Positions 1-64,000 of a stretch of 64,000 bases of DNA are shown piece by piece (position 1 is the first letter of the stretch; each line of letters begins with the position of its first letter). The stretch comes from Auricularia sp. M13 (taxonomy: Eukaryota > Basidiomycota > Agaricomycetes > Auriculariales > Auriculariaceae), in NCBI GenBank assembly GCA_037042915.1, contig CM073199.1, positions 868,001 to 932,000 on the forward strand, written 5' to 3'. Position numbers and translations under genes: made by a program. A model generated the notes under the pieces. The model saw only the letters and a list, made by a program, of their open reading frames with translations. It was not told where the DNA came from and ran no database searches.

Positions 1-1850
1 TTTATCGCTAATACTATTTGCAGCTATCATTCTCCCGCCTCGTGCCATCTTCGACCGTGAGCGGCACTCATGCATGCAATCATCGCAGGAGTCCGGGGTA
101 TCCCGCAACGCGCCTTGAAACGGTACATCTACCATCCCGCATCCTCATCGCACCCGGACTGACGCCGCCTCTGCCGCAGATTCTCACGCCTATGCACGCG
201 CCGTGCAAAATGCCGACCCTGCCGAACGGTATGTCAATTGATTTTGTACTGGGCGTTTGAGCTGCGGCTGACCGCGATCTCGCAGCTTCTTGGCTATTTC
301 GTTCCTGCATGATCGTCCCGTTACGCTGCTCACAACAGGTACGTCAGCCCGTCTTGCAGCGCGTTTCACCGACTTGACTCACCACCGCGTTCCCAGGCTT
401 CCGAACTGCTGACCGTCTGGCCGTCGACGCCACCGATCGTTGCCCATTCCGTCTGTGCGCGCCCAGCGTCCGACTTGTCGCACGTCTGCACCGCTACCGC
501 ATACTTTGTAAGTAGCGGCTGCTGTTGCCATCGCCGCCAATTCGCAGACTGACCCGATCGTAGGTTCTCCGCGTCTCTCTCTTGTATGACCATCGCGGTA
601 CGCTGCTCGTCGAGTATGTCACATTGCCCTCTGCTCCGTCACGATAGTTCTGATCACGCCCTGCGCGACTAGGCTGCCGACCGTTCGACCCGTCGCTCTC
701 GGTCGAGTTTCGCCGCCGCCGCCGCTGCGAAGCCGTGCACTCCAACGCTGCCGAACCGCTCATCCGTTGCTTTCGGATAAGTAGCGGCTGTTGTTGCTGT
801 GAGTTCGATCGTTTTCGCATTTCAATTCTGTACTGACCACGATCGCGGTGCTGCAGAATCCTCGGCCATCGGTCCTGTATGACCATCGCAGTGCGCTTCT
901 GAAGAAAGGCATGTTGATTCGTTCATTCAGCGCGTCTGGCCGTTTATTTTTCTAGGCTACCGAACGGCTGGTCGTCCGTGCAGTTTGGTATAGACCGTGG
1001 TTCTCACTAGCTGCCGTCGTCCTCCCAACATGGCGCTCACCATCCGTTGCGCCGTCGAGAGGCAGTGCTGCGCTTACGGTACGTCACGTCGTCGAGCACG
1101 TCGCTGACCATTCCATATCTTCTCTCTCTCCAGAATCTTTCCGAGCAGCAGCAGTCGAGAACCTGGCGCTCAAGATCAACATCCGGCCGTGCTCTCTAGC
1201 GGCAGTGGTGCTGTAGGCACGCTGCTCTCGCACTTTTTCCGGTACGTCACGTCCGCGCCGTACGACGAGGCCACCGCTGACCGTTTATTCGATTTTCTGT
1301 TCAGATCGTGTCCGCAAGAAATGACTACACAACCTAGCGCTGAAGATCAACACGCTGTTGCGCTACCGAACGGCCAAAGAGCTGTCTGCGTATCTTGAGG
1401 GTACGTCGCGTCGTCTTTGCCGTTCTACGGTCCAGTTTTTTTCCCTTCTAGATCTTTTTCGCGCAGCGCCTGGGTACGTCCACGTCGTCTGCGCGTTGCT
1501 GACCGTCTGAAGTCTGATCGCAGCCCGCGGACGCCGTCATTCTGTCGCGGCGCCGAACGGCTGCGACCCTGACGATGGCTTCCGTCGGTCGCGTCGGAGT
1601 CGATGGATTTGTTCGATGACAATTCCTTCCTTTTGACCGAATCTGCGGCGGGCGCGTTCGACAACCTGGCGCTCAAGATCAAGACCGTTCATGTGCGTCG
1701 AGTCGTCTTTGCTTGACAAGCCGCAGGCTCTGACGTCCTGCTCATCTTCAGGCGGCCATGCAGCGGACGTGTGCGCCAAAGTGGAATGCCGCGCTGGAGA
1801 AGTCAGAGGCACTTGCGAGGAGTCGTGTCGTCTCTTGTACATATTTACTG
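1..1850 (+). other. Spliced-looking, weakly coding module region (partial copy)
   Basis: The window opens inside the first intron of this region (compare 9405-9452 in the next copy). It contains repeated donor-like GTACGTC sites (near 347, 1079, 1241, 1411 and 1481) and matching polypyrimidine-CAG acceptors near 403, 1131 and 1304, but no long open frame. A 20-nt motif, AACCTGGCGCTCAAGATCAA, recurs at 1160, 1331 (two mismatches) and 1663, reading NLALKI in one frame. It may be a decayed gene with repeated exons or a long non-coding transcript. I do not recognise it. Confidence 0.4.
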
Positions 1851-2017
1851 TACTGTAATACCATCAGCAAGGTATCCATAGATCTTCAAGGCAACTTGCT
1901 CAGCAGGCCTGGGTAGTGCAACTGCCAGCTCGTCTTGAATACGGATTGCACAAGGGGGCGCGGGCGGGAACAGGTGGGCATATATTGGCGCTACGGCGCA
2001 GACTGGGCGCGCGAGAG

Positions 2018-4490
2018 ATGCGGGTCGACCCGGGCCGCATGCTTTCGCGCGTGCAAGTCCGCTTGGTGACTCGCCTTCGCGCCACAGCTTCATCGATACC
2101 TTCCGTGCCGATCTTGCGTCCCCGGCTGCAACTGCGCGCGATATCAACATCCACCATGGCTGAAACGCAGCCCAGCGACCTCAAGAGCGAGATCGACTCG
2201 CTCAACGCTCTCATCCCAACACTGCCCAAGTCGTCGTCCGAGCTGGACGCGGCCAAGAAACGACTGGGCGAGCTCAAAAGGATACTCAACACGGCCTCTG
2301 GGCCTTCAAAGGAAAAGAAACGCGAGCGGTTACTGCTGAAGACACCGAAGGTGAGCGCGATCCTGTTGTGACTGAACTGCGATTTATATTGCACAGGGCA
2401 CGCGCGATTATGGTCCAGCGGAAATGGCGTGCCGCGAGCACATCGAGCGCATCGTCAAAGACGTGTTCCAGACCTTTGGCGGCAGCTGTCTCGACACGCC
2501 GGTCTTCGAGCGCAAAGACGTCTTGACGGGCAAATACGGCGAAGACCAGAAGCTTATATTCGACCTGCAAGACCAGGGTGGCGAGCAGCTCGCGCTGCGG
2601 TATGATCACACTGTGCGTGTGCACTTTACTGCGTTGAAATGGTCTGAATCCAAATCTGCAGGTCCCGCTTGCACGATATCTCGCCATGACCGGCGCCGCT
2701 GCACAAGGGGCGCCGCTCCAGAAGCTCTGGCAAGTCGGCAAAGTCTACCGACGCGACAACCCGGTCATGTCCAAGGGACGAATGCGCGAGTTCATGCAGG
2801 CGGTGCGTCGTCGTTCTGCTTTCGCACTGCTCGGTCATCGTGCGCACGGCGCGTCGCTCGCGCAGGGTCTTAAAGTGCTTGTACAAAGCCACTCTGAGCC
2901 TTCCTGCGCCGGACGCCTACGCCGCAGCCCATACCGGGTTATGCAAACCCGAGAACGGCTTGGTTCTCCAGGCCCACTTATGTTGCTTGCACGGACACCT
3001 GTCTAGGCGCGCAAAGTCTCGGGCGGCACACCTACTCTTGAGTGCGGATGCCCCTGCGCTCATTCGCCCGATACTTCATGTCATCGTCCGAATTTTACTT
3101 GGTGTGCTCATATCTGCTTCTCCTTAGGACTTTGATCTTGCGGGCACCGCAGACCCTATGATTCCAGACGCAGAACTCATAGCCATAATATCCACCATCC
3201 TCAGCAGGCTTGACGTCGGTGAGTTTACTATTAAAGTAAATCTCTTACTACGATGCGAAGGACAAAAGCTCTGATCACCCCTTCCTCCAGACTAACCACC
3301 GCAAAATTCTCGACGGCATATTCGAGGTCTGCGGCGTACCGCAGGACAAGATCCGCTCGATCTCGAGTGCGGTAGACAAGATGGACAAGGTGCGTTAATT
3401 CAGCTTGCCGAAGCGACCTGCCAACACGCGCGCAGTCGCCTTGGGAAGAGGTTCGCCGCGAGATGGTTGAGGAGAAAGGCCTCGCGCTCGAGGTTGCTGA
3501 AAAGATCGGTGTATATGTCAAGCAAAAGGGTGCGTTTATGCAACGCGGTACCACATCGAGCTGACTTTCTCAGGCGAGCCGTTCGCGCTGCTGGAAGCGC
3601 TCTCCGCCGACCCGACGCTCACGTCGAACGCGTCCGCAAAGGCCGGCCTGGACGACATGCGGCTGTTGTTCCGCTACCTGCGCGGACACGGCGTGCTTGA
3701 CCGGCTGAGCTTCGACATGTCGCTCGCGCGCGGGCTGGACTACTACACTGGGATCACTGTCGAGGCCGTCGTCGAGGCCAGCGCGCCGCCCGGCTTCCGC
3801 ACCAACCCGCCCGTGCCACCTTCCGCCAGCGAGTCCGCGCCGGCGCCGGCAACAGCGAAGCCCAAGGCGAAGAAGAAGAAGGAGAACGAGGACGACGACG
3901 AGGAGGTCGACGAGAACTCGGTCGGCGTGGGCTCGATTGCCGGCGGCGGGCGGTACGACCACCTCGTCGGGCTGTTCGCGCGGCAGGCGGCGGCGGCGGG
4001 CAAGAGCGTGCCGGACGTGCCCTGCGTGGGCGCGTCGATCGGCATGGACCGCATCTTCGCGCTCGTCTTCCCCAAGTGGCTTGCGCAGGGCCGGCGCAGC
4101 AAGCTCACCTGCGCGTACGTCATCGCCGCGGGCGACGGCCTGCTGGAGGAGCGCATCGCGCTCGCCAGCGAGCTGCGCGCCGCCGGCGTCAAGGCGGACT
4201 ACCTCTTCAAGGCCAAGCCGAAGATTGCGGCGCGGGCGAGAAGGACGAGGTGCCGTTCGAGGACCGTCGGGACTCGGAGATCGACTTGCATTTGCACAGG
4301 TGCGTTGTTTGCTGGGTGTACATATCTATGCGAGCAATACAATTTCGCGTTTCATGCGCCGTGTCTTTGGTTCGGCGTACCGTGTTTCTTCGTTGCTTTC
4401 CTAAGTCCCGCAGAAATTTCAGCTTTTCCCTTTTTCAGAGGGAAATTCGGCCATGTTTGCAGCGTTCTCATTGGCTGGTCGTTATCTTAG
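2018..4490 (+). pseudogene. HTS1: HTS1 copy 1: 3'-truncated histidyl-tRNA synthetase, frame still open
   Basis: Seven exons match the intact gene: 2018-2350, 2397-2612, 2662-2802, 3128-3235, 3291-3389, 3436-3529 and 3574 onward. All splice sites are usable and no frameshift occurs in the catalytic core. Near 4231 a 10-nt deletion shifts the frame, and after 4258 the sequence leaves HTS1. The frame then runs to a stop at 4490, giving a predicted 635-residue protein whose last 80-90 residues are unrelated, cysteine-rich and hydrophobic. The core keeps RGLDYYTG and SIGMDRI. About half of the C-terminal anticodon-binding domain is missing, so normal tRNA-His charging is unlikely. Intron 3 (325 bp) is longer than in copy 4. 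I call it a pseudogene by truncation, but a truncated product cannot be excluded. Confidence 0.85.
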
Positions 4491-4589
4491 CGAGGTGCGA
4501 GAGACAGGAATTGGGCGTTTGGAGGCGTGGAGGTCGTGAGGAACGGTGTCGAGAGGCTTGCTGGAGACACGAAACGGGCTCGGGCACGA

Positions 4590-7500
4590 TGAGAGGCAAA
4601 AACCTGTATTGACGCTAACTAATGGATATGTGCCCGTTGTTGTACCAGACAACACGAACAGTGAAATTGGGCTGAATAGGAAGCGGGCGAAATCTGCGCG
4701 GACGATGGGAACCGCGTCGAGCACAAAGCTTCGACGCGTGGTAGACGTCGCGAAAAACGCATTGGAGCAATTTTTGGCGTGCTCTGCGACGCATTGGCGC
4801 CGGTGCGGTGGGGCTGGACGCGGTCGGTCTCCTGCGGCGCTGTGGAGCAGTGGCGGCGAAAACAGATGAAATCGACTCACCGGCGACGAACCGAGCAACC
4901 GCCAGACATGCAATTTGGACGCAGCGGCTGGTGACCATGGGCGAGGTCGGGGCCGAAATTTCTAGTCGCCACGAGCAGATCTCCCCCCTCGTCGTTGGAG
5001 GCCGCGGCGAGCAAGAACTTCGATATCTCGCGAACCGCGCAACGCCCGGGCTTGACGCGCGGTATGCAAGCATGTTGGGCGTCGTCGAGCACGATGGCCA
5101 GCGCGCTTGACGCGTCCCACAGCCAGATCTGCACGCAATGATCAGCAAGTGTCGCCGTCGCTGCGCACGTCAACAAGCAACGCACATCGAAAATAGATGT
5201 CGTCTCCAGCTAGGGACATTGAATCGAGCTTTCTGGCCAATCGCGAGCGCAGGACGAGGCCTGCGGCGTTGGGAGCGGCAAAAATCGTTAGCGACGAAAA
5301 TCAAAAAGTCGTGCCACTCACGAAGCGCCGGTCCTGCGCACGCCGCACGTGGCGGGAGGATGGATTGGGACCGTCTGAGGTAGTCCCGGGTGACGGAACG
5401 AGCGCCCTACGCGAAACGTTTCTGCGAGAGGGTCAGCGCCGGCGGGAGAAGAAAGCGAGCTGCGCGCGCGGCCGTGAGCGCAGCGAGCAAAGCAACGTGG
5501 ATTTGCAACCCACATCGCTACGCCCAATCTCACGCGTCACGAGGACGTGTCGCGCTCAACGTGCCGCTCGCCGCGCGCGGAATGGCGGGAGACATGAAAC
5601 GGACCATGACTCACCAAGCGCCGGTCTCCACGCTTTAACGCGCGCCGTTCTGACGCGGCCGTGGGTGGTTGATGGCGGTCGACGCGGGAAACGATGAGCG
5701 GCAGCCTGCACGAAGAATTGTGGGCGTTCTTGTGAGCACCGGCAGCGACAAAGCCAAATGGTAGCGAACTCACCAGCCGCTAGCTCACCCGACCCTCGCA
5801 GGGCATGCGCGTGCGCAGGTGTGACCTCGGAATCGATGATGACGGGAACATAGTTGATTCCTGCAGCGGGAGTGTCAGCCGCGGCGTCACAGGCGAGGAG
5901 CGAGAGCACGGACCGTAACCACAGTGCGACGGCGATGACACTGCTCCCACATCATGCGCTGGTCCACGTCCACATCGCCAGCAAGAAGTCCGGCCGCGGC
6001 GTCGACACTTGCGGGGCGATGACTGCGACGTCTGCGCTGAGGCTGGGCGGCGCGCGGACGCTGGCGGAAAAGCGCGGGTCCGCGCGGGCCTCAGCAGCAG
6101 CGTCGGTATCTGGATGCTGCACCGCGACGCGAGTGGAATAACGCGCGTATCTACTCGCAACGTAATCAGCAACGGGCCGCGCTGCGGGTTGAACGAAACG
6201 GCGCACTTCGAACGCAACGTCCAAAAAAAGCCGCGGCGCGTGCTCGTCCGCCTCAGCGGTTGCCGCAGCAGCATTGACGCGGGGCATGTCCAGGATAACA
6301 GAGAGTGTAAATATGAGCATCGTAATCCTGGAGGCGTCGTCAGCGATGAAGACGGCGGCGGGAGAACGAAATGCGTACCTCAAAGACGACCTCCAGCGTT
6401 TGACGACGCGCAAGCCCGTGCAGCTCGACGGCGCACAGCCCTGTCTGTGTCGTCGTGTCCTGCGAGAGCTGCAAATGGATCTGGTTTGATGGGAATGACT
6501 GGACGACGCGTCAGTCGGCGGAAACATGGTGAGAACGAGTTCACTCACCTGGAGAACTACTCCAACTCGCGTGCGGCGTGCACGTTCCCGCAGTATGTCA
6601 TCACTTAGCCGGGTCAATTCACGCTCAGCTTATCGTCTGCTTCGGCGTCTCCTTCTGGGACTCGACAGTTCTGCTGAACCGCGAGGCTGGCGGAACTGCC
6701 GCGAGCATCTCGTGCGGAACTTGAAAGGAAGACAAATGTCAGCAAAGGTCATAGCGGCACGAAGCGCGACGACGACTGAGACGCACGCGGGACAGTGACT
6801 GTAAAGTGCACTCTGGATGTGGGTATTGGAAACAGCGTGTCCCGGAGACGGCACCGCCGACTGAAAGTCGCGGTCACGGGGCTCAGTGCTCACGCAGCCG
6901 CGCTAGCGTCGCGGCATCGCCGCGAAGCCAGTGCAGCGAGATTGCATGACACTGGTCACATCATCCCATTGAATGCGTTGAAAAAGAAAAAGAAAATGGA
7001 CGGGGGGGGGGTGCAATAGCAAACGCACTCACGTGACCCCTCGGCGTCGCGAGTGCGGGATTTGAATGCAGCGGGCTGCGCGTACCGATCAGCGTGAGCA
7101 ATAGCGGTTGAATGAACCACTGACCGTAGTGTTGCTCGTTGACACTGGTTTTTCAGCGGCGGGCGATTCTGGCGAGGATGGCGGCGGGAGGAAAGCCGGT
7201 GTCGTCGGACTTGAAAAACGACGGCCAGGTCGACGCTGCCGCCGACGGGAAGGAGGGAACGCGGATGGCGACTTCCGTGCGTTCGGTATCGTTGTAAGCT
7301 CTTCCGCGGCTCTCTGCCTGCTGTGGATGAAGAAACGAGCTCAGAGGAATGGCAACGATGTACTGGGCGGTTACTCACACTGCAATTGCGAGTTCAGATC
7401 GCCATGGCAGGCGTATAGGACTTGGACGTTATGAGTGCGTGAGGCTCTGCGCCGGAGGTTAGCAAGGGAATGGGATAGATAGTGGAATCGGATAGTGTGG

Positions 7501-7720
7501 AGGAACAAGTGGTCTTGGGTAGCGCCCCGAGAGCAGCAAGCGGGACACGAATGAAGAAGGTAAACACTCACAGCGTGTCAACGTCAGCAATAGGCAACAG
7601 AGTGCATCGTCCGGTAAAACCTCAAGACTTGAAGAATGCGTGCAGGTGCTGGGCGCGAGCAGCGTAGAGCCAAGGTGACGATGGGGGCGACAGAGTTGAG
7701 GTTTCCAGCGCGGGGCATTT
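4590..7720 (-). other. Splice-donor-rich, possibly decayed minus-strand gene (unit 1)
   Basis: Eight perfect GTGAGT donors occur on the minus strand at 7571, 7378, 7032, 6548, 5773, 5614, 5322 and 4880 (5' base given). Several are followed by good branch and acceptor signals, such as TTGCTAACC...GCGCAG near 7455 and CATCCACAG near 7320. Short open stretches look protein-like, for example the frame with NYVPVIIDSEVTPAHAHAL near 5800-5860, but I could not join exons into one continuous frame. It is either a decayed multi-exon gene or a spliced non-coding transcript. No family recognised. Confidence 0.4.
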
Positions 7721-8121
7721 ATCTAGAGGAGATGAAAGGCAGCGCCTGTTCGCAAAAAATTCGTTCTCCGATGACCAACCGCGGCGGTGCGTGGGCTTCG
7801 ACGAGTTAAGCGAGCCATTCAATCTTAGCCGAGGTGCAGCCACCGGCGGTTCGTCTCGTCATCCCGCCGGCTTTCTCACGCTCTGGCAGGATCGACATGA
7901 GTCGCCAACGATTCGTTTTTACGCCCTGGAATATGCGCATGACGCAGTGAACCCTGGAGAGACGCCCTCAAGTCTGACACCAACTTCAACCCGAGCTTGC
8001 GGTGACTACGGGACGCACAAGATCTGCAGCCGCAACATTCAGTTGGTCTATGAACTGAGAATGCGACGGGACGCGCGGATCCTGCGTTTGCGGTGCTGAA
8101 CGCACTGTAGCACTGAGCTCG

Positions 8122-8396
8122 AGCATGAAATTGCCCTGCAAGTTTCGCAAATGAAGCACCTGCAGAGACGAGTTTAAACACCCCACAAGGTGACGCAGTA
8201 CAAGAAAGGCGGGGAATCTCGCCTGATTTACATTTGTACAACTGAGTCGCGTTGCTGGAACGCAAAGGCATATTCTTTCGAGCCTGAAACCGCTCTACAA
8301 GTCTCGCAGTAAAGCAGCAGCATATACAAGCGTGGAGCACCGCAAAAAGCGACACGGTACAAGAAAGTTCGCACGATTTACAATGGGACTCTGTCT
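8122..8396 (+). repeat. Diverged direct duplication inside the unit
   Basis: Two related blocks follow one another, at about 8122-8247 and 8282-8396. They share the order GCMTGAAA..GCTCTACAAGTCTCGCA-like, then ACACGGTACAAGAAAG-like, then GATTTACA. The same pair is present in the other units. Its function is unknown. Confidence 0.5.
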
Positions 8397-8500
8397 CGAG
8401 TCGGTTTTCGCGCATTGAACAAGAAGGCAAACTTTTTTCGGCTGAGAACTATTTCGGCGGACATCCCATAACATGAGAGCATATACTAGTCACTAATATG

Positions 8501-8508
8501 TCACGTGA
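8501..8508. promoter_or_regulatory. Palindromic E-box TCACGTGA
   Basis: A perfect 8-bp palindrome containing CACGTG, the site of bHLH regulators such as Cbf1/Pho4-type proteins. It lies upstream of the unit promoter. The same site is at 18267-18274 and 27597-27604. Confidence 0.4.
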
Positions 8509-8972
8509 TCCTTTTTCGCCCGCGGAAACGAGTGGAAATGCTGAGACTTTGACCGGGCGAGGAGCGTTCCGCGGGACTTCGGCAGAATGCGGTATCCGTG
8601 AGTTCTGCGCAATCGACCTCGAACACCGGCCGTCGACCCACCTACGTGCGGCATCGCATCACCAATCGGTGTATTACTCAGTCTGCGTGCGTCGCACGAC
8701 GTTTTCCAATCGAAAAACATGCGACGGAAGGCCGTGAGGCGCAGCGCGCGTAACTCGTCCAAATCTGCATTCCGCGCAAAACGACTCGTTCCACCGGCGG
8801 TCTAGAGCCGCAACGCTAATTGACATGCATGATGTGATGCGAGAAGCACGGGGCGTGCTTGGAAACGCGCCGCTTTGGATGGGGTGAGAGATAGCAGGTC
8901 GGACGAGGTCTGCGGTATAGGGGAGTATAGGGGCCCCTCCCCCCTCAGCCAACCACGTAGAGTCTTACAAGG

Positions 8973-8980
8973 TCACGTGA
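8973..8980. promoter_or_regulatory. Second palindromic E-box TCACGTGA
   Basis: Second perfect copy of the same octamer, about 255 bp before the TATA box. Equivalents are at 18739-18746 and 28068-28075. Two identical octamers ahead of one promoter suggest a real regulatory pair. Confidence 0.45.
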
Positions 8981-9234
8981 CACGTTTATGTGCGAGGGAT
9001 GGAGGGGAGAAAATGAGAGGGCGGCGAGAAATTCGCGTTGGACGGTCGGCGGCACCGGAAGCGAGCCCAGCGCCCCAACGCCGCGCACCGCACCAGACCT
9101 CGCTTCCGCCCATTCAACGGCTATGATCAGCTGCGGGTATACATTTTATTGTGTATCAGTTGGCCGCTGACTCGTGTACGGCGAAGGAACGGCCGAGAAT
9201 GCGGCTTTGCTCGCCGGAAGGGTGGTTGAGCAGG

Positions 9235-9241
9235 TATAAAA
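9235..9241 (+). promoter_or_regulatory. TATA box of the array unit
   Basis: TATAAAA lies in a GC-rich context, followed about 30 bp later by a pyrimidine-rich leader and then a clear intron (9405-9452, GTGAGT donor, CTAAT branch, TTTGCAG acceptor). This is the layout of an RNA polymerase II core promoter facing rightwards. HTS1 starts 2.2 kb further on, so this promoter probably serves the module region and not HTS1 directly. Confidence 0.65.
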
Positions 9242-9264
9242 GCCACGCCCAAGTCTTCAGTGAG

Positions 9265-11279
9265 CCTCATTCCCCTCCCTTGCTCTTCTCCTTCCATTTT
9301 GCCTCCTTTGACGCGCTCTCGCTCGACCTCCTCGCTGTCAGCTGCGCGCCACCGTGCACGTCGTTAGTCTCGGCCAGCAACGTTCTGCGACATCGCCCCT
9401 GACGGTGAGTGCGAGCATCTCTCTGTCGTTTTATCGCTAATACTATTTGCAGCTATCATTCTCCCGCCTCGTGCCATCTTCGACCGTGAGCGGCACTCAT
9501 GCATGCAATCATCGCAGGAGTCCGGGGTATCCCGCAACGCGCCTTGAAACGGTACATCTACCATCCCGCATCCTCATCGCACCCGGACTGACGCCGCCTC
9601 TGCCGCAGATTCTCACGCCTATGCACGCGCCGTGCAAAATGCCGACCCTGCCGAACGGTATGTCAATTGATTTTGTACTGGGCGTTTGAGCTGCGGCTGA
9701 CCGCGATCTCGCAGCTTCTTGGCTATTTCGTTCCTGCATGATCGTCCCGTTACGCTGCTCACAACAGGTACGTCAGCCCGTCTTGCAGCGCGTTTCACCG
9801 ACTTGACTCACCACCGCGTTCCCAGGCTTCCGAACTGCTGACCGTCTGGCCGTCGACGCCACCGATCGTTGCCCATTCCGTCTGTGCGCGCCCAGCGTCC
9901 GACTTGTCGCACGTCTGCACCGCTACCGCATACTTTGTAAGTAGCGGCTGCTGTTGCCATCGCCGCCAATTCGCAGACTGACCCGATCGTAGGTTCTCCG
10001 CGTCTCTCTCTTGTATGACCATCGCGGTACGCTGCTCGTCGAGTATGTCACATTGCCCTCTGCTCCGTCACGATAGTTCTGATCACGCCCTGCGCGACTA
10101 GGCTGCCGACCGTTCGACCCGTCGCTCTCGGTCGAGTTTCGCCGCCGCCGCCGCTGCGAAGCCGTGCACTCCAACGCTGCCGAACCGCTCATCCGTTGCT
10201 TTCGGATAAGTAGCGGCTGTTGTTGCTGTGAGTTCGATCGTTTTCGCATTTCAATTCTGTACTGACCACGATCGCGGTGCTGCAGAATCCTCGGCCATCG
10301 GTCCTGTATGACCATCGCAGTGCGCTTCTGAAGAAAGGCATGTTGATTCGTTCATTCAGCGCGTCTGGCCGTTTATTTTTCTAGGCTACCGAACGGCTGG
10401 TCGTCCGTGCAGTTTGGTATAGACCGTGGTTCTCACTAGCTGCCGTCGTCCTCCCAACATGGCGCTCACCATCCGTTGCGCCGTCGAGAGGCAGTGCTGC
10501 GCTTACGGTACGTCACGTCGTCGAGCACGTCGCTGACCATTCCATATCTTCTCTCTCTCCAGAATCTTTCCGAGCAGCAGCAGTCGAGAACCTGGCGCTC
10601 AAGATCAACATCCGGCCGTGCTCTCTAGCGGCAGTGGTGCTGTAGGCACGCTGCTCTCGCACTTTTTCCGGTACGTCACGTCCGCGCCGTACGACGAGGC
10701 CACCGCTGACCGTTTATTCGATTTTCTGTTCAGATCGTGTCCGCAAGAAATGACTACACAACCTAGCGCTGAAGATCAACACGCTGTTGCGCTACCGAAC
10801 GGCCAAAGAGCTGTCTGCGTATCTTGAGGGTACGTCGCGTCGTCTTTGCCGTTCTACGGTCCAGTTTTTTTCCCTTCTAGATCTTTTTCGCGCAGCGCCT
10901 GGGTACGTCCACGTCGTCTGCGCGTTGCTGACCGTCTGAAGTCTGATCGCAGCCCGCGGACGCCGTCATTCTGTCGCGGCGCCGAACGGCTGCGACCCTG
11001 ACGATGGCTTCCGTCGGTCGCGTCGGAGTCGATGGATTTGTTCGATGACAATTCCTTCCTTTTGACCGAATCTGCGGCGGGCGCGTTCGACAACCTGGCG
11101 CTCAAGATCAAGACCGTTCATGTGCGTCGAGTCGTCTTTGCTTGACAAGCCGCAGGCTCTGACGTCCTGCTCATCTTCAGGCGGCCATGCAGCGGACGTG
11201 TGCGCCAAAGTGGAATGCCGCGCTGGAGAAGTCAGAGGCACTTGCGAGGAGTCGTGTCGTCTCTTGTACATATTTACTG
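9265..11279 (+). other. TATA-driven, weakly coding module region (copy 2)
   Basis: This is a presumed transcript starting about 30 bp after the TATA box. The first intron at 9405-9452 is well formed. Later there are repeated GTACGTC donors and CTGAC...CAG acceptors, but no frame stays open across the predicted exons. Two modules, about 270-290 bp apart, share GTAAGTAGCGGCTG and TGTATGACCATCGC. The tail just before HTS1 has an AT-rich stretch near 11270. Confidence 0.4.
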
Positions 11280-11446
11280 TACTGTAATACCATCAGCAAG
11301 GTATCCATAGATCTTCAAGGCAACTTGCTCAGCAGGCCTGGGTAGTGCAACTGCCAGCTCGTCTTGAATACGGATTGCACAAGGGGGCGCGGGCGGGAAC
11401 AGGTGGGCATATATTGGCGCTACGGCGCAGACTGGGCGCGCGAGAG

Positions 11447-13686
11447 ATGCGGGTCGACCCGGGCCGCATGCTTTCGCGCGTGCAAGTCCGCTTGGTGACT
11501 CGCCTTCGCGCCACAGCTTCATCGATACCTTCCGTGCCGATCTTGCGTCCCCGGCTGCAACTGCGCGCGATATCAACATCCACCATGGCTGAAACGCAGC
11601 CCAGCGACCTCAAGAGCGAGATCGACTCGCTCAACGCTCTCATCCCAACACTGCCCAAGTCGTCGTCCGAGCTGGACGCGGCCAAGAAACGACTGGGCGA
11701 GCTCAAAAGGATACTCAACACGGCCTCTGGGCCTTCAAAGGAAAAGAAACGCGAGCGGTTACTGCTGAAGACACCGAAGGTGAGCGCGATCCTGTTGTGA
11801 CTGAACTGCGATTTATATTGCACAGGGCACGCGCGATTATGGTCCAGCGGAAATGGCGTGCCGCGAGCACATCGAGCGCATCGTCAAAGACGTGTTCCAG
11901 ACCTTTGGCGGCAGCTGTCTCGACACGCCGGTCTTCGAGCGCAAAGACGTCTTGACGGGCAAATACGGCGAAGACCAGAAGCTTATATTCGACCTGCAAG
12001 ACCAGGGTGGCGAGCAGCTCGCGCTGCGGTATGATCACACTGTGCGTGTGCACTTTACTGCGTTGAAATGGTCTGAATCCAAATCTGCAGGTCCCGCTTG
12101 CACGATATCTCGCCATGACCGGCGCCGCTGCACAAGGGGCGCCGCTCCAGAAGCTCTGGCAAGTCGGCAAAGTCTACCGACGCGACAACCCGGTCATGTC
12201 CAAGGGACGAATGCGCGAGTTCATGCAGGCGGTGCGTCGTCGTTCTGCTTTCGCACTGCTCGGTCATCGTGCGCACGGCGCGTCGCTCGCGCAGGGTCTT
12301 AAAGTGCTTGTACAAAGCCACTCTGAGCCTTCCTGCGCCGGACGCCTACGCCGCAGCCCATACCGGGTTATGCAAACCCGAGAACGGCTTGGTTCTCCAG
12401 GCCCACTTATGTTGCTTGCACGGACACCTGTCTAGGCGCGCAAAGTCTCGGGCGGCACACCTACTCTTGAGTGCGGATGCCCCTGCGCTCATTCGCCCGA
12501 TACTTCATGTCATCGTCCGAATTTTACTTGGTGTGCTCATATCTGCTTCTCCTTAGGACTTTGATCTTGCGGGCACCGCAGACCCTATGATTCCAGACGC
12601 AGAACTCATAGCCATAATATCCACCATCCTCAGCAGGCTTGACGTCGGTGAGTTTACTATTAAAGTAAATCTCTTACTACGATGCGAAGGACAAAAGCTC
12701 TGATCACCCCTTCCTCCAGACTAACCACCGCAAAATTCTCGACGGCATATTCGAGGTCTGCGGCGTACCGCAGGACAAGATCCGCTCGATCTCGAGTGCG
12801 GTAGACAAGATGGACAAGGTGCGTTAATTCAGCTTGCCGAAGCGACCTGCCAACACGCGCGCAGTCGCCTTGGGAAGAGGTTCGCCGCGAGATGGTTGAG
12901 GAGAAAGGCCTCGCGCTCGAGGTTGCTGAAAAGATCGGTGTATATGTCAAGCAAAGGGTGCGTTTATGCAACGCGGTACCACATCGAGCTGACTTTCTCA
13001 GGCGAGCCGTTCGCGCTGCTGGAAGCGCTCTCCGCCGACCCGACGCTCACGTCGAACGCGTCCGCAAAGGCCGGCCTGGACGACATGCGGCTGTTGTTCC
13101 GCTACCTGCGCGGACACGGCGTGCTTGACCGGCTGAGCTTCGACATGTCGCTCGCGCGCGGGCTGGACTACTACACTGGGATCACTGTCGAGGCCGTCGT
13201 CGAGGCCAGCGCGCCGCCCGGCTTCCGCACCAACCCGCCCGTGCCACCTTCCGCCAGCGAGTCCGCGCCGGCGCCGGCAACAGCGAAGCCCAAGGCGAAG
13301 AAGAAGAAGGAGAACGAGGACGACGACGAGGAGGTCGACGAGAACTCGGTCGGCGTGGGCTCGATTGCCGGCGGCGGGCGGTACGACCACCTCGTCGGGC
13401 TGTTCGCGCGGCAGGCGGCGGCGGCGGGCAAGAGCGTGCCGGACGTGCCCTGCGTGGGCGCGTCGATCGGCATGGACCGCATCTTCGCGCTCGTCTTCCC
13501 CAAGTGGCTTGCGCAGGGCCGGCGCAGCAAGCTCACCTGCGCGTACGTCATCGCCGCGGGCGACGGCCTGCTGGAGGAGCGCATCGCGCTCGCCAGCGAG
13601 CTGCGCGCCGCCGGCGTCAAGGCGGACTACCTCTTCAAGGCCAAGCCGAAGATTGCGGCGCGGGCGAGAAGGACGAGGTGCCGTTC
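11447..13686 (+). pseudogene. HTS1: HTS1 copy 2: truncated and frameshifted
   Basis: Nearly identical to copy 1, including the 325-bp intron 3 and the diverged exon 4. One A is missing at the end of exon 6 (CAAAGGGTGCG instead of CAAAAGGGTGCG, near 12955), which puts exon 7 out of frame after splicing. The gene is also truncated at 13686 with the shared 10-nt deletion, so it lacks the end of the anticodon-binding domain. It is not expected to make a functional synthetase. Confidence 0.9.
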
Positions 13687-14019
13687 GAGGACCGTCGGGA
13701 CTCGGAGATCGACTTGCATTTGCACAGGTGCGTTGTTTGCTGGGTGTACATATCTATGCGAGCAATACAATTTCGCGTTTCATGCGCCGTGTCTTTGGTT
13801 CGGCGTACCGTGTTTCTTCGTTGCTTTCCTAAGTCCCGCAGAAATTTCAGCTTTTCCCTTTTTCAGAGGGAAATTCGGCCATGTTTGCAGCGTTCTCATT
13901 GGCTGGTCGTTATCTTAGCGAGGTGCGAGAGACAGGAATTGGGCGTTTGGAGGCGTGGAGGTCGTGAGGAACGGTGTCGAGAGGCTTGCTGGAGACACGA
14001 AACGGGCTCGGGCACGATG

Positions 14020-17000
14020 AGAGGCAAAAACCTGTATTGACGCTAACTAATGGATATGTGCCCGTTGTTGTACCAGACAACACGAACAGTGAAATTGGGC
14101 TGAATAGGAAGCGGGCGAAATCTGCGCGGACGATGGGAACCGCGTCGAGCACAAAGCTTCGACGCGTGGTAGACGTCGCGAAAAACGCATTGGAGCAATT
14201 TTTGGCGTGCTCTGCGACGCATTGGCGCCGGTGCGGTGGGGCTGGACGCGGTCGGTCTCCTGCGGCGCTGTGGAGCAGTGGCGGCGAAAACAGATGAAAT
14301 CGACTCACCGGCGACGAACCGAGCAACCGCCAGACATGCAATTTGGACGCAGCGGCTGGTGACCATGGGCGAGGTCGGGGCCGAAATTTCTAGTCGCCAC
14401 GAGCAGATCTCCCCCCTCGTCGTTGGAGGCCGCGGCGAGCAAGAACTTCGATATCTCGCGAACCGCGCAACGCCCGGGCTTGACGCGCGGTATGCAAGCA
14501 TGTTGGGCGTCGTCGAGCACGATGGCCAGCGCGCTTGACGCGTCCCACAGCCAGATCTGCACGCAATGATCAGCAAGTGTCGCCGTCGCTGCGCACGTCA
14601 ACAAGCAACGCACATCGAAAATAGATGTCGTCTCCAGCTAGGGACATTGAATCGAGCTTTCTGGCCAATCGCGAGCGCAGGACGAGGCCTGCGGCGTTGG
14701 GAGCGGCAAAAATCGTTAGCGACGAAAATCAAAAAGTCGTGCCACTCACGAAGCGCCGGTCCTGCGCACGCCGCACGTGGCGGGAGGATGGATTGGGACC
14801 GTCTGAGGTAGTCCCGGGTGACGGAACGAGCGCCCTACGCGAAACGTTTCTGCGAGAGGGTCAGCGCCGGCGGGAGAAGAAAGCGAGCTGCGCGCGCGGC
14901 CGTGAAGCGCAGCGAGCAAAGCAACGTGGATTTGCAACCCACATCGCTACGCCCAATCTCACGCGTCACGAGGACGTGTCGCGCTCAACGTGCCGCTCGC
15001 CGCGCGCGGAATGGCGGGAGACATGAAACGGACCATGACTCACCAAGCGCCGGTCTCCACGCTTTAACGCGCGCCGTTCTGACGCGGCCGTGGGTGGTTG
15101 ATGGCGGTCGACGCGGGAAACGATGAGCGGCAGCCTGCACGAAGAATTGTGGGCGTTCTTGTGAGCACCGGCAGCGACAAAGCCAAATGGTAGCGAACTC
15201 ACCAGCCGCTAGCTCACCCGACCCTCGCAGGGCATGCGCGTGCGCAGGTGTGACCTCGGAATCGATGATGACGGGAACATAGTTGATTCCTGCAGCGGGA
15301 GTGTCAGCCGCGGCGTCACAGGCGAGGAGCGAGAGCACGGACCGTAACCACAGTGCGACGGCGATGACACTGCTCCCACATCATGCGCTGGTCCACGTCC
15401 ACATCGCCAGCAAGAAGTCCGGCCGCGGCGTCGACACTTGCGGGGCGATGACTGCGACGTCTGCGCTGAGGCTGGGCGGCGCGCGGACGCTGGCGGAAAA
15501 GCGCGGGTCCGCGCGGGCCTCAGCAGCAGCGTCGGTATCTGGATGCTGCACCGCGACGCGAGTGGAATAACGCGCGTATCTACTCGCAACGTAATCAGCA
15601 ACGGGCCGCGCTGCGGGTTGAACGAAACGGCGCACTTCGAACGCAACGTCCAAAAAAAGCCGCGGCGCGTGCTCGTCCGCCTCAGCGGTTGCCGCAGCAG
15701 CATTGACGCGGGGCATGTCCAGGATAACAGAGAGTGTAAATATGAGCATCGTAATCCTGGAGGCGTCGTCAGCGATGAAGACGGCGGCGGGAGAACGAAA
15801 TGCGTACCTCAAAGACGACCTCCAGCGTTTGACGACGCGCAAGCCCGTGCAGCTCGACGGCGCACAGCCCTGTCTGTGTCGTCGTGTCCTGCGAGAGCTG
15901 CAAATGGATCTGGTTTGATGGGAATGACTGGACGACGCGTCAGTCGGCGGAAACATGGTGAGAACGAGTTCACTCACCTGGAGAACTACTCCAACTCGCG
16001 TGCGGCGTGCACGTTCCCGCAGTATGTCATCACTTAGCCGGGTCAATTCACGCTCAGCTTATCGTCTGCTTCGGCGTCTCCTTCTGGGACTCGACAGTTC
16101 TGCTGAACCGCGAGGCTGGCGGAACTGCCGCGAGCATCTCGTGCGGAACTTGAAAGGAAGACAAATGTCAGCAAAGGTCATAGCGGCACGAAGCGCGACG
16201 ACGACTGAGACGCACGCGGGACAGTGACTGTAAAGTGCACTCTGGATGTGGGTATTGGAAACAGCGTGTCCCGGAGACGGCACCGCCGACTGAAAGTCGC
16301 GGTCACGGGGCTCAGTGCTCACGCAGCCGCGCTAGCGTCGCGGCATCGCCGCGAAGCCAGTGCAGCGAGATTGCATGACACTGGTCACATCATCCCATTG
16401 AATGCGTTGAAAAAGAAAAAAAGAAAATGGACTGGGGGGGAGGGTGCAATAGCAAACGCACTCACGTGACCCCTCGGCGTCGCGAGTGCGGGATTTGAAT
16501 GCAGCGGGCTGCGCGTACCGATCAGCGTGAGCAATAGCGGTTGAATGAACCACTGACCGTAGTGTTGCTCGTTGACACTGGTTTTTCAGCGGCGGGCGAT
16601 TCTGGCGAGGATGGCGGCGGGAGGAAAGCCGGTGTCGTCGGACTTGAAAAACGACGGCCAGGTCGACGCTGCCGCCGACGGGAAGGAGGGAACGCGGATG
16701 GCGACTTCCGTGCGTTCGGTATCGTTGTAAGCTCTTCCGCGGCTCTCTGCCTGCTGTGGATGAAGAAACGAGCTCAGAGGAATGGCAACGATGTACTGGG
16801 CGGTTACTCACACTGCAATTGCGAGTTCAGATCGCCATGGCAGGCGTATAGGACTTGGACGTTATGAGTGCGTGAGGCTCTGCGCCGGAGGTTAGCAAGG
16901 GAATGGGATAGATAGTGGAATCGGATAGTGTGGAGGATCAAGTGGTCTTGGGTAGCGCCCCGAGAGCAGCAAGCGGGACACGAATGAAGAAGGTAAACAC

Positions 17001-17150
17001 TCACAGCGTGTCAACGTCAGCAATAGGCAACAGAGTGCATCGTCCGGTAAAACCTCAAGACTTGAAGAATGCGTGCAGGTGCTGGGCGCGAGCAGCGTAG
17101 AGCCAAGGTGACGATGGGGGCGACAGAGTTGAGGTTTCCAGCGCGGGGCA
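14020..17150 (-). other. Splice-donor-rich minus-strand region (unit 2)
   Basis: Second copy of the region at 4590-7720, with the same series of minus-strand GTGAGT donors. It differs by single-base changes and small indels in homopolymers (for example near 16420-16440). Confidence 0.4.
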
Positions 17151-17366
17151 TTTATCTAGAGGAGATGAAAGGCAGCGCCTGTTCGCAAAAAATTCGTTCT
17201 CCGATGACCAACCGCGGCGGTGCGTGGGCTTCGACGAGTTAAGCGAGCCATTCAATCTTAGCCGAGGTGCAGCCACCGGTGGTTCGTCTCGTCATCCCGC
17301 CGGCTTTCTCACGCTCTGGCAGGATCGACATGAGTCGCCAACGATTCGTTTTTACGCCCTGGAATA

Positions 17367-17689
17367 GGCCCCCGGAATGCTCCATGAGAGGTCCGATCCA
17401 AATTGCCGCCAAATTGGCCACTCGGGAGGCCGAACCTCGGGTCTAAACTCCCCCCAGAATGCGCTGTTGGGGCGCCGAGGTTGGATCTAAAATACCGCCA
17501 AGTTGGGCGTGGTGCAGAGCCAATTTTGGGCGGCACCGGTCCTCAAAGCTGGGCACTGCGTGGTGCAGCACGTCGTGGTAACTCAGAAGGTCGCCAACGA
17601 TTCTGTGTTTTACAGCTTTGCACGTGCACTGCCCCCATGTTGATCGTGGTGCAACGCTGCCCGCGCGAAGCACGGAGGAAAATTTTGAT
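17367..17689. mobile_element. 323-bp insertion with 10-bp target duplication
   Basis: Units 1 and 3 read GCCCTGGAATATGCGC without a break. In unit 2 this site is split, with CCCTGGAATA at both ends (17357-17366 and 17690-17699) and 323 bp of unrelated sequence between. The insert codes for nothing recognisable and shows no obvious terminal inverted repeat. It contains two related stretches (GCCGCCAAATTGG near 17403 and ACCGCCAAGTTGG near 17494). A short non-autonomous element is the best explanation. The 10-bp duplication does not point to one superfamily. Confidence 0.75.
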
Positions 17690-19000
17690 CCCTGGAATAT
17701 GCGCATGACGCAGTGAACCCTGGAGAGACGCCCTCAAGTCTGACACCAACTTCAACCCGAGCTTGCGGTGACTACGGGACGCACAAGATCTGCAGCCGCA
17801 ACATTCAGTTGGTCTATGAACTGAGAATGCGACGGGACGCGCGGATCCTGCGTTTGCGGTGCTGAACGCACTGTAGCACTGAGCTCGAGCATGAAATTGC
17901 CCTGCAAGTTTCGCAAATGAAGCACCTGCAGAGACGAGTTTAAACACCCCACAAGGTGACGCAGTACAAGAAAGGCGGGGAATCTCGCCTGATTTACATT
18001 TGTACAACTGAGTCGCGTTGCTGGAACGCAAAGGCATATTCTTTCGAGCCTGAAACCGCTCTACAAGTCTCGCAGTAAAGCAGCAGCATATACAAGCGTG
18101 GAGCACCGCAAAAAGCGACACGGTACAAGAAAGTTCGCACGATTTACAATGGGACTCTGTCTCGAGTCGGTTTTCGCGCATTGAACAAGAAGGCAAACTT
18201 TTTTCGGCTGAGAACTATTTCGGCGGACATCCCATAACATGAGAGCATATACTAGTCACTAATATGTCACGTGATCCTTTTTCGCCCGCGGAAACGAGTG
18301 GAAATGCTGAGACTTTGACCGGGCGAGGAGCGTTCCGCGGGACTTCGGCAGAATGCGGTATCCGTGAGTTCTGCGCAATCGACCTCGAACACCGGCCGTC
18401 GACCCACCTACGTGCGGCATCGCATCACCAATCGGTGTATTACTCAGTCTGCGTGCGTCGCACGACGTTTTCCAATCGAAAAACATGCGACGGAAGGCCG
18501 TGAGGCGCAGCGCGCGTAACTCGTCCAAATCTGCATTCCGCGCAAAACGACTCGTTCCACCGGCGGTCTAGAGCCGCAACGCTAATTGACATGCATGATG
18601 TGATGCGAGAAGCACGGGGCGTGCTTGGAAACGCGCCGCTTTGGATGGGGTGAGAGATAGCAGGTCGGACGAGGTCTGCGGTATAGGGGAGTATAGGGGC
18701 CCCTCCCCCCTCAGCCAACCACGTAGAGTCTTACAAGGTCACGTGACACGTTTATGTGCGAGGGATGGAGGGGAGAAAATGAGAGGGCGGCGAGAAATTC
18801 GCGTTGGACGGTCGGCGGCACCGGAAGCGAGCCCAGCGCCCCAACGCCGCGCACCGCACCAGACCTCGCTTCCGCCCATTCAACGGCTATGATCAGCTGC
18901 GGGTATACATTTTATTGTGTATCAGTTGGCCGCTGACTCGTGTACGGCGAAGGAACGGCCGAGAATGCGGCTTTGCTCGCCGGAAGGGTGGTTGAGCAGG

Positions 19001-19007
19001 TATAAAA
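19001..19007 (+). promoter_or_regulatory. TATA box of the array unit (copy 3)
   Basis: Same TATAAAA and downstream leader as at 9235, followed by the same GTGAGT-TTTGCAG intron. Confidence 0.65.
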
Positions 19008-19030
19008 GCCACGCCCAAGTCTTCAGTGAG

Positions 19031-21021
19031 CCTCATTCCCCTCCCTTGCTCTTCTCCTTCCATTTTGCCTCCTTTGACGCGCTCTCGCTCGACCTCCTCG
19101 CTGTCAGCTGCGCGCCACCGTGCACGTCGTTAGTCTCGGCCAGCAACGTTCTGCGACATCGCCCCTGACGGTGAGTGCGAGCATCTCTCTGTCGTTTTAT
19201 CGCTAATACTATTTGCAGCTATCATTCTCCCGCCTCGTGCCATCTTCGACCGTGAGCGGCACTCATGCATGCAATCATCGCAGGAGTCCGGGGTATCCCG
19301 CAACGCGCCTTGAAACGGTACATCTACCATCCCGCATCCTCATCGCACCCGGACTGACGCCGCCTCTGCCGCAGATTCTCACGCCTATGCACGCGCCGTG
19401 CAAAATGCCGACCCTGCCGAACGGTATGTCAATTGATTTTGTACTGGGCGTTTGAGCTGCGGCTGACCGCGATCTCGCAGCTTCTTGGCTATTTCGTTCC
19501 TGCATGATCGTCCCGTTACGCTGCTCACAACAGGTACGTCAGCCCGTCTTGCAGCGCGTTTCACCGACTTGACTCACCACCGCGTTCCCAGGCTTCCGAA
19601 CTGCTGACCGTCTGGCCGTCGACGCCACCGATCGTTGCCCATTCCGTCTGTGCGCGCCCAGCGTCCGACTTGTCGCACGTCTGCACCGCTACCGCATACT
19701 TTGTAAGTAGCGGCTGCTGTTGCCATCGCCGCCAATTCGCAGACTGACCCGATCGTAGGTTCTCCGCGTTTCTCTCTTGTATGACCATCGCGGTACGCTG
19801 CTCGTCGAGTATGTCACATTGCCCTCTGCTCCGTCACGATAGTTCTGATCACGCCCTGCGCGACTAGGCTGCCGACCGTTCGACCCGTCGCTCTCGGTCG
19901 AGTTTCGCCGCCGCCGCCGCTGCGAAGCCGTGCACTCCAACGCTGCCGAACCGCTCATCCGTTGCTTTCGGATAAGTAGCGGCTGTTGTTGCTGTGAGTT
20001 CGATCGTTTTCGCATTTCAATTCTGTACTGACCACGATCGCGGTGCTGCAGAATCCTCGGCCATCGGTCCTGTATGACCATCGCAGTGCGCTTCTGAAGA
20101 AAGGCATGTTGATTCGTTCATTCAGCGCGTCTGGCCGTTTATTTTTCTAGGCTACCGAACGGCTGGTCGTCCGTGCAGTTTGGTATAGACCGTGGTTCTC
20201 ACTAGCTGCCGTCGTCCTCCCAACATGGCGCTCACCATCCGTTGCGCCGTCGAGAGGCAGTGCTGCGCTTACGGTACGTCACGTCGTCGAGCACGTCGCT
20301 GACCATTCCATATCTTCTCTCTCTCCAGAATCTTTCCGAGCAGCAGCAGTCGAGAACCTGGCGCTCAAGATCAACATCCGGCCGTGCTCTCTAGCGGCAG
20401 TGGTGCTGTAGGCACGCTGCTCTCGCACTTTTTCCGGTACGTCACGTCCGCGCCGTACGACGAGGCCACCGCTGACCGTTTATTCGATTTTCTGTTCAGA
20501 TCGTGTCCGCAAGAAATGACTACACAACCTAGCGCTGAAGATCAACACGCTGTTGCGCTACCGAACGGTCAAAGAGCTGTCTGCGTATCTTGAGGGTACG
20601 TCGCGTCGTCTTTGCCGTTCTACGATTCAGTTTTTTCCCTTCTAGATCTTTTTCGCGCAGCGCAGCGTCGTCTGCGCGTTGTTCTGAAGGTCCGCCCGCG
20701 GACGCCGTCATTCTGTCGCGGCGCCGAACGGCTGCGACCCTGACGATGGCTTCCGTCGGTCGCGTCGGAGTCGATGGATTTGTTCGATGACAATTCCTTC
20801 CTTTTGACCGAATCTGCGGCGGGCGCGTTCGACAACCTGGCGCTCAAGATCAAGGTCGTTCATGTGCGTCGAGTCGTCTTTGCTTGACAAGCCGCAGGCT
20901 CTGACGTCCTGCTCATCTTCAGGCGGCCATGCAGCGGACGTGTGCGCCAAAGTGGAATGCCGCGCTGGAGAAGTCAGAGGCACTTGCGAGGAGTGATGTC
21001 GTCTCTTGTACATATTTACTG
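19031..21021 (+). other. Weakly coding module region (copy 3)
   Basis: Equivalent to 9265-11279. It is shortened near 20640-20700, where one GTACGTC module has been lost. The differences between copies are indels that ignore any reading frame, which argues against protein coding. Confidence 0.4.
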
Positions 21022-21188
21022 TACTGTAATACCATCAGCAAGGTATCCATAGATCTTCAAGGCAACTTGCTCAGCAGGCCTGGGTAGTGCAACTGCCAGC
21101 TCGTCTTGAATACGGATTGCACAAGGGGGCGCGGGCGGGAACAGGTGGGCATATATTGGCGCTACGGCGCAGACTGGGCGCGCGAGAG

Positions 21189-23360
21189 ATGCGGGTCGAC
21201 CCGGGCCGCATGCTTTCGCGCGTGCAAGTCCGCCTGGTGACTCGCCTTCGCGCCACAGCTTCATCGATACCTTCCGTACCGATCTTGCGTCCCCGGCTGC
21301 AACTGCGCGCGATATCAACATCCACCATGGCTGAAACGCAGCCCAGCGACCTCAAGAGCGAGATCGACTCGCTCAACGCTCTCATCCCAACACTGCCCAA
21401 GTCGTCGTCCGAGCTGGACGCGGCCAAGAAACGACTGGGCGAGCTCAAAAGGATACTCAACACGGCCTCTGGGCCTTCAAAGGAAAAGAAACGCGAGCGG
21501 TTACTGCTGAAAACACCGAAGGTGAGCGCGATCCTGTTGTGACTGAACTGCGATTTATATTGCACAGGGAACGCGCGATTATGGTCCAGCGGAAATGGCG
21601 TGCCGCGAGCACATCGAGCGCATCGTCAAAGACGTGTTCCAGACCTTTGGCGGCAGCTGTCTCGACACGCCGGTCTTCGAGCGCAAAGACGTCTTGACGG
21701 GCAAATACGGCGAAGACCAGAAGCTTATATTCGACCTGCAAGACCAGGGTGGCGAGCAGCTCGCGCTGCGGTATGATCACACTGTGCGTGTGAATTTTAC
21801 TGGTTGAAATGGTCTGAATCAAATCTGCAGGTCCCGCTTGCACGATATCTCGCCATGACCGGCGCCGCTGCACAAGGGCGCCGCTCCAGAAACTCTGGCA
21901 AGTCGGCAAAGTCTACCGACGCGACAACCCGGTCATGTCCAAGGGTCGAATGCGCGAGTTCATGCAGGCGGTGCGTCGATCGTTTTGATTTTCGCACTGC
22001 TCGGATCGCCTATCATATGCCGTTTGCTTGTACAAAGCCACTCTGAGCCTTCCTGCGCCGGACGTTTGCCCAAGCCCGATGCACGCTCGGTCTGGGCCCA
22101 CTTATGTTGCTTGCCGGACATGTTCTCTGCTGCAAAGTCGCCAGCGAAGAACTCTGAGTGCGGATCTGCTCATTCGCCCGATTCTCCTGTCATCGGCCAG
22201 AATTTGAAGTCTCTGATCTATCTCTTCTTAGGACTTTGATCTTGCGGGCACCGCAGATCCCATGATTCCAGACGCAGAACTGATTGCCATCATATCGACG
22301 ATTCTGAGCAGGCTTGACGTCGGTGAGTTTACCATCAAAGTGAATATCTTGACTTCGCAGCGGGAGGCGTGAGCGCTGAGCACTCCTGCCAGACTAACCA
22401 CCGCAAAATTCTCGACGGCATATTCGAGGTCTGCGGCGTACCGCAGGACAAGATACGCTCGATTTCGAGTGCGGTAGACAAGATGGACAAGGTGCGTCTA
22501 TTCAGCTTGCCGAAGCGACCTGCCAACACGGACGCAGTCGCCTTGGGAAGAGGTCCGCCGCGAGATGGTCGAGGAGAAAGGACTTGCGCTCGAGGTTGCT
22601 GAAAAGATCGGTGTATATGTCAAGCAAAAGGGTGCGTTTATGCAACGCGGTACCACATCGAGCTGACTTTCTCAGGCGAGCCGTTCGCGCTGCTGGAAGC
22701 GCTCTCCGCCGACCCGACGCTCACGTCGAACGCGTCCGCAAAGGCCGGCCTGGACGACATGCGGCTGTTGTTCCGCTACCTGCGCGGACACGGCGTGCTT
22801 GACCGGCTGAGCTTCGACATGTCGCTCGCGCGCGGGCTGGACTACTACACTGGGATCACCGTCGAGGCCGTCGTCGAGGCCAGCGCGCCGCCCGGCTTCC
22901 GCACCAACCCGGCCGTGCCACCTTCCGCCAGCGAGTCCGCGCCGGCGCCGGCAACAGCGAAGCCCAAGGCGAAGAAGAAGAAGGAGAACGAGGACGACGA
23001 CGAGGAGGTCGACGAGAACTCGGTCGGCGTGGGCTCGATTGCCGGCGGCGGGCGGTACGACCACCTCGTCGGGCTGTTCGCGCGGCAGGCGGCGGCGGCG
23101 GGCAAGAGCGTGCCGGACGTGCCCTGCGTGGGCGCGTCGATCGGCATGGACCGCATCTTCGCGCTCGTCTTCCCCAAGTGGCTTGCGCAGGGCCGGCGCA
23201 GCAAGCTCACCTGCGCGTACGTCATCGCCGCGGGCGACGGCCTGCTGGAGGAGCGCATCGCGCTCGCCAGCGAGCTGCGCGCCGCCGGCGTCAAGGCGGA
23301 CTACCTCTTCAAGGCCAAGCCGAAGATTGCGGCGCGGGCGAGAAGGACGAGGTGCCGTTC
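21189..23360 (+). pseudogene. HTS1: HTS1 copy 3: truncated and frameshifted
   Basis: A mosaic copy. Exons 1-2 match copies 1 and 2, while most of exon 4 and the intron after it match the intact copy 4. One G is missing in exon 3 (ACAAGGGCGCC instead of ACAAGGGGCGCC, near 21878), breaking the frame before the HisRS motif 2 arginines. Intron 3 is 261 bp. Truncation at 23360 and the 10-nt deletion are shared with copies 1 and 2. Confidence 0.9.
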
Positions 23361-23689
23361 GAGGACCGTCGGGACTCGGAGATCGACTTGCATTTGCACA
23401 GGTGCGTTGTTTGCTGGGTGTACATATCTATGCGAGCAATACAATTTCGCGTTTCATGCGCCGCGTCTTTGGTTCGGCGTACCGTGTTTCTTCGTTGCTT
23501 TCCTAAGTCCCGCAGAAATTTCGTCTTTTCCCTTTTTCAGAGGGAAATTCGGCCATGTTTGCAGCGTTCTCATTGGCTGGTCGTTATCTTAGCGAGGTGC
23601 GAGAGACAGGAATTGGGCGTTTGGAGGCGTGGAGGTCGTGAGGAACGGTGTCGAGAGGCTTGCTGGAGACACGAATCGGGCTCGGGCAC

Positions 23690-26600
23690 GATGAGAGGCA
23701 AAAACCTGTATTGACGCTAACTAATGGATATGTGCCCGTTGTTGTACCAGACAACACGGACAGTGAAGTGGGGCTGAATAGGAAGCGGGCGAAATCTGCG
23801 CGGACGATGGGAACCGCGTCGAGCACAAAGCTTCGACGCGTGGTAGACGTCGCGAAAAACGCATTGGAGCAATTTTTGGCGTGCTCTGCGACGCATTGGC
23901 GCCGGTGCGGTGGGGCTGGACGCGGTCGGTCTCCTGCGGCGCTGTGGAGCAGCGGCGGCGAAAACAGATGAAATCGACTCACCGGCGACGAACCGCGCAA
24001 CCGCGAGACGTGCAATTTGTACGCAGCGGCTGGTGACCATGGGCGAGGTCGGGGCCGAAATTTCTAGTCGCCACGAGCAGATCTCCCCCCTCGTCGTTGG
24101 AGGCCGCGGCGAGCAAGAACTTCGATATCTCGCGAACCGCGCAACGCCCGGGCTTGACGCGCGGTATGCAAGCATGTTGGGCGTCGTCGAGCACGATGGC
24201 CAGCGCGCTTGACGCGTCCCACAGCCAGATCTGCACGCAATGATCAGCAAGTGTCGCCGTCGCTGCGCACGTCAACAAGCAACGCACATCGAAAATAGAT
24301 GTCGTCTCCAGCTAGGGACATTGAATCGAGCTTTCTGGCCAATCGCGAGCGCAGGACGAGGCCTGCGGCGTTGGGAGCGGCAAAAATCGTTAGCGACGAA
24401 AATCAAAAAGTCGTGCCACTCACGAAGCGCCGGTCCTGCGCACGCCGCACGTGGCGGGAGGATGGATTGGGACCGTCTGAGGTAGTCCCGGGTGACGGAA
24501 CGAGCGCCCTACGCGAAACGTTTCTGCGAGAGGGTCAGCGCCGGCGGGAGAAGAAAGCGAGCTGCGCGCGCGGCCGTGAAGCGCAGCGAGCAAAGCAACG
24601 TGGATTTGCAGCCCACATCGCTACGCCCAATCTCACGCGTCACGAGGACGTGTCGCGCTCAACGTGCCGCTCGCCGCGCGCGGAATGGCGGGAGACATGA
24701 AACGGACCATGACTCACCAAGCGCCGGTCTCCACGCTTTAACGCGCGCCGTTCTGACGCGGCCGTGGGTGGTTGATGGCGGTCGACGCGGGAAACGATGA
24801 GCGGCAGCCTGCACGAAGAATTGTGGGCGTTCTTGTGAGCACCGGCAGCGACAAAGCCAAATGGTAGCGAACTCACCAGCCGCTAGCTCACCCGACCCTC
24901 GCAGGGCATGCGCGTGCGCAGGTGTGACCTCGGAATCGATGATGACGGGAACATAGTTGAGCACTGCAGCGGGAGTGTCAGCCGCGGCGTCACAGGGGAG
25001 GAGCGAGCACGGACCTTGACCACAGTGCGACGGCGATGACACTGCTCCCACATCATGCGCTGGTCCACGTCCACATCGCCAGCAAGAAGTCCGGCCGCGG
25101 CGTCGACACTTGCGGGGCGATGACTGCGACGTCTGCGCTGAGGCTGGGCGGCGCGCGGACGCTGGCGGAAAAGCGCGGGTCCGCGCGGGCGTCAGCAGCA
25201 GCGTGAGCTTCTGGATGCTGCACTGCGACGCGAGGGGAACAACACGTGTCGCAACGTAATCAGAAATGCACCGGGCTGCCGGTTGAACGAAACGGCGCAC
25301 ACTTTGGATGCAACGTCCAAACATAGCCACGGCGCGTGCTCGTCCGCCTCAGCGGTTGCCGCAGCAGCATTGACGCGGGGCATGTCCAGGATAACAGAGA
25401 GAGTAAATATGAGCATCGTAATCCTGGAGGCGTCGTCAGCGATGAAGACGGCGGCGGGAGAACGAAATGCGTACCTCAAAGACGACCTCCAGCGTTTGAC
25501 GACGCGCAAGCCCGTGCAGCTCGACGGCGCACAGCCCTGTCTGTGTCGTCGTGTCCTGCGAGAGCTGTAAATGGATCTGGTTTGATGGGAATGACTGGAC
25601 GACGCGTCAGTCGGCGGAAACATGGTGAGAACGAGTTCACTCACCTGGAGAACTACTCCAACTCGCGTGCGGCGTGCACGTTCCCGCAGTATGTCATCAC
25701 TTAGCCGGGTCAATTCACGCTCAGCTTATCGTCTGCTTCGGCGTCTCCTTCTGGGACTCGACAGTTCTGCTGAACCGCGAGGCTGGCGGAACTGCCGCGA
25801 GCATCTCGTGCGGAACTTGAAAGGAAGACAAATGTCAGCAAAGGTCATAGCGGCACGAAGCGCGACGACGACTGAGACGCACGCGGGACAGTGACTGTAA
25901 AGTGCACTCTGGATGTGGGTATTGGAAACAGCGTGTCCCGGAGAGGGCACCGCCGACTGAAAGTCGCGGTCACGGGGCTCAGTGCTCACGCAGCCGCGCT
26001 GGCGTCGCGGCATCGCCGCGAAGCCAGTGCAGCGAGATTGCATGACACTGGTCACATCATCCCATTGAATGCGTTGAAAAAGAAAAGAAAATGGACGGGG
26101 GGGAGGGTGCAATAGCAAACGCACTCACGTGACCCCTCGGCGTCGCGAGTGCGGGATTTGAATGCAGCGGGCTGCGCGTACCGATCAGCGTGAGCAATAG
26201 CGGTTGAATGAACCACTGACCGTAGTGTTGCTCGTTGACACTGGTTTTTCAGCGGCGGGCGATTCTGGCGGGGATGGCGGCGGGAGGAAAGCCGGTGTCG
26301 TCGGACTTGAAAAACGACGGCCAGGTCGACGCTGCCGCCGACGGGAAGGAGGGAACGCGGATGGCGACTTCCGTGCGTTCGGTATCGTTGTAAGCTCGTC
26401 CGCGGCTCTCTGCCTGCTGTGGATGAAGAAACGAGCTCAGAGGAATGGCAACGATGTACTGGGCGGTTACTCACACTGCAATTGCGAGTTCAGATCGCCA
26501 TGGCAGGCGTATAGGACTTGGACGTTATGAGTGCGTGAGGCTCTGCGCCGGAGGTTAGCAAGGGAATGGGATAGATAGTGGAATCGGATAGTGTGGAGGA

Positions 26601-26815
26601 TCAAGTGGTCTTGGGTAGCGCCCCGAGAGCAGCAAGCGGGACACGAATGAAGAAGGTAAACACTCACAGCGTGTCAACGTCAGCAATAGGCAACAGAGTG
26701 CATCGTCCGGTAAAACCTCAAGACTTGAAGAATGCGTGCAGGTGCTGGGCGCGAGCAGCGTAGAGCCAAGGTGACGATGGGGGCGACAGAGTTGAGGTTT
26801 CCAGCGCGGGGCATT
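23690..26815 (-). other. Splice-donor-rich minus-strand region (unit 3)
   Basis: Third copy of the region at 4590-7720. It contains a clearly more divergent tract at about 24960-25330 with several substitutions and indels against units 1 and 2, while the flanks stay nearly identical. Confidence 0.4.
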
Positions 26816-28329
26816 TATCTAGAGGAGATGAAAGGCAGCGCCTGTTCGCAAAAAATTCGTTCTCCGATGACCAACCGCGGCGGTGCGTGGGCTTCGACGA
26901 GTTAAGCGAGCCATTCAATCTTAGCCGAGGTGCAGCCACCGGCGGTTCGTCTCGTCATCCCGCCGGCTTTCTCACGCTCTGGCAGGATCGACATGAGTCG
27001 CCAACGATTCGTTTTTACGCCCTGGAATATGCGCATGACGCAGTGAACCCTGGAGAGACGCCCTCAAGTCTGACACCAACTTCAACCCGAGCTTGCGGTG
27101 ACTACGGGACGCACAAGATCTGCAGCCGCAACATTCAGTTGGTCTATGTACTGAGAATGCGACGGGACGCGCGGATCCTGCGTTTGCGGTGCTGAACGCA
27201 CTGTAGCACTGAGCTCGAGCATGAAATTGCCCTGCAAGTTTCGCAAATGAAGCACCTGCAGAGACGAGTTTAAACACCCCACAAGGTGACGCAGTACAAG
27301 AAAGGCGGGGAATCTCGCCTGATTTACATTTGTGCAACTGAGTCGCGTTGCTGGAACGCAAAGGCATATTCTTTCGAGCCTGAAACCGCTCTACAAGTCT
27401 CGCAGTAAAGCAGCAGCATATACAAGCGTGGAGCACCGCAAAAAGCGACACGGTACAAGAAAGTTCGCACGATTTACAATGGGACTCTGTCTCGAGTCGG
27501 TTTTCGCGCATTGAACAAGAAGGCAAACTTTTTTCGGCTGAGAACTATCTCGGCGGACATCCCATGACATGAGAGCATATACTAGTCACTAATATGTCAC
27601 GTGATCCTTTTTCGCCCGCGGAAACGAGTGGAAATGCTGAGACTTTGACCGGGCGAGGAGCGTTCCGCGGGACTTCGGCAGAATGCGGTATCCGTGAGTT
27701 CTGCGCAATCGACCTCGAACACCGGCCGTCGACCCACCTACGTGCGGCATCGCATCACCAATCGGTGTATTACTCAGTCTGCGTGCGTCGCACGACGTTT
27801 TCCAATCGAAAAACATGCGACGGAAGGCCGTGAGGCGCAGCGCGCGTAACTCGTCCAAATCTGCATTCCGCGCAAAACGACTCGTTCCACCGGCGGTCTA
27901 GAGCCGCAACGCTGATTGACGTGCATGATGTGATGCGAGAAGCACGGGGCGTGCTTGGAAACGCGCCGCTTTGGATGGGGTGAGAGATAGCAGGTCGGAC
28001 GAGGTCTGCGGTATAGGGGAGTATAGGGGCCCCTCCCCCTCAGCCAACCACGTAGAGTCTTACAAGGTCACGTGACACGTTTATGTGCGAGGGATGGAGG
28101 GGAGAAAATGAGAGGGCGGCGAGAAATTCGCGTTGGACGGTCGGCGGCACCGGAAGCGAGCCCAGCGCCCCAACGCCGCGCACCGCACCAGACCTCGCTT
28201 CCGCCCATTCAACGGCTATGATCAGCTGCGGGTATACATTTTATTGTGTATCAGTTGGCCGCTGACTCGTGTACGGCGAAGGAACGGCCGAGAATGCGGC
28301 TTTGCTCGCCGGAAGGGTGGTCGAGCAGG

Positions 28330-28336
28330 TATAAAA
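28330..28336 (+). promoter_or_regulatory. TATA box of the array unit (copy 4)
   Basis: Same TATAAAA promoter as at 9235 and 19001. This copy lies upstream of the intact HTS1 gene. Confidence 0.65.
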
Positions 28337-28359
28337 GCCACGCCCAAGTCTTCAGTGAG

Positions 28360-30245
28360 CCTCATTCCCCTCCCTTGCTCTTCTCCTTCCATTTTGCCTC
28401 CTTTGACGCGCTCTCGCTCGACCTCCTCGCTGTCAGCTGCGTGCCACCGTTGCCGTGCACGTCGTTAGTCTCGGCCAGCAACGTTCTGCGACATCGCCCC
28501 TGACGGTGAGTGCGAGCATCTCTCTGTCGTTTTATCGCTAATACTATTTGCAGCTATCATTCTCCCGCCTCGTGCCATCTTCGACCGTGAGCGGCACTCA
28601 TGCATGCAATCATCGCAGGAGTCCGGGGTATCCCGCAACGCGCCTTGAACCCGTACATCTACCATCCCGCATCCTCATCGCACCCGGACTGACGCCGCCT
28701 CTGCCGCAGATTCTCACGCCTATACACGCGCCGTGCAAAATGCCGCCCCTGCCGAACGGTATGTCAATTGATTTTGTACTGGGCGTTTGAGCTGCGGCTG
28801 ACCGCGATCTCGCAGCTTCTTGGCTATTTCGTTCCTGCATGATCGTCCCGTTACGCTGCTCACAACAGGTACGTCAGCCCGTCTTGCAGCGCGTTTCACC
28901 GACTTGACTCACCACCGCGCTCCCAGGCTTCCGAACTGCTGACCGTCTGGCCGTCGACGCCACCGATCGTTGCCCATTCCGTCTGTGCGCGCCCAGCGTC
29001 CGACTTGTCGCACGTCTGCACCGCTACCGCATACTTTGTAAGTAGCGGCTGCTGTTGCCATCGCCGCCAATTCGCAGACTGACCCGATCGTAGGTTCTCC
29101 GCGTCTCTCTCTTGTATGACCATCGCGGTACGCTGCTCGTCGAGTATGTCACATTGCCCTCTGCTCCGTCACGATAGTTCTGATCACGCCCTGCGCGACT
29201 GGGCTGCCGACCGTTCGACCCGTCGCTCTCGGTCGAGTTTCGCCGCCGCCGCCGCTGCGAAGCCGTGCACTCCAACGCTGCCGAACCGCTCATCCGTTGC
29301 TTTCGGATAAGTAGCGGCTGTTGTTGCTGTGAGTTCGATCGTTTTCGCATTTCAATTCTGTACTGACCACGATCGCGGTGCTGCAGAATCCTCGGCCATC
29401 GGTCCTGTATGACCATCGCAGTGCGCTTCTGAAGAAAGGCATGTTGATTCGTTCATTCAGCGCGTCTGGCCGTTTATTTTTCTAGGCTACCGAACGGCTG
29501 GTCGTCCGTGCAGTTTGGTATAGACCGTGGTTCTCACTAGCTGCCGTCGTCCTCCCAACATGGCGCTCACCATCCGTTGCGCCGTCGAGAGGCAGTGCTG
29601 CGCTTACGGTACGTCACGTCGTCGAGCACGTCGCTGACCATTCCATATCTTCTCTCTCTCCAGAATCTTTCCGAGCAGCAGCAGTCGAGAACCTGGCGCT
29701 CAAGATCAACATCCGGCCGTGCTCTCTAGCGGCAGTGGTGCTGTAGGCACGCTGCTCTCGCACTTTTTCCGGTACGTCACGTCCGCGCCGTACGACGAGG
29801 CCACCGCTGACCGTTTATTCGATTTTCTGTTCAGATCGTGTCCGCAAGAAATGACTACACAACCTAGCGCTGAAGATCAACACGCTGTTGCGCTACCGAA
29901 CGGCCAAAGAGCTGTCTGCATATCTTGAGGGTACGTCGCGTCGTCTTTGCCGTTCTACGGTCCAGTTTTTTCCCTTCTAGATCTTTTTTGCGCAGCGCGG
30001 CGCTGTTCTGGGTCCGTCCCCGTCGTCTGTTCGCGTTGCTGCGGGCGCGTTCGACTCAAGATCAAGACACCAGGTCGTTCATGTGCGTCGAGTCGTCTTT
30101 GCTTGACAAGCCGCAGGCTCTGACGTCCTGCTCATCTTCAGGCGGCCATGCAGCGGACGTGTGCGCCAAAGTGGAATGCCGCGCTGGAGAAGTCAGAGGC
30201 ACTTGCGAGGAGTGATGTCGTCTCTTGTACATATTTACTGTACTG
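28360..30245 (+). other. Weakly coding module region (copy 4)
   Basis: Equivalent to 9265-11279, with a larger deletion near 29980-30090. It leads directly into the 5' region of the intact HTS1 gene. Confidence 0.4.
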
Positions 30246-30407
30246 TAATACCATCAGCAAGGTATCCATAGATCTTCAAGGCAACTTGCTCAGCAGGCCT
30301 GGGTAGTGCAACTGCCAGCTCGTCTTGAATACGGATTGCACAAGGGGGCGCGGGCGGGAACAGGTGGGCATATATTGGCGCTACGGCGCAGACTGGGCGG
30401 GCGAGAG

Positions 30408-32735
30408 ATGCGGGTCGACCCGGGCCGCATGCTTTCGCGCGTGCAAGTCCGCTTGGTGACTCGCCTTCGCGCCACAGCTTCATCGATACCTTCCGTGCCG
30501 ATCTTGCGTCCCCGGCTGCAACTGCGCGCGATATCAACATCCACCATGGCTGAAACGCAGCCCAGCGACCTCAAGAGCGAGATCGACTCGCTCAACGCTC
30601 TCATCCCAACACTGCCCAAGTCGTCGTCCGAGCTGGACGCGGCCAAGAAACGACTGGGCGAGCTCAAAAGGCTACTCAACACGGCGTCCGGGCCTTCAAA
30701 GGAAAAGAAACGCGAGCGGTTACTGCTCAAAACGCCAAAGGTGAGCGCGATCCTGTTGTGACTGAACTGCGATTTATATTGCACAGGGAACGCGCGATTA
30801 TGGCCCAGCGGAAATGGCGTGCCGCGAGCACATCGAGCGCATCGTCAAAGACGTGTTCCAGACCTTTGGCGGCAGCTGTCTCGACACTCCGGTCTTCGAG
30901 CGCAAAGACGTCTTGACGGGCAAGTACGGCGAAGACCAGAAGCTTATATTCGACCTGCAAGACCAGGGTGGCGAGCAGCTCGCGCTGCGGTATGATCACA
31001 CTGTGCGTGTGCACTTTACTGGGTTGAAATGGTCTGAATCCAAATCTGCAGGTCCCGCTTGCACGATATCTCGCCATGACCGGCGCCGCTGCACAAGGGG
31101 CGCCGCTCCAGAAGCTCTGGCAAGTCGGCAAAGTCTACCGACGCGACAACCCGGTCATGTCCAAGGGTCGAATGCGCGAGTTCATGCAGGCGGTGCGTCG
31201 ATATTTTGATTTTCGCACTGCGGACGCCTATCATATGCCGTTTGCGTATGCGTCTCCCGTTTTCCCAAGCCCGATGCACGCTCGGTCTGGGCTACCCGAT
31301 GTTCTCTGCTGCACGCCAGCGAAGAACTCTTGCTCTGCGCGCCCGTTCTCCTGACACGGCCAGAATGAAGTCTCTGATCTGCCTCTTCTTAGGATTTCGA
31401 TCTTGCGGGCACCGCAGATCCCATGATTCCAGACGCAGAACTGATTGCCATCATATCGACGATTCTGAGCAGGCTTGACGTCGGTGAGTTTACCATCAAA
31501 GTGAATATCTTGGCTTCGAAGCGGGAGGCGTGAGCGCTGAGCACTCCTGCCAGACTAACCACCGGAAAATCCTCGATGGCATCTTCGAGGTCTGCGGCGT
31601 ACCGCAGGACAAGATCCGCTCGATTTCGAGTGCGGTAGACAAGATGGACAAGGTGCGTTAATTCAGCTTGCCGAAGCGACCTGCCAACACGCGCGCAGTC
31701 GCCTTGGGAAGAGGTTCGCCGCGAGATGGTTGAGGAGAAAGGCCTCGCGCTCGAGGTTGCTGAAAAGATCGGTGTATATGTCAAGCAAAAGGGTGCGTTT
31801 ATGCAACGCGGTACCACATCGAGCTGACTTTCTCAGGCGAGCCGTTCGCGCTGCTGGAAGCGCTCTCCGCCGACCCGACGCTCACGTCGAACGCGTCCGC
31901 AAAGGCCGGCCTGGACGACATGCGGCTGTTGTTCCGCTACCTGCGCGGACACGGCGTGCTTGACCGGCTGAGCTTCGACATGTCGCTCGCGCGCGGGCTG
32001 GACTACTACACTGGGATCACTGTCGAGGCCGTCGTCGAGGCCAGCGCGCCGCCCGGCTTCCGCACCAACCCGCCCGTGCCACCTTCCGCCAGCGAGTCCG
32101 CGCCGGCGCCGGCAACAGCGAAGCCCAAGGCGAAGAAGAAGAAGGAGAACGAGGACGACGACGAGGAGGTCGACGAGAACTCGGTCGGCGTGGGCTCGAT
32201 TGCCGGCGGCGGGCGGTACGACCACCTCGTCGGGCTGTTCGCGCGGCAGGCGGCGGCGGCGGGCAAGAGCGTGCCGGACGTGCCCTGCGTGGGCGCGTCG
32301 ATCGGCATGGACCGCATCTTCGCGCTCGTCTTCCCCAAGTGGCTTGCGCAGGGCCGGCGCAGCAAGCTCACCTGCGCGTACGTCATCGCCGCGGGCGACG
32401 GCCTGCTGGAGGAGCGCATCGCGCTCGCCAGCGAGCTGCGCGCCGCCGGCGTCAAGGCGGACTACCTCTTCAAGGCCAAGCCGAAGATCGCGGCGCAGTT
32501 CGCTGCGGGCGAGAAGGACGAGGTGCCGTTCTGCATCATCCTGGGCGAGGGCGAGCTCAAGGAGGGCGTCGTGACCGTCAAGGAGCAGCGGTGGGAGAGG
32601 AACGACGGCGCTGCGGGCAAGACCAAGGTCGTTGCGAAGGAAGGTGACTTGGGCGTCAAGGTGCCACGCGACCAGCTGGTGAGCTGGTTGAAGGCGCAAG
32701 AGCTGTATCAGATGTGGGAGAGGGGGGAGGCATAG
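30408..32735 (+). CDS. HTS1: Histidyl-tRNA synthetase, intact copy (cytosolic and probably mitochondrial)
   Basis: Charges tRNA-His with histidine (class II synthetase). Exons: 30408-30740, 30787-31002, 31052-31192, 31393-31500, 31554-31652, 31699-31792, 31837-32735, giving 629 residues from the first ATG. Visible are GTRDYGP at the start of the catalytic domain, motif 2 with VGKVYRRD and [12 protein letters not shown], the HisA motif RGLDYYTG and motif 3 [10 protein letters not shown], then the complete C-terminal anticodon-binding domain. ATGs at 30408 and 30429 precede an Arg/Ser-rich, acid-poor leader typical of mitochondrial import. The ATG at 30546 (MAETQPSD) would give a 583-residue cytosolic form, as in the dual-start HTS1 of yeast. 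An unusual insert at about residues 398-450 is Pro/Ala-rich, then Lys-rich, then acidic. This is the only complete copy of the array. Confidence 0.95.
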
Positions 32736-33394
32736 ACTATAAGTGTTTCAATATAGTTGACTAGATGAGATGATTGCGTATCTCCTCTCCGATATTCGCT
32801 GTCGCGACGGCTTTGGCAGGGTTGACAACGGTTATGGAGGCAGCGTACTACTAGAAAAGACGTCGTCCGTGTGACACGCTATCAATCCCAGTTGTGTGTC
32901 GTGTTTGATCTGGCCTTTGCAACGATAGTTGATGAGATTGAATTGCTACTGGTAGGACCGCATTGCTGATCCGCGAGTAGAGTTCAAAATTCTACGCGTC
33001 CTCGAGCTCAACCTTTGTCTCGCCGAAAAGGAAGTCATGAGAATGATCCGGCATAGTTAAACAATCACTGAGGCTTGCTGGCTTTCTCGACGGGCATGCA
33101 GGGATAATCGCCCTGCGCGTTCCAAGGATCGTCTTGCTTTCGCTTCTGACCTTCTCGGCTTCTCCAGGCCTGAGATGAGAGGCTGGAAAACACGGACTGT
33201 TTATTCCAGCATTGGCGACGGGTTTCAGAGGCCTGTGCACGGTGACCTATATGACGAACCATTTCCCGGAGGACGTTGGCTATTTTGGATGCAGTGAAAC
33301 TTCTATGGCATTTTCAGCACAGCATGATTACGCGGCCAATTGCCGACTGCGGCTTCAAAAGCAACGCGTTGGACTACAAACCAATGCAGTTAAT
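32736..33394. other. Intergenic: HTS1 3' flank and SDR upstream region
   Basis: No convincing gene. The minus-strand frames near 33000-33260 lack splice or domain support. At 33352-33363 lies GCTTCAAAAGCA, at the place where the paralogous genes carry a TATA box (see the SDR entries). Confidence 0.6.
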
Positions 33395-34291
33395 ATGCGT
33401 GTCTTCGTTACTGGCGGTACGGGCCTCATCGGCAGCTACGTCGTCCCCCAGCTGATCGCTGAGGGCCACAAGGTCACGACGCTCGCGCGCTCAGATAAGT
33501 CCGCGGAGAAGGTCGTGGCGGCGGGCGCGACCGCGGTACGCGGGACACACACCGACCTGGGTGTTCTCGCCAAGGCGGCCTCAGAGGCAGACGCCGTCAT
33601 CCACCTCGCGTTCAACCACGATCTGATGCTGGTGCCTGGCGGGATGGTCCAAGCATGCGCCGAGGACCGAGCCGCCATTACCGCGATGTGCGACGCACTG
33701 CTCGCCGCGGGACCGGGTCGTACGTTCATCAACTCGTCGGGCACGCTCGGCTCGGACGGCCCCGACGAGCACGCCGGCAAGTCGCCGGAGGCGCACAGCG
33801 TGCGCAATCAGAGCGAGCTGCTCGCGCTGGGCTACACCGTGAAGGGCTTGCGTACGCTCAACGTGCGCCTCGCTCCCGTCGTGCACGGTCCCGGCAGGGA
33901 GCACCCCTTCATCTCCGTCCAGATTGCGCTGGCAAAGAAGAACGGCTACGCGGGCTACGTCGGTGATGGCCAGCAGCTCTGGCCGTCCGTCCACGCTACG
34001 GACGCAGCGGCGCTCTACGTTGCCGCGCTCACTAAAGGTCCCGCGGGCGTCCATCTCAATGCCATCGCCGAGGAAGGCATCCCCGTCAAGGACATCGTCG
34101 AATTCATTGCGCAGAAACTAGGTGGCATCCCGACCAAGAGCTTGACGCCGGAGGAGCTCAGCAACTATGGGTTCATTGGCAACGTTATGTCTCTGGGCGG
34201 CTGCACGACGAACGAGCTTACTAAGCAGTGGACGGGCTGGGCGCCACAAGAATACGGTCTCTTCAAGGAGCTCGAGAGCTACACGTACTAA
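33395..34291 (+). CDS. Atypical SDR / NAD-dependent epimerase-dehydratase, paralog A
   Basis: A single-exon gene of 298 residues. The N-terminus has the Rossmann dinucleotide motif GGTGLIGS (TGxxGxxG type), followed by an acidic/basic switch region (LARSDKSAEK) and D-x-V-I-H-L. The substrate and reaction are unknown. The usual YxxxK catalytic pair is not seen; the equivalent region reads GYTVKG, with only two residues between Y and K. I chose the start at MRVFVTGG because all four paralogs align there, although the frame is open upstream. Where paralogs B and C have TATAAA about 45-50 bp before the ATG, this gene has GCTTCAAAAGC, so its promoter may be weak. It lies just downstream of the HTS1 array. 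Confidence 0.9.
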   Translation: MRVFVTGGTGLIGSYVVPQLIAEGHKVTTLARSDKSAEKVVAAGATAVRGTHTDLGVLAKAASEADAVIHLAFNHDLMLVPGGMVQACAEDRAAITAMCDALLAAGPGRTFINSSGTLGSDGPDEHAGKSPEAHSVRNQSELLALGYTVKGLRTLNVRLAPVVHGPGREHPFISVQIALAKKNGYAGYVGDGQQLWPSVHATDAAALYVAALTKGPAGVHLNAIAEEGIPVKDIVEFIAQKLGGIPTKSLTPEELSNYGFIGNVMSLGGCTTNELTKQWTGWAPQEYGLFKELESYTY

Positions 34292-34914
34292 GCCGTGGGA
34301 CGTCTCGCGTGTACCAATATGTTGAGATGTTGAATGACGCCGACTTGGACGGAGTGTTTCCTTTGTGGCTGCGCACGCCCCGTACGAGGGCCAGGATCAT
34401 CCAGGCTAGCCTCTCAACATAGGCCACGGGCAAAGGGCGAATTTTTATGCAGCTTTGCAAAATGGTGGATTCTTGCATCAACTGAAGCTTGAGGCTTCAG
34501 ATCTCAGAGCTCTGGACAAGAGCTCAGCGCTCAGGGACTGCAGGAACAGCTGCGACCCAGAAGGCCTGCTCCGAGCTTGCATCTGCGCGACACTGAGCAA
34601 GAAGTCGCCATGCGCGTCGCGGTGGTGCGGTTGTTCCACCTCTACGTGTAATGGAGAACAAACGATGACAAAGAGCGGCACGACCCAAGCAACGGGCCCC
34701 AACGCAGTTCTATCGCCGGTGTGATACAATACGTGAAAATCTGAAGCCTGGAGAAGCATGAAATGGAATGGATAGGTGTCTGGATGTAGGGTTGTTGTTA
34801 AGTCAAAGGCGTAAAGGCGCGTGGAGACGGACAAAGACAGCGACACAACAGATCCGGCGGGGGCAAGGATATATGGCTGGGCAAACTGGCGTCTAAACTC
34901 GTGGATTTTTGCGC
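34292..34914. other. Intergenic: 3' ends of two convergent genes
   Basis: Lies between the ends of the SDR gene and the minus-strand PAP2 gene. The only open frames are shadows. Nothing else is seen. Confidence 0.6.
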
Positions 34915-36328
34915 TCACTCTGGCCGGTAGACATCCTTGGGCTCCTCGTCGAGGTTCTCCTCGACCGCGGCGACGTACTGCGGCTTGTGGATGCGGACGA
35001 GGCGGAGGAAGTAGTCCTCGAGCGGGAGCAGGTTGAGCAGCACGCTGTTGCTCCACCAGCCGAGGCAGCAGACAATGGCGCCGGCGACGGCGTCGAGCAC
35101 GAAGTGGTTCGCGGTGGAGACGATGGCGACCAGGATGGTGAACGGGTACAGGACGCCAATTGCGATGCACGCCGCGCGGCGCAGCGAGGGCAGACGGACG
35201 CGCGGGAGGAACGGCAGATAGAGAGACCGAGTGCGGCCGTGGGCGGGCGCGAGGGGCAGCGTCATCACCGTGAGGCCAATCATCAGCGAGTAGCCGAAGT
35301 GCAGCGACGGCATTGCGGCTGCGGAAAGCGTCAACATTGGTCTACTGCGCGCAGAGGCGGCACGACGCACCATACTGGTTGCAGAAGCGGTTCTGCGTCC
35401 ACACGCTCGACGCGCCCTCCTTGCCGTGCACGGTGTCGACAAAGCCGAAGCTGCGCGCGAGGTCGCCCTCGGCGCCGGGCACGGCCGGGTCGCTGAGCAG
35501 GCGCGGCGGCATGCACGGCCAGAGCGTGAAGACGACGAAGGCGAGCATGTTGCACATGGCCATCGTCCTGCGCCGAGCCTGGAAGAGCCAGGGCCCCGCG
35601 GGCGCCGAGGCGTCGACCTCGGACGAGTCGTGCAGGCGATTCGCGGTGACGCAGTACCAGTACAGCCAGGCGAGGAAGAAGATGCTGCCGGGAATGTGGA
35701 TGAACGAGTAGAGCCAATTGATCCATTTCATCAGGTTCGGGAACTGCAGGAAGTAGCGCTGCACGGCGGGCTCGATGAAGATGCCCAGCCGCTGCTCGAC
35801 AGAGATGAGCTGCAGCGCGTGCTGTCTGGCGACGTCGACGGTGTCTTGTTGGAGCGTGACGGCGGTGAGCGCGCGGCCGAGTTGGTATACCTGGAGAAAA
35901 TCAGGAAAATCAGGAGAAAGTCAAAATAAATTCAGGAAATATTCTGAAAATCCGAATAAAATGCAATAAAGTGTTTGGAAACCCACCCAGTATATCAGAG
36001 CCCAGTACCAACACTCCGCGAGGAATGGATACCGCCGCAGGACGCGCGACAGGAAGCGGTCCTCGTAGACCGCAGTATTGGGCGTATAGAGCTCCTTCTT
36101 CCAGCCAAAGAGCTGAATCTTGCGTAGCCTGTACGCCGGGATTTCGTCCGCAGCTGTGCCCAGCAGGGCTTCTGCGCTGTCTGGCGACCCTGCGCGCCCG
36201 CCGCTGGCGAACTTTCTATGGGACTTGGCAAAGCTGGCGGCTACTGTTGACCGGTCGCGGTTGAACCAGGCGCCGCCAAAGAGCAGCGACACTACGACGA
36301 GCGGTTCGAGAATTGCGCCTACGCCCAT
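34915..36328 (-). CDS. PAP2-superfamily membrane protein (Aur1/PAP2_3-like phosphatase or phosphotransferase)
   Basis: Three exons on the minus strand (36328-35987, 35890-35371, 35318-34915) give 421 residues. About six membrane segments are visible, including an N-terminal one (ILEPLVVVSLLFGGAWF) and several in the second half. The PAP2 catalytic motifs are present: AAMPSLHFG, formed exactly across the second intron, and STANHFVLDAVAG with the active-site His and Asp. Members of this family remove or transfer phospho-head groups on lipids, and the fungal IPC synthase Aur1 is a distant relative. The substrate here cannot be told. Intron 1 (96 nt) is AT-rich with repeated TCAGGAAAAT-like pieces. 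The gene is convergent with SDR paralog A. Confidence 0.88.
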
Positions 36329-37403
36329 TGCTGCGTTGGGGAGTTGGATCGGAGGGCAAGGAAGGCGGCGCGGCTATTCTCCGACTCCCGGACCCGCCTT
36401 GAGCTCGTGGCCGCCGCTTGCGCGTATGAACTAGCCCTCGGCACCCTAGCCACAGCCTGCCCGCCTCAGCCTCAGTCGGCCGCCGTTTACGCCTCAGAAA
36501 TTGCTCAACTGACTGTCATCAAAAAAGGGCGATGCACGGCACCAGATAGCGCCGTCCGCGGGGCCAAGCTTTATGGCGGTGCAAGTATTACTTCGGGCGA
36601 TAATCGCAATACCCTGTGGCACTGTACACCTAGGCACTCTCACTTCCAGCTCAATATCTCAGCTGGATTCGGGCCGGTTAGACATTGGCAGCATGTCAGT
36701 GCCTACAGGAGATCATCGCACGGCGCCTCCGACCCGCGGTCTCTCACCAATCGACAGCATTCCGGCAAACGTACCTGCCAAAGGCGTGGCTCGTCGCTCT
36801 GGCTAACGGCGCTGACACCGCACCGATGGGCCCTACCGTGTGTCCTGCCTCTTTTGGAATTGGATACTATCTCAACCTTTTGCTGCCACTCTCAGTGGAT
36901 AACCATCAAACCTGACAAGGAAGCATTTCATCTCATCTGCAGCGCGCACTACGGAGACACCGTCTGCCGGCAGCACGATCCCAACCGCATAGCAAGCTCC
37001 CTGTTTTCCATGTGGTCAACCGTTGTGGAAAAGTTGAAGGCGTATATGTAGTACGTATCTGTGCTATAAACGATAGTGCGACTCGATGGTTGAACTGCCT
37101 GAATAGCTTCAACACGGGAGTCTGTTTCTATACAGGCACCGTTTCACCGTTTCCTCGATGCGGGTATACTCGTCCTTTGTCTTCGTTTCTGCTATGCAAT
37201 CTACCGACTTTGGTGTAGAGAGCATCAATGACCGCCATGTTTCAAACCACAGAAGGCCCTTCGACGCCCATTCACAATCTTCATGATCCAAAGCCAGACG
37301 CGACGAATAGCCCCCCATGCATCGAAGCAACATGTCATCGCCACATTTCGACAGAGACACAGTCATCATTGGCACTGGAGACCGATCGGCTCGAGGACTC
37401 GCA
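36329..37403. other. Intergenic region upstream of PAP2
   Basis: About 1.1 kb. A 235-residue plus-strand frame (36344-37051) has no domain, splice or promoter support, and no ATG at its nominal start. I see no gene. Confidence 0.5.
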
Positions 37404-37569
37404 TATGGTGTCCAAACTGTGCAAATAATCAACCACCCCCCCTTCGGCTTAAAACAAGCCCTTTGTAATACAAAAGGTCCTTTTGTAAAAGTGTACCCCT
37501 TCCTCGTAAGAAAAAACTTCCTCGTACTTGAAACTCCCGCCAGTAATCTTCGCAGGGCTCCTTCCGAAG

Positions 37570-37706
37570 AGCTCCCGTCGTAACTTGGACCCTCCCGCCG
37601 TAACTCGGACCCTCCCGTCGTAACTTTTGCCTCCCGTCGTAACTCGACCTCCCGCCGTAACTCATCGGCCCGCCGTGACTTCTGCCTCCCGTTGTAACCT
37701 GTCGTA
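37570..37706 (-). repeat. Tandem subrepeats in the left foldback arm
   Basis: About seven degenerate copies of a ~19-20 bp unit with core TTACGRCGGGAGG (read on the minus strand). Confidence 0.8.
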
Positions 37707-38040
37707 AGTCTGTGATCACTCATTAATATAGGTTTGCAATACAAGATGTATACAAGCTGTCGGATCGGCATCGGAAAGGTCGTCGACACCGGCGCTTATT
37801 TTCAATACAACTGAGCCGTTACACTCCCTACATCAATTTCTGAAAAAAGAGAGGATAATATACGGCACTAAAGCATACACTGAGATAAAAATAGCTTCGT
37901 TTTGTTAAAAATCTGGAGAGTTACTGTCATCCGCAGTTGTATTGAAAATAAGCGCCGGTGTCGACGACCTTTCCGATGCCGATCCGACAGCTTGTATACA
38001 TCTTGTATTGCAAACCTATATTAATGAGTGATCACAGACT

Positions 38041-38177
38041 TACGACAGGTTACAACGGGAGGCAGAAGTCACGGCGGGCCGATGAGTTACGGCGGGAGGT
38101 CGAGTTACGACGGGAGGCAAAAGTTACGACGGGAGGGTCCGAGTTACGGCGGGAGGGTCCAAGTTACGACGGGAGCT
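38041..38177 (+). repeat. Tandem subrepeats in the right foldback arm
   Basis: Mirror of the cluster at 37570-37706, with cores beginning near 38049, 38068, 38085, 38104, 38124, 38143 and 38163. Confidence 0.8.
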
Positions 38178-38611
38178 CTTCGGAAGGAGCCCTGCGAAGA
38201 TTACTGGCGGGAGTTTCAAGTACGAGGAAGTTTTTTCTTACGAGGAAGGGGTACACTTTTACAAAAGGACCTTTTGTATTACAAAGGGCTTGTTTTAAGC
38301 CGAAGGGGGGGTGGTTGATTATTTGCACAGTTTGGACACCATAGACGGAGCTGCAGAGAACTGTCCAAAAATAGAGACGTGTAGTCGACGCGAGCACAGC
38401 GCAGGAGCGATGTGCAGAAAGTGGGGGAAAGAAGAGTGCCACGCGTCCTCGTCCGCAAGTCCTGAATTTATACTCAAAAAGGTACCAGTCTGTTGGGGTT
38501 GCCCCTTTCCCTGAGATGAATCCGTTGGGGTACTGCACCAGGTTTCTCGACGAAGCCCATCCACTTTCGACGATCCTCCTGCCGAATCTGGACGATGTAC
38601 CCAGAATGATG

Positions 38612-39163
38612 TCAGCGGTGCCTTGCAGAACACCTTCCACGGTCCGGAAGGTCGTCGTTGGCTTCGGCCAATAACAGGTGCGCACGCGGGTCATCCTGCA
38701 GCTGCTGGCTCGCGAAGCTCGTTACCAGAAGAGGAATATAAGAGGCATACGCAACAGCGCTCTGTGTGACAAGTTCTGTCTCATTTCTAACAGCAGTACT
38801 TTCGCGCACGCTGTGCGCCTCCGGCAACTTACCGGCGTGCTCGTCGGGGCCGTCCGAGACGAGCGTGCCCGACGAATTGACGAACGTACGACCCGGTCCC
38901 GCGGCGACAAGCGATTCGAAAATGGCTGCCGTGTCTTCGGCACACGCCTGGACCAACCCGCCGGGCAAGGCAAAGAGGTCATGATTGAATGTGAGGTGGA
39001 TGACGGTGTCCGCCTCCCCAGCTGCTTTGGCGAGCACATCTAAGTTTCTTATCTGCAGACTTGTCCGAGCGTGCGAGCATCGTGATTGTGTGGCCCAGGC
39101 CACGAGCTGTTGGACGATGTAGCTGCCGATGATGCCCGTACCGCCATTGACGAAGACACGCAT
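38612..39163 (-). pseudogene. Truncated SDR/epimerase paralog D
   Basis: Starts at 39163 with MRVFVNGGTGIIGSYIV, clearly a paralog of the three intact SDR genes, and stays alignable to the HSVR..NETEL region (about residue 125). After about 38785 the sequence is unrelated and the frame ends at 38612. The catalytic and C-terminal half is missing, and about ten residues after the first strand are scrambled or lost. A remnant of the shared upstream element, GCTTTCAAAGC, lies near 39214-39226. It sits between the foldback element and paralog B. Confidence 0.85.
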
Positions 39164-39474
39164 GCTCAGTGACGCAGAATTCATTCTGGAGTCTGGCTGA
39201 GTATTCGCTGCTTTGAAAGCCGCAGTCTGTGGGCCGCGGCTTCTTGATGTTCATGTTGAAACTACCATATGTGCACGGGTCCTGTAAGTACCTTTCCCCC
39301 GAGGGGGATACATTCGAAACTTTCACTGGCCACCAAGGAGGTGACTAAACCAATTGAGCCGGGAAATATTGAAGTGATGCGCAATAGGGCTCTGTGAGAG
39401 AAGCTCGATTGCATTTCTGTGGCACATTCTACTTTAACACATTGACATTGGTACATGCAAAGACGCTCCACCGC

Positions 39475-40377
39475 TTAGTAGGCATAGTTCTCAAGCTCCT
39501 TGAAGAGACCGTATTCCTTGGGCGCCCATCCCGTCCACTTCTTCGTGAGCTCGTTCGTCGTACGGCCGCCGAGGGACATAACATGACCAATGAACCCGAA
39601 GCTGGTCAGGTCCTCTGGCTTCAAGCTCTTGGTCGGGATACCTCCGAGCTTCTTCGCGATGAATTCCGCGATATCCTTGACGGGAATACCCTCCTCATCG
39701 ATGGCGTTGAGATTTACGCCCGCAGGGCCTTTAGTGAGCGCGGCAACGTAGAGCGCCGCGGCGTCCTTAGCGTGGACGGACGGCCAGAGCTGTTGACCAT
39801 CGCCGACGTAGCCCGCGTAGCCGTTCTTCTTCGCCAGCGCGATCTGGGCGGCGATGAAGGGATGCTCGGCACCGGGACCGTGCACGACGGGCGGCAGGCG
39901 CACGTTGAGCGTGCGCAGGCCCTTCGCGGTGTAGCTCAGCGTGAGGTTCTCGCTCTCGCTGCGGGGGCTGATCGGGTTCAACGGCTTCGACGCGGTCTCA
40001 TCGGGGCCGTCCGAGCCGAGCGTGCCCGACGAGTTGATGAACGTGCGACCCGGGCCCGCGGCGAGCAGCGCGTCGCAGATGGCGGTGATGGCAGCCCGGT
40101 CCTCGGCGCACGCTTGCACCATCCCGCCAGGTACGGCCATGAGATCGTGGTTGAATGCGAGGTGGATGACCGCGTCCGCCTCCGAGGCCGCCTTCGCAAG
40201 CACGTCCAGGTCCGTGTGCGTCCCGCGCACAGGCGTCGCGCCCGCCGCCACGACCTTCTCCGCGGACTTATCTGAGCGCGCGAGCGTCGTGACCTTGTGG
40301 CCCGCTGCGATGAGCTGCGGGACGACGTAGCTGCCGATGAGGCCAGTGCCACCAGTGACGAAGACGCGCAACGACAT
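39475..40377 (-). CDS. Atypical SDR / NAD-dependent epimerase-dehydratase, paralog B
   Basis: A single-exon gene of 300 residues. It has GGTGLIGS, LARSDKSAEK and AVIHLAFNHD as in paralog A, and ends FKELENYAY. The YxxxK pair is again replaced by SYTAKG. It has about 80 percent or more visual identity with paralog A, mainly differing near residues 115-135. A TATA box lies 47 bp upstream. The substrate is unknown. Neighbouring paralogs suggest local amplification by duplication with one inverted copy. Confidence 0.92.
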   Translation of the reverse strand: MSLRVFVTGGTGLIGSYVVPQLIAAGHKVTTLARSDKSAEKVVAAGATPVRGTHTDLDVLAKAASEADAVIHLAFNHDLMAVPGGMVQACAEDRAAITAICDALLAAGPGRTFINSSGTLGSDGPDETASKPLNPISPRSESENLTLSYTAKGLRTLNVRLPPVVHGPGAEHPFIAAQIALAKKNGYAGYVGDGQQLWPSVHAKDAAALYVAALTKGPAGVNLNAIDEEGIPVKDIAEFIAKKLGGIPTKSLKPEDLTSFGFIGHVMSLGGRTTNELTKKWTGWAPKEYGLFKELENYAY

Positions 40378-40423
40378 GTTCGGTAATAAGTTCGTTAGAG
40401 ATGTAGGAGCTCGATGCTGCTGC

Positions 40424-40429
40424 TTTATA
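40424..40429 (-). promoter_or_regulatory. TATA box of SDR paralog B
   Basis: The minus strand reads GCTTATAAAGCAGCAGC, with TATAAA 47 bp before the ATG. The same context, with TATATAAAGCAGAG, precedes paralog C. Confidence 0.75.
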
Positions 40430-41323
40430 AGCTGCACCTGAGCCGCACTCCGCAGCGGCACGCGTGTGTGCTTGCTTTGCTGACTAATAGCGCGATGGAT
40501 TATAAATCATCTCTGACTAATAAAACGTCGAATATGCGCAGCGCTGGCGTCGCGGTTTGAACATTGAACATAGACGAGCGCGCATTCCTCGAAGCTCTTG
40601 CCTGTCTTGTCGAGAAGCATGCTGAATCTTTGCTGAGGAGGGCTGAATCTCACTTAGCAAGGACGGTCCTCAATGATATGATGAATCAGCATCTTCCAAC
40701 GAAATCGTGCCGGAATGGACGGAAGGGGTGCTACTGTGGAATGTAGATGTGATAATCGGGCAATTGAAGCTTGAGGCGACGGGTGACAACGTAGAGCAAA
40801 TGGCTCATCTCATCTACTCGATGTCCTGTATGTATCGTCCTTACCTTAACTTATGAAGTCCCCATCGGATGAGATCCTCCTTGCCCAAAGCTCACACTCA
40901 CTGGCCTAGCCTTAGCCTAGCCATCTGATTGCCGATGTCCGTGCAGCGCCGGACTTCCAGTCTCGGCGTTACGCAATCTGCGATTCATGTCGGTGAAAAT
41001 TAGCGCTCCTATGATACTTCCTCGTCCATTCAAGGCATTATTAGATCGTCTTACATAAGTTCTGCTACGTCTGTCTACATAACAAAATAGGCCTGAGTCA
41101 GCAGCGGGGCCCGACACCGTCCAAGCTGGCTTGACAGCGAATGTAAGATAGCCAGTGCAGCCTGTGGGGTGCTGCACTCTCTGCGCATGATTATGTATAT
41201 ATACAGCTGTCCATAGACAACAAAGATAGAGAAGTCAGTCGTATGGGAGGACATCGGAAGCGATACAGGAATCCCTGTATAGTACTGTACATTGTGCCAG
41301 CGGTCACATATATCGAGGGTCCT
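40430..41323. other. Intergenic region, no gene seen
   Basis: About 0.9 kb without a supported frame, AT-richer than the surroundings, with small stem-forming pieces only. Confidence 0.5.
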
Positions 41324-42470
41324 TCACGATCTCTGTGGTAACGATGATTGGAAGCCGGGCGTGGCGTCGTCCTGTAAGATAATGCAGGCGAGTATCAGTA
41401 TCGAGTGATGGCACGGGGGTAGGAATGTACTGTACTTACCAACAGCGCTCTGAGCGCCTGGATAACGAGAAACATCCCGATAATGCCTTTACCGGAGAAA
41501 ATGGTGGACTTGACGGCGTGAACGACATTCCAGAGCGAGATAAGGCTGTTCATGGATGTACGGACGGCGTTAATTTTGGCAGATACGAGGGTAGCCAGCG
41601 TGCCTCGAAACCTTTCGCTCACAGCGCCAATAACAACCAGACAATCTGGGCCTCCGTGAGAAACTGGGACAGCCAGAGCTTCTGGGGATATGCGTCAAAG
41701 GCGACACGTTGAATGGCGATACTGGCGGAGCACACAAAACTAAGAGCAATGCCCATGCATGTAATCTCAGCCAGTTGGATGTGGATAGGTTCGAGCTACG
41801 TAGTGGGGCCAAGATCCCGCTCCAGGAAGACCATTGTCCAGCATAAAGTCATGTAAATCCAGACGAAGTCGACGCAGAGCGGCGGGAGACCGGTGGGGAA
41901 GTCGGAGAGGGCCAGGAGCAGGACTACCATCGAGGTGGAGACGACTACACAATTGGAAATGTAGGCGTTACGTGCAAACAGGCTAATGCTGGTCGAGACT
42001 CGGATCCCACGCGATTTCGTATCTCGACTTTTAAGAAGAGCTTGGAATCCAGACGATGCGGCAATGAACCGCGACCCCGCAGCGAAGGTGGAAACCTACC
42101 AGTTAAAAGAGGTGATATATCTATTAGCGAGGCGGTAAGACAACCTTTCTGCGGCAGGGACGGGTAGCTTGTTGTCAATGTTCACCACGGAGTCTTTATA
42201 GGCGATGCGAGCGAGACAATTATAGTATCGGTGCCACATCGAGCTACATCGGTAGACGGAATCTTGGACATTTCATTGCATTCATTAGAAGTTTGTCGCC
42301 AACGTGAACAAGTGGTACGGCGAGCGGCGGAAGGGAAGGACAAGACAAATGCTGAATTAGCTTTGGTGTAAGCATGCAAGTCGGGAAATCGCATGTGGCA
42401 CCGTAAAAAACTAACCAAGAGCGTTGGTACTGGGCGCGGGGGCGCAGAGTCTCGGCCAAAGGATGCAGAG
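41324..42470 (-). pseudogene. Decayed paralog of the multi-TM protein at 51.3-52.6 kb
   Basis: Minus-strand translation gives segments that align in order with the intact gene: YGATCDFPTCMLT (near 42400), then LFARNAYIS...LALSDFPTGLPPLCVDFVWIY, LERDLG and LEPIHIQLAE (about 41980-41770), then SAKINAVRTSMNSLISLWNVV. The last intron even begins with the same GTAAGTACAGTAC, and the last exon (41371-41324) has a similar length. At least two lesions are seen: an in-frame TAG after ERDLGPTT and a 1-nt shift after WLLLAL. Overall identity is low, so the copy is old. An unannotated intron could explain one lesion. Function unknown. Confidence 0.65.
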
Positions 42471-42802
42471 CGAGTGGCTGCTTCGTCACTGAATTGTCAA
42501 AGAGGTACTAACTCCGACACACGCCGCGCTCAGCAACGCCGTGATACAGCGGCTGATTAACATTCTGCCCACCAGGACAGACTGTGCGCTCGGTCGCATG
42601 TCAACGGCTATCACTATGTCTCAGGCTGCAGCCAACTGTAGCACTATCCTATACGGCGCAATGCAGCACGGCAGCTGATGAGCTGCCTCGGAGTTTGCGC
42701 TCCCCGGCGCCGCAACACAGGCGCCCAGCGGAGGCAGCGGGAGGACGCCGACCAGTCTGCCCTTAATCCTTGACCTTGCAAAACCAGTTGAGGATCGCCG
42801 CC
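42471..42802. other. Divergent intergenic region
   Basis: Lies between the decayed TM gene (minus) and the DUF6535 gene (plus). No coding evidence. Presumably contains promoters for both. Confidence 0.5.
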
Positions 42803-45800
42803 ATGGTTTTTCCGCCACCAAGTGGGAACCGAGCTTTGAATGGATCAATGAACAACGACGACACGCAAACCGACGGCGTTCCCGAGACCGCACCTGTAGA
42901 CGTAGCTGAAGATGACGCAGGTGCCGATTCGCGTATGTAGCTCACTAGATCAAGGTCATGCTTGCTAATATACCGTCTTCGATAGTCGATAAGTTATTCT
43001 GTGAATATCCTCCGCCTCATGAACCTACTACTGAGTTCGAGCGCAAATATCCTTCGGACCGCTTTGGCAACGAGGTCACGGATAACGCTCGTGTGTGGAA
43101 GATTTATCGCGATGAAGCCATGGACGAAGATAGAGCCTTGCTTAACGGGTGGCATAAGACCTTGGATATCTTGCTGATCTTCGTACGTCCTCCCTTGCCG
43201 AGCCTGATCGACCTGTGTTAAAATATGCAACAGGCTGGTCTATTCTCTGCCGTGTCTACGGCATTCATCATCGAGTCGTATAAGCTGCTCCAGCCCGACT
43301 ACACGCAGTACATTGCCCTCGCACTGCACACCACAATTACCGCGCAAAATGGATCAGGCAGCTTCAATTTTTCAGGAATCAAGCTTGAAATGCCGTCTGC
43401 CCTCCAGACGAATTCTACGTCTCGCTGGATAAACGGCCTATGGTTCGTCAGCCTTGGCTTGTCGCTATCGGTTGCGTTGCTCTGCATCCTTGCCAAGCAA
43501 TGGCTTGAAGAATACCACACTCGTACCTCTGCAGCATCTCGTTCCCCGCGTCACTGGAGCCGACGGCATGTGCAGTACAAGGACGGCCTCATCCAGTGGC
43601 ACGTACCAGCTGTCATATCTGTGTTGCCAGCTGTGCTACACGCATCGTTGTTTCTATTCCTGGCCGGCTTGTATGTCTTCCTCAGCTCACTGGACGTCGC
43701 CATCGCCGCAGCATTGCTCGCCGTCGCTGCCCCTCTGCTCGCTTTTTACCTTGCTTCCATACTGGTGCCAATGTTTGCGCCACACTGCCCGTGGTCGACG
43801 ACCCTCGTTGGTCAGATACTGCGCTTGTTTCGATTTACAAAACGACAATTTTTCTCGTTCATGTTGTTGGTCGCCAAACAACTCGACCGCTTCCTCACCA
43901 GCTCCGCGTACTGCAATCTCACAGGATGGCCCCGCATCAAAGCTTTCACCCCATCCAAGTCGTCGCTACATAGCTCAGGAGTTCCCCCGCTTATGACCGC
44001 CTCCGAAGCTTCCCTGCCACTATCTGCCACTGAGGGCAAGGCTATCGAATGGCTCATTACCACGTCGCCATCAAGTGATGTTGTGTCTATTGCAGTCCAA
44101 GCCATTGGATCGCTTCATCCATATGGAGACACGGTGTCATTTCTTTGCTCATCCAGAGCCGCAGAGATTGCGCTGTCTGTCTCTGTCAGGCTGCTTAATG
44201 CGTCTTTATTCGAGGAGAATAACGTTGATCCGATAACTCATGCGCGCATGCGGCGCGTTGGTCTCTGCCTTTCTGAATTGGAATTCGATATCAATTGGCG
44301 GCATGTTCAGAACATCTACGATCTGCCCGTTCTCTCCGGGCTACGGCGCGCGCCCGGATTTCAACGCAGCTCTCCCGTCCCGAGGCAGTTTGACATGCGG
44401 CCGCATCCTCCAAGTGCCGCCGCCTACATCAAGGAGATTGGGGCCTGCATGAAGCGTGCTGCTTGCAGCTCAACCCTTTCAGACAGCCCCCGACACCCAT
44501 ATCTCCCATCAACGACGTTGCTCCTTCTGTTGCGCATACCCTCAGTGCCTCTTCTTGTTCATGCGTTTCACACCTATCGCCACATTTGGAGCAGAGAGCC
44601 ATTGTCTATCGAGCTGGTGGTTCAGTGCGCGCAGCATGCGTTATCTCTGTCCGGCATCACTCCCAGTAATTCAGGGAGTTGTCGTGGGTGTATCTTCGGA
44701 CAACTTGAGCTCTGGTGTCAGATTCTGTCTCTTGCGGAGACCTGGTCTTTGGACGCTGACGACATTGCCATATTACAGGAGGACATACGCTGGTTCGCTC
44801 GTACCAAGCAATGGCTCCCTTATGACTGTCCTGCAGGTTTCAAGCATACTCTCACCCACTTCTCGTTTGCCCTTGATATTTGCGCCTCCAAAGCTCATCC
44901 TGTTCCTGATGTGGCCATCAGCGTGCTTGGCACCGCCTTGCAACTCCCCGACGACGCACGCCCTTCATCTCCCGAAGGTGTGGAGCTATGGTACCCGTCC
45001 GCCGCTCGTATTCTCGTCAATATTAGCCAGGTTTGGTGGAACCACCATGCCGTTGTCCAGGCGGACGCCGGGTCGATCCCGAGTCTGGAACTCATCGTCG
45101 AGGACAACCCGCTTTCCGTATTATTCGACGCAGTCTGCCATTCGGGCTACATGGATTTCGAATCTGCCTCCACAGGACATCCACACCCGCGGTGTCTCTG
45201 GCAATCCGAGACGCCCTCCCCGTGTAACTGGGACTATTCGGCGGCATGGGATAACCCGACTTGCTTCCTTCGACCGTGGGACGGTCTGCCTAGCGCATGG
45301 CGCATTTTACACGCAGTCGAAACAAACCTACTCGATCTCTTGCGCCTGAGTGATGTACTGGCAGCCCAGCTGTGCTCCATGCGCCGCTCCGGGCACGACG
45401 TATCTACCGCAGTTGCCGACTACTTCATCTTCGACTCGTGTCTAGACTATCTCCATCGTTTCTGCCTGGATGCATGTGCGTCCGTATCGGACTCCGAGAG
45501 CTCGGCCTTATTCTCCGGTCTTGACGCCGTCTTTTCCAAGCGGCCGATGCTGCTGCGATTCATGCAGCATTGCATCGAACTGCGCGGTCAGCAGTGGTGG
45601 ACGGACGGCTTCGCCACATTTCACCAGTCATCGCAGGAAGCGGTCATTAACGCCATGGTCAATTCGGGGGGTGACAATATACGGCCGCCGCAGGAGGTCG
45701 CGCAAATCGTGGCCAGATATCGCGCCTTTGTTGCCGAGCTAGACATCGAATTGCGTCGGCGGGGGCGCTGCACACAGTGTCCCGGGCCTGCCATCGAGTC

Positions 45801-45876
45801 TGAGGACGCTGCCCGACATCCTCCAAGTCGCGACGTCGAGAGTCAGAGCAGGGGTTGGAGGTTCTGGCGCAGATGA
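42803..45876 (+). CDS. DUF6535 domain-containing membrane protein
   Basis: Exons 42803-42932, 42986-43182 and 43234-45876 give 989 residues. The introns (53 and 51 nt) have GTATGT/GTACGT donors and good branch points. Residues ~45-270 match the DUF6535 pattern: RVWKIYRDEA, then LLNGWHKTLDILLIFAGLFS formed across intron 2, a helix with AFIIESYKLLQPD, WINGLWFVSLGLSLSVALL with AKQWLEEY, then two more TM segments. The long C-terminal part is soluble and has no domain I recognise. DUF6535 proteins are common and expanded in Agaricomycetes, and their role is unknown. The start is supported by the first in-frame ATG before intron 1. Confidence 0.9.
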
Positions 45877-46237
45877 AAGTCTCCAGTAAATCTGCACATC
45901 GTCTGTGATGATCCCCGGTTGGCATCGGCGCAATAAGGTCCTGGATGAGTGAGAGTCGAGTCAAGCTCGTGCGTACGCACATTCCGGCCCAACACGTCGT
46001 TGTACGACGAATGCGACTTAAAGGAGGGCAATTCCATGGCCTCGTGCGGTCACAATGCCATAGGAAAGGTGTACACAAGTCATGGCATTGATTTCTACCT
46101 ACCTACCTACGCAGGCGCTACCTAAGTACATAAGAGCCACAGCTCAACACATCGAGACACTTCATGAAAGCATAGCACAGCGAAGATACGGAAAACATCA
46201 CATGGGGGACTCACGAACGCAACGACCGGGAGGAACA

Positions 46238-48277
46238 TCAATCCTCCATCGCATCCTCGGGTCTGGCATTCTCCAGGGCCTTGTCAGCCAGTTCGCGTTC
46301 GATACGGCGCGTCTCCTTCTCCCACAACGCCTGGAGCAGGCCGTCCTCAACATCAACCGCGTCGCCCTCCGCGCCAAAGATATCCTCCACCCGGACGCCC
46401 TCGCCGACCTCGACGTCCGCGCCGAGCACATGCGCCGCGCCGCAGCCCTCGAGCACGGCGAGCACGTCGGCGAACTCGGTGCGCGAGACGGCGCCGAGCG
46501 GCGACGAGCGCGCGACGGCCGCGGTGTAGAACGCGTGCAGCGCGTTCGTGTCGAGCCCGTCGCGGCGCGCCTTGGTGGGCGACGACGGGCAGCGCTTCAT
46601 CGGCGACGTCGAGCGCTTCGGCTTGGACGGCGAGCCAAAGCCGAACGAGGGCGTGCGCGCGAAGGCACGCGAGCCGCAGTTGGCCGCGAGCACGCCGAGC
46701 GGGAGGCCCGCGGCGAGACGGCGTTTGGCGACCATCAGCGCGAGGAGGGCGAGTTTGGGCTGCAGCGCCAGACCAACAGCGACGCGCGGTGTGGTGTTGG
46801 GAGCGGGGGCGGCGGAGACGGATGGTGTGGGTGCGGACGGCGGACCCATGAAGATGTCCTTTTTCACGACGGGCTTCTTCTCCACGGGTTTGGGCGCGAG
46901 CGCCTTCCACGCTTCGATTACGTGCGGCGGGCCAACTGTCGGTGCGCCCTTCGCCTCTGCGGCATCGAGCGCGCGGACGAGCACGGCTACGAGCGTGCGG
47001 ACGTCACCAGAGAGGCCGGCTACGCGCATCGAGGCCATCGTTAACGCAGCAGGTGTGAAAACAGTCGAAGATTCCCCCAAACGCGACCGGGCAATGTCTG
47101 CCATTGCTTTCGCGTCGTACGGCTGGAAGTGCAGTGTTGCGACGCCAGCAGTGCGGACTGCTAGCGTGTGCGAGTTGGAGATAGCCACGACCCGCAGGAC
47201 GGCGGCGTGCGAGGCGGGCAAGGCAAAGATGGAGGCGAGAACGCCGCTCGAGGTCGACAGATGGTCAATTTCATCCAGAACGAGTATGCTGTGATACTAT
47301 GAGCAAACCTTGCCGATGTAAATGAAGATACTCACCATTTTTCGTCAGACTGGCCCAGCCAGCGCTCAAATGCACCTCGCCCTTTGGAATCATCGAGGTC
47401 CCGTTTCCGCTTGCTCGGGCTCTTGGGAAGCAAGTCGCCGGCGACCGACTCGAGAATGGCGTCCCATACAGCCTCCTCCTTGCGGCCGACACAGTTCACG
47501 TAGACTTTGCGGACCTCGCCGTCCCAATCGGCCTCCTCCTCTTGATATGCGGCTAATGTTTCGCGTATGAGCGCCGTCTTGCCCGTGCCCGGCTGTCCAG
47601 AAATGTAAAGGCTCTTCGGTGTCGACGCTCGCAAGTACGCAAGCAGCTCCAGCCGTTCGGCATCGCGTCCGCTCAGTTGCTCTGGCCGGGCATCAGAACG
47701 AAGGGCAACACGGGCGCGCGTGAATGGGTTTGTGGGTTTGGCGGGCTGGTCGTCGGGCGGGGTGGTCGGCGGAGTGAGGAGCGTGTTTGTCGCCGGCGCT
47801 AGCGAGAGTTTTGCAAGCCGTTTGGTCGGGGACGAGCTCACGATGCGCTTCGTCGGAGCTTGAATCGGCGTCAGCACGTGATGTCAACATGCGCTCAAGA
47901 CGCGCAGACGCACTCTTCTTGGTCGGCGTACGCGCTGCTGTGCGACCTCTGCGCGGCGCTGCAGACGAGCGGAGTTAACACGCGTCGGATGGCGCCGGAT
48001 GGCGGATGGCGAGCCTATGCTTACTCGACGTGGGTGTAACGGCGCCGGCGCCGCGTCGAGCGATTCGCTGGCTGCGTGGAGTCACGGGCTCGTCGCGGTT
48101 CTCCTTGTCGTCGTCGTCGTCCTCGCCGTACGCGCTGTAGTCGTCGTCGCTGCTCTCGGCGTCGGACTCGGTGTCGGAATAGACGACCTTGACGCGCTTC
48201 CTGGTGCTGGGCTTGGACGGGCTGGGGCTCGGCGAGCTCGCGCGGGCTGGCCGCTTCCTCAGTACGCGCGTCGACAT
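46238..48277 (-). CDS. CDC6: Cdc6/Cdc18-type DNA replication licensing ATPase
   Basis: Loads the MCM helicase onto origins together with ORC. Minus-strand exons: 48277-48025, then 47958 onward, a clear exon to 47336, and 47288-46238. AAA+ motifs are visible: Walker A SGQPGTGKTAL near 47590-47560 and Walker B VLDEIDHL formed across the 47-nt intron (47289-47335), followed by sensor regions (SNSH) and a C-terminal winged-helix region that contains a basic Ser/Pro-rich insert. The N-terminus is disordered and basic, with SP/TP sites and KPSTRKRVK, fitting CDK control and nuclear import. The join between the N-terminal exon and the frame beginning near 47875 is unresolved: either a small extra intron (GTACGC near 47930) or a frameshift. 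Paralog ORC1 is less likely, as no BAH domain is present. Confidence 0.9.
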
Positions 48278-48400
48278 GGGCGGTCAGTAGGCCGGGGGCT
48301 GGGTCAAACGCGTCGCGTGGTGGAGAGAGGAGGGAAAGCAGCGGATGAAAATCAAGCTCCGCCTCCGCTTCCGTTCCGTTTCTCCGTTCCTCCGCTCGCC
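48278..48400. promoter_or_regulatory. Shared divergent promoter of CDC6 and NDUFA6
   Basis: Only 123 bp separate the two divergent start codons, so both promoters must lie here or overlap the genes. No TATA box is seen. Confidence 0.7.
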
Positions 48401-48978
48401 ATGGCGTCCATCCCAACCCGCATGGCGCGCAAGACCGTCGCTAGTGGGTCCCTCTTCCAGGCACAGGCCCGCGCACGCAGCCTGTACCGTGAATGGTACA
48501 GAGCGGTACGTTGCTCACCGTTGCTATTGTCTGCGCAACTGCTGATTATGATTGGTCCTCATTGTATGCGCTTTACTGTACAGGCACCCGAGATAGTCAC
48601 ACTCTATGCCCTGCCGCTCACCCAGACCGACGTCCGAGCCTGGCTACGACGCGAGTTCGAAAAGAACAGGCACGTCACCGACGCCAAGACGCTCGATGTC
48701 CTCGTCACCAAGGTATGTTCAAATCTTTGTCTACAACAACAATTATTTATCTGTAATGTGAATTAAGGGCCGGCAAGACTACGTCGAGACCATGAACACT
48801 TGGAAGGAATATCCGCATGTCATGACCATGCTTACCCGTGGCGCCTACGACGTTCCGCAAGGCAAGAGCTTCATGACCAAGTTTCTTGAAGGTGCGTATG
48901 TAGAGAGTAGCACTACTCATTATCTGACATACTTCAGGACGAGACGAGGAGGCGCTGGTGCCTGCGAGCCCGCCATAG
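48401..48978 (+). CDS. NDUFA6: NADH:ubiquinone oxidoreductase LYR subunit (NDUFA6/B14)
   Basis: Accessory subunit of mitochondrial complex I that binds the acyl carrier protein. Four exons (48401-48505, 48584-48712, 48768-48891, 48938-48978) give 132 residues, close to the family length. The LYR motif is in RARSLYREWYRA at residues ~24-35, followed by the conserved APEIVTLY...R..FEKNRHV and a W-KxxPHVM region typical of this subunit. All introns have canonical ends, and exon phases fit without gaps. It is divergent to CDC6 over 123 bp. Confidence 0.93.
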
Positions 48979-49716
48979 ATCACCCTATTATTGCTGTCAA
49001 TACAAGCGCTTTCATTTCCATCTAGTCCACTCAAGCGGTAACTGATCATCTGGCGACCAACCGACATTGTCCCTGCCCCAACGCCGAACATATACCTCCT
49101 GGCGCTGGTGCCGACGCTGTCTGACAACCGGTCGTCTACAGGTTGTTCTCCGCAACAGCGCTAGCCAAACTTCCTTCGGCGTTCATCTGCCTATTTCGAA
49201 GTAACGGTGCGCTGTCAGGCGTGCCGCGTGAGGTGAAGAGGTCTTCGCACGGTCGCAACTCGAGCATCTTCTGCGCCTCCTTGTGCAGCCGTTCGCACCG
49301 GCAGCTCAAGCCCCACTGACGGACACGATTTGCTAACAGTGCACCAGTATAATGCAGCCTTTCAGGCTACGACGCACGCCCTTCAGTCCATATCAAAACT
49401 CCACTGTCCTGGCCAGGACGGTGCCTCAACTTGCAGAGGACGCTACTTTCTAGCAGCATACCAATCCAACGCAGCCTTTAAAGCCACGATGGGCCCCTTT
49501 TAGTCTGTTCACGACTGCACTGTCCTGCCCAGGACGGTGCTCCAGGCCTTCATTTCGACCTCACTGATCATTGATCATTTGCGTCTCTCGTCCACCGCGC
49601 CTCCCTCAACCCCGACCCTCACTCACTCTCGAACGCCAAACCAAAAATAAATTAAAATAAAGACATCCACAACGACTCCGGATTTCCGACCGCCTTTCAC
49701 CACATGTCTTCAAGGT
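48979..49716. other. Intergenic with imperfect tandem duplication
   Basis: Contains a ~116-bp imperfect direct duplication at about 49340-49560 (listed separately). No gene is supported. Confidence 0.6.
49340..49560. repeat. Imperfect 116-bp direct repeat with palindrome
   Basis: CACTGTCCTGGCCAGGACGGTGC at 49402 recurs with one change at 49518. The preceding parts (GCAGCCTTTMARGCYACGA) also match. The core GTCCTGGCCAGGAC is a perfect 14-bp palindrome in the first copy. Confidence 0.65.
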
Positions 49717-50414
49717 TCAAGGCTTGCCTGGCGTGCCGTTCTTAATGAACGCCCAGGCGACATTGATGCGTCCCCTCCCGAGGCCCGCAAGCTTCTTGAA
49801 CGCCGCAGGGCTCAGATCTACGGTGCCAGCCCACCCACACCGTCAGCTCCAACACGAAATAGACCAAGATTGCGACGTGGGAAGAGCTTACCGATGCTGT
49901 ACTTGCTGTGCGACGCGCAGCCGGGGCAGGTGTCGCGCACGACGGCCACGACGGACTTCTTCCCGTAGCGGATGCGGATTTTCTAAACGACGTACATACA
50001 TACATACAGGGTGAGCAAGAGGATTCGAGGTTGACATGACGGGAAGGTGTCCAGTGCTAACCTTGCCGCAGCTCGCCTTCTTGTTGGCCATGAGCGCTGG
50101 TGTGAGCGCGACGACGAACGAGCCGTCGTTGTCGGTGTGCCCGCAGCTTCCCTGCAATGTCACAAATGCGCATTTCGCAGCGGGTGTCAGTGCTTCGGCT
50201 GAGCATGTACCAAGGAGGGGAGAGGTGGACGCACGAGGCCAGGGTTGTACCACGTCGCGCTGCCCCGATGCCTCGGCGAGCGTGCGTCGAGGACGTGCGT
50301 CTCGTTGCTGAGGAACTCGTCGTCGTCATAGTCGACGGTCGTGCCGTTCAGCGGCGCCGCGAGCACCGCGGAGAAGAGGACGGCGAACGCGGTGAGGACG
50401 GCGAGGCGGACCAT
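49717..50414 (-). CDS. Secreted DPBB (RlpA/barwin-like, expansin-related) protein
   Basis: Four minus-strand exons (50414-50235, 50151-50062, 49982-49892, 49817-49717) give 153 residues. A signal peptide (MVRLAVLTAFAVLFSAVLAA) is followed by a short acidic, N-glycosylatable stretch and a double-psi beta-barrel domain: SATWYNPGLGSCGHTDND, then FVVAL, ASCGKKIRIRYGKKSVVAVV, then DTCPGC and IDLSPAAF. The Cys pattern and the DLSP motif are typical of fungal rare-lipoprotein-A-like or barwin proteins. They act outside the cell on wall polymers or as effectors. Start 50414 is preferred over the longer frame from 50543 because a TATA box (50522-50529) lies between. Confidence 0.9.
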
Positions 50415-50521
50415 GATCTCTGACAGTCGTTGCGAAATGAGAAGAACGAACAAGGGAAAAAGGACAAGAAAGGCGAAGGTGAAAGCTGAATGGGGGAACA
50501 CAGCGGGCATCTGGGACTGCG

Positions 50522-50529
50522 TTTTTATA
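50522..50529 (-). promoter_or_regulatory. TATA box of the DPBB gene
   Basis: TATAAAAA on the minus strand, about 110 bp before the chosen ATG. It places the transcription start near 50495. Confidence 0.65.
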
Positions 50530-51317
50530 GGTGGTACGTGCACATCTGGAGCTTGGTGTTCAGTCGTGACACCTCAGGAGCATCAGAAATCATCGCGTGG
50601 CCTGGGAGATTATGCCAGATGTCAGGGGACGGATCGACCGTTTGCACGCGCACGTGGCGGGCGCGGCAGGTAGCATATTGCCACGACTGCCAAAGGGGCT
50701 CGAAAACAGCGATTGCGATGGACAGAAGCTCCCGACGTTCGTTTCCCACGAATCTCAGTGAGATGCGCTCGCCCTTGTTTATGTTGACTCTTTGAGAGTT
50801 CTATGGCACGACGCGGACTCGCCACAGTCATCATGCATTCGGCAGTGCAGGGCATTACAGTGCCATTATGGCTGCGTGGCATGCACCTGCAGATGGACTC
50901 AGAGTGGCCAGTCGTGATCGCTCATCGCTAGCATCATATGTGGTTGTTCACCGTCTCGAAAATTTCCTCTCTGAAGCTGTGTATATCCTACTAGTCCTTG
51001 ACCTTAGGGAAGTCGGCTGGCCGTGGCGGTCCGCCCAAGGTCACTCCACGCGCTCTCAGAGCAGTAACCAAAGCCGAACATCTCTTTGAGTGTTTCAAGT
51101 CTTTCCTCATACGTGCAACTATGATGAGTTCAACGCACAGGGATAGGAATTGAAGGTTTAACCGTCGTTGTGAGATTGCCGGAGCTCGCATAGTGCCTGG
51201 CATCGAACGCCGGGCTATAGGAGTACGTGGAGTAACTTGACATGATGATACGCATTGGAGTATCACTTACCACTCGGTCCTCAAAGCGGTATATCAGTGA
51301 CTCTGGGTTGGTTGAGC
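50530..51317. other. Intergenic, divergent
   Basis: No supported gene. Frames here lack splice or domain support. Confidence 0.5.
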
Positions 51318-52638
51318 ATGAGTGTCGGAGTTGGTGCCGTGACGGCTTGCCTCCTCTCTGCAGTCACAGCGGCATCACTGGCCTTGCCCTTCTTCTCTAC
51401 CTGCTATGGCGCCACATGCGATTTTCCGGTTTGCATTCTGACCAGCTCGTTCAGCTTTGTCACGGCCGCCTGTTCGACCGCTCGCTGTGCCACAATTTCA
51501 TTGGTCATACTAACACTTTTACAGGCGGAGGAGGTGGCTCAAGGTGGCACATATGTTATTAAAAGTGCCTCGCTCGCGTTGCCGTCTATAAAGACTCCAG
51601 AGCGTCCATTAACGCCACATTGCACCGTCCCTGCTCCAGGAAGGTCTTCTTGCTCTTCCGCCTAGCAATATTGTCCCTTTCTAGGTCATTGCACACTTTT
51701 GCCTCAAGTATATGATTCACTGATGTATTGTAGGTTTTTCTAGACGATATCTACTCGCATGCTGCAATCTACAAGGGCCCAGGATGTTGCATTGGAAGCC
51801 TGCTCCTTTTTGTTCTGCCTATTCTTCATCGCCCCCATCTTCTATATCAGCCTTCTAGCTCTCGTTGAGCTCAACAGTCACCTCGCTGGATACTCTGCAG
51901 ATCTTCGGGCGGCGCTTCGCACAAGGACAAACCTCATCGCGCGCGATGTCTGCGTTTATATTTGTGCATGTGCCTCCATGTTTGTCTGCGCTCTGGTGCT
52001 GCTGGACTTCGCGGCCGTCTCTAACTCCCCGCCGGCTCTCCCGGCCGTCGTCGTTAACTACGTATGGATCTATGTCGTTTTCTCCTGCGCTGTGCTCTTC
52101 GCGGAGCGCGCTCTTCTGCAACCTATGCCTGGTATCCCGCTCGAGCCAATTTTCATCCCACTGGCTAAATATGTAGGCGCGGGTATGTGCTATTGTCTGC
52201 TCTCCTCCGCCCTCATTGCAATTTGCCGCTTCATTTCTCCTCAGCATATCTGGCTGGTCGAGTTCATCACACAGGCCGGTTACGTCAGCTTTCTTATAGC
52301 CGTCATAAGTGATGGGCTTATGACCATGCACGAGGTTGGTACCATTTCGGACCTGCTGTCCGTCGTCTCGGCCAAAGTCGACGATGCCAGGACCCTCATC
52401 AGCAACCACTGGCAGGCCATTCTCTGGACCGCCGTCTGCACTCTCTGTGCCATATTCCTTTCCGCTATGGCTATGCTCGGGACGTTCGTCTTTGCCCTGG
52501 CTCTCAGAGCGCGGAGGGTAAGTACAGTACTTTCTCGCTGTCGTAGCATCCGTCGTCCGCCATACTTACTACTCTTAATTTTCATAGGACGGCAACGACT
52601 TTGAAATCACCATTACCGCAGACCGAGGTCGCAGGTGA
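51318..52638 (+). CDS. Unrecognised multi-TM protein (intact family member)
   Basis: The well-supported part is 51741-52517 plus 52588-52638, joined by a 70-nt intron (GTAAGT...CATAG). It contains about six hydrophobic segments, e.g. FLFCLFFIAPIFYISLLAL and VWIYVVFSCAVLFAERALL, ending in a charged tail. A likely first exon starts at ATG 51318 (MSVGVGAVTACLLSAVTAAS, a signal-anchor-like start) and contains YGATCDFPVC, which is conserved in the decayed paralog at 41.3-42.5 kb. The exons between 51430 and 51740 are unresolved; TACTAAC..TTTTACAG at ~51509-51525 is a good intron end. No known domain is recognised. Confidence 0.7.
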
Positions 52639-53810
52639 AGCACCGTGATCCTCGCTCTGTTTGACCAAAGCGTATGACACACTGCTTCCTGTATCGATAT
52701 CCCTTCCGTACGACTCATTTCGCTGCCTTTGTTGTCTATGAACCGCTATATACATGCATGATCAAAGAAGGAATTGTGTTAAATTCAGGAGTGTTGACGA
52801 GTTTGGTTGTGGTACGCCGTGTCACAGCGTCGCACACACTGTCGTTCTAGACTGTCTAGCAGCACTAACGAGCGCAGATTCTTCATCCAGGGCGCAAACT
52901 TCAGATGAAAGAACATTGGCTATTTAAGGATAGGGAGTGAGAAGTCACCCACCTTACATGCTGCACTGACCGTCCAGTAGTTATCGGTCTATCAGAGAGG
53001 GTTGCCCGGCGCCGAGGTGGCCCCGCGCCATAAGGAGTAATTCTAATCACAGATTAGTCGTCTACGTCCCGTAGACTAGACTCTGACCTATTTACTAGGT
53101 AGATAAGTACAGTACTGAGAACACAAGATAATTGAGTCATGCCTGAAATGGTCGAGAAAGTGTAATAGGAGTGCGAACATGCCCCACATGAATCTCAGAT
53201 TGCATAATTCCAGGCGTAAGAGATTGGTCAGACCTCCGGGGCTACGCGGACATCGGTGTAGGTAGGTGGTTAGAAATCAATACTTGGGTACACTTTTCCT
53301 GTTGTCCGTGAGGGCCATTTCTTCAGGCTGCGAGGTACCATGCATATCCGCGCAGGATTCCCATGAAGAATCAGTTCAGACTACAAGTTCAAATGTTTGC
53401 AGCTCAATGTGAGAAACAATCGCGCCAGGGAATGATTTCACGAGGCCAACGCGGGAGTAAGTCATTTATTTAACACAGATCAGCCTGAGCACTTGCTCTC
53501 GACGTCTTAAGAGTCGTTGAAAGAGCTCCCAATGATGGCCCGCCGCTGCACAATATGCCATGCATCTGGCATGCCGAAGTGATTCCCTGTGAGTTGTTTT
53601 AGCCTCAACATGAGCCCTTCCCTTGAGCATTCGCCAACTCACATGTTCTTACAGGCACAGAAATTAATTCCTATATAATGGCACTTGACGTAGTGGGAGG
53701 CCTGGGAAGGAGACCCCCGTCTGGCAGCTCAGGCTAAGTACGTGGCACAACCTGGCACAACCGCGTAGGAAAGGATAGCGCGGTCGAAAATTACTTTCTT
53801 AACTTGGCCT
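52639..53810. other. Intergenic, about 1.2 kb
   Basis: No supported gene, RNA or repeat is seen. Confidence 0.5.
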
Positions 53811-54003
53811 CATTTTATTGACTATTCATATCGGAGTAATGCCGCAGGAGTTGAGTGATATTGCGAGTCCTTACAGTAGGCTCGCGCTGGTTGGACGGGA
53901 CGAGGTGTTGTTCCGGATCAAGTATTCCGAGCTCCGATTGAATCGGCTTGCCCGAAACAGTTTTCCTCCTTTGCAACAGTCGCCAAAAGAGCAAAAGAGC
54001 GCC

Positions 54004-55362
54004 ATGCCTCGTATCCTTTTTGTGAGCGGATTCCACGCCCAGACCCGCGCCAGGGACCTCGCCTACGAGTTTGAGCGGTACGTCCGTTCCGTTGCCCGCC
54101 CAAAAGATATCCAAACTTACAATTGTTACCCTGACTTGTTTGCGTTGCTGCCTGCCAAATTCATACCTCAACTGCATATCCTCTGCGCTGGCTTGTCCTG
54201 AATTACTTAGCTATGGGCCTCTCGTTCGCTGCGACGTTCCAGCTCCTCGCAACTATAACAGTGCAGCCCCGTGAGTCAGCCTTGCGACCCGACGCCTGCG
54301 CGACCCGCCTTCGAATTTCGCCTACACCCACGAGCGATTATTTCATCTCGAACTTATTGCCGTAGCCATGCGCTTGCCGTGACCAGCCAATCTGGCGCCT
54401 TACCCCACGCACTAGACACGTGCATTCGCGTCTGGGCGAGGAGCGAGGACGAGCTTCACATGACGATGAGCACAGTCGGACGATGCCTGTGTTGGTTCAC
54501 TCTCGAAAACGGCGACGCGCACACCCACGCGGCGACGCTTTTCATCTTCCCCATGGCCGTATGCTCCCATTCATTGCGCAGTCGAGTCGAGTCGAGTCGA
54601 GCCGCGAACGAGCGATCCACGAGCGAGTGCGACCGTCGAAGCGGACGACCGCGTACGCGCAGGCTCTTCTGCCTTTCGCGCTGGCGCATGTCGACCGACA
54701 CGAGCGGCGCGAGCATTCTCTTCTCTTGATTTCGTTCCTTCCTGTTTGTGACCTTTCATTTTTGTGCTTGCGCCCTGCTTTCGTTCAAGAGTTCTGCAGT
54801 ACTGACGGTCTACTCATTTCCACAGCTACGCATTTGTCGAATTTAGGAGCCAACGCGACGCTGAGGCTGCTTATCATGAAATGTACGTCCCAATTCTATC
54901 CCGCACGGCATAAATCCTGAATTTGTCCAGGCACGGCCGCGACTTCGAAGGCGCGCGCCTGAGCGTGCAGGTAAGCCCTCACCGTTGGTGTCCATGCCGG
55001 AAACAATGTTGACGACCTTACAGTGGGCCCGCAACCCGCCAAGCGCCGTCTGGCGCTTCGACCGCGCACGCTCGCCGCCCCCACGCCGCCGTTCGCGCGA
55101 GCGGCGCCGCTCCCGTTCTCGCACCCGCTCTCGCTCGCCCCGCCGTGACCGTGACCGCGAGCGTGAGCCGCGGCGCCGGAGCCGCAGCCGCAGCCCGCGT
55201 GGGCGTAGCCGGTCGCGCTCTCCCAAGCGCGATCGCACTGGCTCTCCCGGCGCCAAGGCCGATGACCGCGAGCGCGAGCGCAGCCCCGTCCGCGTGAAGG
55301 AGGACACCGGCGCAAATGGGAACGGGGACGCCAAGCTCGACGCTACTCCCGCGCAGGACTGA
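54004..55362 (+). CDS. SR-type splicing factor (one RRM plus RS domain)
   Basis: Exons 54004-54077, 54211-54270, 54826-54882, 54931-54970 and 55024-55362 give 189 residues. Residues 1-76 form an RRM with RNP2 ILFVSGF and RNP1 YAFVEFRS (built across intron 3). The rest is an RS domain with many RS/RD/RE/SP dipeptides. It acts in the nucleus in pre-mRNA splicing. The third exon is reached through a 555-bp intron (54271-54825), far longer than the other introns here (48-133 nt). If that intron is retained, translation stops at once, because the donor itself supplies TGA after CCG. That fits autoregulated splicing. The frame is open 5' of the ATG, but the RRM begins at MPRILFV. Confidence 0.92.
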
Positions 55363-55588
55363 GTCCGGGTGTCTGCGGACAGAGCTGAGATGCTTCTTTG
55401 AAGTTTGCTGCTTATCGAAAAGTCAAGACCTGCTAAGAAGGGTCCTTTATGCTGCTCTGCTGTTCCCGTTCTCTATGTAGGCGGCGCCGTACTTGCTGAC
55501 CTCTATGTGCTTCTTGCCCCGCAATAAAACTGTTTTTGCTGAGTACGACCGTCTTTCCAGCCTCTAGTCACAGGAGCCTGCGACAACC
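55363..55588. other. SR gene 3' flank
   Basis: Contains an AATAAA signal near 55523, a plausible polyadenylation site of the SR gene. Nothing else. Confidence 0.5.
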
Positions 55589-55986
55589 ATGACCTTTATG
55601 GTGTGTGAGTGCTTGATGTGGTGGCGAATTGGAACTGAGTTTCATTGAAGTAAATTTGCAGCAGTCGCCATCGGCTTAGTCAAGTGCCGAGATTTGCTGT
55701 CTTTTCTGCCTCTTGCCCTCTCACTGCCAACGCGCGTTCAGTGGCCGCATGAGCTGGAATCATACATGGCCTTGGGTCGCCAGATTCTCCGTTCTATAAT
55801 GCGCACGCGACAGCTTCGCCAGGCTGCCAAGTATTTACTGTACTACTGCTCCGGTGCTCTCACACCTCATTGATGCACAGGCACGAGGGCAAGAGCAAGA
55901 CGACCTCAACTCGAACCATGGGCATGCGAAGCCGGTGTCTTGCTTCGTATTTCCGCGCCGTTGTAGGTAGAAGATCCAGTACTTAG
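55589..55986 (+). CDS. Possible small basic protein (three exons)
   Basis: A tentative model: 55589-55600, 55742-55830 and 55881-55986, joined in frame by GT-AG introns (GTGTGT..TTCAG and GTATTT..GCACAG), gives 68 residues. The middle part (WPHELESYMALGRQILRS, then RTRQLRQAAKHEGKSK) looks protein-like and is Arg/Lys-rich. No family is recognised. It could be chance. Confidence 0.3.
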
Positions 55987-56669
55987 TTCCCGTTTAACTT
56001 CCCATGCGTGCACTTCCTTGTTTCCTTGCTTCTGTACAGAATGTAGTTCGTTTGGATGTACTGTATATCGAACAACAGTGCTTCAGCTGAGACTCAGACT
56101 AGCGTTCGTTGCTGTAAGCGCAGCCGCGAGAAACCAGAGACCTTTCTCAAGCTGACACATTTCCGTTTCCCCATTCCGGAACCATAAAGCTTCAGGGGTT
56201 TGATCGTCATATGCCACTCGGCTTCATTCTGCACGAACTCTGCCGCCTGTAAGATAATCTCGTCTTGACCCAGGTGTAGGAGGTACATATGTGCGACTGC
56301 AGGCAGCAATTGATGTGTGGGTACTTTTACTGTTATATATCTTCGAAAGTGGCAAATCTTTGTAAGTTTACTGACGCTGCACGCCTCTCAGCCTGCTTCG
56401 AAGACCTGCTTTGCGTTTGCCGGTCTGTCGTGGAACTCAGTGAACCAGATTGCGCGTTCGTTCCCAGCAATCAACGACTCATCAACCGGCATCCCATTTC
56501 CGGTCCGATTCGGATGGGGTCAATGTCATTACAATCTTCGCTGCCGCCGTTCGCTGTCTTTGGCGCACCTTTACGCTGGACTTCGGTATCCTGAATGAAT
56601 CAGAGTTGTCATACACGCTGCGTAACCATCTGTGCGCGCGGCCGCAGCAGCTGCCCAGATGCTGCAGCA
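55987..56669. other. Intergenic, upstream of SDR paralog C
   Basis: No supported gene. Open frames here are unsupported, and one simply extends upstream of the SDR gene. Confidence 0.5.
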
Positions 56670-56677
56670 TATATAAA
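56670..56677 (+). promoter_or_regulatory. TATA box of SDR paralog C
   Basis: TATATAAA followed by GCAGAGGC, about 50 bp before the ATG, with the same position and flank as in paralog B. Confidence 0.75.
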
Positions 56678-56728
56678 GCAGAGGCGAACTCCAGCAGACT
56701 CCAACTCACAGCTCAACTGAACATCAAC

Positions 56729-57613
56729 ATGCGCGTCTTCGTCACTGGTGGAACTGGCCTCATCGGCAGCTACGTCGTCCCGCAGCTCGTCGCCGAGGGT
56801 CACTCGGTAACGACGCTCGCGCGCTCTGATAAGTCCGCGGAGAAGATCGCGGCGGCAGGCGCGACGCCCGTGCGCGGGACGCATACCGACCTCGATGTGC
56901 TCGCCAAAGCGGCTGGGGAGGCAGACGCGGTCATACACCTCGCGTTCAACCACGATCTCATGGTCGTACCCGGCGGGATGGTCCAGGCGTGCGCTGAGGA
57001 CCGGGCTGCCATCACCGCCATGTGCGACGCGCTGCTCGCCGCGGGTCCGGGCCGCACCTTCATCTGCACGTCGGGCACGGACGAGCACGACGCTCAGCCG
57101 CAAGACTCGAACTCTGGCAGCCCACGCGGTGAGAGCGAGCGGATCGCGCTGAGTTACACCGCGAAGGGCCTGCGCACGCTGAGCGTCCGCCTCGCGCCTG
57201 TCGTGCATGGTCCCGGTAGCGAGCACCCGTTCATCACCGCGCAGATTTTGCTCGCCAAGAAGAAGGGTTACGCGGTCTACGTCGGCGACGGCCAGCAGCT
57301 CTGGCCGTCCATCCACGTAAAGGACGCCGCAGCGCTCTTCGTCGCTGCGCTCACCAACGGCCCCGCTGGCGCCCATCTCAACGGCGTTGACGAGGAGGGG
57401 ATTCCTGTCAAGGACATCGCCGAATTCATCGCGAAGAAGCTCGATGGCATCCCGACCCGGAGTGTGCAGCTCGAAGATCTGAAGGAGCTCGGGTTCATAG
57501 GCCACGTTATGTCAACCGGAGGCCGCGCGAAGAACGAGCTCTCGAGGAAGTGCACCGGCTGGGAGCCCAAGGGATACGGCCTTTTCAAGGAGCTCGAGAA
57601 CTACACTTTCTAA
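56729..57613 (+). CDS. Atypical SDR / NAD-dependent epimerase-dehydratase, paralog C
   Basis: A single-exon gene of 294 residues. It has GGTGLIGS near the N-terminus, LARSDKSAEK, AVIHLAFNHD, a conserved VHGPGSEHPF and a C-terminus FKELENYTF. The loop after TFICTSGT is shorter than in A and B (DEHDAQPQD...), and YxxxK is replaced by SYTAKG. It lies 16 kb from paralogs A, B and D. The reaction is unknown. The family probably arose by local duplication, as the upstream elements are shared too. Confidence 0.92.
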   Translation: MRVFVTGGTGLIGSYVVPQLVAEGHSVTTLARSDKSAEKIAAAGATPVRGTHTDLDVLAKAAGEADAVIHLAFNHDLMVVPGGMVQACAEDRAAITAMCDALLAAGPGRTFICTSGTDEHDAQPQDSNSGSPRGESERIALSYTAKGLRTLSVRLAPVVHGPGSEHPFITAQILLAKKKGYAVYVGDGQQLWPSIHVKDAAALFVAALTNGPAGAHLNGVDEEGIPVKDIAEFIAKKLDGIPTRSVQLEDLKELGFIGHVMSTGGRAKNELSRKCTGWEPKGYGLFKELENYTF

Positions 57614-57807
57614 GCGGTAGCATGCAGTTAGAGTCTTAGCATTCAATGTATAGATGCATACCGCTAAGTTGCCATGCGAATATTTTTCAAGATCATGAGT
57701 ATGAAGCGGCCGTCAGGTGGAGCAGAAAAGGAAGAAAGAAAAAACTTCAAGCGGAGTTTGCGGCGCGCGCCTGTCTTGCACGTGCCACTATCTCATAACC
57801 ATTGCAC

Positions 57808-59176
57808 ATGGCCGAACAGCGCCCTCCACGTAACGCGAGATGGCCATACAACCGCGTCCCCACAGTCAGAGATCTTGCAGTATGTATTGTTCATATTCCT
57901 AGGCATCTTGATCTGATTTATCTGAATTTATCTAAAATAATCTAGGTCCGCCGCTGCTTCATTTGCCTAGAGGAAGATACCAGCCGCAATAATGCCCAAG
58001 GATTCGTGCACGCTTGCAACTGCACACTGGTTTCCCACGAGCGCTGCCTTCTAGCCTGGACTGCCAGCTCGCCCAGCGGCGACATTGACCGCACCAAATG
58101 CGCTCAATGCGGCGCAAAATACTCGATCACCTTGCACACAACGCTGGCGCTGCGTGTACTCGACGGTGTCCAGTACATCAAACGGCGCGCTGGCGGTCTC
58201 CTCTTGATTGGCAGCGTCGGCGGCGTACTGGCGGGCATCGCGGGCAGTGTCTATGTCGCTGGCATCGCCTACGGCTGCTACGCTGCGCGCTGGATGCTCG
58301 GCCGCCGCCTGTTCTTGCACGCCATGGACCCTGCTCATCCTGAACGCTGGGCGCCTACTCTATGGATTATCATGCCCTCTGTGCCGCTCTCGTTCATGTG
58401 GGCCAGCAGCGGCTCGCAGTCCTGGATGTCACCGTCGAGCATCAACTCGCTCGCAGTAGCGCTCTCCAGCGCCGCACCCGTGCGTCCGCTGCCCAACTCT
58501 GCCGTCGTGGGAGTTGATGCCTGGACGATCCTCGGCCGCGCTGTCGGACGCGTGTTTGGCGACTGGCCTCCATCGCCGTTCTTCCTCAGTCTGGTCTTCC
58601 CGTTCGTCCGTGTTGCTTACAGACACATCCTGGCCCGCTTCCAGCTGCCTCGCCCACAGCCTGAAGCTCCGCGTCCGCAGCCCGCGAGACGCGAACCTGG
58701 GCAGGCGCGTCAGGTCTTTGTCAATGTGCTCCGTGGCGCCGACGCGGACTTGCATGTGCAGGTCGGCGACGGCGACGACGCGGCTGCCATAGACGTGCCG
58801 CACGGCGTGGCCATTGGTCGCACCATTGGTGGCATGCTGCTCCTCCCGCCGCTTTCTGGGTGGGTCGGGCACTTGCTCACTAGAATACCGTGGAACTGGA
58901 CGAGGACGTTCTTGTGCGTCGGAAGGCGCACGGGAGGGTGGGACGAGTTTGAGCCCATCTGGTACGTCACTGTTGTCCTTCACAAGTGTGTTTTTGTTAA
59001 CCCCGTTCTAGGTGGCATTCTCTAGTCGGCCTCCACTCATCACCGTCGCCCGCGACACGCTATCGATCGTGCACGAACGCCTCAAAGCGCGCGAGCTCGA
59101 CTCGCGTTATGTGGTCGACAAACCTTTCATTGGTGTCGATTTGGACTCTTTGGATCTTGTCTCGGACCCGGAATGA
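57808..59176 (+). CDS. RING-CH (MARCH-like) membrane E3 ubiquitin ligase, apparent C-terminal frameshift
   Basis: Exons: 57808-57879, 57946 to about 58961, and about 59012-59176. The C4HC3 RING-CH finger is RRCFICLEEDTS...HACNCTLVSHERC...KCAQCGAKY, formed just after intron 1. Several hydrophobic segments follow (LLLIGSVGGVLAGIAGSVYV and others), consistent with a membrane-bound ligase. The last intron (GTACGT..TTCTAG, phase 2) leads to WWHSLVGL, which fits the family. The sequence then continues in the neighbouring frame (LITVARDTLSIVHERLKA, FIGVDLDSLDLV) to the stop at 59176. A single missing base near 59030 would explain this: a real frameshift or a sequencing error. Confidence 0.85.
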
Positions 59177-59454
59177 TGTAGCATAGACCGCCCACTTAAA
59201 TTGAACTCCCCGCTTGAAGCTTGTGTAATCCCGATACCGGGATGGGAAAAACATGCCCGCGTCCCTCCAAAAGCTTATGTACGTACGACCGCCTGGTAGG
59301 TACATAGTACTGGAAATGTGGACCCGTGCAGAAGCTTCCCGCTTCGACATGGCACAGAACATCCAACGCCCTGTCGAGTAGGCCCATCCAACTCTCCGCG
59401 CTTGCTCGACAAATCAATGTATTTCGGTGTCACCTTGCTCGAATGATTTCTTCT
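59177..59454. other. Short convergent intergenic region
   Basis: Lies between two converging genes. No gene is seen. Confidence 0.5.
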
Positions 59455-60369
59455 TTATATCGGCCCGAGCAGCAGAAGTATGATATAGACCATAAGGTTC
59501 CAAGGAAATGTGAGCAGCACCTGCAGTGCTGTATGATTAGCTGTGACGTGAAACAAGTTGACACGCACCAGCAGGAGCTGAAGAACATCGTAGCAGACCA
59601 GTGCAATGGCTATCATGTAGCAAATAAGCTTGGCGAGCTGCATGAGTACTTTGCCCAAGGGAAAGATGAGGTTATTGTACATGGCTGCAGAAATTTCGAG
59701 GAGAGGGACTTGGTAGGCCAATGGTAAAACCAGTTCAAGGATGTCAGAGACCGCGATGCATATGACCTGCACGATTCCCTGACTATGTGCACAGATGCTG
59801 GCTTCTGTAAAGAGCTGGAAGGCGAACGAAGCGTCGTCCTCGACGAGCGCGATGAATGTTGGCGGAAGATCTTCGTGATCAAGCATCTGGGTGAGCCATG
59901 CCCATGCGATGCGAATGGCCAAGTAGACAAACGAAGCAAGGTAGACGTCACGTGTAGTCGGAGCAAGTTCTGCTAAAGCCCGCGCACTGATACAGCCCAT
60001 GAGGTTCCTTACGGCGGCCGTCCCGAGAATTGTGATGCCTAGCCACGGAGGGAGCGCATTGGAAAGACCATAAGAATCGAGGAAGGTCAACGTTATGCGC
60101 AAAAGGAGATACAAAAGCCAAAAGTGCGCCCATAAAACGCCAGTGCGTTTTATGACGGTGTTGCCGGCGTCAACGCTCATGCCCGTCGTTTCGCACACGG
60201 AGACGACGAAGGTTACGTACCCGCAGAAACAGACCAACGCCCATCGTAAGATGAATAGATCCTCAGATGGGCTTGCGATATCGATTGGTGTGATATGGGC
60301 TGCTGCTGCGACAAATATGCGATAGCTTGCGGCGTGTGCAATCCGATGCAATGATGTCGATATGTCCAT
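59455..60369 (-). CDS. Unrecognised multi-TM protein, 304 residues
   Basis: A single open frame from ATG 60369. It has about seven hydrophobic segments, for example FILRWALVCFCGYVTFVVSV, FWLLYLLLRITLTFL, and two long ones near the C-terminus (ICYMIAIALVCYDVLQLLL and VLLTFPWNLMVYIILLLLG). The topology resembles fungal orphan membrane proteins, but no motif identifies a family. It does not clearly align with the multi-TM family at 41-42 and 51-52 kb. The frame is open a little upstream of this ATG. Confidence 0.75.
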   Translation of the reverse strand: MDISTSLHRIAHAASYRIFVAAAAHITPIDIASPSEDLFILRWALVCFCGYVTFVVSVCETTGMSVDAGNTVIKRTGVLWAHFWLLYLLLRITLTFLDSYGLSNALPPWLGITILGTAAVRNLMGCISARALAELAPTTRDVYLASFVYLAIRIAWAWLTQMLDHEDLPPTFIALVEDDASFAFQLFTEASICAHSQGIVQVICIAVSDILELVLPLAYQVPLLEISAAMYNNLIFPLGKVLMQLAKLICYMIAIALVCYDVLQLLLVRVNLFHVTANHTALQVLLTFPWNLMVYIILLLLGPI

Positions 60370-61221
60370 GAACGAAGTTGCTAGCTTAGCGCGCTGAATC
60401 AATACGAGAACAGCAGTATTCAGTGCGCGTGGGCAGGACGAGCGATGTGTAGCGCGAGAGGTCTTATCGAGGCAGACGCCGTGCGCTGAAGGCTGAAGTT
60501 CAAGTTCTGGAAGTTGGGACGAAGCCGGTTGAGCTGTGACAGTTTGAATTTGATCCGTGGGTTAGACGCGCAGTCGTTAGCCACCCTCCAGTCTCCTCCC
60601 GTCGAGATATCGGGTAGAAAATCTGAGTAGTAAACCTCCGCGTTGGAATTACGCGATGGAGGCCTTTGTTGAGTGAGTGCAGAGCCTCCTCCATCAGCAC
60701 GAGTCGTCAGTCACTGTTCTGCCAGTGTTATGGTGGCACATGGGCAGCTCAACCCAGCCAACGCATGTCCGATATTACTTTGAGGTCGCTCTGTTCACAT
60801 GAGCTTGCATGTGCAGACTAGGAAGCTTCGTCCTGCCGCTGTTAGGCCTGGAAATACTGTATGTGGCCTGCCAAAAACCCGTGCTTAACGGTGCATATGG
60901 CAAAAACCGCGCCATCTGGTTAAACCTGTTTTCATACTGCCATTCGGCGCGCTCTTGTAGTTGGAGATGCCGCATTGAAAGCCGCGCCAGTGTTGTATGG
61001 GCGTGAACCTGAGATCTGTCATTTAGACGAAGCTGGCAATCTACGCACCTGGTTGAGCCCTGGAACGGGAGGTACTAAGCTCGAAGCTTGTTGCGTGCTT
61101 GCTCCTGAGTCTTGAAGCTTGAAGCATGAAGGTCGACAAGTCAGCTATCCACCTGCGGCACGCCTGAAAAGCAAAGCAAGACTCCATGCGAACTAATATA
61201 CATGCCTGCAGCCAATAATGC
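60370..61221. other. Intergenic, between the TM protein and the RdRP 3' end
   Basis: No supported gene in about 0.85 kb. Confidence 0.5.
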
Positions 61222-64000
61222 TCAGTCTCTCGAACGGGGCGGCATATGATTAAGGAAGGGTATGAGCACGGGATAGTAAGACGCCCCGCTGAGGCTCGCC
61301 TTAATTTTGCAAAGGTCGTCCAAGGCCATTGCGAACGCGAATTTCGCATCCGGGTCCGGTGGCCAGCTGCAGCCGGGCTTGTTGCGGTGAGCGTCGATGT
61401 AGAACAGGCAGGAGGCGATTATTCTCCGCGTGTGCGACATATCCCAGGCAAGCGCCGAGCCAATGGCCAGATTCGCCGGCGAATAGAGATCCGTGCGGAG
61501 GGACGTGCGCTCTTCGCGGGCTTGGGCAAGGATAGCGGCGGCCTTATCCTTGCCAATGAGTTGCTTTTGCTCCCTATCTTTCGTGCTTGCGTAGGTTAGG
61601 TTATTCTTCGCGTAGCGAGCCCGCGCCTTCTCGCAGGCGTCGAGTATGCCGCTCCTGACCTGCTCCAATACGGGCTTGGTAACACTGGTGCACGAGTCCG
61701 CCTCTTTGGCAAACTCAAGCCACGGTTTGCTGAGATCCAAGTCGCGATCGCAGGAGACTGCGATGTCTCGCTCGTATTTCTGCAACAGCTCGTCGACGAA
61801 GGCCCTGCCACTTTTCCATAGATAATCCAAGACGTGCGGCCCCATAGAACGAGGGCGCTTGGCGCGATGTCCAGTATCCTTGCCTGAATCGATCTTGTAA
61901 CCGGGCACGAGATTGCCAGACCGCTTCGAGTCTTCCAAATAGGTGGAGCGCTTGATCTGGTCGCCGTTCTTTGCACCGTCAAGGATGACGTTGAACCTGC
62001 AATAAATCAGAACGATGAGGGAGGGAACACCGCAGGACCTACTTGTGCGCGGTATCCATGGTTGCGTGCGCAGCGAGTCCCAAACGATACTCGTCCGACT
62101 CGTGCAGCTTGCTATACTTGCCGACCATGTCGCGATCGTCACACGCAGAGTGCGTGATGCGCATTAGATCACGACACTCGAGGTGCGGCTGCTCGATAAA
62201 CGTCTTCATCCGTTCGGTACGAGTAACGAAGTATTTGGCTTTGAAGTCTGAAGTCGGGTCCATATACAAGTCCAACTTGCCGCTATAGTTGAACATGCTG
62301 ACAATTTCGGGATCCCAGATGACAACTGCGGTGTCGCCGTCGTAGTCGCCTCCCGCCAACTTGCTCGCGAGAGAGCGTACACCTTTGCTGGAGAACACGA
62401 TGACGTCCCGGTACTGGTAAAGCTCGGGCTTATAGACAGCCCGGACCTAAAGCCTGCCATTAGCACCTGTGCGCCGCTGTTGGGAGCAAGCAAACCTTCT
62501 GAATGTCGCAGGGAAGGCGGACCGGGTTACGATATATCTACAATGCACCGTCAGCGTTTTACACGACCTTCTGAGATTTTCTATCAATTAGACTGACCAG
62601 GACGTCCCCAATGAGATGATTGACCGTTCTGCCTGAATTGTCTGAGAGCTTCTGCGAGGAGGAAAGAAAAATCTCGTCCTCCTCAAGAGCGCCAGTGATA
62701 TCTTGAAAATTGTCAACATCAGACTTGGCGCGGAAAATGATATGCAAACCAGATATGATCATGCCTTTAGAGAGTGATGAGCAAGAAGAAAAGCGAACAT
62801 TTGTTCTGTGCGAACCTTCGGCAGACATTGGGATTTCTACTCTGAACTTCTTCAGATACTGGTCGCTCGACGTGCACAGGATTGCGCGAATATCGGCGCG
62901 CAGAAGGGAGCAAGTGCCGGGGTTGAAGCCAGCGAGCAGCATTTGCAGTGCCCTGGCGCTTGCGCTGGTGTATGCCTGCGCGCTCGCCGTGTCCAAGCCG
63001 GAGACGGTCCCGGCAGTCGTGCTCTCCGGTTGGTCTTCTTCTTCATCAGGATCATCCTCGTCGTCGTCGTTGTCGCCGCCGAGCGCGTCACTAGGTACGG
63101 GCAAATCGTCGTCGCCGTCCTTGCGCTCGCGATACCAAAGGCCCTTAGCTCGGGAAGCAGCGCCGGCGGCTTGTGCGCGCCGCATAGACGTCACACCACC
63201 CAGCTGCAGGTGTTAGATGGACCACAGCAGTCCTAACCAGGGGACTTACTGTGTCGATAGTCTGCGCCACCTTGACGCAATCATCGTATGTCTCCCATGT
63301 GGTCAAAGTATCAAAATCTTCAAGCCAAGTCAGTCTTGTTTTATGCTTTGGAACAAAAGGTGCGGACCATTCTGCAGCTTGCCCTGGAATCTTTCCGAGA
63401 TTGTCTCCCGCATGGGCTTCATGGTTGGATCAGCGGCCTTCATATCCTTGCATTCAGCGTCTTTGAAGGAGTTGGAATCAAGATTGATGATAGATAGACC
63501 GGATATCCGTGAAGGAGTCTTGATTCTTGCCGGACGAAGATGCTCGAGAATGAGGCGCGCAACGTCAAGCGGTTGCCCCTCCCGCGGCTCAAGGGTGGGG
63601 TACTGGATCTTGATTTGCGAGGGGCGCAACCACACGCGCGGTTCGTTCGGGTCGTCGGCACCGTCCATGGACTGGTCAGCCTCCACCAAAACACCCTGGC
63701 GCAAGACTGTGAGCACAATGTAAGGGGCGAAGGCGTCGAAGCGGCACACCTTTGCACCAGCCAAACGAAATTGTATGGCCATACAGCGGTCCGTCAGACC
63801 CAGTACCGAGTGCACTAGGTTGAACCCAGCGCGATTCATCAAGCCCCAACCATCGGTCATAATTTCGCGCGACGCAGCAGTGTCCTTATTTTTACCATTC
63901 GCATCTACAAACAGCAAATCGTCAGCGGGTAGTGTAGAAAGCAGAAAACTACACGTACAGATATCAGGCATGAATCTTATGTTCTCCGGCTTAAGCTGGC
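61222..64000 (-). CDS. Cellular RNA-dependent RNA polymerase (RNAi/quelling type), 3' part
   Basis: Makes double-stranded RNA from single-stranded templates in RNA silencing. The gene is on the minus strand, and its 5' end lies past the right edge. Supported exons: 63250 to about 63371, 63203-62598, 62537-62496, 62446-62043 and 61996-61222, with introns of 46-60 nt and consistent phases. The catalytic loop GGDYDGDTAVV (DxDGD) is near 62355, preceded by IYRNPVRLPCDIQKV and VIVFSSKGVRS. Upstream are GGVTSMRR and WLRPSQIKI, typical of the family. A ~50-residue acidic linker (DNDDDEDDPDEEED) near 63050-63080 is an unusual insert. The join near 63330-63380 is unresolved: either a 115-nt intron (GTCTAT..CTGCAG) or a frameshift. 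The family resembles QDE-1 and Rdp1. Confidence 0.92.

Follow-up and report, generated by a model that had tools for sequence, protein, structure and literature searches.

Fungal mitochondrial homing-endonuclease elements of the Allomyces atp6 type bring with them a substitute end for the gene that they invade. Helitrons, including the fungal Helitron2/Helentron, are described in PMC5148889 as capturing parts of host genes and forming circles, with head-to-tail arrangements possible and non-autonomous copies devoid of coding sequence. Tandem amplification via extrachromosomal circles has been reported in yeast, at CUP1 (PMC6890164) and in an engineered xylose strain (PMC4352087), and the Segregation Distorter is a truncated tandem duplicate of RanGAP (PMC2668186). 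No description of arrays such as those reported here was found among the titles and abstract openings of open-licence PubMed Central papers.

The array of Auricularia sp. M13 consists of eight copies of HTS1 (histidyl-tRNA synthetase), seven of which are truncated, with seven spacers (referred to as E) between them. It starts at approximately C7:832,675, some 35 kb to the left of the window (the whole stretch of 64,000 nucleotides that was analyzed; position 1 is C7:868001), and the ATGs of copies 1-8 are located at C7 positions 832684, 842001, 851314, 860611, 870039, 879468, 889210, and 898429. The first-pass annotation, which had counted four copies, underestimated the array; its proposals that the last copy alone is complete, that the upstream copies in the window leave HTS1 at the same base, and that the right breakpoint lies within the last exon all agreed with the exon structure and the exact junctions (4258, 13686, and 23360). 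All seven truncated copies stopped at one identical base and shared a 10-base deletion immediately 5' of this point; at the three junctions in the window, the sequence reads GTGCCGTTC up to the junction and GAGGACCG beyond it. Within the window, they occupy 2039..4258 (copy 5, from the ATG to the junction, with intact splice sites), 11468..13686 (copy 6), and 21210..23360 (copy 7) on the plus strand; copies 6 and 7 each carry a 1-base frameshift, and copies 1-5 are stop-free up to the junction. Approximately 90% of the coding sequence (1675-1679 of 1869 nt) and all of the splice sites were retained. The copied segment had a sharp left border, homology between the left-most and last copies starting 9 bp before the ATG. 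Copy 8 (30429..32735, plus strand; ATG at 30429 and native stop at 32733-32735) encodes 622 aa in seven exons separated by six GT..AG introns, and contains the Pfam domains tRNA-synt_His and HGTP_anticodon. No HisRS match other than this array was found in the 52-Mb genome.

Between HTS1 copies, 17-30 synonymous and merely 1-4 replacement differences were observed, and the introns of the other copies diverged by 0.5-22% from those of the last copy. The upstream copies had been called broken, a term suggestive of decaying pseudogenes, but their coding differences from the complete copy were overwhelmingly synonymous, although two of the seven carry frameshifts. The strong avoidance of replacement changes, together with the preservation of every splice site, may be read as selection for truncated proteins, i.e., for many copies of a HisRS with an incomplete anticodon-binding domain that would serve a separate purpose. 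However, two of the seven copies are frameshifted, the 10-base deletion shared by all seven shifts the frame before the junction, and comparable arrays hold 5' parts of importin-beta and MED12. Sequence exchange with the functional copy is a simpler explanation of the pattern, and selection for truncated proteins appears very unlikely.

Kilobase-long copies were 93-99.7% identical, which rules out chance as their explanation. Expansion of one unit by the assembler is very unlikely: the HTS1 units vary in both sequence and length, the 114 kb examined contains no N, the element at SMC4 forms a single unit, and similar arrays are present at other genes with E families that are just ~65-84% identical to one another. 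The point in its favor comes from the importin-beta array, which is located on its own 86-kb contig while the other end of the gene adjoins a 100-N gap, indicating that the assembler did struggle at this locus.

The three E copies in the window (all on the plus strand) extend over 4259..11458 between HTS1 copies 5 and 6, 13687..21200 between copies 6 and 7, and 23361..30419 upstream of the complete copy; the right edge of the first was placed where homology to the gene begins, 9 bp upstream of the ATG, and is not a known end of E. A 19-base motif (TATGTGCCCGTTGTTGTAC) common to E families was found on the plus strand at 4627..4645, 14055..14073, and 23729..23747, respectively. The conserved left border of the third copy (23425..23829, plus strand) showed 78-82% identity with E at C7b, C11, and C6. 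A palindrome, AGGGG(N0-3)CCCCT, sits 261-305 bp before TATAAA in the seven E families compared, and its 16 occurrences in the 264 kb searched correspond to one per E; it was absent from L023 and from the 7.0 kb examined of the 8.8-kb C14 unit. Palindrome and TATAAA are located at 8929..8938 and 9235..9240 (plus strand) in the first E copy, at 18695..18704 and 19001 in the second, and at 28025..28040 and 28330..28335 (plus strand) in the third, where the latter is the proposed rightward promoter of E. Fungal-type intron signals in this third copy were mostly on the minus strand in the left part (23421..28000; six minus versus no plus) and on the plus strand in the right part (28301..30250; eight plus versus one minus); the plus-strand bias of the right half was clear in merely two of the five families. 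The single-copy SMC4 element had neither the left border nor the 19-mer.

E is apparently non-coding. When codon-substitution patterns were tested in three alignable stretches of E, z exceeded 3 in 1 of 330 tests in one stretch, in 0 of 120 in another, and in 0 of 72 in the third (host-gene control: 29 of 387), and tblastx similarity between E families was spread over many frames rather than one. Eight ORFs of one E copy from the HTS1 array yielded no convincing Pfam match (the best one, with an E-value of 0.027, did not reach its cut-off), and the search of E revealed neither a transposase nor a recombinase. No reverse transcriptase or endonuclease domain was detected in these eight ORFs, and the aligned parts of E gave no coding signal; both results speak against an LTR or LINE retrotransposon. 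The duplicated parts of HTS1 retain the host introns. A known structured RNA family was also rejected, with no Rfam match at the gathering score in the window, L015, L016, L025, or L029, as was a viral origin of E, the exact 19-mer having no match in viral contigs. A search with bacterial settings found no tRNA genes in the window.

Relatives of E (~65-84% identical) were found in nine other arrays and at about a dozen single sites, so that the HTS1 array is not a one-off local duplication; the suggestion of the first-pass annotation that the amplification may serve the other content of the unit, not HTS1, is borne out, this content being a dispersed family, in tandem at unrelated genes. Ten loci contained at least two copies of E each, with at least 46 copies in total, and arrays with E were located at unrelated genes wherever the gene was identified. 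Recent movement would leave near-identical E at unlinked sites, and among the searches made only one related dispersed element showed this, which weighs against the model proposed below, in which E would be, or would formerly have been, mobile. At the five loci where both could be counted, n copies of E lay between n + 1 copies of the gene 5' part: 7 and 8 at HTS1, 9 and 10 at importin-beta (with one partial copy), 5 and 6 at MED12, 2 and 3 at the C11 gene, and 1 and 2 at SMC4. On visual inspection, the 700 bp taken as lying upstream of the C9 gene start resemble MED12 coding sequence. Med12-LCEWAV, used as a marker of a complete MED12 copy, matched nothing here or in the controls and was thus uninformative. 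A plain tandem duplication, arising through non-allelic recombination or slippage during replication, in which E is simply local sequence caught in the unit, is compatible with the 97-99.7% identity between units over 9-24 kb and their shifted alignments, both of which resemble the products of unequal crossing-over. It provides a good account of the growth in copy number, but not of the recurrence of E: the presence of one E family in ten arrays, which lie at unrelated genes wherever the gene was identified, and the n and n + 1 relationship already contradict it as the full explanation, for which it is improbable.

The host-gene copies flanking E are direct duplicates of 0.6-2.5 kb, and homology starts 9, 7, and 12 bp before the ATG at HTS1, C11, and SMC4, respectively. 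Over the 700 bp upstream of seven gene starts (those of C9 and C6 being uncertain), the arrays showed almost no similarity to one another; therefore, this comparison sets no right end for E, and it prompted serious consideration of a model with the native promoter still in place at the last copy. For C11, this model was rejected on the basis of a paralogue of the gene, which had upstream homology with copy 1, none being found with copies 2 and 3, and 3' homology past the junction with copy 3 only. By this homology test, the left-most copy at C11 has the native promoter, and the last copy has the native 3' end with E upstream. At loci other than C11, the native promoter may lie just 5' of the last copy. 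A complete hybrid gene, composed of an E-side part and the native remainder, was seen at C11 only.

We propose that E is a family of selfish insertions, which duplicate the 5' ends of genes, take the place of the promoters, and are amplified by unequal exchange, a model to which we give an even chance. The non-coding E would insert into a host gene together with a duplicate of the gene 5' part, which would begin shortly upstream of the start codon (by 7-12 bp at the three loci resolved best) and end at a variable position inside the gene. The predicted product is, in order, the native promoter with a truncated gene, E, and the gene 5' part fused to the native 3' end, so that the sole complete copy would sit behind E and not behind its own promoter; promoter replacement would also apply to HTS1. 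Transcription from E may drive the complete gene, with the promoter-like region (palindrome and TATA) and intron-rich flanks keeping it expressed. E would thus be tolerated in essential genes without host death, and the host would come to depend on the sequence of E. Recombination between the direct gene duplicates would then multiply the unit of E and truncated gene, either through unequal crossing-over or through a circle that carries E and the gene 5' part and integrates, and would keep exchanging sequence between truncated and functional copies.

This proposed element resembles the Allomyces atp6-type elements in that a conserved essential gene is entered, a substitute part is supplied, and one complete hybrid gene is left; it differs in replacing the 5' end and promoter instead of the 3' end, in being nuclear, in having no coding signal, and in forming arrays. 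The Segregation Distorter is a single protein-coding duplicate in Drosophila without an E-like element; what the two cases have in common is a core cell gene with a truncated duplicate and a link to selfish spread, which is a proposed one at HTS1. Tandem copies of a gene-bearing unit and a possible circle origin are shared with the yeast amplifications, whereas here the same non-coding E recurs at unrelated genes and most of the amplified HTS1 copies are truncated. Helitrons are similar in gene-part capture, circle formation, head-to-tail order, and the lack of coding sequence in non-autonomous copies. E may accordingly be viewed as a non-autonomous rolling-circle element, with a helicase supplied from elsewhere, overrun of its end capturing the 5' part of the neighboring gene, and head-to-tail concatemers inserted from a circle; head-to-tail copies whose junctions are identical, the fusion to parts of host genes, and the missing coding signal all match end-bypass capture and circular intermediates as reported for Helitrons (PMC5148889). 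On the other hand, E is flanked on both sides by duplicates of the interrupted gene itself, instead of the A/T insertion without target duplication expected of a Helitron; a simple Helitron insertion does not produce such duplicates, and at several core genes E has been amplified where it sits. A Rep/helicase domain was also missing from the eight ORFs of the one E copy tested, although non-autonomous Helitrons lack it anyway. We consider a Helitron-like origin unlikely.

If the promoter-replacement model is right, a non-coding family repeatedly colonizes core genes (histidyl-tRNA synthetase, importin-beta, SMC4, and MED12), and host survival then hangs on parasite sequence. It would offer a testable case for the invasion of essential genes by an element without its own protein gene, for the origin of kilobase target duplications, and for a possible role of truncated essential-gene copies in genetic conflict. 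A bolder version, which we find unlikely, is that a protein-free nuclear element homes to essential genes and captures their promoters, which would make its loss costly, and that the row of truncated copies, through antisense transcription leftward from E, silences E-free alleles, its own complete copy providing rescue: a natural poison-and-rescue system directed against the genes for tRNA synthetase, importin-beta, condensin, and Mediator.

Two loci, C7b and C1, do not fit the model neatly. At C7b (a phosphatase locus), an open frame of 706 aa persists in the left-most copy and is disrupted in the last copy of the array, so that nothing seems to have been hijacked there; the C1 unit seems to contain an AlkB-like frame in full, and ~1 kb past this frame the repeat stops. 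Such arrays also call for care in annotation, since a single locus might here be annotated as eight HisRS genes, and one of the arrays fell on a separate contig. The SMC4 duplicate, with 14 synonymous and 7 replacement changes, was under weaker constraint than the HTS1 copies.

The three junctions at which a truncated HTS1 (histidyl-tRNA synthetase; HisRS) copy passes into the spacer element (referred to as E) were located exactly where the first-pass annotation had placed them: 4258, 13686, and 23360 of the window. The right-most copy, described there as complete, was confirmed to be a 622-aa histidyl-tRNA synthetase gene. The tandem array was also real, but much larger than the four copies originally proposed: it started ~35 kb to the left of the window, and contained 8 gene copies (numbered 1-8 from the left) and 7 E spacers between about C7:832,675 and C7:900,735 (the window spans C7:868,001-932,000). 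Since all 8 matches to the catalytic N-half of HisRS in the genome (52.1 Mb; 14 contigs, C1-C14) were within this array, the genome apparently has no complete HisRS gene other than copy 8. Genes of the window contained fungal-type introns. To the left of the array, a 619-aa ORF resembled a retrotransposon polyprotein by eye (~6003-7859 of L009, C7:818001-828000).

A genome search using pieces of E revealed tandem E at 10 loci with 46 copies including the 7 at HTS1 (lower bounds): C7:2.16-2.23 Mb (7 copies), C11:186-202 kb (2), C6:2.01-2.05 Mb (4), C9:3.045-3.085 Mb (5), C1:453-462 kb (2), C4:3.61-3.65 Mb (4, with 25 kb separating the last two), C7:3.007/3.020 Mb (2, spacing of 13 kb), C7:3.378-3.409 Mb (4), and C14 (9; match length of 131 bp). 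Nine single sites, some of which rest on matches of just 100-500 bp, were found at C7:2.953, C7:3.083, C1:8.130, C5:4.203, C3:3.602, C2:2.524, C1:5.695, C2:1.858, and C6:1.452 Mb. Loci were compared from parts of their sequence. E-related sequences with 99% identity over ~5.9 kb were present at C7:2.247, C1:0.284, and C8:0.832 Mb; the first (4049-10000 of L023, C7:2244049-2250000), which may run past the end of the examined stretch, had counterparts at C1:280510-286474 and C8:829289-835217, was 66% identical to E in parts, and is possibly a recently mobile relative. Further arrays may exist at C1 0.66-0.70 and 7.80-7.83 Mb, which shared only ~400 bp (~70%) with the flank of the importin-beta gap (see below).

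This arrangement recurred at unrelated genes. At all five loci with countable gene 5' copies, n E were located between n+1 gene copies: 7 and 8 at HTS1, 9 and 10 at importin-beta, 5 and 6 at MED12, 2 and 3 at C11, and 1 and 2 at SMC4. HTS1, SMC4, and importin-beta are essential in yeast. The C11 gene, for which Pfam gave no match with the frame tested, is called amidohydrolase-like here from the look of its sequence. SMC4 shows the simplest state of this plan: a single E of 7.6 kb, flanked on both sides by a copy (96% identity between the two) of the gene's initial 0.6 kb. The importin-beta array constituted contig C14 (86,453 bp; L036 is C14:4001-11000); nine copies were identical in protein, and the tenth, located at the edge of the contig, matched only in part (217/272 aa, 80%). 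Since the C-terminal part of importin-beta adjoined a 100-N gap at C7:2.242 Mb (in L023, C7:2240001-2250000) and the genome search detected no N-half outside C14, this contig most likely belongs in that gap, near C7:2.2428 Mb.

Truncated HTS1 copies 1-7 differed from the complete copy by 21, 17, 17, 30, 30, 30, and 24 synonymous (403 sites) and only 4, 2, 2, 1, 1, 1, and 2 replacement changes (1223 sites), respectively, although copies 2 and 3, and copies 4, 5, and 6, were alike, giving fewer than seven independent comparisons. Intron divergence was 0.5-22%. In neutral pseudogenes, mostly replacement changes are expected. Because two truncated copies carried a frameshift, we interpret this pattern as the result of ongoing exchange with functional alleles, and not of selection on the truncated proteins. 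The contrast was weaker in the SMC4 duplicate (14 synonymous and 7 replacement changes).

At its left end, the duplicated part included 9, 7, and 12 bp of sequence preceding the ATG at HTS1, C11, and SMC4, respectively. An inverted C11 paralogue was judged to be older because its identity to the array copies was 86-88%, against 94-99% among themselves. In the 156 bp before the ATG, it shared 118 bp at 81% (20 coding) and 31 bp at 90% with the left-most copy, but no stretch with copies 2 and 3 (E-value cut-off, 0.001); its 3' homology continued 1 kb further with copy 3 but, in copies 1 and 2, went no further than the junction. At C11, the native promoter therefore lies at the left and the native 3' end at the right, with the complete copy preceded by E. 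Two loci deviated. At the phosphatase (DSPc) locus, the 706-aa ORF was intact in the left-most copy, and the last array copy began ~23 bp past the ATG with a broken frame. The C1 unit contained a seemingly complete AlkB-like frame, and the repeat stopped ~1 kb beyond it. An extra phosphatase gene-start fragment was found beyond the array (L014, C7:2150001-2160000; ~3400-4160, minus strand), sharing 306 bp at 95% identity with the first copy and having an upstream region similar to those of the array copies.

Single-crossover integration of a circle bearing E and the 5' part of the gene would yield the observed structure; E insertion with a kilobase-long target duplication would do so equally. 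Units would then have been multiplied through unequal exchange. No recognised description of such arrays was found in the literature searched.

Among the 8 E ORFs tested, Pfam detected no convincing domain, and Rfam gave no match in the five sequence sources searched. E also gave no codon signal, with z >3 in 1/330, 0/120, and 0/72 tests (29/387 in the control). With a left/right boundary of our choosing, intron-like signals in the left part were biased to the minus strand in all five families (6, 8, 9, 4, and 3 versus 0, 0, 0, 0, and 1 on the plus strand); plus-strand signals prevailed in the right part of two families (8 v 1, 16 v 1), whereas the other three showed no such dominance (2 v 3, 3 v 5, 5 v 4). 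A palindrome, AGGGG(N0-3)CCCCT, 261-305 bp upstream of TATAAA was common to 7 families; this pair occurred 16 times in 264 kb (C7a, C7b (phosphatase locus), and C11 stretches), once per E, and was not found in 7.0 kb of the C14 unit or in L023. The 19-mer TATGTGCCCGTTGTTGTAC was present in eight families (3 matches in the window versus 0 in shuffles), with one mismatch in one C7b and one C9 copy, in opposite orientation in L023, and not in the SMC4 element. From its position and these motifs, we infer that E drives the complete gene.

Elsewhere in the window, a perfect inverted repeat (37404-38343; two 410-bp arms, 100% complementary, 120-bp spacing) contained short tandem repeats. Domain matches identified three NAD-dependent epimerase ORFs (33179-34291, 39478-40506, and 56444-57610), the first two in opposite orientation and sharing a 527-bp inverted repeat (83%). 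An 884-aa ORF (43222-45873) contained DUF6535, a family that points to mushroom-forming fungi, and was adjoined by a Cdc6/ORC-like frame on the minus strand (46241-47296).
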